In this document: positions 1 to 64,000 of the stretch, piece after piece
Numbering within the stretch: position 1 is the stretch's first letter
Layout of the letters: each line of letters opens with the position of its first letter
Assembly (NCBI RefSeq): GCF_963675165.1
Contig: NC_087380.1
Location: forward strand, 574,303-638,302
Direction: 5' to 3'
DNA from: Halichondria panicea
Lineage: Eukaryota > Porifera > Demospongiae > Suberitida > Halichondriidae
DNA length: 64,000 nucleotides
Notes under the pieces: generated by a model
The model's input: only the letters and a program-made list of their open reading frames with translations
Told to the model about the DNA's origin: nothing
Databases searched by the model: none
Made by a program: the position numbers and the translations under genes

Positions 1-1548
1 ACAGAGCTGTGTTGTTATTGTAGACAGTGCCTCCAATGGACAGGACAATGACTGCAGGGGAGCAATGAGTAGTATTGAAGCTGTGTAGGTCACACTCACA
101 TTCACAGGCAGGGTCACTAGCTCCACATTCCATTAACTTGACATGTTCTGATCATATCTCCGCCAGTCAGAGTGTATCCAGGGTTACAGGTGTAGGTAGC
201 AGTCATCATGAAGGTGGTTCCAGAGGATGTGTCCACTGCTCCATTGGAGGGGGCGTCCAGGGAACCACAGTTGACAACTGTAACAAACAAGTAACTTAAC
301 ACTCACAGACAAAGTGTTCAGTAATAAGACTGTAGGAAATCATGGGAGGCCACAACACATTGGTATAACATACTTTCACAAACTGGTGCAGCTGGACTCC
401 AAACTCCATCAGTTAGTGTAGTTGCTCCACTTGTTCCACTTGCTCCACAAGTTCTGCTCACAATACCAACAATGTTGTATCCAGTGTTACAGGTGTAGGT
501 AGCAGTCATCATGAAGGTGGTTCCAGAGGATGTGTTCACTGCTCCATTGGCAATTGTCAGTGGTCCACAGTCAACAGCTATATGGGGTGATGCTCAGTCA
601 CTATTACTTCCAACCCACCATTACTAACTCACATGGACAAGTTGGTGCCACTCCAAACCATTCACCAGTAGCAAGACATTGTCTAGCAGCACTACCAGTG
701 AGGACGTAGCCAGTATCACAGCTGTATGCAGCAATGGTGAGGTAGTTGAAGCTAGGGGTAGCCACGTTTCCATTGGTAGGGGAGGTTAGGACAGGGCAGG
801 TGACGACTGTGTTGGGGAAAATAAACACACACTAACTACTTACTAGTTCTAGTCTTACTTGTACAAGTGGGTGGTGTTGCAGACCAGGTACCAGCACTAG
901 TAGTACCAGTACTCATACAAGTTATTGCAGTAGGGTTGCTCTTCTATCCGTGGTTCCACTGATGAAGTACCCAGTGTTACAGGTGTAGGTGGCCATGTTG
1001 GTATCTCGGTCATATGAGATAATTCCATTAGACAGTGGACTCAGTGTGGGGCAGAGAGCTGTGGGGGGTGGGGGTTAGTATTGGACATAGACAATATAGT
1101 CAGCACTCACTGAAGGTGACACATATCCTCAGTGAATTGTCATTCCTCCTACAGCAGTGTTCTCCATCAGGACTGTAGTGTGTGGGACCACGATGCAGAA
1201 CAACAGCTCCAGTAACACCACTGATGAACATTTCAATCCCAGTTGCATCCCTGCCGAAAACTATGGGTACTGCACTCCCATCAGGGAACACCCACGATAC
1301 ACGAGCATTGTTGTCATTGTAGCAATGCCAGACTGGTGGATTAGTACCAACTCCTGGTCCAAAATCAGAGAATGAGATGATCTGTCCAGTGCGGTCAGTG
1401 GTAGGGGGGTCACTTGGTAATGCCAGTCGAACTGTATGCCATAATTGATGCTCTGATACCAAATCTATACTACTACTATATCTAGATTACACCAGTAGCA
1501 CAAGATTTAATTATAGAACCATAGATGATACAGCTGTTTGCATAGACC

Positions 1549-3047
1549 ATAGATGTAGGAGAGAGGGATTGGAAACGGAAGTAGATTTCAATGTACTTCA
1601 CATATGACCTCGATAAACATCCGCGCCTCGCTTAATGAGGGCTAATCTATTCCCCAGGAACTTCGCGGGTAACTGAGATTATTGCAAATCTAGGATTTTA
1701 TGAGTTGTCACCAGTATCCAGTGCAACTGTGCTTTATATAGATAGTGAATAACCATTATTCAAGCTCTATTTACCGTTGCAACTATCTTCTTCATTGAAT
1801 TTAGGTAAGTTTAGTCTTGTATTGTACACATTTATCCCTTTTTCTCTGAAATGATTAATGTTTAGGTCGTATACTTCAATATGCTTGTTGGTAAATCATG
1901 TGGTATCACCCCAAGCCAAAGAAAATTAGTCATACATCAGCTGGTAGAATTTAGTGCTAGAAAAAAGTTGAATTAAAGAGCACCACTAAAGATCCCTTTT
2001 TTGGGAATACGCTAAGCGTTACAGAAATTTTAATTTTAGGCATACATTCCCTTATGATTGGTGATCACCCCAAGAGCATTAGTTTTGAATCAGGTGGATG
2101 TATAGCTTTTGTGTGCATGAATGTGTAATCACCTATTTTTACCCTATAATTGTTATTGGCCCGGTAGTAGATTGTGGTGAAGGGCCTGTAGGCCCGAGAT
2201 ATTTAACTACTACAAATGCTGTTTCATCTATATTTTATATAGCAATACCTCGCAAGCCAAAACTTACTGAGTACGCTGAAGAAAAGAAGACAGAAGAATA
2301 CCCCTCCTCTCTACACCCCTACACGTCACCGCCCTCGTAAATGTTATCGGCTGTTCCGGCTATATATACACCCTTGTATACCTCACCAGCTTCTCTCCAT
2401 CTAAGACTGTCTGATTAGAGTGCTAAACTAATCATAATTATAGCTGTAATAATCATTTTTATCGTGTAAGTTTTTGTTAATGTTGTTCGGTTTGATCCCA
2501 CTCGTTTTACACTTAGAAAGCAACTGGCAGTGCTGTGGAGTGTTTTGCTGTCTCCAAGTGTATGTAATTATACTTAATGAATTGGAAATTGAAACATACG
2601 CTCACCAGCCTAGTATATATAGAAACTTCGTACAATTGATTCATCAAAAGTGAAAACAATTATTAAGAAAGTTACATGGTGTATTATGTATCTTGTCGTA
2701 TGAATGATCATGGTTATTGCCTGGACTTCTTGATGGTTTTCTTTTTCGTTGGCAGCAAAAGAGAAGCCTCTGACAGTCACAAATACATTCACAATTTCAG
2801 GGAACTAAGCATCCTCTGATGATTTTATATCTACTGTGAAACAAGTATCCAATACCACTAGCTCTGCACGTTCTCCTTACTATTATACCATGTACCAATG
2901 CACTGTTGATTGTGTCTCTTTCCCTCTTCTTTCACCGCTTATGCAATGAGTTTTCCTCATTTGAGGCAAGAAAAGAAGACAAGAAAGCGAGGCGCGGATG
3001 TTTTCCGAGGCCCACTTCCGTTTCCAATCCCTCTCTCCTACATCTAT
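1549..3047. mobile_element. Mutator-like non-autonomous element with 9-bp target duplication
   Basis: The ends are inverted repeats: ATAGATGTAGGAGAGAGGGA at 1549 and its complement ending at 3047. Similarity continues through GATTGGAAACGGAAGT and then, less exactly, to a GCGCCTCGCTT block. GCATAGACC flanks both sides (1540-1548 and 3048-3056). A 9-bp duplication with long inverted ends is typical of Mutator-like elements. The only sizeable reading frame (plus strand, 2098-2340) has no recognisable domain, so I read the element as non-autonomous. Confidence 0.75.
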
Positions 3048-3572
3048 GCATAGACCGTGCAAAATACTACATGTAACTCATTCACTGCATTACCACAAAA
3101 CCACCATACAATGTTGCTATGCAAACAAATAGTATTGGGTACATTCACATTCATAAAAAGTGAGCAATGGTGCATGACTTCAAGAAATAGACTACATGGA
3201 GAGTCATAGAACCGGGAGGATTTGAAGTAGAGAATGGTCTACCAACGCCTTATGCTGAGACTTGTGCTGTACGAAAAATGTTTACGCTAAAGAGCCTACT
3301 AACTTGCTCACTGCGGTATACCGGTTTTGACCATCAAGTCCGAACATAATTATTTCTCTACTAGATTAGCACCAAACAATATTTTGTGATCTGTTAGTGT
3401 TTAAGGTACTTCGTACTAACAGTTTCTTCAGCCTGAAACTTCAAGCCTCACCATAATTATGTGAGTTTCCATACCACCAAGAGTAGATAAAAGCATCTAC
3501 TCTTGATATAATTTATACCACCTTATACAGCAGGTATTTTTCGAGGGTCTACTCAAAAAGTACCCGTTATAC

Positions 3573-4652
3573 TAGCCTCGATCCCAGGCCGAGTTTTCGC
3601 TTTTATAACGGTTAGGCGAACAACTGGGCCTGGTACTAGTTGTCTGCGCATGCGTCAGTCGTTCGTCAGATTCTGACGAATGGATATTCTCGTTCACTTT
3701 TGTGACATTTATATTCGTGTACTATCGTGTACTAGAAGTCAGTTCCCGTTTTATCATTATTGGAATCGATTGGAATGGCTCTTAGCTGAAGCTTCTCTCT
3801 TCTCTGAAGCTTATTCTGAAGACTGAACAACAAGGGAAGAGGTATAAAGCTTTGTCAAGCTTGTTAAGGTCAGATATTTTTGTGTGGGCCCTATGGCCGG
3901 CTATGCTATCAAGTCTTGTTCATGTTTGGCAAGAATGTAGGTAGACTATAGTTTCATCATTAATATGGTGGATCAAGTGAAGAGTGTGAGCTAGAGAACT
4001 TGGTGCTGCCATCATCAGCTCGTCGACAATGACACTATAACCGAGAAATTTAATATGTATAGATCTACACGTATTTAAAATGTCTACTTCTCTGCAATGG
4101 CTAATATCCAGCTATCCCAACAGTGCTCCTCTTGGCTATACTAACGGACGAGACTGGACAGTTTGAGGTAAGGGTTTAACCGTCTTTGGTTTCTTTTAAT
4201 ATTGTCCTATACTCACAGACACAGGACTGGAGTATGACCTGCTCATTCGAGCGTTGCTGGGTAGCTCAGAGACATCAAGAGAATCTACATTTTCTCAAGC
4301 AATGAGTTACGAGTTGGGGCCTAGAATCAGAGAAGTCCAGCAGCCTGCTGAATCTTTTTGAAACGTAATTTGAAGGCATTCAATCATCCTGAAGTTGCCC
4401 TGGGTCACTGTAATTGTGCTGCAGCACAACTGGCAACTCCCCAGGCCTTTGTGAAGCAGCTCCCTATGTGCATCTTTTGTGTACTCACTCTGTGCATTTT
4501 CTGTGTAGAAATTTCGATTATTGATTTATTAAATATTTTTGCCGACCACAAATATACAATGAAAATTTGACGCATGCGCAGACAACTAGTACCAGGCCCA
4601 GTTGTTCGCCTAACCGTTATAAAAGCGAAAACTCGGCCTGGGATCGAGGCTA
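3573..4652. mobile_element. Foldback element with 85-bp inverted termini
   Basis: 3573-3657 and 4568-4652 are near-perfect inverted copies, starting TAGCCTCGATCCCAGGCC and ending GCGCATGCGTCA. The interior of about 900 bp has no convincing coding region. The same terminal motif recurs at 9068, 10155, 5247-5264, 62571 and 63660, so it marks a family. Confidence 0.75.
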
Positions 4653-5191
4653 CCGTTATACAAGTTCTAGAAACCATCATTGCTCAGGACTGCATGTTGT
4701 TTGCATAGCAACATTGTATGGTGATTTTGTGGTTTTGTGGTAATGCAGTGAGCTGATTTAGTATTTTGCAAGGTCTATGCAAACAGCTGTACAGTACTGT
4801 GTCATCTAACAGCAAACCTATTGACTAGTGAAGTTTGCGGTAATAAATACAGTAAAGCTAGTTGTACTGCATATCAACTCACTCAAATTCTGTCCATACA
4901 CAAGAGAAACACTTCCCAGCAGACAGCAGAGAAAGAGAGTTACAGTAGCCATTCTCTAGTAGCTAGCTACCAGTATGTACGTAGACAGATCTACGTACAG
5001 ATAATTGTAAGAGCACGCAAACAATAATGGGCGTGGCTTTTCGAGGATTAGCCTCTAAAAGCTATTTCGTTGTACAATGTTTGCGGAATGACTGCTTACC
5101 GGGAAGCTACGCCTTTAATGTGGTAATTCAATTTTCTTGTACATGTAGGATTCTAACCCACGAAATCCGCGCTATACGGTATAATTATATC

Positions 5192-7069
5192 ATAGATAGA
5201 GGGATTGGAAACGGATCGCAATCGTAGGCCAGTAGCGGGAAGTGCGGCCTGGGATCGAGGCTAGGGATATATGGGATGGCAGCACAGATTACAGAGCAGA
5301 CAGACAGCATATGAGACTTGAGAAGAGCTAGAGCTAAAGAGCAGTGATGAGCATTGAAGGTATAAGTCCAAAATACCAGTCTACATTTGTACAAATTGTA
5401 TAGCTTGCTTGTCCAATTTAATATTGTCCCTTTTAATTAATACAGAGAAACACTCTACTGAGATCGAGAGAAGCCACTAAGCCTCTGTTTGTGAAGACGA
5501 AGGATTCAAGATATTTAGCAGTGCCAGCATCATGTAACTGCACTGACTTTAGCAACAAAGTTTTAGCTATGAATGGATGATTTACGAGGGAAATACAATT
5601 TAATACATTTGTAGCTTGATCACTTTAGCGTATTGTGTATTCGCACTCTTATACTCTTAGTGTATATAGTTGATTCGATTCATAATTATAATTATGGTTG
5701 TTTGATCACACGTAAAAAAATAATTATGTGCATCAAATAGAAATGTAGTTAAACACTTCGAGAGGGTTCTAGCCGATTCGCTCACTCAGAAAGGCACTTG
5801 CGTCAGGGAGGATGAACAGGTCCCCTACCATGTCAATGAATGATTTGACTGCAACTCCTTACGGCTAGAAACAGATTTTTCCCAGTATCTCAGTCGTCCA
5901 GGTATTCATTCTCCAACCCTATAGTATATATCACCCATGGGTAAGTAAACAAGACGGTAGTAACATAATAACGTATGACCAGTATATACATGTACGTACG
6001 TCAATTTGTAAATATACATGTAGACTAAACATCACAGCTACTGCCAAAATAAAGCTTTGTTCAGTCAAATAAGGGTGCCCATTCCACAATATACAGTACG
6101 CACTACAATATAAAAGCATTTAGAAATACCCAAGACAAATTATAAGCCAAAGAGAGGTACGGAAAAGTGAACATAAATTCCGGTAAATTTTGCCATTTTT
6201 GTGACAGGCTCTGGGAAAACCAGACTATTGGAGCAGAATTTAGTATTGAGCTACAGCTAAATTTATGCCTACAGTATAAAATCTCAAATAAAATGTTATT
6301 GATGTATAAGTATCTACAGCCCTTCTACTACCTCTCTGTAAAATCTGATGCTCTAAATTCAACTCTTTCCATCGAAACGCTTCGTCCAAACTTTCGCTAT
6401 TACCTTATTTTTCCTAATTAAGCAATCTTTGAGAGCCGTTTTTCTCGATACTACATTTTACGGCTTCGAGTTTCCAACGCGCATAACTCGGGTATGAAAC
6501 TAGGTATGTGAAAACTAAGCATATCATTGTGTAGGCAATGCTCTGCTCTATCACTTGGTACATTAATCACCAAAATTTTAGTCTGCTCCAATAGTCTGGT
6601 TTTCCTAGAGCCTGTCACATTTTATCACATGTTGTGAACTTTCCTTAGTACTTAGCAGTATCAATTCAACACCATTCCATTCCTCACCTAATTCTCTATT
6701 CAACAAAGTCAAAATGGTAAATATTGCTTGTATAACAACGAAGATATAGGTACAGAAAGTCATTCCCAGTTGAATATGCTGCTAATTTCACTAATATAGG
6801 CCTGGAAATCCAGGCCCCAATAAATAATTAGCACCTACATGGTAAGAGAGGCTCTAATAAATACTGCTATTGGTCTTAGTACTATTGAAAGTGTTACCTT
6901 TGTCCAAGAATAGGAGAAAACCTTGTCTTTGGTATCTCTGAACGCGCGTAATTTAGCGCTTGTAGCTGCGTTAATCGAAGCCTGGACTGCCCGCTGGCCT
7001 TTGCGTTTATTACACACACTTGATAAGCCCACGTGATTCCGTTTCCAATCCCTTTCCTACACTATCTAT
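5192..7069. mobile_element. Second Mutator-like element, between R8 and R9
   Basis: Its termini (ATAGATAGAGGGATTGGAAACGG at the left and CCGTTTCCAATCCC...CTATCTAT at the right) belong to the same family as 1549-3047. The flanks AATTATATC (5183-5191) and GATTATATC (7070-7078) form a 9-bp target duplication with one mismatch. It contains a nested inverted-repeat element at about 6157-6652 and a fragment of the TAGCCTCGA foldback family at 5247-5264. No transposase is recognised. Removing it leaves only about 360 bp between the R8 stop and the R9 start. Confidence 0.6.
6157..6652. mobile_element. Nested MITE-like inverted-repeat element
   Basis: GACAGGCTCTGGGAAAACCA and GACTATTGGAGCAGA near 6203-6245 reappear inverted at 6581-6622, with weaker similarity extending to the GTAC ends. 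The interior of about 330 bp is non-coding. It lies inside 5192-7069. Confidence 0.5.
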
Positions 7070-7199
7070 GATTATATCAACTAACAAGGTAAATCATTAC
7101 ACTAAAAATTTAATGACAAAGAGTGACGCAGAGATAAAAAAAGTGGCAATACATAAACTAATCTAACTTCACACACTAAAACATGCGCTCACATTTACA

Positions 7200-10100
7200 T
7201 TAAAAGTTTGCGTAAGTATCGAAGGAGTTCAAGTAGACCAACAAGGCCTCGAAAACATCCTTGTAGTTGTCCTGTGAGGGGGAGTGGCACATTAATACCC
7301 ATACACACTGTGGTGTGCTATGTGCATGGCCTGTTACATTGTATACTAATTATGGGGAAACAGCTGCTGAGAGGTCTGGCTTGTATTAAGTGGTGCAGGC
7401 TCTATATAACAGCAGATGAACTCACGACTGAGGGTACTGCCCCTGGCTTGTGGACCCTGAGAGCCTTGACCACCTGGAACACATCCACCACTCCCTCTGT
7501 CTTGCAACGGTCAATGGTAGTAGCTACAGAGCAGTACATACCAGAGCGGGTCGCAGTGTCACTGGATACAATACAATATTACTAGATACATAATTACTCA
7601 CAACAGATCCTCACCTGCAGTGGACCACAATCGCCTTGTTTCCAGTCCTCCTTTGAACCTTTATAACCTCCTCATTGACGTCAGTTACAGTCTTGAGGTT
7701 CTCACACTTTCCACTGCTATTCCAGTTAGTGATGTGGAACTGGATCACTTGAAGGGCCTTTTGGGTCTGCATGGAGGAAACAAGGAATAAAGAGAGGTTT
7801 GAAGGCAACAAAGAGATGCATGACGTACCTTTTCATTGAGGACGCTCAGTTGCCTCATAATGAACCCAGTGTTGGTTTCCTCCCCCAAGTTATCGATGGT
7901 GAACTCACCGAAGGAGGTGACATTGCCACTCTCTGGCCAGTACTGGGAGCATGCCTCCTACACACACACACACACTCAACAGGGAGGACCTCTAATGGAG
8001 ACCATCTCTTACCTTCCCATTCTCACTGAGTGGAGTCAACATCACAACAGCCGCACAGTTCCTGTCATAGATCACCTTCCAGAAGTTACGCACAGTTGAG
8101 TCCAGTGGATTCTGGGCAATGATGTATGCCTTCTGGTGCTTGTGGCCCTGGAGGGAGGGAGGGAACCATGAGAGTACAATAGGTCAAGGGCTCTAGTAGT
8201 TGAACACTTACATGAGCAAACACAGCATGAATGTAGTCAGGTTGCTCTCCCTTCAGAAACACACGACTATTGTCAGCTGTAGAACAACACAGTAAACGGA
8301 CCCAGCAACAGTTGATTGGAGCTTACCTGGCAAGTATTTTTTCCCCCTGTTCTTGTCCATCGATTCGAGGGCAGCACTGCTGTTAATCTCGTTAGGATTT
8401 GGAGATACTTGTTCCAGAATTTGGAACTGGTATTGGAATCCAGAGACGGTTTTTCCCGGGGGCACTGATGACATATTCAGTATCTGTCTGCGCAGATCTC
8501 CAGCACTGATCTGAGTGTCTCCACACGTCACTGACTCCAGGATAGCATCGTGGATGAACACATATTGGTCCTATAGGTAGAGGGGCAATGAGCATGCTCA
8601 GTAGAATCAAAATGACAGCAGTGATACAATAGTAATTAAAGGACTGTGCTTACTTGAGTCTGGACCATTTTCATCCTCTGGTTACGAGCTCTGACAATGG
8701 TACCAGAAATATCAACGATACCCTCGGCTGAGATCTGATCAAGGACATTATCAATGGCAATGTAAGTGCCTGTGCGTCCCACACCAGCACTGCAGTGGAT
8801 CAGAATAGGACCTTTCGATGGCTTGTATTGGGACTGGACCCGACGATGGAACCCAAGAATGGGCGTGGCATAGTCAGGCACACCGTGATCAGGCCACGTT
8901 GTGAAGTGAAACTGAGTGGTCTTGAGGAACTTCCTGTCTCCTTCAATCTAAAGTAGTGAAAGCACAAGAATAATAGTAGGGGAATACATGAAGTCATAAA
9001 AGGTAGCATACTTAGCTCATTACACAAAGTAATATAATTAATTAAGGTATAAGGTTACATGAAGCTCTAGCCTCGACTCCAGCCCCTTGAATAGTGGGCC
9101 TGGTATTTACTGTTGGCGCGTGGGTGGACAATTAATTTATTATTTACCGTATTTTATCTCATTGAACGTTAAAACAGTTATTATGATAGAGAACAGAAAA
9201 AAGAAAAAGAAGAGGCTACCTCTCTCTGTATATACTGTAGACAGAGACAGCTAAGTAAAACATCAGCTCTGTAGATTTATTCATTAACTTGAGGCTCGGA
9301 TCGGATACACACTCAGGCGACAAGTTAATCTCATAAGAAATTAGTTAAACCTGTGGGTAAAAAATAAATGTGGATAAGTACAGTGTCTGTGACGTAACAT
9401 AATGTGAGGACTACTTATTGATTTACACAATAGATTTACCATTGAAAGCACTATCCATTAATACACACTCAAGCAACAAGTCCGGATACACACTCAAGCT
9501 ACAAGTCCCTCGGATCGGATACACACAAGTCCCTCGGATTGTAAACACATTCAGGTCACACAGTTCTCGGATCAGATACCATGTATACTCTGTGAGACCA
9601 ATTTTCGGCAAATGTCACAACAATACTTCCTTCCAGAGAGAATGGCACTGAACGTCGAACAGACACACCAACACTTTGAAGATGGCTTCACTCAGAGAAA
9701 CAAGAGGAGAAATCACACTTCTTTCAGAGAGAGGTGCACTGGTCCTGTCAAGCTTCACATCAATCAAGAAAGGGAGTGTCTGGAAAGCAGATGGACTTGC
9801 TCTGGGACTTGCCATAGCCGGTCGGTACGGTACCCACATAAACACCAGCGTACAGACACTTCAACGCCTCCAGCTGCTTGTCTTTCAAGACTAGACCTGG
9901 TTTTCCAACACAGGATAACGCGTACGCGAGAGCAGAAGAGAAGGTAGCAGCCATTACACAACTTGGACTAGATTTCTTTTTTCAATGACATCATTATAAA
10001 TGAAACGGATATCAATGTTTTACAAACTAATGCGGAATAAGAATACTGATAAATATACTGCAATTTACGATTACCCAGATTCTGGGTAATTCTGGCGCAT

Positions 10101-12138
10101 GCGTAAACAGTGTATACCAGGCCGCCTTTCTCAGCGGCTTGGAATCGAGGCTAATGAAGCTCTTGTAACAAGATTCTTACAGTGACTTTGAGGGTCCTGA
10201 CGGTGTAGTCAGCAAAGATCTGCTGTTCTGTAATGGCCACTGTGAATGGTCCAAACTGCTTCTTCCCAGACTCGGGCCAGTATGGTTGACACTTGACCTT
10301 GTTGTTCTCCATGAGGTTGGTGAGCATGACTATTATGGGTGGTCTCTCCTGCCACATGAGCCGCCAGAAGTCCACCACAGTGCGAGGTATAGGACCTGCA
10401 TTGATACCATGATATTATATTCACAACTTGAGAACGTGTGTTGACTGTTGTACATTCTTCACTCACTGCTAAGCAGATTCATAATGGAGTCATTAACTGA
10501 TAAATGGTGCTTGTATGTAGTGCAATTATGTACCTTGTGTGGCAATGAACTTCCTGGGTGCTTGGTAGCCCTGGAATAGAAAAAACATAGGTGGTGAGCA
10601 TACAGTGGTGACTATAGTAGCCAGCTCATAGCCATGCATAACACGAAGCATTCAAGGCACACACACTCACGTCTACATAGCAGGCATTGATATAGTCACT
10701 CTGACAGTCCTCTTGTCCAAGGATGGGTTGCAACACAATACGGTTGTCATCATCTGCATGAGGCCAGAGGAGTAAGGTGGTTTCATAATGTGCACATAAT
10801 TAGAACTCCATATTAGTACTTTGTCAACCATGATGTGCTAAGTAAAGTTATTTCAAGCATAATGAACAAACACACCAAGAGAGCAGTTTCAGTGTAACAC
10901 TTACACACGGCAATGTTCCCGAATCTATTGCACAGCTTGTTCTCAGGTATCTTTGCCACGACCACATCATGTCCCTTCTCACCATTGTCCAATGTCTACA
11001 GGGCATTTATTATCAGCTACAAGAAACTAACAAGACTACAAGATCTAAAATACTGATAATACTACATGATTAACACTTTACCTTGTAAGCATCTTTGAAC
11101 TTGAGGTTTCCATTGGCATGCAGATCACTCACAAACACACCAAGCTGCTCCACTGGTAATGGTCCCAAGTCAATGTTCTTATTGACAGGGGGAGGCTCTT
11201 CATTCTCACCCCTAACAGAGAGGTGTACTTGCTTCTCAATGGATCCAGAGTCATTGACAGCAGCAAGCTTGTAGTTACCTGTGTAGGGGTCATGTAGAGC
11301 ATGGGTTCTCATGAGCAAACAGTTGTTATCCCAGCATATGTGGCAGCTATGTTATTGTATGTGCTGGGGTATGTTATGAAACAACTATAAACACATTCCA
11401 ATAACCAATACAACACTACCTTGTGTAGTACATGTACTCACCAGCATGCTTAGTCTCCACACTAGGGAAGGATATTCCACCGTCCTGGTCCAGTTCTGTG
11501 GCATAGTCTGCAGTCACCTTCCTACCATCGTGGTACCAGGTGAGACTGGGTGGAGGGTGACCTCCCACCTTCACCCTCAGATACACCTCCTCCCCCTCCG
11601 TCACATGAGTATCACTAGGAAACTCTACTATACTAGGCTCTGAAATATAGACAAATAGTTGGTGCTGAAAGTTGAACAAACAGAACTTAGCTCTAAACAT
11701 AACTGTCAATTGCTTTTAATATAGCTAGGAATGTTGTATTTAGGCCACCTAAGACACACACACCTGTGTCTTTAGGAGTGAGCACACTACTCAGAGCTAC
11801 TGCACCATCATCTCTTCTGTCCCTAGTGTAGTGAGTGTAGGGAGCTGGTTTAGCAGGAGTATCAGAGGTCAGAGTTCCTCCCTTCAGCACAGGGGCATAC
11901 TTGAGCCTATTTAGTCTCATACGCCTACACACACACCAATGGTATTGTGATCGAGTGAGAATCAGCACAAAGTGATAATCACCTGACAAAGATGACTGCC
12001 ACAATGATGCCCACTACTATCCCCACAATGGCTATCACAGCAACAATGACACCACCGACTATAGCCCCAACATCACCACCACTAGTCACTGGTGGAGGAG
12101 TAGGCACTACAGAACAGAGGGTGAATGAATCAGCTAAG

Positions 12139-12169
<31 letters not shown>

Positions 12170-14372
12170 AGAATGCTGTACCTTGCACGTCCACACAGAA
12201 TGTTTGATTGGTCCCGCTAGTTCTGGGGATAGTGCAGCAGTAGAGACCTCTTGCCAACATTTCATTTCTACAGCGATTCAGGCTGATAGTGCTGATGTTT
12301 CTAGTGACATAAAATCCCTCTGAAGGACAAGTATCACTTGCTTCAGGAATGTCTCCGCCAGGTCCTCTCCACCCTCCTAGAGCCCCTCCATTGAGGTTGT
12401 CTTGTTCCCTGCAGCAGGTGGATAGCTCAGTGTGACAGGTGAGGGCAGAGGAGCCCTCTCCAATGAGGGAGAAGGACAGAGCTGTGTTGTTAGTGTAGAC
12501 AGTGCCTCCAATGGACAGGACAATGACTGCAGGGGAGCAATGAGTAGTATTGAAGCTGTGTAGGTCACACTCACATTCACAGGCAGGTTCACTAGAGTTC
12601 CACATTCCATTAGCTTGACAAGTTCTGGTCATAGCTCCAATAAGCATGTATCTAGTGTCACAGGTGTAGGTAGCAGTCATCATGAAGGTGGTTCCAGAGG
12701 ATGTGTCCACTGCTCCATTGGCAGTGGCATTTAGGGAACCACAGTTGACAACTGTTAGAGACAAGTAACATATTGAACCAACACTCTCAATGGAAGGATT
12801 CAGTAATAAGACTGTACGTATAGCGGCTGTTTCGTGGGGTAAAAAATTTGTTCAACTCGAGAAACGGTAGTTTTCGTGAGTAAAAAATTTCGTTTAGTCT
12901 CGTGGCTGCACGGCATTCCTACGTTCAGATAAGCCACGCCTACGATAAAATTTCGTGGAGGCCAGCCTGCCCACAAAAATAATGAATATTTTACCCCCCG
13001 AAAATTACCCGCTATACGGTATAGGAAATCACGTGAGGCCACAACACATTGGTATAACATACTTTCACAAACTGGTGCAGCTGGACTCCAAACTCCATCA
13101 CTTAGTGTAGTTGCTCCACTTGTTATACTTGCTCCACAAGTTCTGCTCTCACTACCAACAATGTTGTATCCACTGTTACAAGAGTAGGTAGCAGTGCTCT
13201 CAAACGTGGTAATGGGTGTATTAACCATACCATTGGAGGGGTCAGTAAGGGGGCCACAGTCAACAGCTACAGTGTATAATAATAAGCTTTAAAAACAAGA
13301 GAATGTGAGTAACTTACGAGTACATGTTGGATTAGTCCCACTCCACACTCCACCAGCCCCACAAGTCCTGGTCATATCACCAGTCACAGTGTATCCAGTG
13401 TTACATGTGAAGGTGGCCACGGTGTTCACTGGTCTAGTATTCATGGTCTCCGCATTATAGCCAATCATTCCATTGGTTGGAGCAGGCAAGTCAGAGCAGG
13501 TAGTGGTGCTGACTGCACACATTATAATGAAAGCAATTTTACACTCTTGGTCGGTACAGATGGCCAGGACAAAATTTAATGACAATGCTAGAAAAATATT
13601 GATAATAGTTACTCTTACCTTCACAAGTGGGTCTCACAGTGCTACTCCACATCATTGTATCATCATTACAGGTGATGGATGAGATGGTCGCCACAGCGTA
13701 CCCAGGGTCACAGGTGTAGGTGGCCATGTTGGTGGTTGCATCGTATGAGATCCTTCCATTAGACAGGGGACTCAGTGTGGGGCAGGGAGCTGTGGGGGGT
13801 GGGGGTTAGTATTGGACATAGACAATATAGTCAGCACTCACTGAAGGTGACACATCTCCTCTCATTGGTGGCAGTCCTCACACAGCAGTGTTCTCCATCA
13901 GGACTGAAGTGTGTGGGACCACGATACAGAGAAACGCCAAAATTAGGAACATCTCTGATGAACACTTCGTCCTGAACTGCCAACACTCTACTTTCAAGTT
14001 GCAATGCACTCCCATTGGGGAACAGCCACAATACACTACCAGTGTCTTCGGTGTAGCAAAACCAGGGGCGTGGTAGACCATTAGCTCCTGATCCAACATC
14101 AGAGAATGAGATGATCTCTCCAGTGTGGTCAGTGTCATCGGGCTCATTGGATGCTGACAGTCTAACTGTATGCCATTAATGTAATAATTGATGCTCTGAT
14201 ACCAAATCTATATACAGTGTACTTGTTTCATCTAGATTTACACCATGCAGTGGATATGATCTAGATCTAGCACAAGATTATAGCTAATGAATATCAACTC
14301 ACTCAAAGGTTGTCCATACACAAGAGAAATACTTCCCAGCAGACAGCAGAGAAATTGAGTTACAGTAGCCAT
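7200..14372 (-). CDS. R8: Sushi/Ig receptor-type protein tyrosine phosphatase (type P), intact
   Basis: A predicted single-pass receptor of roughly 1,300 residues in about 22 exons. Exons: signal 14303-14372; Ig-like 13842-14165 (108 codons, DGEHCC); Sushi 13619-13789, 13318-13512, 13063-13266; Sushi plus second Ig-like 12182-12751; membrane helix 11983-12106; juxtamembrane 11764-11924; cytosolic I-set Ig 11442-11639 and 11082-11278; then phosphatase exons. D1 spans about 8654-10995 with NKLCNRF, DYINACYVD, WPDHGVPDY and HCSAGVGRTG, so it should dephosphorylate phosphotyrosine. D2 (7200-8570) keeps HCSDTATRSG but has WNSS where WPD should be, so it is probably inactive. The last exon 7200-7271 ends in DTYANF and TAA. 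Lengths of all checked exons keep phase and no stop is seen. The intron at 8948-10180 carries a foldback element. The ligand is unknown. Confidence 0.85.
8654..8947 (-). other. R8 catalytic D1 exon (WPD loop and phosphate loop)
   Basis: One exon holds the general-acid loop WPDHGVPDY, the phosphate-binding loop HCSAGVGRTG with its nucleophilic Cys and Arg, and the RMKMVQTQ segment bearing the conserved Gln. These are the residues needed for classical tyrosine phosphatase activity. R3 has the equivalent exon at 33700-33996. Confidence 0.9.
9068..10155 (-). mobile_element. Foldback element carrying a RecQ-helicase fragment
   Basis: Related inverted ends: TAGCCTCGACTCCAG at 9068 and, read on the minus strand, TAGCCTCGATTCCAAGCCGC at 10155, each followed by a GGCCTGGTAT block. 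Inside, minus-strand frames around 9615-9954 encode KDKQLEAL, then PTGYGKS (a Walker A motif in RecQ style), then, in a shifted frame, LPFLIDVKL and SPLVSL, the next helicase blocks. The fragment is too short and frame-broken to work. It lies in an R8 intron between two D1 exons. Confidence 0.6.
11082..11639 (-). other. Cysteine-free intracellular I-set Ig domain of R8
   Basis: Two exons (11442-11639, 11082-11278) give an I-set pattern: EGEEVYLRVKVGG, PPPSLTWYHDGRKV, the turn KHAGE and YKLAAVNDSG. Both positions of the usual disulfide are replaced (Arg in YLRV, Leu in YKLA). The exons follow the membrane helix and a basic RRMRLNRLK stop-transfer segment, so the domain should face the reducing cytosol just before D1. 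R3 has the same arrangement at 35305-35951. Confidence 0.75.
12141..12170. repeat. (AC)n microsatellite
   Basis: An uninterrupted AC run of about 15 units in the intron between the second Ig-like exon and the membrane-helix exon of R8. Confidence 0.9.
12816..13025. mobile_element. MITE with CCGCTATACGGTA-type ends
   Basis: The left end reads CGTATAGCGG and the right end CCGCTATACGGTATA, so the termini are inverted copies. Internal blocks (GGGGTAAAAAATT, TTCGTGGAGGCCAG, GCCCACAAAAA, AAAATTACC) recur in the element at 50406-50578. It lies in an R8 intron between two Sushi exons. Confidence 0.6.
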
Positions 14373-14549
14373 TCTCTAGTAGTATATATGTATAGCTATG
14401 TCTATATGTAGCTCTAATTATATACAGTGACAGAGTGAGTGGGCGTCATTATATTGCCTTCAGTTATCATGCTCCAACAATACAACTTACTAAACTACAT
14501 AAAACAGTGACACATACATTGACAAACTAGACTGTCTTTTTTATAGTGT

Positions 14550-14727
14550 CTACTTGTTCTCTGTGTTGCAGTCAGTGGATGCATAAGCTGCACAGGCTGA
14601 GAGCTGGTAGTCTGCAGGAGGAGGGGGGCGTGGCTGGTCCACCACCTCATAGGTAGCCTCCTCTTGTAGTTTACTCAACCCCTCGTAATCATGGGAGGGG
14701 AGATGACTCATCACCACTGGGGGTAGT
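14550..14727 (-). other. R7 cytoplasmic tail exon with ITAM-like tyrosine motif
   Basis: Reads LPPVVMSHLPS, then YEGL, eight residues, YEVV, the proline stretch PRPPPPA, YQLS, YAST and a terminal NTENK with TAG. YxxL-x8-YxxV is close to the ITAM spacing, with Val in the last hydrophobic position. The stop lies only 177 bp from the R8 start codon at 14372. Confidence 0.8.
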
Positions 14728-16138
14728 CTGCATGAAATAGAAGAATGGCATAACTAAATAGTATACATCAATAATTATAATATTAGCAGTAGACTAACGC
14801 TATTCCAGCTCTCTGAAGTACGGCCACCTCGATATACCAGCCATTTGGTTTGGCATAGATTGCTAGCTAGATGGCTACTGCACACAACTCTCCCTGAAAT
14901 GCAACTCTAACCACACCAGTACACACGTGTACAGCTATTTCATTCACAGACGTACTAGACCATGCATAATTAATACGGTATACAATAAAAGCACATAATT
15001 TGATAACCGACAGAAACTCTACACATAGTTAAAAACAAACACACCATGCATATAGAAGAATGGAATCTATTAACTATATACATGGAATAATTAAATACAC
15101 AATCATAACAAAAGCTCTCTACAATCATACCGGTATACACGTAGTTATGACAGCTACTTCCTTCACACACTAACACTCACTGTCTTGGTTGGCTGCCTGT
15201 CTTTTCATCACTCATGTCCTTGGATCCATACCTCCGTAGCCTTAGTAACAACAGCACCACTATTACAATCAGTACTAGCACAGCAATGGCCAAGACTCCA
15301 GCAACCACCCCACCAACCACTGCACCAACATTGACCACTACACTCTCTGTGGGTGAGGTAGTAGCAGTTGTCCGATTAGTGATGTCCTCAGGGCACTCTG
15401 GACTGTCTCTGTCAGTGATCACCACAGGGCAAGTGTTTGTCAAACCAAGTCGGGTACTTTGTACGATGATGCTTGAAGTGTCGCTGATCCATTGTTCAAT
15501 TAAAGAAATGAGTTCCACAGCAGACACAGTTTCTGTTGCAGTCAGCACAGCTCTGTAGGTCACGTGACTAGAGGAGCCGTCAAAACAATTGATGAACTCG
15601 TCAGTGAGAAAGGAGGGGATGAACCCACAAGCACACAATCCTTCAACACCTTGAGATAGTCTGGTAGTGATGCAATGTACACCTCACAGTTTGTTATTCC
15701 ACCAAAACGAAGTTGAATGTTGAGTGCTATAAAACAAAAATAAACTGTTACCAAAAAAATTATGTGAATCCATATGAACACACTATAGTTACACGATCTT
15801 TAGTAAGGTTTTACATGAATGACTTTCAGGTTCCAACTTACTCCTGAACTCAATGGTGTAGTGAGCAGCTACAGTGTGTTCCCCCTCAAGCTGACTGGAG
15901 GTGAGGATGACCTGACAGCTGTACTGACCAGCGTCTGACAAGTAGAGAGTGTCAAAGTTGAGGGTTGCTGTGCTGGTCATGAGTGACCCTCCCTCCCTCG
16001 TCCACTGGTAGGAGAGGGTGGGTTGTAGAGAGGCCCCTCCACTCAGGGAACAAGTGAGGGAGAAACTCTGACCAGCCATTGGACCACCACTGGGGCTTAT
16101 CACTAGGAGCTCTGTGAAATAATAACAATGTAGTTATG

Positions 16139-16645
16139 CCTCGGCGCGCATGCGCAAGCGAGGTATATGGTATAGTGTGTTTGTGTGTCTGTGTGTGTGT
16201 CTGTGTAGACTGCTACAGCTGCTCAAGGATGAATCAAGTGCAAGTAAGAGTTTGTATAGGCTTCTAGTCATGTTTACTTGGATTTTAATTCGTGGATTTG
16301 CAAAATAATGCTTCGTTCTCGAGTTATGCCTAGTTTTGCTTATTGGAATGCCATTGCAGCCTTTTCAGAAGAGCACGTAGCCAAACTTGTTTACCGAGTG
16401 TTGCTACTCTACTTAGTAGTTAGCTCTGCACTAGAACGCTAGCTATTGGTAGCTGCAAGAGTGAGAAGAGAGCTGCAAGGCTCTGCTATTATGCAGCCAT
16501 TAATTTTAGACTTGAACTTTTGGCATCGATCGTTTTCAATCATGGTTGATCATTACCCACTCTCAGAGTTTTTGCATGCAGCAAAATTAATCATGTGTAT
16601 TAGTAACTTTATGTTATGTAGCTTTGGCATCTCCACCGAGGCATC
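16139..16645. mobile_element. Probable MITE with GCCTCGG ends in an R7 intron
   Basis: Starts GCCTCGGCGCGCATGCGCAAG and ends CCACCGAGGC, giving short inverted termini, with a GT-rich stretch near 16180-16205. It sits between the Ig exon and the fourth Sushi exon. Nothing coding is recognised. Confidence 0.4.
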
Positions 16646-18769
16646 AGCACCTGCGGTGCTTTCATTTCATTTAGTACCTGAGTAAACACTTACTGAGGTA
16701 GGACAGATAACGACAGGTGCATGGACACAACAACAAACATAGACTGAACACAGACTGCTTGATGTTGATAATAACTTGCGTACGTAAACAGGTTGGAGCA
16801 TCTGGAGTCCACTGTCCACCACTCCCACAAGTCCGAGTGTTTGCTCCAGTCAGAGTGTACCCAGTGTTACAGGTGTAGGTAGCAGTCATCATGAAGGTGG
16901 TTCCAGAGGATGTGTCCACTGCTCCATTGGAGGGGGCGTCCAGGGAACCACAGTTGACAACTGTACAGACAATCAATTCACATATATTTAACTAAAGGCT
17001 AACTTCAATATACTCAGGGATCACGTTTTGTAATTGCCTGTGAAACTGCATTTCATTTTATGGAATCGACTAAGTGCTTGCAAACCGGAGCCTGTATTGC
17101 GTGTAACACATGTAGGGATTCAACCACTTAGTGACTCTGCATATATGGAAATGCAGTCATAACCACTTACGAAACCTGATCACCGTAGTCACCCGCTCCT
17201 TTTCTTATTTATGGGCAACGCTCACAGATATAAAGGGTTCAGTAAATAAGATTATATAGGAAATCACATGAGGCCACAACACATTGGTATAACATACTTT
17301 CACAAACTGGTGCAGCTGGACTCCAAACTCCAGTTGGTCCACTTGTTATACTTGCTCCACACGTTCTGCTCACACTACCAACAATGTTGTATCCAGTGAC
17401 ACAGGTGTAGGTAGCAGTCATCATGAAGGTGGTTCCAGAGAATGTGTCCACTGCTCCATTGGAGGGGGCCAGCAGTGCTATACAGTCAACAGCTGTGGGG
17501 AGATGCTTGATCACCATCACTTCCAACCACCATTGCTAACTCACGTGGACAAGTTGGTGCCACTCCTGACCACTGACCAGTAGCTTCACATTGTCTAGTA
17601 GCACTACTAGTGAGGAAGTAGCCAGTATCACAGCTGTATATGTAACAACAGTGAGGTAGTCCCGACTAGGGGTGGACAAGGCTCCATTGGTAGGGGAGGT
17701 TAGGACAGGGCAGGTGACGACTGTGTTGGGGAAAATAAACACACACTAACTACTTACTAGTTCTGGTCTTACTTGTACAAATGACTGTAGGTGGTGTTGG
17801 AGACCAGGTACCAGCACTAGTACCATCACTCATACAAGTTATCGGAGTAGCTCCACTGATGGTGTACCCAGTGTCACAGGTGTAGGTGGCTATGTTGGTG
17901 TCTGCATCATATGAGATCATTCCATTAGACAGGGGACTCAGTGTGGGGCAGGGAGCTGTGGGGGGTGGGGGTTAGTATTGGACATAGACAATATAGTCAG
18001 CACTCACTGAAGGTGAGACATCTCCTCTGTGCTGTGTTAAGCCTCACACAGCAGTGTTCTCCATCAGGACTGAAGTGTGCGGTGGGACCACGATACAGAG
18101 CAACGCCAAAATTAGGAACATCTCTGATGAACACTTCGTCCTCAACTGCCAACAATCTACTTTCAAATTGCAATGCACTCCCATTGGGGAACAGCCACAA
18201 TACACTACCAGTGTCTTCGGTGTAGCAAACCCAGGGGCGTGGTAGACCATCAGCTCCTGATCCAACATCAGAGAATGAGATGATCTCTCCAGTGTGGTCA
18301 GTGCCAGGGGGCTCATTGGATGCTGCCAGTCGAACTGTATGCCATTATTAAATACAATAACTGATGCTCTGATACCAAGTTTATATCCTAGATCTAGATT
18401 ACACCAGTAGCACAAGATTATAACTAGTTTGCTCTACTCTACTTACAGTAGAGCTAGTTGCACTGCATATCAACTCACTCAAAGGTTGTCCATACACAAG
18501 AGAAACACTTCCCAGCAGACAGCAGAGAAATAGAGCTACAGTAGCCATTCTCTAGTATATATAGCAGCACAGGCATAAAGTCTAGCTAGCTATAGCTGCT
18601 AAATCTAGAGTATAATTGGAGATTTTTAACTTATCAACCCTCACCCAAATCGTCAATTTTCAGACAGAACAATTTTTAAAAATAATACAAAAACTAAAAT
18701 CTTATTTTCTAGAAGTCTAACTTCAAAAACAACAATAAAAAATGCACTCACATTCACATTAAAAGTTTT

Positions 18770-20799
18770 AGTTTTAGAGAAAGTTTGCGTAAGTATCGAA
18801 GGACTGAGTCCAAGTAGACCAACAAGGCCTCGAAAACATCCTTGTAGTTGTCCTGTGAGGGGGAGTGGCACATTAATATACCCATACACTGTGGTGTGCT
18901 ATGTAATGCAATGCATGGTCTGTTACATTGTATACTAATTATGGGGAAACAGCAGTTGAGAGGTCTGGCTTGTAATTAAGTGGTGCAGGCTTTATATATA
19001 ATAGCTGTAAGCAGATCAACTCACGACTGAGGGTACTGCCCCTGGCTTGTGGACCCTGAGAGCCTTGACCACCTGGAACACATCCACCACTCCCTCTGTC
19101 TTGCAACGGTCAATGGTAGTAGCTACAGAGCAGTACATACCAGAGCGGGTCGCAGTGTCACTGGAAACAACACAATATTATATTACACACTTAATTAATA
19201 ATTATAACAGATCCTCACCTGCAGTGGACCACAATCGCCTTGTTTCCAGTCCTCCTTTGAACCTTTATAACCTCCTCATTGACGTCAGTTACAATCTTGA
19301 GGTTCTCACATGCACCAGTCGACTTCCAACCGAGAATTTGGATTTGAATTATTTGCTGAGTTTGCTTAGTCTGGAGGAAAAAATTAAGGAACGATAAAAA
19401 AGCAACCAAAGTGATATACAAGTACACACCTTCTTGTTAAGCACGCTCAGTTGAGAGTGTCAAAGTTGAGGGTTGCTGTGCTGGTCATGAGTGACTCTCC
19501 CTCCCTCGTCCACTGGTAGGAGAGGGTGGGTTGTAGAGAGGCCCCTCCACTCAGGGAACAAGTGAGGGAGAAACTCTGACCAGCCATTGGAACGCCTCTG
19601 GGGCTGATCACCAACTCTGCATGTGAACATTATAACAATGTAGTTTCAGTTTAAACTTAAGTAAACAGATCTAATGGGATGACAGATGACAGCAGGTGGA
19701 CCACATGAATTATAGACTGCTAATATAAATATGCAATCGATATAATAACTTGCGTACGTAAACAGATTGGAGCAACTGGAGTCCACTGTCCATCACCTCC
19801 ACAAGTCCGAGTGTTTGCTCCAATGAGAGTGTATCCAGTGTTACAGGTGTAGGTAGCAGTCATCATGAAGGTGGTTCCAGATGATGTGTTCACTGCTCCA
19901 TTGGAGGGGGCGTCCAGGGAACCACAGTCAAAAGCTGTGGGGAGATGCTTGATCACCATTACTTCCAACCCACCATGATTGCTAACTCACGTGGACAAGT
20001 AAATGTTGGTGCCACTCCTGACCACAGACCAGTAGCTTGACATGTTCTAGCACTACCACTATTACCAGTGAGGACGTAGCCAGTATCACAGCTGTATGTA
20101 ACAGAGGTGAGGTAGTCCCGACTAGTGGTGGACAAGGCTCCATTGGTAGGAGGGGTTAGGCAGGTGACGACTGTGTTGGGGAAAATACACATATAAAAAT
20201 TATACCAGGTACACTTACTAGTTAAATATAAAGGTCTTACTTGTACAATTGGGTGGTGGTAGAGACCAGGTACCAGCACTAGTACCATCACTCATACAAG
20301 TTATCGGAGTAGCTCCACTGATGGTGTACCCAGTGTCACAGGTGTAGGTGGCCATGTAACGATTGTTAGTGGCTGCATCGTATGAGATCCTTCCATTAGA
20401 CAGTGGACTCAGTGTGGGGCAGGGAGCTGTGGGGGGTGGGGGTTAGTATTGGACATAGACAATATAGTCAGCACTCACTGAAGGTGACACATTTACTCTG
20501 TGCAGGGCCATTAGCAGTCCTCACACAGCAGTGTTCTCCATGAGGACTGTAGTGATCAGGACCACGATGCAGAACAACGTCTCCAGCAGGATTAACAGCA
20601 CTGATGAACAGTTTGTCCCCAACTGCATCCCTGTCAAAAACTATGGGCAATGTACTCCCACCAGGACCCTGCCACACTGCACCACCAGTGACTCCGGTGT
20701 AGCAATACCAGGCTCGTTGATCAGTACCAACTCCTGATCCAACAGCAAAGAACGAGATGATCTCTCCAGTGTGGTCAGTGTCAGAGGGCTCATTGGGTG
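18770..20799 (-). pseudogene. R6: broken chimera of a type Y ectodomain and a type P phosphatase end
   Basis: The 5' end is truncated: the Ig-like exon (20479-20799) lacks its acceptor side and no signal exon precedes it. Sushi exons 20241-20426, 19991-20170 and 19758-19934 are in frame. A half Ig exon (19454-19616) of the type Y kind then joins, within the short sequence TTG at about 19453, to the end of a phosphatase D2 exon. Further D2 exons follow at about 19221-19373, about 19030-19161 and 18770-18852. At the junction the Ig frame meets TGA. The last exon has four extra bases (CTGA near 18803) that replace the usual DSFDTYANF ending. This records an unequal recombination event and is probably non-functional. 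Confidence 0.8.
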
Positions 20800-20865
20800 C
20801 ATGAAGTCAGTGGGTGCACAAGTTGCACATACACCAGGCTGAAAGCTGGTAGCCCTCGGGGAACA
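20800..20865 (-). pseudogene. Remnant of a type Y tail exon fused to the R6 Ig-like exon
   Basis: The minus strand reads EGYQLSA, matching the AGYQLSACAAY part of intact tails, then decays. It abuts the truncated Ig-like exon of R6 at about 20800. A deletion therefore seems to have removed the end of one gene and the signal exon of the next. Confidence 0.5.
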
Positions 20866-21196
20866 CAGAATTCTTTTACTCAGTATTTCTTTCCAATTAA
20901 TTAACCAGCCTTGTTCTGGGTATACAAATCCTTATATCCATGGTACAACTATGTATTACAATCTAACCATGCAGTCATTACATGAGGAATACCAGCTCTT
21001 CATAAGAAGCACAGTATGATGAGTTCTTAGTATAAATTCAGTGTTAATTGGAAGTCTGATTCATTCATAGAGGGCCAGTGAAACCATCAGCATTCCTGCA
21101 ACCTGTGGCAATGTCATACAATACTGGATGAAAGGTAAGGTGTATATATAGACATCCATCCAGTGACATTAAATCAGTTTTACAATCTAAACTCAC

Positions 21197-24100
21197 CCAG
21201 TGGCACCAGCTCACTCCACCTCCCCTCTGCAGCTGACGTTTTTGCTCTCACCTGGACATTATAGATATAATTATTGCATCACTTATAAATCTACAGACTG
21301 ATTTAGAGTCTTATATATACCTGTACCATGACGTTGTCAGTGGTGACTAGCCCAGTATCTCCAACTGCGTGGAAAAGTTCTCTTCTTCCTTTAGACACCA
21401 TCAGATCTGAACCAGACCCTTGAGGAATGAACCTGACGTCATAGCCAGTGATCCTCCCATACGACCTTGTGGGCGTGGTCCAAACCACAACAGTGCAGAA
21501 ACCGATCACCAGGGAGGGGGCGTTAGACCCTGAGGCAGGGCAGTAAACTTATTTCAGCCAACTGAAGAAGTCTCCAATTTTAACTATACTATTGACGCTT
21601 TACTGAATGCATGCAACGTCATAAACGGTGCTCTGCACTATGGCCACACAGAGAGCTCACGCACAGCTAGCAACGTGGTAGGATTCAATTCATAGAAAAC
21701 CCTCTTTTATTTATGGGCAATTCAATCGCAAAGGGAATTTTGAATCAGCTCTACAATTTTGTTCCTCGAGATCAATAAAATGCAACTCTACACCATAGTA
21801 TATGGTAACAATCAATCCAAGTGACCACTCACTCGTATCCCCAGTCCTGGCAACGACCTCACAGCTCCTGCTCTGCCCTCCCTCCTCCTGATTGCTCACT
21901 CCATTCTCAGGGATCACTCGGATGGTGTAGGTGGTGAGTGGCTGCAGACCAGACACTGAGTAGTCCACCAGGACATCTTGTTTGACATACGGCCTGCTGT
22001 TGTGTTGAGTGAAGGTCTGGTTGTCCTCAGAGTAGAATATGTTGTAGTACAAGTCATCTCTCCTAGTGATCTCTGGCCTCTCCCAACGCACAGTGATTAT
22101 GTTACCTCGAGTCCTCTCAGCAACTGCTTGCAAACTCTTACAGTTGTTCGGAGGAGCTATATACGGCATCAATGAACAATCATGTCATGTTGGTAAATAT
22201 TTCATAATGGTAATACAGTAGTATAGTGTATAGTGTTGAACACCACTTCATGATCTGCATGTATGTACTTCCAAACAACACTTATTATACTTTAATAAGA
22301 ATCTTACTTGAACATGGAATATTTGGTCCCTCCAATGCTGTCCTGTAGTAGCCGCGAAAACAGGTACACTCCACACTATTTTCAACAATGCTGGCGCTGT
22401 TTCCAGGACAAGGCACACAAACACTCTCTCCAGTGGACAACTCTTCTTGATAGGTTCCCACTGGGCATCTGAGTGCTATAAGAAATACTATATAAATATA
22501 CTAATATTGCTGACCATGCATGTATGCATGTGAAGGTTTCACAATAAAAATAAATCGTTAATTAAAGGAGAAATAGTTTATTAATAAGTTGTTAGTTATT
22601 GTGTGATACTATGATCACTCTAGTTGAGGAGTTTGGACTCTATATATAGTCTCTTGGAGAGGGTTAGGTCAGAAAGGTGGCTGGGAGTTACCAAGTCTTA
22701 CGTTAGCATAATACACTCATCCCCCTCACCAGTACAGACAGGGTCATCTCCAGTGCTCCATCCACTGACACTACACGTCCTCATCATCAGTCCAGTCACC
22801 TGGTAGCCAGGGTTACAGGAGTAGGTAGCCGTGGAACTCTCAGCTCTGGGGATGGTGGTGTCACTGTACGCCACTCCTCCATTGGCTGGGATGGTGAGGT
22901 CTGGACAAGCCACTGCAAAGATAGTGATAGTGTTGCATTCACAGTTGACCTTGACTATAATTATGAGTTCGGACAACTATTTAATGCTGAATTGAGTATG
23001 AACATAATTTTTAAACTTAATTACTATTGATCTAGCTACTAATTCCATGACATCATGCATGTACTAAATTTCAAATGCACACACACGGGGATGTTATGGC
23101 AACTCACAAAAAACTACTGTGTGTGTGTGTGTGTGTGGGGGGGGGGTAATGATCACATAGACACAGACAAAACTAAAAGGATAGATACAATACTTGGTTG
23201 TGTGTGAGTAGTACGTACGATTACAGATGGGAGCCTGAGGCATCCACACTCCATCACTCCCACAAGTACTATATAGTGTTGTATACAGTCAGAGTGTAGC
23301 CAGTGTCACAGGTGTAGTAGGTAATTGTATATTATATTGATAAAATATACTCACAGTTACAAGTTGGAGCAAAGCCACTCCAGCTACTGGTGGGCTGACA
23401 CATTCTGGTCATATCTCCAATCAGAGTGTATCCAGTGTTACAGCTGTAGGTAGCAGTGCTCCAAAAGGTGGTTCCAGAGGATGTGTCCACTGCTCCATTG
23501 GATGGGTCAGAGAGGGGACCACAGTCGACAGCTATAGTGTATAAGAATGGCCCCATAAAAACGAGATAGTACAAGCCAAAACAACCTCAAGTTAAGGGAC
23601 CTCAAAGTCAGCTTACATAGAGCCATATAATTTACTTACGAGGACAAGTTGGTACACTGCCACTCCACTCTCCATTAGCCTGACAAGTCCTAGTGGTGTC
23701 TCCAGTCAGATTGTATCCACGGTTACATGAGTACGTAGCATTGCTCATGAAGGAGTTGCCATCAGGTACAATCACAAATCCATTATCAGGGTTAGTGAGG
23801 GTTGGACAGGTGACAACTGCAGGAAGGAAGAGGACCATCAGTGTACACAATGAACAAGAGATGATAACGTACTATCACAAGTTGGAGCAGACCCACTCCA
23901 GTCTCCAGTAACCTCACAAACTCTAATTACATCCCCAGTCAGCATGTAGCCAGTGTTACACGTGTACGAAGCAATGGTCCCAAAGTTGTTGTTAAGTACG
24001 TTGACCATTCCATTATCAGGGTCAGAGAGAGCTGGACAGGTGACAACTGCAGGGAAGAAGAGGCAATTAAAACAGTGTACACAAGAAGAGGTGATAACGT

Positions 24101-25569
24101 ACTATCACAAGTTGGTTTACTGCCACTCCAGTCTCCAGTAGCCTGACAAGTCCTAGTGTTTGTACCATTCAGATTATAGCCAGTGTTACAGGTGTAGGTA
24201 GCATTCATCATGAAGGTGGTTCCAGAGGATGTGTTCACTGCTCCATTGGTGGGGTCGTCCAGGGAACCACAGTCAACAGCTACAGTGTTTAAGAATAAGA
24301 TCATAAAAACAATAAAGTAGATCCATGTAATTATACTTACGATCACAAGTTGGAGCAGACCCACTCCAGTCTCCATTATCCTGACACATTCTGGTCATAT
24401 CTCCATTCAGATTGTAGCTAGTTTCACACGTGTAGGAAGCATTGCTACCAAAGTTGCCAATAGTGATAGTGACCAAGCCATTGTCCGGGCCAGGGAGGTT
24501 GCCACAGTCAATAACTAAAATAAAGAACCTGCGCTTAAAAACAAGAAATTGCGAGGCATATGCAAACTTACGAGTACAAACTGGTACACTGCCACTCCAG
24601 TTTCCATTAGCCTCACAAGTCCTAGTGGTGTCTCCAGTCAGATTGTGGCCACGGACACAGGTGTAGGTGGCATTACTCATGAAGGTGTTGTTAAGTACGT
24701 TGACCATTCCATTATTAGGGTCAGAGAGAGGTGGACAGGTGACAACTGCAGGGAAGAAGAGGCCGCAATGCAACAGTGTACACAATGAACAAGAGATGAT
24801 AACGTACTATCACAAGCTGGTTCATTGCCACTCCAAGTTCCATTAGCCAGGCATGTCCTAGTGTTTGTTCCATTCAGATTGTAGCCAGTGTTACAGCTGT
24901 AGGTAGCATTGCTCCCAAAGGTGGTTCCAGAGGGTGTGTTCACTGCTCCATTGGAGGGGTTAGGGGGGCCACCACAGTTGACAACTAAAACAATAGGAGG
25001 CTCATGAAAGCATATGAGAGAAGCATACAATGTAACGTACTATCACAAGTTGGAGCAGTCCCACTCCAGTCTCCATCAACCTGACATGTCCTGGTCATAT
25101 TTCCATCCAGATTGAAGCCAGTGTCACAAGAGTAGGTAGCAATACTTCCACGAGTAGTATTAGGAGTGCTCACTGATCCATTACCAGGGTTATCAAGTGG
25201 GCCACAATCAATCACTGTGTGTGTGTGCATGTGTGTGTGTGTGTGTAGAGACCAGCGTAGTACAAGCATAGACACAGGCAATGCACTAGACAGCTTACCA
25301 ACTGTTAGAAATGCTGGGTCAGAGGTGACATTTACACTCCCATTTGACACAACACAGGTATAAGCTCCCTCATCAGAGGCAGCTACTGTGATGACAGTGA
25401 GGGTGGATGTGTTGGTGCCAGAGTACATGTCAGCAGTGTCGGCAATGTTCCTCCCACCATACTGCCACTGGTAGGTAATGTTGCCTCCAGTAGCAGTTAC
25501 TGTGAATGTGGTATCTTGACCCAACGGGATATCTGTCTGGTTGCTTGGTTGTTCTGTGATCATAGGAAA

Positions 25570-25603
<34 letters not shown>

Positions 25604-27114
25604 ATGTGTGTGCATGTGTGATGTGTGTGTGTGTGGGTGTGTGTGCATGTGCGTATGCGTGTGTGGGTGATATAATTATATACATAGATGCACATCCGTT
25701 TGAAACCTGGGTCTCTGACTTACAGGGAATTATAAAGAAAATTCTCAAACAGGAAGATGACTGTTTCCAGTGATTTCCAGTTTTATAATTTACTACGTCT
25801 GACTTGGTTCTTAAGATTAAGAGTGGCCTGAACAACAGGCAGCAACAAAAGACAACACAAAACTAAAAAACAGACAGCCTGAGGAACAGAAAAAGAAAAC
25901 AGAGCCCGGCGTTGAGAGTTGATAATGATTTCGTTTTAGTGGGACAACACGCGGGTAAATTCAACGTTTTGAAAGCACTGACCCCGCCTACAGAGGTGGA
26001 TACTGGGAGGTGGTCAAATAGCTCGCCATCACTCATGCATCACTGTCATACAAATGTACAATAAGACTGTTATTCCTTAAATATTACACTTGCTTCAACT
26101 AAATTCTGGCAGAGACCTAAAATACCAAAAACACCGTACTGTCTGTGCTTGGGGGTTTTGTGGTTGTAGTAGCTGATAAAGGATTGGTCTTCTTATGTGC
26201 ATGGGAAAGGGGAATTACCTCAAGCACACGAGATTATAATCCTTGGCAAGTACATGTATAGATACAAGTAAGAGTATATCTACTCTTGATTTGGTTATAA
26301 CCTCATAGTTACTTTATGCACTCCTGGTTACTTCTATATAGTCTTACTTGTACAAATGGCTGCAGGTATTGGAGACCAGGTACCAGCACTAGTACCATCA
26401 CTCATACAAGTTATCGGAGTAGCTCCACTGATGGTGTACCCAGGGTCACAGGTGTAGGTGGCCATGTTGGTGGTTGCATCGTATGAGATCATTCCATTAG
26501 ACAGGGGACTCAGTGTGGGGCAGGGAGCTGTGGGGGGTGGGGGTTAGTATTGGACATAGACAATATAGTCAGCACTCACTGAAGGTGACACATCTCCTCA
26601 GTGCTGTGTTAGTCCTCACACAGCAGTGTTCTCCATCAGGACTGAAGTGTGTGGGACCACGATACAGAGCAACGCCAAAATTAGGAAGATCTCTGATGAA
26701 CACTTCATCCTGAACTGCCAACGATCTACTTTCAAATTGCAATGCACTCCCATCGGGGAACAGCCACAATACACTACCAGTTTGTGCGGTGAAGCAAACC
26801 CAGGGGCGTGGTGGATTAGTGCCAGCTCCTGATCCAACATCAGAGAATGAGATGATCTCTCCAGTGTGGTCAGTGTCAGGGGGCTCATTGGATGCTGCCA
26901 GTCGAACTGTATGCCATAATACAATAATTGATGCTCTGATACCAAATCTATATACAGTGTACACTTGTTTCATCTAGATTTACACCATGCAGTGGATATG
27001 ATCTAGATCTAGCGCAAGATTCTAGCTAATGAATATCAACTCACTCAAAGGTTGTCCATACACAAGAGAAACACTTCCCAGCAGACAGCAGAGAAATTGA
27101 GTTACAGTAGCCAT
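21197..27114 (-). CDS. R5: Ig-Sushi-Cys-rich-FN3 receptor, membrane end not found
   Basis: Exons: signal 27045-27114; Ig-like 26580-26906; Sushi 26348-26527; Ig 25299-25571 (WQYGG and YTCVV present, first Cys absent); eight Sushi at 25041-25214, 24808-24984, 24572-24745, 24341-24514, 24103-24279, 23873-24046, 23640-23816, 23355-23531; a decayed Sushi near 23222-23330; Sushi 22730-22912; a Cys-rich exon 22318-22475 (CPVGTYQ, CVPCPGN, CTCFRGYY) like the repeats before the FN3 domains of Eph receptors; FN3 21833-22156; FN3 21321-21530 with its end at about 21197-21253 (WSELVPL). No membrane helix or kinase/phosphatase exon follows before R6. The Sushi-Cys-rich-FN3 order differs from every neighbour. 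The product may be secreted, or the gene may have lost its 3' end in the deletion seen at 20800. Exon phases are consistent. Confidence 0.72.
25572..26347. other. Long intron of R5, microsatellite plus unique DNA
   Basis: Holds a GT-rich microsatellite (25573-25665) right at the acceptor of the Ig exon, then about 680 bp of AT-rich sequence in which I recognise no exon. Confidence 0.6.
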
Positions 27115-27309
27115 TCTCTAGTAGTATATATGTATAGCTATGTCTATATGTAGCTCTAATTATATACAGTGACAGAGTGAGTGGGCGTCATTATAATAAT
27201 TGCCTTCAGTTATGACAGGAGCACATCTCATGCTCCAACAATACAATTTGCTAAATTACATGAAACAGTGACACATACATTGACAAACTAGACTGTGTTG
27301 TTATAGTGT

Positions 27310-30300
27310 CTACTTGTTCTCTGTGTTGCAGTCAGTGGATGCATAAGCTGCACAGGCTGAGAGCTGGTAGTCTGCAGGAGGAGGGGGGCGTGGCTGGTCC
27401 ACCACCTCATAGGTAGCCTCCTCTTGTAGTCTGCTCAACCCCTCGTAATCAGGGGAGGGGAGATGACTCATCACCACTGGGGGTAGTCTGCACGAAATAA
27501 AAAAATGGCATAACTATAATTATATGTATGTATACATCAATAATTATTATAGTAGACTCTCGCTATATTCCAGCTCTCTGAAGTACGGCCACCTCGATAT
27601 ACCAGCCATTTGGTTTGGCACAGATTGCTAGCTACTGCATGAACACAACTCTCCCTGAAATGTAACTCTAACCACACCAGTACACAAGTGTACAGCTATT
27701 TCATTCACAGACGTACTAGACCATGCATAATTAATACGGTATACAATAAAAGCACATAATTTGATAACCGACAGAAACTCTAAAACCATACACATGATTA
27801 ATGTACAGTTAAGAACACACCATGCATAAGAATGGAATCTATTAACTATATACATGTACTTGATATACACGGAATAATTAAATGCACAATCATAACAAAC
27901 GCTCTCTACAATCATACCGGTACACATAGTTATGACAGCTACTTCCTTCACACACTAACACTCACTGTGTTGGTTGGCTGCCTGTCTTCTCATCACTCAT
28001 GTCCTTGGATCCAGACCTCCGTTGCCTCAACATAACCAGCACAAGCAATATGATCAGTACTAGCACAGCAATGGCCAAGACTCCAGCAACCACCCCACCA
28101 GCCACTGCACTAACATTGACCACTACACTCTCTGTGGGTGAGGTAGTAGCAGTTGACCGATTAGTGATGTCCTCAGGGCACTCTGGACTATTGAGGTTAG
28201 CAATGACAATCGGACAACTGTTAGTCACACTGAGGCCTGCACTCTGCACCACAACGATTGGATCATTCTCAACCCACTGTTCCATTAGCCTAGCCAGTTG
28301 TATGGTGGATACACTCTCTGTTCCAGTCAGCACAGCTCGGTAGGTCACATGACTAGAGGAGCCGTCGAAACAATTGATAAACTCGTCAGTGAGAAGGGAG
28401 GGGCTGAACCCACAAGCACACAATCCTTCAACACCTTGAGATAGTCTGGTAGTGATGCCACTGGCTTTGGCCATTGTCTCTGACTCAATGTACACCTCAC
28501 AGTTTGTTATTACATCCAGACGGAGTTGAATGTTGAGTGCTGGAAAACAAAAATAAACTGTTACCAAAAGAGAATTGATGTGAATCCATATGAACACACT
28601 ATAGTTACACATGATCTTTAGTAAGGTTTTACATAAATGATTATTTTTACTTTCAGGTATGCTTACATATTTTCAGTGGAATTGTAAAGGCTTTCCAACT
28701 TACTCCTGAACTCAATGGTGTAGTGAGTAGCTACAGTGTGTTCCCCCTCAAGCTGACTGGAGGTGAGGATGACCTGACAGCTGTACTGACCAGCGTCTGA
28801 CAAGTATAGAGAGTGTCAAAGTTGAGGGTTGCTGTGCTGGTCATGAGTGACCCTCCCTCCCTCGTCCACTGGTAGGAGAGGGTGGGTTGTAGAAAGGCCC
28901 CTCCACTCAGGGAACAAGTGAGGGAGAAACTCTGACCAGCCATTGGACCTCCACTGGGGCTGATCACAGCTAGGAGCTCTGTGAAATAATAACAATGTAG
29001 TTTCATTTAGTACCAGAGTAAATAGGACAGATAACGACAGGTAGACACAACAACTGAACATAGACTGAACATGTAAACATAATATTGTGATGTTGCTAAT
29101 AACTTGCGTACGTAAACAGGTTGGAGCAACTGGAGTCCACTGTCCATCACCACCACAAGTCCGAGTGTTTGCTCCAATGAGAGTGTATCCAGGGTTACAG
29201 GTGTAGGTAGCAGTCATCATGAAGGTGGTTCCAGAGGATGTGCTCACTGCTCCATTGGAGGGGGCCTCCAGGGAACCACAGTTGACAACTGTAACAGACA
29301 ATCAATTTTATTCAACTAACTTCAACATAATTATACTCAGGGATCACGTTTCGTAATTGCCTGTGAAACTGCATTTCATTTTATGGAATCGACCAAGTGC
29401 TTGCAAACCGTAGCCCTGTATTGCGTGTAACACATGTAGGGATTCAACCACTTAGTGACTCTGCATATATGGAAATGCAGTCATAACCACTTACGAAACC
29501 TGATCACCGTAGTCACCCGCTCCTTCTCTTATTTATGGGCAACGCTCACAGATATAAAGGGTTCAGTAATAAGATTATAGGAAATCACGTGAGGCCACAA
29601 CACATTGGTATAACATACTTTCACAAACTGGTGCAGCTGGACTCCAAACTCCAGTTGGTCCATTTGTTATACTTGCTCCACAAGTTCTGCTCTCGCTACC
29701 AACAATGTTGTATCCAGTGTTACAGGTGTAGGTAGCAGTCATCATGAAGGTGGTTCCAGAGGATGTGTCCACTGCTCCATTGGAGGGGGCCATCAGTGCT
29801 CCACAGTCAACAGCTGTGGGGAGATGCTTGATCACCATTACTTCCAACCACCATTGCTAACTCACGTGAACAAGTTGGTGCCACTCCTGACCACTGACCA
29901 GTAGCTTCACAATGTCTAGTAGCACTACTAGTGAGGAAGTAGCCAGGGTCACAGCTGTATGCAGCAAAGGTGAGGTAGTCCCGACTAGGGGTGGTGGACA
30001 CACCTCCATTGGTAGGGGAGGTTAGGACAGGGCAGGTGACGACTGTGTTGGGGAAAATAAACACACACTAACTACTTACTAGTTCTGATGGTCTTACTTG
30101 TACAAGTGGGAGGTGATGGAGACCAGGTACCAGCACTAGTACCATCACTCATACAAGTTATCGGAGTAGCTCCACTGATGGTGTACCCAGTGTCACAGGT
30201 GTAGGTGGCCATGTTGGTGGTTGCATCGTATGAGATCATTCCATTAGACAGTGGACTCAGTGTGGGGCAGGGAGCTGTGGGGGGTGGGGGTTAGTATTGG

Positions 30301-30859
30301 ACATAGACAATATAGTCAGCACTCACTGAAGGTGACACATCTCCTCAGTCCTGTGTTAACCCTCACACAGCAGTATTCTCCATCAGGACTGAAGTGTGTG
30401 GGACCACGATGCAGAGCAACGCCAAAATTAGGAATATCTCTGATGAACAATTCATCCTGAACTGCCAACGATCTACTATCAAGTTGCAATGCACTCCCAT
30501 TGGGGAACAGCCACAATACACTACCAGTGTCTTCGGTGTAGCAAACCCAGGGGCGTAGTAGCTGTAGAACATTAGTTCCTCCTGGTCCAACATCAGAGAA
30601 TGAGATGATCTCTCCAGTGTGGTCAGTGTCATCGGGCTCATTGGCTGGTGCCAGTCGAACTGTATGCCATTAATGTAATAATTGATGCTCTGATACCAAA
30701 CCTATATAGATATACTATACACCAGTAGCACAAGATTTAGATTCTATATCTAGAGCTTTATAGTTGCACTGCACTGCATATCAACTCACTCAAAGGTTGC
30801 CCATACACAAGAGAAACACTTCCCAGCAGACAGCAGAGAAATAGAGTTACAGTAGCCAT
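27310..30859 (-). pseudogene. R4: type Y Sushi/Ig receptor, Ig exon frameshifted
   Basis: Exons: signal 30790-30859; Ig-like 30327-30659; Sushi 30098-30274, 29866-30042, 29619-29813, 29112-29288; Ig 28704-28978; membrane-proximal domain plus helix 27966-28539; tail 27310-27487. The Ig exon has two extra bases (TATAG where paralogs have TAG, about 28803-28806). LYLSDAGQYSC thus becomes a shifted frame that stops near 28731, before the helix. The downstream exons are intact: helix of Val/Ile/Leu after a Gly-Ala stretch, RQRRSGSKD stop-transfer, and a tail with YEGL, YEVV and YQLS. Either a recent pseudogene, a soluble form, or a sequence error. Confidence 0.75.
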
Positions 30860-31055
30860 TCTCTACTGTTTAGTAGTAGCTAGCTAGAGTATAATTGGCG
30901 ATTTTTAACTTAGCGACCCTCACCCTATATCCTCAAATTTTTCCTCAGAAATGACAAATATTAAAAAACTGGCAAATACAAAAACTAAAATCCTACGTCT
31001 AACTTCAAAAACAACAATAAAAGATGCACTCACATTCACATTAAAAGTTTTAGTT

Positions 31056-34000
31056 TTAAAGAAAGTTTGCGTAAGTATCGAAGGAGTCCAAGTAGACCAA
31101 CAAGGCCTCAAAAACATCCTTGTAGTTGTCCTGTGAGGGGGAGTGGCACATTAATACACATACACTGTGATGTGCTATGTAATGCAATGCATGGCCTGTT
31201 ACATTGTATACTAATTATGGGGAAACAGCTGCTGAGAGGTCTGGCTTGTAATTAAGTGGTGCAGGCTCTATATATATTAGCTGTAAGCAGATGAACTCAC
31301 GACTGAGGGTACTGCCCCTGGCTTGTGGACCCTGAGAGCCTTGACCACCTGGAACACATCCACCACTCCCTCTGTCTTGCAACGGTCAATGGTAGTAGCT
31401 ATGGAGCAGTACATACCAGAGCGGGTCGCAGTGTCACTGGAAACAATACAATATAATTAGGAACTTATTATAACAGACCCTCACCTGCAGTGGACCACAA
31501 TCGCCTTGTTTCCAGTCCTCCTTTGAACCTTTATAACCTCCTCATTCACGTCAGTTACAATCTTGAGGTTCTCACATGCACCAGTCGACTTCCAACCGAG
31601 AATTTGGATTTGAATTATTTGCTGAGTTTGCTTAGTCTGGAGGAAAAATTTAAGGAACGATAAAAAAGCAACCAAAGTGATATACAAGTACACACCTTCT
31701 TGTTAAGCACGCTCAGTTGCCTCATAACGAACCCAGTGTTGGTTTCCTCCCCCAAGTTATCGATGGTGAACTCACCGAAGGAGGTGACATTGCCACTCTC
31801 TGGCCAGTACTGGGAGCATGCCTCCTACACACACACACACACACTCAACAGGGAGGACCTCTAATGGAGACCATCACTTACCTTCCCATCCTCACTGAGA
31901 GGAGTTAACATCACAACAGCCGCACACTTCCTGTCATAGATCACCTTCCAGAAGTTACGCACGGTTGAGTCCAGTGGATTCTGGGCAATGATGTATGCCT
32001 TCTGGTGCTTGTAGCCCTGGAGGGAGAGAGGGGGAACACTGAACATAGTGCTCCAAATTATGTTATAGTTATAACATGGGCACGAGGCATACAAGCACTG
32101 AAGCACGAGGGCCTAGCTTATAGTAACATATTTATGGTGAAGCAAAATTGAAGGACTTATCTACATTTAAGCCACGCATCATCACGAGGACTTAGGAGCA
32201 CAAAGTCTTCCACAAATTGAACCTTGGACAATTTAAAAATCTACATGGATGCAAAGAATTAACTCCAGCTATGTTGAACAGTGCCCTGACTAAACTTCTT
32301 TGATACTTTGTTCTCCATTAATTAATCATGTCTGCCAGAGGGGCGTTTTGTGGTTAGTGATTATGACTTTGCGGCAAGTGCATATAAAACAACAACATAG
32401 CAACAACATAGCAACGGGATAAAAAGTGCGATATTATGGCGTGCTATGTAAGTGGGTGTTTTATCTATATGCCTGTTTTCATAGCTATTTGTCCGTAACT
32501 TGCTCAGTAGCTCTTAATTGATAGCTAGTGCTACAATAAATATAATTACGGTCTACTTGGATCAGTGATTCATTTCAGGCAAGTGTGAATTTTCTGGGCT
32601 GTGGGTGATTTGTTTTAAACCATGCAGGCCCGTTTTCGGAGCTATCATCTAGGGTTGCTAACAAATATTGTTGTGCATGTTTAAGCAGCTCTGCAATACA
32701 CACTTACATTACACACTTACATTGACAAAGACGGCATTGACATAGTCACGACCAGGGTCCTCTCCTTTTAGGAACACACGGTGATTCTCAACTGTGGAGT
32801 TGGTAAAGGGTCGTTTACATACAATCAGGTAAAGGTCGTTTAATATAAAATCTAAAACCTTATATTAGTAAATACTTACTTGGTAGGTACTGTATTCCCC
32901 TGTTCAGGTTCTTGTGTCTCAATGCACCGCTGCAGTTGACCTCATTCGGATTTGGAGATACCTGTTCCAGAATTTGGAACTGGTATTGGAATCCAGAGAC
33001 GGTTTTTCCCGGGGCCACTGATGACATCTTCTGTATCTGTCTGCGCAGATCTCCAGCACTGATCTGAGTGTCTCCACACGTCACTGACTCAAGGATAGCA
33101 TCGTGGATGAACACATATTGGTCCTATAGGTAGAGGGGCAATGAGCATGCTCAGTAGAATCAAAATGGCAGTATATATAAGCCATTTCACTATAACAGTT
33201 AATATAATAAATACTATAGGCACTTAGACTGGACAGATCATACGATGCATGCAAACTTCATGCTCAATAAAGTATTTTAACGGTTCATTTCACCTAGTGG
33301 GTAACAAGCAACGTGCATAACATACCTTAACCCATTAACAGTTATAAGGAAGTCATTACCACTTTACTACACTGGTGAACATGACACCACTCTCTGGCTA
33401 CACATGTCATCCCCTACACATTCTTATCATATACTGTAACCATAATATCATCACTCTAGAATGCGAGGTTAATCGATTGTGTATGACACTGTACAAGCCT
33501 GGTTGCGTTTCTAACTATTGCGAATCATACGCCAAGCATGGGAAATTGCAAGCTCACTCTTTAGGTTTCTTTTGATTGTGAATTATGCGAAAATTCACAA
33601 TTTGCTATCGAAAAAAACGACGCATTTGAAACCTGATATAATATGGTGGATAGAATTACAGTTACTTCTGTAAGCTTCTGTGTCTAGTCTAGTGCTTACT
33701 TGAGTCTGGACCATTTTCATCCTCTGTTTGCGAGCTTTGACAATGGTGCTGGAAACACCGACGACATTTTCAGCTGCGATTTGATCTAGGATATTATCAA
33801 GGGCAATGTAAGTGCCTGTGCGTCCCACACCAGCACTGCAGTGGACCAGGAGAGGACCTCTGGATGGCTTGTGTTGGGACTTGACCCGACGATGGAACCC
33901 AAGAATGGGCGTGGCATAGTCAGGCACACCGTGATCAGGCCACGTTGTAAAGTGAAACTGAGTGGTCTTGAAAGGTTTCCCACTTTGCCCTTTCATCTGT

Positions 34001-35185
34001 GACAAAAGAAACATATCACAACAATGAAAGAGAATTGCTGTCTGAAAGTAAACTGTGAAAAAACACAATGTTAACAAAATAAATGTTATTGTAACAACAT
34101 AATAATGTACTATAATTTATATACCACACTTTTATTAGGTACTCACTGCAAGTAGTAGGTTTCTGACAGTGTAGTCAGCCAGGACCTGCTGGTCTGTGAT
34201 GGTGACTGTGAAGGGGCCATAGTTCACACTGCCACTGTCTGGCCAGTACTGTTGACACTTGATCTTGTTGTTCTCCTTGAGGTTGGTGAGCATGACTATT
34301 ATGGGTGGTCTCTCCTGCCACATCATGCGCCAGAAGTCCACCAGGGTATTGGGTAGTGGTCCTATGATAGGCGAGGGGAGAATAGACATATGAAAACAAG
34401 CAATGAAGCACATTACAATAGTTATGATTGTAAAGCAAGCACACAGCAAGTGTGCATAGTTACTGTCTTGTGTGTACAGTTATGCTCTAGTGAAACATGA
34501 AACTGATACCTTGAGAAGCAATGAACTTGTTTGGCTTGTCAAAACCCTACAGTAGAGAGGGTGAAACCATGGTAAGGAATACAACATAAACATGGTAATT
34601 GCATGTGTTATCATGAATAAATCTAGGAAGCTTGTACCCACACGTGAATATCTATATCTCACAATCAGCTTGTACAACATACAAGTACATGTACAACAAT
34701 TACAGCAGAGGCAACTCCCACATATTTGGCCATATATTGTTATTCATTGACTTGTATGGGAGAGACAGGCAGCCCTGACAGGATATGATTATCATTAACT
34801 ATAGTTCCAAACACCCTAAATTCCTGACCCTTTCAGTCACAACACACACTAGCTCACGTCTACATAGGAGGCATTGATGTAGTCACTCTGACAGTCCTCT
34901 TGTCCAGGGATGGGGTCTAGGATAATGAGGTTGTCATCATCTGCAGGAAACCAGAGAGTGTGTGTGTGTATGTGTTCGTGTTATGACCACATGAAGCCAC
35001 AATGAGGAAGTATAAAATCCCCTCTGAACAAAATACTGATTCTACCTCAGGAACTTACACACAAGAATGTTTCCGAATCTGTTTTCATCTTTGTGCTGTT
35101 TGGCAATTGCTGTTGAGTGTTCACCTTCCTTGCCACCGAGACCCTGTGCAGTGTGTGGTGTGTGTGTGTGTGTGTGTGATGTGTG

Positions 35186-35224
<39 letters not shown>

Positions 35225-35498
35225 GGAGTGAACATCATAACAATAACAAGGCCAGTCTGTTGGTGAGGTAATAAGCACAATCGCTGTACATGTATTAAAC
35301 CCACCGAATAGTTGTTGGAAAACTTCTTGTTTCCATTAGCATGCTGCTCAGTGACATATGCTCCAAACCCATCCACTGGTATAGGAGTGAGGTCCACCTC
35401 ATCTGTCACCTCTGCTTCCCTTCCCTCTGGTACCACTATCAACTGGAGCTCTTTCTCAGCTGTGCCAGAAGGTCCACTGGCCACCAGCTTATAGACAC

Positions 35499-35559
<61 letters not shown>

Positions 35560-38500
35560 CACACACTGAATATTGATATATGATATTATGATAGTTTACA
35601 TTTTGGGACTAATGAGACGTGTGTTTGTTATCAAATAAGCACACTGAAGAGTATTTTCAATATGGACAATAGAGAGTTGCAACAGCTGTAGTCAATTTAT
35701 CATACACACCAACAAGACCTTCATACACAACAAGCCTCTTGTACTACTCTCACCAGCATGTTTCATCTCCACACTAGGGAAGGATATTCCACCTTCCTCG
35801 TCCAGTTCTGTGGCATAGTCTGCAGTCACCTTCCTACCATCGTGGTACCAGGTGAGACTGGGTGGAGGGTGACCTCCCACCTTGGGCTTAATGACCACCT
35901 CCTCCCCTTCATTACCTCTGCTCTCACTGGGGAAGCCAGTGATGGTAGGCTCTGCACACATTAACACATACACAGGTTTTAAGGTGAAATTCATGACACT
36001 AATCAACAGCACTGACCTTGATCCTTTGATATGGTGACCACCCCGTCAGTATCGCTGTGTTTGGTGTATACAGTAGAGAAACCAGAGTTTTTGACAGCAG
36101 GCTCATACTGCTTCTTCCGTGAGCGCCTGTAGAAATAATAACAGTTGTGTTGTCATGCTTCAGTGTCTATATAAGCTATTGTGGTGCTGGATACACAATG
36201 TAGTGGTTGTTGGAAACACACAATTGTGTGTAGCTAGCCCACAATGAATGTACACACACACTGCACTGCATGGCTTACCTCAGGAACAGTACTAGGAATA
36301 TGATGAGCAGGATCACCAGAATCACCACCACTATAGCACCGACTGCCCCACCAATAACAGCAACAGGGACAGAGACTAGGGGAATACAAATGGTTACAGG
36401 CTCTTGTATTGTTTTCAAGCTACCTTGAGGTTCAGGCAGGAATAGTTGTGCACAGAACGTCTCCACGGTAGCTCCATCGTCCATTGGAACTCGGCAGCAA
36501 TATTCACCAGTTGCAGTGGTAGTGTTTCTGATGAGGTTGAGGCGTATGAACCCATCACCAGTGTCAGTGTAGAAGTCAGAGTCTCCACGACTTGAAGTTG
36601 AAGGGACAACAGTGCCATTGGGATTAAGCCAAGCGGCGTTAGAGGTATCGTTACAGCATTGTTGGTGATCAGTCCTGCACACCAGTCCTCTCCCCCCCTC
36701 TCCAATGGTGTCAAGCTGCACTCGAGAATTAGCCTCAGCTATTGTAAACCCTTGATGTTGAAGGAACACTCCTGCAATATATAATGGCATCAACACACAT
36801 TAGTATAACACATGTGTGGGAACTGACTCTGACAGAATGGCTCAGCCTCAGTCCAGTTACGGTCTGATCCACATGTTCTTACACTGCTCCCGATCACCAT
36901 CAGCTCCATCATCATCCCACAAGAGTAAGTGGCAGTACTCCCATCAGTACGTGGAGGAGAGGTTGATGAGTAAGCAATGACTCCATTAGTGATGCTGGGT
37001 AGGTCCTCACATGTTCCTGTAAAGATACCATAATTATATATGGGACGTATATAACAGATGCTTACCAATACATGTTAGCATTAGTCCACTCCACATTCCT
37101 CCACTAGCACTGCCAGTACATCTCCTGGTAGCATCACCAGAGAGCACAAACGAGTCACTACAGGAGTGGGTAGCCAATGTACCCACTGGAATAGGAGAGG
37201 TGTTCATGATGTAAGTGATGTCACCATTTGATAGAGTGAGAGCAGGACAGCTTGCTGTAAGAGAAGTCACTACAGGGACAAGCAATAAAGGAAGATACCT
37301 TGACAGACAATGTCTCCTCCACTCCAGGTAGTGTCTGATTGACATGTCCTTGTTCTATTAGTACCAAAGATATCGTACCCAGTGTCACAGGTGTAGGTGG
37401 CCACTGTCCCCGCTGGTCTTGGGGAGAGTGTCGTATTGTAGCTAATCCCTCCATTAGCAGGTGAGGGAAGGTCCTCACAAACAGCTGCATGTAAGAATAC
37501 AATATACAAATACAATCTTTAAAAACTATTAACTCACGAGAGCATATTGGAGGTGTGCCCCAGAGTCCACTAGCCATACAAGTCAGAGTGGAGTCTCCTG
37601 ATAGAGTGAAGCTCCCAGCACACATGTAAGTGGCTGTCTCTTCAAATGTAGTAGCAGAGAATTGGCGCACTCCATTCGAGATCACCGGAGGATTGCCACA
37701 GTCCACAACTGAAAATAAGAATCGTCCGTCATATCAATACTTTAAAGGACCGATACAACTCACTTTGACAAGTGATGACACCTCCACTCCATGCTCTGTC
37801 AGACCGACACACCCGATCAGGTCCACTGGATGGTTCGTATCCAGTGACAGTACAGCTGTGTGTAGCCACGGCTCCCTGCAGTCTGGGGGTGGAGGCTGGA
37901 TTGTAGTTAATCATCACGTTGTTGGGGACAGGGAGGTCATCACAGAAGACTGTAAAGAAATAGACACATGTATGTATGACAGTGACCCAAACAACAGACC
38001 TATACAGGTAGAAGCAGCACCACTCCATCCACTGGTAGTACATGTCCTCACTGCTGTCCCACTGAGGTGATAGCCAGCTGTGCAACTGTAGGTAGCAGTG
38101 GAGGCTGTTGCTCGGGGGATAATGGAGGTGTATTGAATAGCTCCGTTTGTTGGATTAGGGAGAGTTGGGCAAATTACTGTGTAAGAGAGAAAGACGTAAT
38201 CTACACAATGCTTAAGAGTTGTGTGACAATCTCACATTCACAAGTTGGATCACTACCACTCCACCCTCCATTGGTTAGACAGCTCCTGGTAATGGTAGCA
38301 CTAGTGGTACCAACAATCCTGTACCCAGTGACACAGGTGTAGGTGGCCACAGTGCCAGGTGGTCTGAGGTTACTAGTTCCACCATTGTAGAATATGCCTG
38401 AATTAGCTGGTCTAGCGAGGTCCTCACAAGTCACTACAGGGAATGATAATATGAATGACCATTTCAACATGTTGTCTAAAGCTACTCACATTGACAGGTT

Positions 38501-40462
38501 GGTGCACTGCCGCCCCACACTCCAGTAGCTTGACAAGTCCGACTAGCATCACCACTGAGTAGGTATCTAGTGTTACAGGTGTAGGCAGCAGTCATCATGA
38601 AGGTGGTTCCAGAGAAGGTTCTGACTTGTCCATTGAGGGGGTTAGTGAGGCCACCACAGTCAACAGCTACACGTGTGGGTAACATAATTAAACACACTGT
38701 AATATCAGTGATACTCACGTGCACAAGTGGGTTGAGAAGGACTCCAGGATCCAGTAGCCTGACAGGTTCTAGTGGTAGCACCGCTAATCATGTACCCATT
38801 GGTACAGGTGTAAGTGGCCACTTGATTAAAGGTAGTTCCAGAGGATGTGTCCACTGCTCCATTGATGGGGTCAGTCAGGGAACCACAGTCAACAGCTACA
38901 ACAGACACACTTGGTGAATAATTGCAAGCATTAGCATAATATGATAGCTCACGTTGACATGTTGGATCACTGCCACTCCACCCTCCATTGGTTAGACAGC
39001 TCCTAGTAGTCATGGTAGCACTAGTGGTACCAACAATCCTGTACCCAATGACACAGGTGTAGGTGGCCACAGTGCCAGGTGGTCTGAGATCACTAGTTCC
39101 ACCACTGTAGAATATGCCTGAATTAGCTGGTCTAGCGAGGTCCTCACAAGTCACTACAGGGAATGATAATATGAATGACCATTTCAACATGTTGTCTAAA
39201 GCTACTCACATTGACAGGTTGGTGCACTGCCGCCCCACACTCCAGTAGCTTGACAAGTCTGACTAGCATCACCACTGAGTAGGTATCTAGTGTTACAGGT
39301 GTAGGTAGCAGTCATCATGAAGGTGGTTCCAGAGGATGTGCTCACTGCTCCATTAGAGGGGTTGGCAAGTGGTCCACAGTCAACAGCTGTGGGTAGATGT
39401 GATCACCATTACTTCCAACCCACCATTGCTAACTCACGTGGACAACTAAATGTTGGTGCCACTCCTGACCACATACCATTAGCTTGACATGTTCTAGCAC
39501 TACCACTATTACCAGTGAGGACGTAGCCAGTATCACAGCTGTATGTAACAACAGTGAGGTAGTCCCGACTAGTGGTGGACAAGGCTCCATTGGTAGGGGA
39601 GGTTAGGACAGGGCAGGTGACGACTGTGTTGGGAAGCCATAGCTTATACACACAATGAACTACTGACTAGTCTAGTCTTACTTGTACAAATGACTGCAAG
39701 TGGTGTTGGAGACCAGGTACCAGCACTAGTAGTACCAGTACTCATACAAGTTATCGGAGTAGCTCCACTGATGGTGTACCCAGTGTCACAGGTGTAGGTG
39801 GCTATGTTGGTGGTTGCATCATATGAGATCATTCCATTAGACACGGGAGCCAGTGTGGGGCAGGGAGCTGTGGGGGGTGGGGGTTAGTATTGGACATAGA
39901 CAATATAGTCAGCACTCACTGAAAGTGACACATTTCCTCTGAACGTCCACACCATCAGTCCTCCTCACACAGCAGTGTTCTCCATCAGGACTGAAGTGTT
40001 GGGGACCACGAAGCAGAACAACGCCTAAATTAGGAAGATCTCTGATGAACACTTCGTCCTGAACTGGTAACGATTCACTTTCAAATTGCAATGCATTCCC
40101 ATTGGGTAACAGCCACAATACACTATCAGTGTCTCCGGTGTAGCAAACCCAGGGGCGTGGTAGACCACTAACTCCTGATCCAACAGCAGAGAATGAGATG
40201 ATATCTCCAGTGTGGTCAGTGTCATCGGGCTCACTGGATGCTGCCAGTCGAGCTGAGTAGTGCATGTGTGTTTATCCTAATACTAGTTCACCAACTCAAT
40301 ATTGTCAAGAGACTGACGACATGCAGGATCTCTAGAGTAATGTACAAGTTAAGTAGCTACAGAAACTACACACAATAACTCACTCAGTGTTTGTGCATGT
40401 ACCCATCCAACAGACACCGTCAGTCCTAGTAGTAGGCTTAGAGCAAGTCTTGAGAAGGCCAT
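31056..40462 (-). CDS. R3: 13-Sushi receptor-type protein tyrosine phosphatase (type P), intact
   Basis: Predicted at about 1,800 residues. Exons: signal 40384-40462 (a core different from the other copies, ending VHAQTL); Ig-like 39920-40252; thirteen Sushi at 39682-39867, 39438-39623, 39210-39386, 38953-39153, 38719-38895, 38490-38666, 38236-38433, 38000-38176, 37764-37949, 37538-37708, 37299-37484, 37066-37254, 36828-37016; second Ig-like 36424-36771 (TGEYCC); helix 36279-36375; juxtamembrane 36017-36126 (RRSRKKQYEP); Cys-free I-set 35754-35951 and 35305-35498. D1 runs through about 35059-35146 (ENRFGN), 34857-34943 (DYINASYVD), 34146-34362 and 33700-33996 (WPDHGVPDY, HCSAGVGRTG). D2 spans 32880-33123 to 31056-31130 with WKSTGA in place of WPD. 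The final TAA is at 31056. All lengths checked keep phase. The Sushi pairs 5/8 and 6/9 are near-identical, showing a local tandem duplication of Sushi blocks. Confidence 0.86.
31700..33123 (-). other. R3 phosphatase D2, first part, with two long introns
   Basis: Exons 32880-33123, about 32722-32804, 31881-32017 and about 31696-31825 encode the N-terminal D2 region (DQYVFIHDAILE, RVFLKGE, YIIAQNPLDSTVRNFW, QYWPESG). The intron at 32018-32721 and the one at 33124-33699 contain about 1.3 kb in which I recognise no exon; CAACAACATAG repeats occur near 32388-32412. Confidence 0.7.
35155..35220. repeat. (GT)n microsatellite in an R3 intron
   Basis: A GT run with two GTGATGTGTGATGTG interruptions, just upstream (in transcription direction) of the ENRFGN exon. 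Confidence 0.85.
35305..35951 (-). other. Cysteine-free intracellular I-set Ig domain of R3
   Basis: Exons 35754-35951 and 35305-35498. The Ig signature GGHPPPSLTWYHDGRKV is identical to R8, the B-strand Cys position is Pro (VVIKPKV) and the F-strand position is Leu (YKLVA). The domain lies after the membrane helix exon 36279-36375. The following IPVDGFGAYV and HANGNKKFS match the segment that leads into a first phosphatase domain. Confidence 0.75.
35501..35558. repeat. (AC)n microsatellite at an R3 splice acceptor
   Basis: About 29 AC units (TG on the coding strand) end a few bases before the GTGTGCAG acceptor of the second I-set exon. Confidence 0.9.
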
Positions 40463-41016
40463 ACCTAGCTAGCTAGCTAACAATTAATTATAGCTGGCCT
40501 CTCCTAGCTAATATACGCTAATAGCTTCTTTGCAATAATGGGCGTGGCTGGCAGGAGGACAGTGACATGGCCTATTATAATTAGCGCTTTTTACTTTGGG
40601 AACCCTCACCTAAATAAAGTGGCCCAGAGTGAGGCCCACCTCATTATTGCTGATGTCAGCCATTAATTGAGGTCAAAGTCCTTTTTTTGGCTGACATTGC
40701 ATTATTTTACCATGTGCCATGTTGCAAGTTGCATTGTGCACCAAAAAGCCAGTGTGTAAAAAAATTAAACTATTTTTATGTAATTATTGTTCAGACTCCG
40801 TCCTTTTGTGTATTTTCGTCAGTTAAAAAAACAGGATATGACGTCATCAAATAATGGGATAATGGGTAATAAAGACCTCCCTCCCTCATCGGGTCGAGCT
40901 AGTATTCTCATCTGAAACAAGTATGCAACTAACAGTGGCCTAAAACTACAATACGACTACATGAAACAGTGACACATAGATCTACATTGACAAACTAGAC
41001 TGTGTTTTTATAGTGT
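40463..41016. other. Upstream region of R3
   Basis: The 554 bp between the R3 start codon and the R2 tail exon hold no recognised exon. There is a GGGCGTGGCTGGCAGGAGG block near 40540-40558, a motif similar to GGGCGTGG blocks upstream of other receptor genes. Promoter role is inference. Confidence 0.3.
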
Positions 41017-41229
41017 CTACTTGTTCTCTGTGTTGCAGTCAGTGGATGCATAAGCTGCACAGGCTGAGAGCTGGTAGTCTGCAGGAGGAGGGGGGCGTGG
41101 CTGGTCCACCACCTCATAGGCAGCCTCCTTTTGTAGTTTGCTCAACTCCTCGTAATCATGGGAGGGGAGATGACTCATCACCACTGGGGGTAGTCTGCAC
41201 GAAATAGAATAATATATGGACTCACATGT

Positions 41230-44200
41230 ACATAACTAGAGCACTAAAGTGCAAACCCTCAGCTGGTGATATGATATATACGATAATAAAGAAACCAGAA
41301 GAGTGATGATGCAGTGCATGTAGCATGTATGACTAGCACAGCAACTCAAGAGCAATAAAACTAAACCAGATTGGAGGCATGCTGAAACATTGAGTGGTAC
41401 ATGTCACATGAGACATGTACTGTGGACTGGGATCACAGCAAAGAAGCCTGGAGTCTTAGACTTAGAGAGGTATATATGGCTCCTGCCAGGCTGGAGTATA
41501 TAGGATCGAGAGTCAGCCAACAACCAGTCACAATTTTAGCTTTCTACTATCAATTGTTCCAGGTACGGATCACTTCAGCTGCAACTACGTAATCAAGGCC
41601 ACGTGTAGCTAGCTAGTGCCAACATGCAAGTTCAAGCTTCTTAGCTTTTGCTCGACAAAGAAGCTTTAACATCAAAATCTGTCACTATTTAAACCAAGAT
41701 ATTGTTCTGTGAAGGCTATACATGCTGTAAACGCAGCGCTGTGGTACCCAGGTGAGTAGATATACCTGTGACAAACAAAGAAACTAGAGCACTGAAGTGC
41801 AAACCCTCGGCTGGTGACATGATTATAAAGAAACCAGAAGAGTGATATAATGCAGTGCATGTATATATAGTGATGTATGACTGAGATGTCTAGCACAGCA
41901 ACTCGGGAGCAATAAAACTAAACCAGACTGGAGGCATGAAACATTGAGAACAGAGTTTTAGTTGTATGAGGTGAACTAGGTCCTAGTCTAGGATCACAGC
42001 AAAGAAGCCTGGAGTCTCAGAGGAGTCAGCTAACAGCAAACAAGTCACAATTCTAGCTTTCTATTGTAGTGACCCTTTTCCACTGTTTTTGGTACTGGAT
42101 CACTTCAGCTGTAAATACGGAGGTTGCCTCGAATAAAGGCCGCGTGCAGTAAAGATCTAGCTGCCAACGTGCAAGTTCAAGCTTCTTAGTTTTTGCTCGC
42201 TTTTATTCGACAACAAAGCTCTAACAGCGAAATCTACCATTGTTAAAACTAATAACTTACTGTGTGAAGGCTATCCATGCTATAAACGTAGTGCTGTGGC
42301 AGCCAGGTGAGCAGATCCAGAAATTACAAACAGACAAACCAAACTAGAGCACTAAAGTGCAAACCCTCGGCTGGTGACATGATTAAAAAGAAACCAGAAA
42401 TATAATGCAGTGCATATAGTGATGTTGTTATCATGTAGGACTTGCACAGCAACTCAGGAGCAATAAAACTAAACCAGACTGGAGGCATGCTGAAACATTT
42501 CAGAACAGGTAGTGGTACTATAGCACTGTGGATTAGGATCACAGTAAAGAAGCCTGGAGTCTCAGAGAAGTATGGCTCCAGGTTCTGCATGGAGTAGGAT
42601 CCCAGCCAGCAGCAGGAGCTACTATCTATGCTATAATTCAAGCTTCTACTTTAGTGACCCTGTTCCATTGTTCCTGGTATATACAGCTTTCTACTTTAGT
42701 GACCCTGTTCCATCGTTCTTGGTACAGGATCACTTCAGTTATAAGTAACGCATGTGCAAGTTCTGTTCAAGCTACATTTTGCTCGCTTTTATTAGACAAA
42801 GGAGCTTTAACACCGAAAGCTGCCACTATCAAAAGTACTAACTTGTTGTGTGGAGGCTACTTATGCTGTAAACGCAGTGCTAGAACATCCAGGTAAGCAG
42901 ACCTAGTCACAAGCTTATTCAAGCTTCTTAGCTTTTGCTCGACAAAGAAGCTTTAACATCAAAATCTGCCACTATTTAAATCAAGATAATTATTGTTCTG
43001 TGAAGGCTATCTATGCTGTAAACGCAGCACTGTGGCATCCAGGTGAGTAGATATACCTGTGACAAACAAACAAACAAACAAACTAGAGCACTAAAGTGCA
43101 AACCTTCGGCTGGTGACATGATTATAAAGAAACCAGAAGACTGATATAATGCAGTGCATATAGTGATGTTGTTATCATCATCATGCATGACTTGCACAGC
43201 AACTCAGGAGCAATAAAACTAAACCAGACTGGAGGCATGCTGAAACATTTGAGAACAGGTAGTAGTACTATAAATATATGCACTGTGGATTAGGATCACA
43301 GCAAAGAAGCATGGAGTCTCAGAGAAGTATGGATCCCAGTCAGCTAAAGCAAGCTTTCTGGTTTAGTGACCCTGTTCCAATATTGTTCCTGGTATATACA
43401 GCTTTTTACTTTAGTGACCCTGTTCCATTGTTTCTGGACCTGGTACAGGATCACTTCAGTTATAAGTAACGCATGTGCAAGTTCTGTTCAAGCTACATTT
43501 TGCTCGCTTTTATTAGACAACGAAGCTTTAACACCGAAAGCTGCCACTATTAGAAGTACTGACTTGTTGTGTGGAGGCTACCCATGCTGTAAACGCAGTG
43601 CTAGAGCATCCAGGTAAGCAGACCCAGTCACAAGCTTCTTAGCTTTTGCTCTGTTTTTATTTGACAACGAAGGTTTAACATGAAATTCTGCCACTATTAA
43701 AATTAATAACTTGTTGTATGAAGGCTATCCATGCTGTAAACGCAGTGCCATGGCATGCAGGTGAGTAGACTCACACATTACAAACAAACAAACAGACCAA
43801 CGGACTACTATACCCGTGGCCGCCCACGCGCGCCTCGGGTAACTAGAGCACTAAAGTGCAAACCCTCGGCTGGTGACATGATTATAAAGAAACCAGAAGA
43901 GTGATATAATGCAGTGCATATCATGCATGACTTGCACAGCAACTCAGGAGTAATAAAACTAAACCAGACACTGGAGGCATGCTGAAACATTGAGAACAGG
44001 TAGTGTTGGTACTATAGGTATATTCACACTGGATTAGGATCACAGCAAAGAAGCCTGGAGTCTCAGAGAAGTAGGGCTCCAGGTCCTGCATGGAGTAGGA
44101 TCCCAGTCAGCTAAAGCAAGCTTTCTACTTTAGTAACCCTGTTCCATTGTTCCTGGTATATACAGCTTTCTACTTTAGTGACCCTGTTCCATTGTTCCTG

Positions 44201-44258
44201 GACCTGGTACAGGATCACTTCAGTTATAAGTAACGCATGTGCAAGTTCTGTTCAAGCT
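41230..44258. repeat. Cluster of diverged copies of one repeat unit in the R2 intron
   Basis: The blocks GAGCACTAAAGTGCAAACCC, GGCTGGTGACATGAT and AGAAACCAGAAGAGTGATAT occur near 41239, 41784, 42344, 43086 and 43847. A second block set (TGACCCTGTTCCA, GGATCACTTCAG, TTTTGCTCGCTTTTATT, AAGCTTTAAC, GTAAACGCAGTGCTG) alternates with it. Order and spacing are broadly kept, so this is partly a tandem amplification. No protein function is recognised; the small frames reading MSPAEGLHFSALV are repeat sequence. Confidence 0.7.
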
Positions 44259-46510
44259 TTTTTTTTTTTTTTTTTTTTTTTTTCTTTATAATGTTTGATG
44301 CAGAGGAAGCATACAGGATATGACAAGGTAGCTAAATGAAGCTAATAATGAAGTCAGTCCATAACCAAAAAGTAAAGGTGCAGGTGCAGTTCTACTTAAG
44401 TGAAAAAAAGAAAAAAGGAAAAAAAAAATTTTTAACTTATTGCTATAATTTTGACAGGGATAATTTAAAAGCAGATGGGCTAGGGCTACTGATAACATTT
44501 AGGGGAAGGGAATTCCAAATGGGGATTACGCTTACAAAAAAGGAATGTCTATGGGCTAGGGTTTTAACATATGGTTTAAAAATAATTTGATTACGAGGGT
44601 GACGGGGGGAAGGGCGAGGATGGAGGGTGAAAACATTGGGAGATATTATAGATAAATTGTTAAGTATATTAAAGCAGACTTTCAGTTTTTGGTTTTTCCT
44701 TCGAGATGACAGAGGTTTCCAGTTTAAGGAGGCAAGCAGGTCAGGGTATTCTGCCCTCCACTGCTTCGTTACAATTTTCCCTGCAAATTTTTGGACGCTT
44801 TCCAGTTTTTTTATATCTGTGTGGTGATGAGGGTCCCAGACTGCACCGCAATAGTCTAACTTAGGCAGAACAGCCGTGCGGTAGATCTGGTTCCTGATCT
44901 GAGGTGGTGATTTATGGAAGTTGCGATGGATGAAGCCAAGATGTTGTTTGGCCTTCTTGCAGGTGTTGTGTATGTGACATGCCCATTTTAGATCATTATT
45001 GATAGTAACACCAAGGTACTTTACAGTATCACATGGGGAGATCCGATGGTTGTTTATATCTATATTCATTGGGATAGTGCGTGTAGAGCGAGTTATTGTA
45101 AGCAGTTTGGTCTTGGAGTGGTTTGCTGTGAGGCCGTGAGATTGCATCCAGGAGTTTATTTCATTGACATCTCCCTGTAGGTCCTGAGTTTCAATTGTCG
45201 AGTTTATGGGCTTGTAGAGAAGGATATCGTCTGCGTATAGAATGAGTTTGGCATTGGTGGACAGGTTGATGTTAGCAATTGAGTTCATGAAAATGTTGAA
45301 TAATAGCGGTCCTAAGATTGACCCTTGTGGGACACCTGAGGTCACTGCAACAGGGTCTGACATAGTTCCTCCAGGACTACCCTTTGCTCTCTGTTGGTAA
45401 GATAGTCTTTTGTCCAATGCAGTAGGTTGCCACAAATGCCTACGGCTTGGAGAGAGGATATGATCTGTGGGTGGGGTACTGAGTCAAATGCTTTCTTGAC
45501 GTCAAAGAACACAGTTGCCACTTGGTGATCATTTTCTAGAAGTTTGTGCCAGTCGTTAGTGACAGATAGGAGGGCTTCTTGAGTTGAAGATTTTGGTCTG
45601 AAGCCAAACTGGCAGTTTGACAGGAGCTTGTTTGAGTATAAGAACTTTGAGATTCTCTTGTGTACAATCCTTTCCAGAGCTTTTGAGATTAATGATAGGA
45701 GAGATATCGGTCGGTAGTTGCTAGGAGAAGTAGGATCCCCATCCTTCGGAATAGGAGTAACATTGGAGACTTTCCACAGGTCAGGGACTCTGCTTTGCTT
45801 GAGTGATCTATTGAATATCTTGGTGATTGTTGGGGAAATAGCAGTAGCAGTCCCTCGGATCATCTGGCTAGAAATGCCATCCGGACCGGAGGCAGTGTTT
45901 GGTTTGCAAGAAGATAAGAGATGGTGGACTTCCTCTTGGGTGCACTCAATGTCACTGAGTGAGCAGTTAGGTGTTGACATTTCCTCAGGAGTACTGCAGG
46001 ATGCAGTTGGTGAGGTAAAGAATGAGGCAAATGCACTGTTCAGCATGTCAGCTTTTTCGAGCGAGGTTGTTGCTGTAGAATTATTGTTTTTCAGTTCAGC
46101 TGGTGTCCTGTTTTTTGACGGAGAGAGTTTGTTGTATGCTGACCAGAAATCTCTAGGGGAATTCAGTTTTCCTGCTAGGCACTTAAAGAATTTGGATTTT
46201 GCAGATCTCAGGGCAGCCAACGTTTTGTTCCGAGCACTGGTGTACTTGGACCATGCTAGCTCTGATTTGAGTAGCTTAGCTTGTTTGAAGAGTTTGAGTT
46301 TTCTTTTAACAGCATTCATGAGGTTGTTTGTAAGATAAGGTAGACGATGCCTGTGTTTGATGATTTTGGATGGGATTGTTTTAGACATAGTTAGTGTAAA
46401 AAAATCTAGCCATTGTGTCCAGAGAGTGTTAACATCATCCGAGGGGAAGGACTCAGTAGAGAGACATTGAAGAATGGCCTTAGCTTCATCAAAGTTCGCT
46501 TTTTTGTGGC
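44259..46510 (-). mobile_element. 5'-truncated non-LTR retrotransposon (LINE) with poly-A tail
   Basis: A reverse transcriptase is encoded in two overlapping minus-strand frames, about 45342-46503 and 44443-45435. Recognisable blocks are NYRPISLLS, FGFRPKSSTQEAL, FFDVKKAFDSVPH, GVPQGSILGPLLFN and YADDILLYK, with the C-terminal IWNSLP. The frame changes at about 45380-45395 (after QRVV), a one-base shift. The endonuclease part is missing. A run of T at 44259-44283 is the poly-A tail of the minus-strand element. It interrupts the local repeat GTTCAAGCTACATTTTGCTC, which resumes at about 46511, so the insertion is younger than the repeat. CR1/L2/Jockey-like by motif style. Confidence 0.85.
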
Positions 46511-49162
46511 AGCTACATTTTGCTCGCTTCTATTTGACAACGAAGCTTTAACACCGAAAGCTGCCACAATTAGAAGTACTAACTTGTTGTGTGGAGGCTA
46601 CCCATGCTTTTAACAGCATTCATGAGAGCATCCAGGTAAGCAGACCCAGTCACAAGCTTCTTAGCTTTTGCTTGACAAAGAAGCTTTAACACCACAATCT
46701 GTCCCTATTTAAACCAAGATATTGTTGTGTGAAGGCTATCCATGTTGTAAACACAGTGCTGTGGCATCCAGGTGAGTAGATATACTCGTGACAAACAGAC
46801 AAACAAACAAACAAACAAACAAACCAACAGACTACTATACCCGTGGCCTCCCACGCGCCTCGGGTAACAAACAGACCAACATACTACTATACCCGTGGCC
46901 GCCCACGCGCGCCTCGGGTAACGACTACTATACCCGTGGTCGCCCACGCGCGCCTCGGGTAATAAAGAAACCAGAAGAGTAATATAATGCAGTGCATGTA
47001 GCATGTATGACGAGCACAGCAACTCAAGAGCAATAAAACTAAACCAGACTGGAGGCATGCTGAAACATTGAGTGGTACATGGATTTACTGTTCCTGGTTA
47101 AAAACCTCAAACAACCACAGGACAACTTCAACATCCTAAACCACATTCGCTTCGTCACTACTTCGACAAGACTAGGCAGTGACCACAGACTGGCACACAA
47201 CTATACAAGATGTAATAAGGCAAGACACTTTTATTTCAATAGAGTAGTGCGTCTGTGGAACGCAATGCCACGCATTGATCTTCAGATGTCGTATCGTGGA
47301 ATAGAGAGTCTCCTGTCCAAGTTCTTCTGGGAAAATTTTATTAAAAACTTTGATCCAGACAACCTGTGTACATACCATGTCAAATGTCCCTGCTCTAACT
47401 GTCTCATCCACCCTAAATAGTTAACCAGCTGGACTTTTAAGAAGTCCAAGACTGGCAGTGGGCTACTTACTCTCACTACAGTGTACAACGTTTTAAGCGC
47501 TACTGAAAAGTTTATTATAAATAATAGTTAGACACTGTTTAGGAAGTTTCTACATGATTTAGAAGCCCAAAGGGCTGGTTGTAGTATCCCGAACGCAGTG
47601 AGGGTTCTACTAGCCCTGAGGACTTCTAAATCATGTGGAAACTTCCTAAACAGTGTCTAAGCATTTTAGATCATAGCAACCATGAGTATTTAGCCAATCA
47701 GATTTGAATGTTCTTATCTAATCTTTGCTACATGATTTTCTAAGTGAAGTACATGATTTTCTATTGAAGTACATGATTTTCTAAATTGGATAGAACATTT
47801 CCTCTAACCAATCAGATTGCAGTATTTATGACAAACATGATCTAATAATAAATAATAATCACAGCAAAGAAGCCTGGAGTCTTAGACTAAGAGAAGTATG
47901 GCTCCTTCCAGGCTAGAGTATAGGATCCAGAGTCAGTCAACAACCAGTCTAGTCACAATTCTACTTTCTTGACCCTTTAATATTCAATTGTTAATGTTCC
48001 TGGTACGGGATCACTTCAGCTGAAAATACGTAATCAAGCCTTGACTACGTATTTTCAGCTGAAGTGATCCTGTACCTTGACTCAAGGCCACGTAAGTTTA
48101 AGCTTCTTAGCTTTTGCTCGCTTTTATTCGACAAAGAAGCTTTAACATCAAAATCTGCCACTATTTAAACCAAGATATTGTTGTGTAAAGACTATCTATG
48201 CTGTAAACGCAGTGCTATGGCATCCAGGTGAGTAGATATACTTGTTACAAACAAACAAACAAACAAACAGACAAACTAGAGCACTAAAGTGCAAACCCTC
48301 GGCTGGTGACATGATTATAAAGAAACCAGAAGACTGATATAATGCAGTGCATATAGTGATGTTGTTATCATCATCATGCATGACTTGCACAGCAACTCAG
48401 GAGCAATAAAACTAAACCAGACTGGAGGCATGCTGAAACATTTGAGAACAGGTAGTAGTACTATAAATATATGCACTGTGGATTAGGATCACAGCAAAGA
48501 AGCATGGAGTCTCAGAGAAGTATGGCTCCAGGTCCTGCATGGATCCCAGTCAGCTAAAGCAAGCTTTCTGGTTTAGTGACCCTGTTCCAATATTGTTCCT
48601 GGTATATACAGCTTTCTACTTTAGTGACCCTGTTCCATTGTTTCTGGACCTGGTACAGGATCACTTCAGTTATAAGTAACGCATGTGCAAGTTCTGTTCA
48701 AGCTACATTTTGCTGGCTTTTATTAGACAACGAAGCTTTAACACCGAAAGCTGCCACTATTAGAAGTACTGACTTGTTGTGTGGAGGCTACCCATGCTGT
48801 AAACGCAGTGCTAGAGCATCCAGGTAAGCAGACCCAGTCACAAGCTTCTTAGCTTTTGCTCGTTTTTATTAGACAACGAAGGTTTAACATGAAATTCTGC
48901 CACTATTAAAATTAATAACTTGTTGTATGAAGGCTATCCATGCTGTAAACGCAGTGCCATGGCATGCAGGTGAGTAGACTCACACATTACAAACAAACAA
49001 ACAAACAGACCAACGGACTACTATACCCGTGGCCGCCCACGCGCGCCTCGGGTAACAAACCAACAGACTACTATACCCGTGGCCGCCCACGCGCGCCTCG
49101 GGTAACAAAAAAGACCAACGGACTACTATACTATACCCGTGGCTGCCCACGCGCCTCGGGTA
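46511..49162. repeat. Second half of the repeat cluster, with GC-rich palindromic units and hairpins
   Basis: Continues the unit interrupted by the LINE. It also contains a GC-rich unit, ACCCGTGGCCGCCCACGCGC followed by GCCTCGGGT, at about 46838, 46889, 46930, 49024, 49076 and 49136 (also 43812 and 61090), often preceded by GACTACTAT and AAAC repeats. Long hairpins lie at 47530-47660 and 48000-48074. A copy of the 43050-43790 segment is found at 48230-48990, nearly identical, so a block was duplicated around the LINE. Confidence 0.7.
47080..47423 (+). mobile_element. 3' fragment of a second LINE on the plus strand
   Basis: A frame of about 113 codons reads LGSDHRLAH, ARHFYFNRVVRLWNAMP and ends CPCSNC, typical of the C-terminal end of LINE reverse transcriptase proteins (the FFxRxxRLWNxLP region). 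The rest of the enzyme is absent, so this is a 5'-truncated copy. Orientation and sequence differ from the LINE at 44259-46510. Confidence 0.65.
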
Positions 49163-50405
49163 ATTATAATTATTCTAGTATAAGGGCAGAAGGTCTCTAT
49201 ACAACCACACTGGTATGTACAGCTACTTCATTCACAGACCATGCACACTAACACTCACTGTGTTGGTTGGCTGCCTGTCCTCTCATCACTCATGTCCTTG
49301 GATCCAGACCTCCGTTGCCTCAACATAACCAGCACAAGCAATATGATCAGTACTAGCACAGCAATGGCCAAGACTCCAGCAACCACCCCACCAGCCACTG
49401 CACCAACATTGACCACTACACTCTCTGTGGGTGACTCTGAGGTAATAGCTATAGAAGATGTTGGAGTAGCCACCTGCGTCCGATTAGTGATGTCCTCAGG
49501 GCACTCTGGATTATTGAGGTTAGCAATGACAATCGGACAACTGTTAGTTACACTGAGGCCTGCTCTCTGCACCACAACGATTGGATCATTCTCAACCCAC
49601 TGTTCCATTAGCCTAGCCAGTTGTATGGTGGATACACTCTCTGTTCCAGTGAGCACAGCTCGGTAGGTCACATGACTAGGGGAGTCGTCAAAACAAACCA
49701 TGAATGAATTCAAAATGAGGGAGGAGTTAAATCCACAGGCACACTGGCTTTCAATGCCTTGTGTCAGACTATTGGTGATGTCATCTGTTTTCATATCAGC
49801 GTCTAGTTCAGTGTACACTCTGCAGTTTGTTATTCCCTCCAGACCAAGTTGAATGTGCAGGCCTATGGAATGTGGAATAGTTGGAAAAGAAGCCTGATGC
49901 CAATAAAGCTATATATACATCATTGGGAGATTCACATAACAACTAGTCTGTTTACATTGTTCGTGTGAAATTGAATCAACAGCTACAAAAACAACATTAC
50001 ACTTACTCATGAACTCAATGGTGTAGTGAGCAGCTACAGTGTGTTCCCCCTCAAGCTGACTGGAGGTGAGGATGACCTGACAGCTGTACTGACCAGCGTC
50101 TGACAAGTAGAGAGTGTCAAAGTTGAGGGTTGCTGTGCTGGTCATGAGTGACCCTCCCTCCCTCGTCCACTAGTAGGAGAGAGTGGGTTGTAGAGAGGCC
50201 CCTCCACTCAGGGAACAAGTGAGGGAGAAACTCTGACCAGCCATTGGACCTCCACTGGGGCTGATCACCACTTGTATGGCTGGATGGAAGAGAGTGGGTG
50301 TAAACAAAACAATAATAATGTAAAGAAGCTTTGTTCACTTTCACTATAGCAGAATAAACAAAGCTGCTACAGCAACACATGAGAGGCTATAGACAACAAC
50401 AAAAT

Positions 50406-50578
50406 ATAGCGGGTGGGGTAAAAAATTCGTTCAACCTCGAAAACAGAGATTCACGGAAGTAAACATTTCATTGTCTGCACTGCATTGTATGCGTTCCGGT
50501 AAGCCACACCTACATTTTTGTGGGGACAATTTCGTGGAGGTCAGCTTGCCCACGAAAATTACCCGCTATACGGTATAG
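50406..50578. mobile_element. MITE, same family as 12816-13025
   Basis: Begins AGCGGGTGGGGTAAAAAATTC and ends AAAATTACCCGCTATACGGTA. It shares GTGGAGGTCAG, GCCCACGAAAA and GTAAGCCAC with the R8 copy. Located in the R2 intron between the last Sushi and Ig exons. Confidence 0.55.
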
Positions 50579-53500
50579 ATTCATGTACTGTTTTTGCAAT
50601 GCCTATAAAGGTAGGAAGAAAGTAACACATGTGTGAGAACTGACTTTGACAGAATGGCTCAGTCCCACTCCAGCTACGGTCTGGTTGACATGTTCTCATA
50701 ATTATTGTCTCCACGCAGCAAAAATCCCATCCCACAAGAGTAAGTGGCAGTACTCCCATCAGTACGTGGAGGAGAGGTTGATGAATAGGTAATGACTCCA
50801 TTAGTGATGCTGGGTAGGTCCTCACATGTTCCTGTAAAGATACCATAATTATAGGGATTTTAATTGAAGATAATAGCTTACCAATACATGTTAGCATTGA
50901 TCCACTCCACATTCCTCCACTAGCACTGTCAGTACATGTCCTGGTAGCATCACCAGAGAGCACAAACGAGTCACTACAGATGTGGGTAGCCACTCTACCC
51001 ACTGGGATAGGAGGGTTGTCCATAGTGTAAGTGATGTCACCATTTGATAGAGTGAGAGCAGGACAGCTTGCTGTAAGATAAGTCATGTACACTAAAGGGA
51101 CAAGCAATAAAGGAAGATACCTTGACAGACAGTGTCTCCTCCACTCCAGGTATTGTCTGATTGACATGTTCTTGTTCTGGGACCAAAGATATCGTACCCA
51201 GTGTCACAGGTGTAGGTGGCCACTGTCCCCGCTGGTCTTGGGGAGAACATCGTATCATAGCTAATCACTCCATTAGCAGGTGAGGGAAGATCCTGACAAA
51301 TAGCTGCATGAATACAATATACAGATATGATCTTTACATATGAGGAACAGTATTCTCCACAGTAGCATTTTTTGCCATTCACCAACCTGTACAGGTAGGA
51401 GTACCACCAATTAGCGCACTCCACCCAGTGGTAGTACAAGTCCTTGATAGTGTCCCACTGAAGTCATACCCAGTCACACAGCTGTAGGTGGCAATGGAGT
51501 CCATAGCTCTGGGGATGGTGGTGTCACTGTACGTCACTCCTCCATTGGTTGGTACGCCAAGGTTGGGGCAAATCACTAAATGGAAATAAGTTGATCGTTT
51601 TCACCATCAACAGCTATAACAATAACTTGTGACACCCAAACAATAAATCTTACTCACGATTACAAATCAGCAGAAAAAATTCACAATTTGTAACTGTGTT
51701 CGTTATAAGGTACCATCTATACACTTGACTACTACACGAGGCATACCAGTACAGGTGGGTGCAGTGAGGCTCCATGTTGTATTAGCCTGACAAGTCCTGG
51801 TCACAGTTCCAACCAGAGTGTATCCAGTGTTACAGGTGTAGGTAGCAGTCATCATGAAGGTGGTTCCAGAGGATGTGTCCACTGCTCCATTGGAGGGGGC
51901 GTCCAGGGAACCACAGTTGACAGCTAAACGACAAAAATAAATTTGTATTTGATATTGATGTCATACTCACGATTACAGGAAGGTTCTGACCCACTCCAGT
52001 CTCCATTAGCCTGACAAACCCTGGTCATATCTCCACTACGTGTGTAGCCAGTGTTACAGGTGTAGGTAGCACTGCTTTGGTAGATGGTCCCTGCTGTAGT
52101 GACTCTTCCATTGATAGGATCATCCAATGATCCACAGCTAACTACTGTAAGGAACAACATTACATGTGTACAATGTGCCTATTAAACTTCTAACCTGTAC
52201 AAGTTGAATTACCACCATCAGTCCACCCACTGACACTACAGGTCCTTGGTACACCTCCACTGAATTCATACCCCAAGACACAGCTGTAGGTAACCGTGGA
52301 ACCCACAGCTCTGGGAATGGCGACGTCGCTGTAGGTCACCACTCCATTGGCCGGTAGTTGGACGTTGGGGCAAATCACTGAATAGAAATAGCATTTAGTT
52401 ATATAACTCATAAAGTCGTTAGTTTGAGTACATACGTGTACAAGTGAGGGATGATCCACTCCATGATCTATCAGACTGACAGGTCCTAGTGCCTCCACCA
52501 GCTAACACGATGTACCCAGTGACACAGCTCTGTGTAGCCATGGTTCCCTGAAGGTGTGGTGAGGTACTAGAGCCATAGCTAATCATTACATTGACCAGTG
52601 AAGGAAGGTCATCACAGAGGGCTGTGGGAAATAGTCTGATACAATACCTTCAGTGATGTGTCTTACCTGTACACACTGGTGCTGTACTCCAGCTCCCACT
52701 AGCAAGACAAGTTATCATGGCTGATCCTGACCATTGGTACCCAGTGTTGCAGGTGTAGGTGGTCGTCTCTCCAAATGTTGTACCAGTAGAAGTCCTGCCA
52801 CTATTGGTAACAGTAGGAGGGTTGCCACAGGAGACAGCTGAATGGGAGAGGAGGGAGGTGTCAGTCATAGTGAAACATTTAATCACATGCATACGTTCAC
52901 AAACTGGTGCAGCTGGACTCCACACTCCATCAGTTAGTGTAGTTGCTCCACTTGTTCCACTTGCTCCACAAGTTCTGCTCTCACTACCAACACGGACGTA
53001 TCCAGTGTCACAGGTGTAGGTAGCAGTCATCATGAAGATGGTTCCAGAGGATGTACTGACTAGTCCATTATTAATAGTCAGTGGTCCACAGTCAACAGCT
53101 GTGGGGAGATGCTTGATCACCATTACTTCTAACCCACCATTGCTAACTCACGTGGACAAGTAAATGTTGGTGCCACTCCTGACCACACACCGTCAGCTTG
53201 ACATGTTCTAGCACTACCACTATTACCAGTGAGGACGTAGCCAGTATCACAGCTGTATGTAACAACAGTGAGGTAGTCCCGACTAGTGGTGGACAAGGCT
53301 CCATTGGTAGGGGAGGTTAGGACAGGGCAGGTGACGACTGTGTTGGGAAGCCATAGCTTATACACACAATGAACTACTGACTAGTCTAGTCTTACTTGTA
53401 CAAGTAAGTGTAGGTGGTGGTGGAGACCAGGTACCAGCACTAGTAGTACCAGTACTCATACAAGTTATCGGAGTAGCTCCACTGATGGTGTACCCAGTGT

Positions 53501-54396
53501 CACAGGTGTAGGTGGCCATGTTGGTGGTTGCATCGTATGAGATCATTCCATTAGACAGGGGACTCAGTGTGGGGCAGGGAGCTGTGGGGGGTGGGGGTTA
53601 GTATTGGACATAGACAATATAGTCAGCACTCACTGAAGGTGACACATCTCCTCTCATTGGTGGCAGTCCTCACACAGCAGTGTTCTCCATCAGGACTGAA
53701 GTGTGCGGGACCACGATGCAGAACAACGCCAAAATCAGGAACATCTCTGATGAACACTTCGTCCTCAACTGCCAACACTCTACTTTCAAGTTGCAATGCA
53801 CTCCCATTGGGGAACAGCCACAATACACTACCAGTATCTTCGGTGAAGCAAAGCCAGGGGCGTGGTGTACCACTAGCTCCTGATCCAACATCAGTGAATG
53901 AGATGATCTCTCCAGTGTGGTCAGTGCCATCACCGAATTCATTGGATGCTGCCAGTCCAGCTGTATGCCATAATACAATAATTGATGCTCTGATACCAAA
54001 CCTATAATACTTGTTTCATCTACTATCCAATAGCACAGCTATTAGCTTAGCCATAATTATAGCTGACTGCATGATAGTATCTATGCATGATCTATATCAA
54101 CTCACTCAAAGCCTGCCCATACACTAGGGAAGCACTTCCCAGCAGACAGCAGAGAAATAATCTTGAGGGGAACATTCTCATTATTCTTGTAGCCAAGAGT
54201 TCATTATTCATCCTATATTAAATAAACTCTTGCTATAAGGTTAGCTGATATTGCTCAATTGCATTCTTGCGAATCTGTCATACTGAAAGCACACACTATA
54301 CAAAGTCATGGATAAGGAAGTGTGCACATGACATGTCTACATTGCAGTTCTATAGAATAACACTGTTCAGTGGTCCCAGTTAGTGTGTGTATAGTG

Positions 54397-55515
54397 TTAT
54401 CTCCCTCCATTGTACCCAGGGAACAGGTCCAATAGTACTGCCTGTAGAGACTTGTTGACTGTCATGGCATAGTCCTTGCCCAGGTCATGACGACAGTTGG
54501 GGCAGCTGTACACGTCCACCTTGAAGGAACGACTCAGACACGTCTAGTATGTGGGTGTGTGTGTGTGCATGTGTGTGTGTGTGGGGGGCGGGGGGCGGGG
54601 GTAAGTGAGGGACGCAGTGTGATAGTGTACACTTACATAAGATACTCAAAGCAAAACCATGCAGTTTACTAATTATAATTATATATGGATGCACAGAAAT
54701 TGATGCATTTAAAAAAGGTCTATGAAACTAGAAAAAAGGTTTCCATTATGAAGCCACACATAGAGTAGAAGAAGGTATTATGAGACGGAACCAACTATGA
54801 GACAGCTGTTTAAAACAGGAGTGCTTCAGCTATTCTGTCTGCATTTAATAGCACTACCACTCTAGTATTTTTTCCAACAGAAATTTGGAGTTGTATGCTT
54901 GTGTTGACAAAGATACCATAGTTTGTTTAAGTACAGAATTTAATTGGAAAAAACATTTTAAGTGACCAAATTTAAGTGGGTGCCAAATGTTTGTAGTAAA
55001 ATTCACTAGGTATCTGTTAAAACAGGAGTAACTGTTTTTATAGGCAGAATAATCACTATATTACATATCAGAAAGTTCCACATTATGTTATAACAGCCAA
55101 TTAGCGTTAAAATTAATTAATTGCAATGGTGTCTCATAATACCCCCCCCTGTCTCATAATACCCGAATCACTTTGAACACTAAATGCTAGCATTAGCTGC
55201 GAACAAAGCACTGTCACTAATTTATTTTTGCTTGCATGCAAGCCTATTGACCATAGTAGTTAGTGAACAGGTTATTTAGCTCCCTCAAGATTACTGCAAG
55301 ACAGGGGGGTCAGAAACATTTAGAGGTCTCATAATACCCCCTTGTACTCTATATATATATACAATGCATGTACTAATGACGCAGTGCATTAGTGATCTCT
55401 GGTTTCCCAACAACTTACAGATGTTGTGGCTGCAGGTGGTAGTGACGGGCTGGTAGACCACTTCCTGACACACGATGCAGTTGAATGTCTCCTGGATACG
55501 ACTCAGCAGACCAGC
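54397..55515 (-). pseudogene. UHRF1-like: UHRF1-like C-terminal RING finger remnant, copy A
   Basis: Exon 55419-55515 reads LLSRIQETFNCIVCQ and TTTCSHNIC, and exon 54397-54543 reads [20 protein letters not shown] and ends [11 protein letters not shown] with TAA. This matches the C-terminal RING finger and tail of UHRF1-type ubiquitin ligases (C-x2-C, C-x-H-x2-C, C-x2-C). The two exons do not join cleanly with canonical sites, and no upstream SRA, PHD or Tudor exons precede 55515, where receptor remnants begin. It is therefore a detached 3' piece. The 870-bp intron contains a GT/G-rich tract (54552-54602) and nothing else recognised. Its stop is 222 bp from the R2 start codon. Confidence 0.75.
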
Positions 55516-55734
55516 CTTAGGGAGGGAAACAAAGAAACCAAAACATTGTGTACATGCAGTATACAGTACTACTACTACAGTACATGCAGTGCAGTACAAT
55601 ACCTTTACCATCCAGAATTCAAGTACAACCTTAACCAGCAATTGCATTGTGAAGTGCACAAACTGATTAAAAAATATGCTTTAGTCTATGTTCACTTAGC
55701 TGGTATAGTGGTTGATATGGGAACAGCAGGACAG

Positions 55735-55990
55735 TTTGTCATTAACTGCAGGTCTGTTGAAAATTGTGGACAATGTACTCCCACCAGGACCCTGCCACGA
55801 TGTACGTACTACCAGGGTTGGTGTAGCAATACCAGGCTCGTGGATCAGTTACCAACTCTTGATCCAACATCAGAGAACGATATGATTTCTCCAGTGTGTT
55901 CATGCAGTGCCATCGGGCTCCTTGGATGCTGCCAGTCGAACTGTATGCCATTAATACAATTGATGCTCTGCCTGCACTCGTTTCATCTAC
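55735..55990 (-). pseudogene. Decayed receptor Ig-like exon
   Basis: The minus strand retains parts of the N-terminal Ig-like exon (sequence matching QLDWQ, the DHTGE region and PRAWYCYT), but frames are broken by small indels, and the xGEHCC end is replaced by unrelated DNA near 55735. No Sushi or signal exon adjoins. It is a leftover of another receptor copy between UHRF1-like copy A and R1. Confidence 0.6.
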
Positions 55991-56516
55991 TAGATCTAGA
56001 TTACACCAGTATAGCACTAGCCTGGAGTCGAGGCACATATTAATATATGCACAAGACCTAGTGCATATATAATTATTTCCCTATAATGGTAACTATAGTT
56101 AATTTGCAGTATTAAGACTTCCTTCAGCTGTCCAGGTATTCTAGGGCACTATTATAGCTCCAATTCTAGCTATAGTTTAGACTCTTAACATGCTCTGCAG
56201 TGTCTAGTCTGTGCGCCTGTGTGATAACTTTCATGGACTTTGTGTTCCTTTCTCAGTATATAGGACTAGCTACTTGTTCCCTGCATGCATTACATCTTCA
56301 AGGGCAAACAGAACAGATCCATACAAGAGAAAGGAATAAAACATAAAATAAATATCAACTTCCTAAATTACATGAAACATTGTACATTGACAAACTCTAT
56401 ATACTTGTGAAACATTGTACATCGACAAACTCTATACTTGTGAAACATTGTACATTGACAAACTCTATACTTGTGAAACATTGTACATTGACAAACTACT
56501 AGACTTTACATAGTGT
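55991..56516. repeat. Gap with short tandem repeat downstream of R1
   Basis: A unit of about 36 bp containing GTGAAACATTGTACATTGACA and AACTCTATACTT is repeated roughly four times at 56367-56498. The rest shows nothing recognisable apart from a TAGCCTGGAGTCGAGGC fragment near 56020. Confidence 0.6.
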
Positions 56517-59500
56517 CTACTTGTTCTCTGTGTTGAAGTAAGTAGTGGGTACATAAGCTGCACAAGCTGAGAGCTGGTAGCCTGCAGGAGGAGGGGGGCG
56601 TGGCTGGTCCACCACCTCATAGGTAGCCTCCTCCTGTAGTTTGCTCAACTCCTCGTAATCTTGGGAGGGGAGATGACTCATCACCACTGTGGGTAGTCTG
56701 TAAGGGAAATAGAAGAATGGAATCCTATATATATACATGCACACATGGGCAGAAAAGGTCTCTATACAATCACACCATATATGCACTGTACAGCTACTTC
56801 ATTCACAGACCATGCACACTAACACTCACTCTGTTGGTTGCCTGCTTGTCTTCTCATCACTCATGTCCTTGGATCCAGACCTCCGTCGCCTCAACATAAC
56901 CAGCACTATTACAATCAGTGATAACACAGCAATGGCCAAACCTCCAGCAACCACCCCACCAGCCACTGCACCAACATTGACCACTACACTCTCTGTGGGT
57001 GAGGTAGTAGCAGTTGTCCGATTAGTGATATCCTCAGGGCACTCTGGACCGTCTCTGTCAGTGATCACCACAGGGCAAGTGTTTGTCAAACCAAGTCGGG
57101 TACTTTGTACTATGATGCTTGAAGTGTCGCTAATCCATTGTTCAATTAAAGAAATGAGTTCCACAGCAGATACAGTTTCTGTTCGAGTCAGCACAGCTCT
57201 GTAGGTCACATGACTAGAGGAGCTGTCAAAACAATCAATGAACTCGTCAGTGAGAAAGGAGGGGCTGAACCCACAAGCACACAATCCTTCAACACCTTGA
57301 GATAGTCTGGTAGTGATGTCACTGGCTTTGGCCATTGTCTCTAAGTCAATGTACACCTCGCAATTTGTTACTCCATCCAAACGAACTTGGATGTTGAGTG
57401 CTATTATAATATGTTTACCATAATCAAATCTGTATACGTATCAACACTACCTATATACACAATCTTAATTGGGCGTCAGGGTTTCATCTAGGATTAAAAG
57501 TTTGGGGGGGGGGGAGGTTTACGCACGCCGCCAAATGTTTGGCCACTCGCACATTTGTTGACCACACCCCTATTACATGCTAGTACATCACAGTAGATCT
57601 AGTTACATATTCCACATCATAGACAGTACTAATGTGATGATGTCATTATTATACAAATATTTTGGGGGGGAAGATGAGTGTTTTGGGGGGGGAAGATTCA
57701 CTAGATGAAACCCTGGACGTGATTGTTTAATGGAAATGTATATGCTTTTCAACTTACTCATGAACTCAATGGTGTAGTGAGCAGCTACAGTGTGTTCCCC
57801 CTCAAGTTGACTGGAGGTGAGGATGACCTGACAGCTGTACTGACCAGCGTCTGACAAATAGAGAGTGTCAAAGTTGAGGGTTGCTGTGCTGGTCATGAGT
57901 GACCCTCCCTCCCTCGTCCACTGGTAGGAGAGGGTGGGTTGTAGAGAGGCCCCTCCACTCAGAGAACAAGTGAGGGAGAAACTCTGACCAGCCATTGGAA
58001 CACCACTGGGGATGATCACCAACTCTGTAAACATCAGAACAATGTATAGTTCCATCCACTGAGATGACAGAATGATGACAACAGGTGTACCAAAATGAAT
58101 TATGCACGGCTACTGTTAACATACAATTGATGTTGCTAATAACTTGCGTACGTAAACAGGTTGGAGCATCTGGAGTCCACTGTCCATCAATACCACAAGT
58201 CCGAGTGTTTGCTCCAATGAGAGTGTATCCAGTGTTACAGGTGTAGGTAGCAGTCATCATGAAAGTGGTTCCAGAGGATGTGTCCACTGCTCCACTAGAG
58301 GGGTTAGCGAGGCCATTACAGTCAACAACTGCATGTAATTATCGTAATTATAAGGTATCCTCTATACACTTGACTAGAATATTTTGCGAGCATCAGATAT
58401 ATATGCGAACTTTGCGAGGATTGATCAATTCACAACAATAAAACACTGGTAAATATACACATGATCCTTACCAGAACGCACTATAGTTAGATCTAAAAGG
58501 GTCAATTTTTCTGCTCATTTGGCTCATTTGCAAAGGTTTTTCACCAGCAAAATATTCTAGTAATACAGTTATTGTAAGAGTAGCACTTGGCTATAATAGA
58601 TGGTTTGTATGTATATAGCCTCGATTTCGTTCTAAACACCAGCAAAAAATAATTCCAGAAATAAAAAAATTTTGCTCTTCTGTGGCGCTATAATCAGAAG
58701 GAAACAGTACAGAGTACTCACATGCACAAGTAACTGTAGGTGGTGATGGAGACCAGGTACCAGCACTAGTGCCATCACTCATACAAGTTATCGGAGTAGC
58801 TCCACTGATGGTGTACCCAGTGTCACAGGTGTAGGTGGCCATGTTGGTGGCTGCATCATACGAGATCCTTCCATTAGACAGGGAACTCAGTGTGGGGCAG
58901 GGAGCTGTGGGGGGTGGGGGTATTGGACATAGACAATGTAGTCAGCACTCACTGAAGGTGAGACATCTCCTCTCTGCAGGGCCTTCAGCAATCCTCACAC
59001 AGCAGTGTTCTCCATCAGGACTGAAGTGTGAGGGACCACGATGCAAAACAACGGCAGTAAAATCAACACTACTGATGAACAGTTCGTCATCAACTGCATC
59101 CCTGTCGCGAACTATGGGCAATGTGCTCCCACCAGGACCCTGCCACACTGCACCAGCAGGTTCAGTGTAGCAATACCAGGCTCGTGGATCAGTACCAACT
59201 CCTGATCCAACATCAGAGAACGAGATGATCTCTCCAGTGTGGTCAGTGCCAGGGGGCTCAGTGGGTGATGCCAGTCGAGCTGTATGCCAATAATACAATA
59301 ATTGATGCTCTGATACCAAATCTATACAGTGCAACAATCAAAGAGAGTAGTTTTTTTTTCACAGTTTGTTGCATATCTTTTGAAGTTTAGGTGATGTGAT
59401 CTATTTGAGTGCAGGTACTGAAAGTTCAACTATTGGCGCTTCCATTGGACCACCTCCTGTTACATCATGTGACATCATCAATATAAATCGGCTGTCTGAA

Positions 59501-62402
59501 GATGTGTACTTCCGAAAATATGTTAGTAATAAAAGTAGCTTATTTGTTTGAGTTAAGATGTGAAATTTGTTGTGCATGTACCTGAGTATATTGCTCATCT
59601 TTTGAATGAAATATCAAGAGAAATCGAATGACATAAAATCGAAAGTTGTATTCCTAACATATTTGCCACCAAAAAACAACAAAATGCAGTATTTCTCAGA
59701 ACTTACTAGTAGCCCAGACTTCTGTTGAAGCTTACAAGTTGAACAATATACTCAGGTACATGCACAACAAATTTCAGATCTTAACTCAAACAAATAAGCT
59801 ACTTCTATTCCTAACATATTTTCGAAAGTACACATCTTCAGACAGCCATTTTATATTGATGATGTCATGTGATGTAACAGGTGGTGGTCCAATGGAAGTG
59901 CCAATAGTTGAACTTTCAGTACTTGCACTCAAATAGATCATATCACTTTTACTTTAGAAGATATGCCACAAGATTTAATAGTATTACACTACATATAAAA
60001 ATAGTTTGCAGTATTACACTGCAATCAACTCACCCAAAGTCTGCTTTTCCAGTAGGCTACAATCGAGGCTATAGGGAGTGGCTACATTTACTTCTATTTA
60101 GAACGTGACATAATTCAACGCAGTGCCAAACTGTGAAATATCTATTCAACGCAGCTGTCGCTATTCTTAGAGGTCAGAAGCTCCAGGGTGTCGCATATTT
60201 GGAGGGTCGCTTTAAATCGAGGTATTGCGGTATAGTTACTAGCTCGACTCGTGCTCTTAAGTCTTAACTCTATACTACCGTATTACTAGAATGTTTACGA
60301 ACATCAAACATATGCGAAATTTGTGAGGATTGATCAATTCACAGCAATAAAATACTGATAAATACACACGATCCTTACCAGAACGCACTCAAAGGGGTCA
60401 ATTTTTCTGCTGATTTGGCTCATTCGCAAAGGCTTTTCACCAGCAAAATATATACAGTAAAAGTAAAATATACAGTAAAAGTAAAAGTAGCACTTGGCTA
60501 TAATAGATGGTTTGTATCAAGAGTTCATTAGGAAAAGTACGCAACTCCACTTAAAACCATAGGGGGCGTTTCTCCAACTTACGTCGCAACCACATGCTGT
60601 TGTATAAACTGTGAAATCAAATTTGCAATGAATAACATAGTGATGATTCACTAATGTTATTCATTTACAACTGCCAGTAGGAAAGGCAGAGAAGTATGAC
60701 TCTTGGATGGAGTGATCCTAGTCGGGCGCCGCCGCTCGACTAGAGTGATCCCAGAGTCAGCTAACAGAGCAACAGACAAGTCACAATTCTATTGTAGTGA
60801 CCCATTTCCACTGCTTTTGGTATGGGATAACTTCAGCTGTAAATACGGAGGGTGCCTCGAATAAAGGCCGCGTGTAGTTAGCTAGCTAGCTGCCAACGTG
60901 CAAGTTCAAGCTTCTTTAATGGTTTTTGCTCGCTTTTATTCGACAACAAAGCTCTAACATCGAAATCTACAATTGTTAAAACTAATAACTTACTGTGTGA
61001 AGGCTATCCATGCTATAAACGCAGTGCTGTGGCAGCCAGGTGAGCAGACCCAGAAATTACAAACAGATAAACAGACAAACCAAACGACTACTATACTCGT
61101 GGCCACCCACGCGCGCCTCGGGTAATAATGTTGCACTTTTGGCGCTATAATCAGAAGGAAACAGTACAGTTAGTACTCACATGCACAAGTAACTGTAGGT
61201 GGTGATGGAGACCAGGTACCAGCACTAGTGCCATCACTCATACAAGTTATCGGAGTAGCTCCACTGATGGTGTACCCAGTGTCACAGGTGTAGGTGGCCA
61301 TGTTGGTGGTTGCATTGTACGAAATCATTCCATTAGACAGTGGACTCAGTGTGGGGCAGGGAGCTGTGGGGGTGGGGGTTAGTATTGGACATAGACAATA
61401 TAGTCAGCACTCACTGAAGGTGACACATCTCCTCAAATTGGGGTCAATGTTAACCCTCACACAGCAGTGTTCTCCATCAGGACTGAAGTGTGTGGGACCA
61501 CGATGCAGAACAATGGCAACTCCAGGAACACCAGTGATGAGCAGTTCGTCCCCAACTGCAGCTGTGTTGGCATTGTTCGGGATGCCTATGGGCACACCAC
61601 TCCCATCAGGGAGCTGCCACACTACACCACTAGGGTCTAAGGTGTAGCAATACCAGGCTGGTGGATTAGTACCAATTCTTGGTCCAAAATCAGAGAACGA
61701 GATGATCTCTCCAGTGTGGTCAGTGCTACCAGGCTCATTGGGTGATGCAAGTCGAACTGTATGCCATTAATGTAATAATTGATGCTCTGATACCAAATCT
61801 ATATACTAGTTTCATTGACTAGAATAAGATTTAGAGGACCAGTAAACAAATATAGAGCAAACCTATAGATTTGCAGTATTTGATGTAATAATTGGATGCT
61901 CTGGTACCAAATGTATAATACTAGTTTTATGTACTAGCTCTTGATTACACCAGTAGCAATTTACTATAGTTTGCATAATACCAGTGGCGGATCCAGTGCA
62001 GGGCACAAGGGGCACGTGCCCCCCCTTTCTGACCAGCTCGAATAAAACTAGCTCACAAAGTGGGTGTGGCTTAGAGCAGCAATCAATTATTGCAGCATGC
62101 AGACGATCTCTAGTTGTAGACTTTTGAAGCTGAAGAGCAAGATGATTCCATCCATTTCTGCTATCTCTTGCTACTATGTATGTCATACTGTCATCAATTA
62201 ATCCATGATCTGAAAAGCTACACTGGCTGGGCTTAAGTGTTGACCTTTTTTTAATACAAACTGCCCCCCCTTTTCAGGATCCGCCCCTGAATACAGCACA
62301 ACTATAAGTTGCTGCACTGCATATCAACTCACTCAAAGGTTGTCCATACACAAGAGAAACACTTCCCAGCAGACAGCAGAGAAATAACCTTGAGGGGAAC
62401 AT
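56517..62402 (-). CDS. R1: type Y receptor with duplicated Ig-Sushi unit, apparently intact
   Basis: Exons: signal 62333-62402 (MFPSRLF start, VYGQPL end); Ig-like 61415-61756; Sushi 61181-61363; second Ig-like 58953-59279; Sushi 58722-58904; Sushi 58152-58328; Ig 57758-58024 (LTCSL, YQWTREGG, YSCQV); membrane-proximal domain plus helix 56830-57400; tail 56517-56697 (YEEL, eight residues, YEVV, PRPPPPAGYQLS). All lengths keep phase and I find no stop. A signal exon expected before the second Ig-like exon is decayed at about 60025-60060 (only the last codons and the donor remain), so the gene probably uses the outer signal and carries two Ig-like units. Alternatively 61181-62402 is a stub and the rest is a separate, headless gene. 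The introns hold a hAT-like MITE, a repeat cluster and a long hairpin. Confidence 0.7.
56830..57400 (-). other. Membrane-proximal Cys domain and transmembrane helix of R1
   Basis: About 120 residues with CEVY, CACGFSP, CFD, HVTYRAVL, IEQW and TNTCPVVI, then ECPEDITNRT and a Thr/Ser linker, a Gly/Ala/Val/Leu helix and RRRRSGSKD. The same exon is found in R2 (49259-49862), R4 (27966-28539) and, deleted, R7. I do not recognise the family; size and position recall SEA domains, but no cleavage motif is obvious. Confidence 0.6.
57477..57715. mobile_element. MITE with CAGGGTTTCATCTAG ends and G-runs
   Basis: CAGGGTTTCATCTAG at 57477 and CTAGATGAAACCCTG ending at 57715 are inverted copies. Inside are three runs of 8-13 G (about 57513, 57662 and 57683). 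Located in the R1 intron between the Ig and membrane-proximal exons. Confidence 0.6.
58370..58613. repeat. Direct repeat, copy 1 of the R1 duplication
   Basis: About 240 bp (AGGATTGATCAATTCACA, GATCCTTACCAGAACGCACT, TAATAGATGGTTTGTAT) recur in the same orientation at 60285-60518. They mark the duplicated segment that contains an Ig-like and a Sushi exon. Confidence 0.75.
59366..59972. mobile_element. Long hairpin (inverted repeat with ~230-bp arms)
   Basis: Arms 59366-59598 and 59739-59972 are inverted copies sharing, for example, GATCTATTTGAGTGCA, CTGAAAGTTCAACTATTGGC and AGATGTGTACTT. The loop is about 140 bp. Each arm encodes the same short frame on opposite strands, which is a by-product of the symmetry. 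It lies in an R1 intron. Confidence 0.8.
60285..60518. repeat. Direct repeat, copy 2 of the R1 duplication
   Basis: Counterpart of 58370-58613, about 1.92 kb away. The match picks up again at GGCGCTATAATCAGAAGGAAA (61140 versus 58684), with unrelated repeat DNA inserted between. Confidence 0.75.
60655..61123. repeat. Inserted copy of the 41-49 kb repeat family
   Basis: Carries the blocks GTGACCCATTTCCACTG, TTTTTGCTCGCTTTTATTCG, GTAAC/CATGCTATAAACGCAGTGCT and the GC-rich unit CCCACGCGCGCCTCGGGTAA found in the R2 intron. It interrupts copy 2 of the R1 duplication. Confidence 0.65.
61982..62289. mobile_element. MITE with CAGTGGCGGATCC ends
   Basis: CAGTGGCGGATCCAG at the left and CAGGATCCGCCCCTG at the right are inverted ends. 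AATAC flanks both sides (61977-61981 and 62290-62294). The end sequence resembles common hAT-type MITEs, although the 5-bp duplication is shorter than the usual 8. It lies in intron 1 of R1. Confidence 0.65.
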
Positions 62403-62982
62403 TCTCCTTAGTCCTGTAGCCAATAGCGCTATAGCGTAGATAGTAAAGGATCACGTTCACCAATGTTTTCAACAGAGTCTGGATGGCACAATCCCACTTA
62501 TGATTTTTAATGTTATTCATTGCTAGTCAAAAGGTCAGTTTGCTGTTTTTATTTACTGATTCAACCCTAGCCTCGATCCCAGGCCGCTCTTCCTCGTAGG
62601 CCTTGTGAAGGAGGCTAATTCACTCCGTATCCTACAGCCTAGGTGATTTCCAGTGAATATGAGCCATATTTTACTTCCCCCAGAGAAGTATGGAATATGG
62701 CTCATATTTTTACTTCCTACAAGCACTATTAAACTTTTGAATTATCTTGACAATTTGTACACAGTAAAATAGCAATACAGCACTCAAAAAATGTTTGTAG
62801 ACTATGTTTTGTGCTATTGTCATATTGACCTGAGCTAGCTAGCAGTCTAAGTTACTTATTACATGTTCATGAGGCTTGAAACACTGCAGTTCAATCCTTG
62901 CTCTGTGTTTCTAGTCAAGGCTGTCTACCACTGAACAGTGTTATTCTATAGAACTGCAAGGTTCCAGTTAGTGTGTGTAGTG

Positions 62983-63459
62983 TCATCTCCCTCCATTGTA
63001 TCCAGGGAACAGGTCCAATAGTACTGCCTGTAAGGACTTGTTGACTGTCATGGCATAGTCCTTGCCCAGGTCATGACGACAGTTGGGGCAGCTGAAACAG
63101 TGTTCTGGAAAATTGCCAACAATTGATCATGAGCATGCCACCTGAAAGGGCTCGCTCTAAGCTTTTAAAAAATCATAAAATAACTGAGTGAATCGGATAA
63201 TTAGAACTTTAAGTTACGGCGACTGATTCGATCCAATGATGTGTATACCTGTTCATGGCTGTGAGCTTCTGGTCCATCGACAGCTGTTAGGCTGTCCGCT
63301 TGTTGCCCGAGAGGTCGCGACCTCCACTCCCAGAGTACGTGAACTCCTCACCATTATCCTGGTCATCATTGTATCCCCTAACACGATGGAGTAGGCGCCG
63401 TCATCCTCGCGACCATGGATACCAGCAACGTGTGGACGGTGGACACCACTCTCACTCAC
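62983..63459 (-). pseudogene. UHRF1-like: UHRF1-like remnant, copy B (SRA fragment and RING end)
   Basis: Exon about 63254-63459 starts [20 protein letters not shown] and continues, after a one-base deletion in the CCCC run at 63374-63377, as [19 protein letters not shown] and DLSGNKRTA, then an in-frame TAA (63287-63289), then QKLTAMNR. This is the SRA domain that binds hemimethylated CpG in UHRF1. Exon 62983-63091 encodes [14 protein letters not shown] to FPGYNGGR and TGA. The exon with the first half of the RING, present in copy A, is missing. It is therefore a pseudogene. Confidence 0.8.
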
Positions 63460-63659
63460 CTACACAGCAAGAGAGAGAGCTAGAGCATTGTACCGTTATA
63501 GAGTTATTTTCTAAATTTTCCTATTTTTTCGTATTATAGAAATGCGTAATAGGTTTTACATCACCATTCTGAGCTGTACGAATATTTAGAATATGAAATT
63601 AGTGGTTCATACAACAATTATATAATTATTATGGAATATTAAAAGCATAGTTACTAGTA

Positions 63660-63735
63660 GCCTCGATTCCAGGCCGCTCTTCCTCGAAGAGAGGCCTGGT
63701 ATCGACTGCTTGCGCATGCGCTAACCATTAGCCAG
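63660..63735. mobile_element. Terminus of a TAGCCTCGA-family foldback element
   Basis: TAGCCTCGATTCCAGGCCGC, then GCTCTTCCTCGAAGAGAGGCC (a short palindrome) and TGCGCATGCGCTAACC, like the ends at 3573 and 9068. A related piece lies at 62571-62615. The other end is presumably outside the window. The remaining 265 bp to the window edge show nothing recognised. Confidence 0.45.
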
Positions 63736-64000
63736 ATACCGGCTAACACAGGATAACAACGTGTATGCTCAGTAAAACAAAGACGTCACAACGAACGGAA
63801 GTGGATTGAAGGAAGTAGATAGAAAGTTCGATTGAAGGTTTCTAGCCCATCTCTGAGAAAGAGCTGATAGCTACCCGTAGCCTGCTATGCTAACAAAAGA
63901 CCCACAGCCTGCAACAGTGTGGATGACAATCGTCTGAAGGGAGTGAAAGCTGACAATAGCCTAATGGACAGGCCACGCCCATCTAATACTAACTTTGGTG

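Follow-up and report, generated by a model that had tools for sequence, protein, structure and literature searches.

Tandem receptor genes of a demosponge: a diversifying Ig head probably shuffled among opposing signalling modules

The window, i.e. the whole stretch of 64,000 nucleotides that was analysed, is probably a segment of a large demosponge family of recognition receptors in which one diversifying head is shuffled among opposing signalling modules. The earlier note on this DNA had proposed a paired-receptor-like array in which one ectodomain plan is combined with two opposite tails. Its observation was confirmed in part and is largely real; its interpretation is supported in part, and its guess of a sponge host is borne out by silicatein in the genome.

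Nine tandem loci had been counted on the minus strand. Their tandem order, strand and range hold, but judged by signal exons (seven of the FLCCLLGS kind and one diverged) the window contains eight transcription units (Table 1). It carries ten Ig1 exons of the GEHCC/GEYCC type (the motif scan additionally matches one Ig2') and numerous Sushi exons. No own signal exon was found in the window for locus B, which may continue locus A as a single gene, nor for locus H. Loci G and H also hold Sushi, Ig and FN3-like reading frames; a complete signalling end for them was not found within the window. Remnants were seen at locus H and at 55.7-56.0k.

Table 1. Features of the receptor array, given as window positions or, where marked C4, as positions on the chromosome of the window
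Feature	Position	Strand	Parts and remarks
Signal exons, FLCCLLGS kind	near 62390, 54163, 30847, 27102, 18536, 14360, 4940	-	
Diverged signal exon (locus E)	40384-40462	-	
Locus A signal exon (MFPSRLFLCCLLGSVSLVYGQPL)	62333..62402	-	
Locus A Ig1 exon	61416..61754	-	Sushi exon next, ~61185-61397
Locus B, short-tail class	56517..59279	-	frame open, Ig1 through stop; Ig1 58953-59279; Sushi 58722-58904, 58152-58328; Ig2 57758-58024; SEA-like/TM 56830-57409; tail 56517-56697
Locus D, short-tail class	41017..54211	-	signal 54106-54211; Ig1 53634-53960; ~11 Sushi; Ig2 exon with nonsense codon; SEA-like/TM 49259-49862; tail 41017-41194
Locus E, PTP class	31485..40462	-	signal 40384-40462; Ig1 39920-40252; 13 Sushi; Ig2' 36424-36771; TM 36279-36375; juxtamembrane 36017-36126; cytosolic I-set 35754-35951 + 35305-35498; PTP D1, D2 down to 31485
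Locus F, short-tail class	27310..30859	-	signal 30790-30859; Ig1 30327-30659; 4 Sushi; Ig2 exon with 2-base insertion; SEA-like/TM 27966-28539; tail 27310-27487
Loci G/H	20480..27114	-	signal 27045-27114; Ig1 26581-26904; second Ig1 20480-20806
Locus I, short-tail class	14550..18548	-	signal 18479-18548; Ig1 18008-18334; Sushi; Ig2 15842-16111; SEA-like/TM 15181-15726 with 28-base deletion; tail 14550-14727, out of frame
Locus J, PTP class	7402..14372	-	22-exon model, 1256 aa, stop-free; signal 14303-14372; Ig1 13842-14165; 4 Sushi; Ig2' 12182-12526; TM 11983-12106; basic juxtamembrane 11764-11924; cytosolic Cys-free I-set 11442-11639 + 11082-11278; then PTP D1 (active-type), D2 (inactive-type)
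Locus K, PTP class	117..4958	-	signal ~4889-4958; Ig1 1112-1429; Sushi frames up to window edge
Locus K (L085) Ig2', TM, I-set, PTP	C4:569801-574302		outside window

The short tails of the form YxxL-x8-YxxV were recovered as described, at ~56.5k, 41.0k, 27.3k and 14.6k, and at each of these loci the tail exon joins the end of the TM exon in phase, with GT-AG borders; the last intron of locus D contains repeats. Active-type tyrosine phosphatases (PTP), with WPDHG and HCSAGVGRTG present, end loci E (31.5-40.5k) and J (7.4-14.4k), again as claimed. Besides these two, locus K is a third PTP gene that runs past the window edge, and its PTP lies beyond it. Signalling tails are of three kinds rather than two, the third having YxxP. 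Below, genes are labelled S (short tail), P (PTP module) or T (YxxP short tail).

Models of both J and E combine a signal, a TM segment and a PTP with WPD loop and HCX5R, as expected of a receptor-type PTP. The J protein matches Pfam Y_phosphatase in two stretches (2.6e-136), and in the model of E the signal exon is followed by 29 exons that are all open and match in phase, the model stopping short of the last exon. The second PTP domain is degenerate: in place of WPD it reads WNS in J and WKS in E, and J retains HCSDTATRSG. The P class also carries a Cys-free Ig domain on the cytosolic side, between the membrane and D1; for a receptor phosphatase, an Ig within the cytosolic part is odd in itself.

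The single ectodomain plan that had been proposed stands for the signal, Ig1 and Sushi exons and breaks down near the membrane, where a V-like Ig plus a SEA-like part is present in S genes and a GxYCC Ig in P genes. For Ig1, a predicted structure (pLDDT 73; best Foldseek E 0.04) weakly supports an Ig fold. The SEA-like exon gave an AlphaFold model of pLDDT 32 from five rows and a single sub-threshold Pfam match (E 0.051). TM exons are class-specific, and a separate signal exon belongs to each of J, E, D, F and I; production of both tails from one gene by alternative splicing was set aside on these grounds.

Across the genome we counted at least 73 Ig1 matches, ten of them in the window, at least 53 tail matches (E up to 0.1; two weak), at least 37 strong I-set matches and at least 11 strong T-tail matches, all of these being lower bounds. 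The short tail is thus not a chance pattern. For 59 Ig1 places on C4 (a set that excludes three places at 3.13-3.47 Mb as well as fragmentary or weak matches and those on other contigs), the next end by coordinates is an S tail in 28 cases, a P module in 15, a T tail in ten (one assigned through a tail match with E 0.08) and another Ig1 in six. Class labels rest on coordinates; m749 is assigned through a tail 10.8 kb away and wA635 by treating A and B as one gene.

Classes also occur in runs: nine consecutive P genes lie at 1.27-1.38 Mb of C4, and at 0.96-1.01 Mb 10 of 11 Ig1 places precede a T tail. Such runs fit an ordinary tandem expansion of adhesion receptors, in which the classes have like heads only through recent duplication and local gene conversion and every class does a separate job, with no antagonism over one ligand. 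The class-specific ectodomain next to the membrane points the same way, as do the near-identical tail copies, whose dS of ~0.09-0.11 indicates recent duplications. We nevertheless regard this explanation as somewhat unlikely, given what the heads themselves reveal.

For the tree, identities and dN/dS, 49 of 51 Ig1 exons were used (left out were L044, a C12 copy, and L064, a C1 copy). Mean nucleotide identity of Ig1 is 0.813 between S genes, 0.801 between P genes and 0.809 across the two classes, where the closest pair is 97.2% identical. In a nearest-neighbour test on 39 of the 49 rows (26 S and 13 P, after exclusion of five U, four T and one doubtful P), the nearest Ig1 belonged to the same class in 20 cases, against a shuffled mean of 21.2. 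On the tree, label S requires 16 changes (shuffled mean 16.7; 224 of 500 shuffles as low) and label P 11 (11.7; 197 of 500), and the starred branches alone force seven changes for each. Label T is clustered, with two changes (3 of 500 shuffles as low), and the five groups taken jointly are somewhat clustered (18 changes vs 20.9; 8 of 200 as low). At the level of sequence, then, the Ig1 head does not follow S or P membership across clusters, and this speaks against plain tandem expansion. It also bears out part of the paired-receptor comparison, as S and P heads are interchangeable in sequence; against that comparison stand the lack of an ITIM in the 42 tails read and the class-specific membrane-near ectodomain.

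A second line of evidence comes from substitution rates. Ig1 has a dN/dS of 1.42 over the 49 exons (codon bootstrap 1.03-1.91) and 1.32 within S (0.97-1.76). In four PTP loci the ratio is 1.90 (1.30-3.10) for Ig1 and, in the same loci, 0.29 (0.15-0.51) for the PTP D1 exon, 0.30 (0.16-0.56) for the PTP linker and 0.47 (0.29-0.79) for the cytosolic I-set. The S tail has 0.69 (0.43-1.08); its motif block has 0.40 vs 0.88 for the rest, both point values without interval. All these estimates are pairwise, so that misaligned indels can inflate them, and the pairs are not independent. Judged by the ratios, the heads diversify and the catalytic domain stays conserved. An Ig1 ratio above one, with 0.29 for the catalytic exon of the same genes, is not what plain duplication would predict.

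Some copies are damaged. A stop or frameshift affects three of the four short-tail copies in the window (D, F and I; Table 1), and L011 is likewise damaged. Elsewhere, an Ig1 match at C4:1393512 contains a stop, and matches split as by frameshifts occur at C4:792k, at C4:992k and at two places on C8. These lesions suggest decay in part of the array, or a reliance on exon skipping there. Together with the remnants mentioned above, they would suit an array that is largely in decay, with many pseudogenes and with dN/dS raised by relaxed constraint. That this holds for the array at large is very improbable: 70 of the 73 Ig1 matches are free of internal stops, J is complete in frame, E is open in every modelled exon, and relaxation would drive the ratio towards one, not to 1.90 in genes whose catalytic exon has 0.29. 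It is worth stressing that zero stops in the 49 Ig1 exons is no evidence of intactness, as the 41 from outside the window were picked as stop-free.

The S tails had been viewed as kinase substrates. Among the 53 tail matches, 42 were read (L112 was unused), and all 42 follow the layout [Y/F]xxL-x8-Yxx[V/M]. The spacing of eight is thus invariant, as claimed, while the residues are not: Phe replaces the first Tyr in four tails, and the last residue of the second motif is V in 40 tails and M in two. With such a second half, none of the 42 matches a canonical ITAM (YxxL/I-x(6-12)-YxxL/I), and none contains an ITIM ([S/I/V/L]xYxx[I/V/L]). What favours a kinase-coupled role is that the same genome encodes putative Syk-, Shark- and SHP-like proteins (Pfam on pieces). 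Syk-like pieces have SYK and ZAP-70 as top PDB matches (1.5e-82), and one gene, L018, joins two SH2 domains to a tyrosine kinase nearest to SYK, its kinase N-lobe exon not having been located. Two other tandem-SH2 candidates were rejected as the Syk-like gene: L016 looks PLC-gamma-like by eye, and the L019/L020 SH2 pair looks like parts of two separate kinase genes.

YxxPhi is an endocytosis motif that both YxxL and YxxV/M fit, so the S tail could instead be a trafficking signal, and the S genes would then encode receptors that act as decoys or in clearance, without kinase coupling. The unmatched ITAM and ITIM and the Phe in four of 42 first motifs are compatible with that reading; endocytosis, however, has no need of a spacing of exactly eight in every tail, and Syk- and Shark-like genes are present. 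Neither point is decisive, and we consider a trafficking role for the tail unlikely.

Returning to a head shared among opposing modules, we propose that each gene encodes a membrane protein of type I in which a diversifying Ig1 sits distally on a Sushi stalk and the intracellular end is of one of three kinds: S, with two tyrosines at ITAM-like spacing; P, with active-type D1, inactive-type D2 and cytosolic Ig; or T, with YxxP. Heads may have been swapped among classes through unequal crossing-over or gene conversion, and such exchange would allow one specificity to be coupled to different outputs. Upon engagement the S tail might be phosphorylated and then recruit SH2 proteins, Syk or Shark first; a P receptor meeting the same or a similar ligand could strip this phosphate; a T tail may recruit a different SH2 adaptor. 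The S/P/T balance would determine the contact or immune response. As S and P differ in the ectodomain near the membrane, equal ligand binding is not assured.

More tentatively, the array could be a demosponge allorecognition or immune system in which recombination shuffles the Ig head among ITAM-like, phosphatase and YxxP-adaptor programmes, and in which a built-in phosphatase replaces the ITIM-recruited SHP at the base of the animals. For self/non-self recognition in sponges, the array would add candidate molecules to the aggregation factor. Calx-beta and Wreath, the domains of that factor, are absent from the Pfam tables of the J and B proteins. A lead for an immune role comes from the sponge A. 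aerophoba, in which genes with Sushi and Ig domains, along with a tyrosine phosphatase, are reported to change upon exposure to microbial patterns (PMC6208332).

The array offers candidates for receptors whose head diversifies and whose outputs are predicted to oppose each other; their presence in one genome with the Syk/Shark/SHP toolkit makes a pre-bilaterian balance of activation and inhibition directly testable. The uncoupling of head and tail would be a natural case of one recognition pool serving several outputs without an ITIM. Among the matches listed in the openly licensed literature, a scope that gives no proof of novelty, neither such a sponge family nor a receptor phosphatase with a cytosolic Ig appeared.

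In vertebrate paired receptors (KIR, LILR, SIRP), the inhibitory member recruits SHP via ITIMs and the activating member uses an adaptor. The sponge genes resemble them in being clustered and in joining a near-identical distal ectodomain (Ig1, S vs P) to different signalling ends. They differ in that a phosphatase is built into the opposing member and the other carries tyrosines in its own tail, with no ITIM in 42 S tails; the near-identity of S and P also does not extend to the membrane-near domains. Receptor-type PTPs of the LAR and CD45 kind have a TM segment, an active D1 and an inactive D2. Sponge P genes share this order (active-type D1, inactive-type D2) but add a Cys-free I-set before D1 and a diversifying Ig head on a Sushi stalk, and exist in tens of copies.

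Alr proteins of Hydractinia self-bind, and their genes, like the sponge ones, form an array of Ig-superfamily receptors in a non-bilaterian. The accessible parts of two papers report 41 genes, with ITAM/ITIM motifs for candidate genes, and, unlike the sponge array, mention no Sushi stalk or PTP class (PMC11999971, PMC12065747). In Botryllus schlosseri, the fuhc locus contains 53 loci of fester co-receptors (FcoR), type I proteins described, in the part of the source available, as a signal, a variable-type Ig, sushi, further Ig domains (C2 Ig), a TM segment and tails with a canonical ITIM, a hemITAM or a core YxxI/L/V motif; ampullae express Syk-family kinases, shp-1 and CD45-like receptor phosphatases (PMC12065747). 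That part describes no phosphatase-tailed sister genes of FcoR (PMC12065747), and the sponge array further stands apart by its phosphatase-bearing class, up to 13 Sushi domains, a third YxxP tail and the lack of an ITIM in 42 S tails. Compared by description, what the two have in common is a large family, a layout of Ig, sushi and TM, and one kind of ectodomain placed on differing signalling motifs.

The minus strand of the window carries ten Ig1 exons, which encode the distal GEHCC-type Ig-like head, and eight signal exons. Signal exons of the common kind have QPL as their last residues, followed by the donor GTGAGT. The ectodomain exons that were modelled join in frame in phase 1-1. The whole genome spans 131.5 Mb in 39 contigs, and the window occupies 574303-638302 of C4 (NC_087380.1). 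A genome search yielded 73 Ig1 matches. Of these, 70 contain no stop, a single strong match on C4 does, and at four places the match is split as if by a frameshift. Because we fetched Ig1 exons only where the match had no stop, the open frames of those exons are no result. The Ig1 places on C4 that were classified, 59 in number, fall before a YxxL-x8-YxxV-type short tail (S, 28), a receptor tyrosine phosphatase (PTP) module (P, 15) or a short tail with a YxxP motif (T, 10, one of them assigned by an E 0.08 tail match); at the other 6, another Ig1 is met first.

In the P class, the model of locus J comprises 22 exons and 1256 residues with no stop. Pfam recognizes four Sushi domains, an I-set domain (1.6e-13) and two Y_phosphatase stretches (2.6e-136). 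In locus E, 29 exons following the signal exon are open and phase-matching, with 13 Sushi domains and the same C-terminal plan as J, in a model that stops short of the last exon. D1 of both loci retains WPDHG and HCSAGVGRTG, whereas D2 is of the inactive type, because WNS (J) or WKS (E) replaces WPD. Another stretch of C4 (L086) repeats the J/E plan from signal through D2, and locus K continues into Ig2' (the GxYCC Ig of this class), TM, I-set and PTP, as read from the stretch L085. Taken alone, the cytosolic I-set domain scores 1.6e-15 in Pfam. P modules are not always accompanied by Ig1: one cluster on C4 holds 18 of the 37 strong I-set copies in the genome and none of the listed Ig1 matches.

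Coordinates and exon or domain plans of features in the array and elsewhere in the genome (bare numbers are window positions)
Feature	Position	Strand	Content
Locus J (P)		minus	signal, Ig1, four Sushi, Ig2' (GLYCC kind), TM, basic juxtamembrane stretch, I-set, PTP D1, PTP D2
Loci B, D, F, I (S)		minus	Ig1, Sushi, V-like Ig2, long exon (cysteine-rich 'SEA-like' part and TM helix), last exon with tail
T genes in L105			signal, Ig1, Sushi, Ig2' (as in P), different TM exon, tail with PVYEVP or PVYKAP
L086	C4:530-536k		P gene
Cysteine-free I-set Ig, cytosolic to the TM helix of receptor PTPs	11082-11639; 35305-35951; C4:573187; C4:533093
I-set/PTP cluster	C4:332-482k	plus
L113, the single stretch read in this cluster	C4:335701-342200		Sushi and Ig2' precede TM and I-set; no Ig1
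PTP-class run	C4:1.27-1.38 Mb		nine consecutive PTP-class genes, Ig1 spacing 11-17 kb, then three short-tail genes
Adjacent-codon nonsense, same Ig2 exon	about 50170; L011 about 449	L011: reverse	two separate S copies
RING-type fragments	near 54507, 55500, 63093; L011 2254-2802	L011: reverse	scattered
LINE-like frames	44443-46529	minus	long reverse transcriptase reading frames in last intron of locus D
Repeats	about 41-49k		surround the LINE-like frames
Ectodomain-like frames	21303-25719		Ig, several Sushi, cysteine-rich and FN3-like; between G and H Ig1 exons
PTP D2-like exon piece	19215-19436		ends VVHCR; adjoins locus H
Silicatein exons	C2:659k; C2:668k		Ser replaces Cys (GDCGASYAFS)

Among the S loci, B is open from Ig1 through the stop, and D, F and I each have an identified signal exon. 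All four window loci share the same junction between TM and tail exons, with phase 2 at the end of the former and a single leading base in the latter. Ig2 is damaged by a nonsense codon in D and a 2-base insertion in F; since this exon is in phase 1-1 (in B), both loci could still yield protein by skipping it. Locus I, with a 28-base deletion in its TM exon, could not be rescued in this way. Outside the window, each exon read in L012 is open from Sushi to tail, and the Ig2 of L011 has a stop. The nonsense codons at neighbouring positions in two S copies hint that the Ig2 exon is dispensable. The YxxL-x8-YxxV tail described in the earlier note proved constant in layout, as [Y/F]xxL-x8-Yxx[V/M] in 42/42 tails read, and less strict in residues, the first being Y in 38 and the last motif ending in V or M. 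Neither the canonical ITAM nor the ITIM pattern occurred in these tails (0/42 each).

The same note proposed two kinds of signalling tail. S tails and PTP ends are indeed present, but there is also a third end, the PVYEVP/PVYKAP tail: Ig1 exons at 0.96-1.01 Mb of C4 have neither an S tail nor a PTP behind them, and the genes in L105, a stretch of this region, end in that third tail instead. Eleven strong T-tail matches were found (nine at C4:961-1007k, two on C1), with two more at E 0.08.

Several other elements lie in the array. The RING fragments, which we take to resemble the RING part of UHRF proteins, were apparently duplicated along with it. The frames between loci G and H are perhaps the leftover ectodomain of another receptor, and the D2-like piece beside locus H is a chimeric remnant.

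Heads and tails are uncoupled between S and P. On a tree built from 49 Ig1 exons, 16 changes were needed for the S label (shuffled mean 16.7; 224/500 shuffles as low) and 11 for the P label (mean 11.7; 197/500), and the starred branches by themselves force 7 changes for each. Mean Ig1 identity rose from 0.801 (P-P) through 0.809 (P-S) to 0.813 (S-S), the nearest P-S pair reached 97.2%, and 20/39 nearest neighbours were of the same class, against 21.2 expected. S and P thus take their heads from a common pool. T, by contrast, clusters on the tree, with 2 changes (3/500 shuffles as low), and the five groups taken jointly cluster somewhat (18 changes vs a shuffled mean of 20.9; 8/200).

Selection was assessed by Nei-Gojobori counting with codon bootstrap intervals. 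For Ig1, dN/dS was 1.42 (1.03-1.91; 49 exons), 1.60 (1.16-2.28) within P and 1.32 (0.97-1.76) within S. At four PTP loci, Ig1 reached 1.90 (1.30-3.10) vs 0.29 (0.15-0.51) for the D1 exon, with 0.30 (0.16-0.56) for the linker and 0.47 (0.29-0.79) for the cytosolic I-set. The S tail gave 0.69 (0.43-1.08; 35 intact copies; motif block 0.40, elsewhere 0.88) and the first Sushi 0.57 (0.30-1.09; nine window loci). A diversifying head joined to conserved signalling parts would give such a pattern, although the pairs compared are non-independent and dN is possibly inflated by indel alignment. Ig1 matches no Pfam domain. Its AlphaFold model was built from 38 rows (pLDDT 73, pTM 0.62), and the 50 Foldseek matches listed for it are all described as NCAM, nectin-like, antibody or T-cell-receptor proteins, with a lowest E of 0.04 and none under 0.001. 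The domain is likely to have an Ig fold. The paired-receptor idea is supported on its genetic side and is a hypothesis on its biochemical side.

Because their heads are in common, S and P may also have ligands in common. Among 71 SH2 matches in the genome, a few of which were read in place, L018 encodes two SH2 domains and part of a kinase (best PDB matches SYK and ZAP-70), L017 has the SH2-ankyrin-SH2-kinase layout of Shark and L015 the SH2-SH2-PTP layout of SHP. The genome therefore encodes candidates both for recognizing a tail phosphorylated on two tyrosines and for removing the phosphates, and such Syk-, Shark- and SHP-like proteins may bind the S tail. Most likely, the S tail would be phosphorylated and recruit a tandem-SH2 protein, a P receptor engaged nearby would dephosphorylate it, and the T tail would recruit a different adaptor. 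The S tail could instead act as a YxxPhi trafficking signal.

The genome also contains exons of silicatein, a demosponge gene, which supports a sponge as the host, and cathepsin-like genes of the ordinary kind with GSCWSFS (L106 and L107).

The array is real and unusual. Its nearest described systems, as far as the consulted portions of the sources go, are the Botryllus FcoR family (PMC12065747) and the Hydractinia Alr family (PMC11999971), which belong to phyla other than that of the sponge array. Three features of the sponge array were not found in those portions of the FcoR and Alr descriptions (PMC12065747, PMC11999971): a sister class that ends in a phosphatase and has interchangeable heads, a third kind of tail, and a phosphatase with a cytosolic Ig. 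The FcoR plan there, V-Ig, sushi, Ig, TM and a tyrosine tail, is strikingly like that of the S class in layout (PMC12065747).
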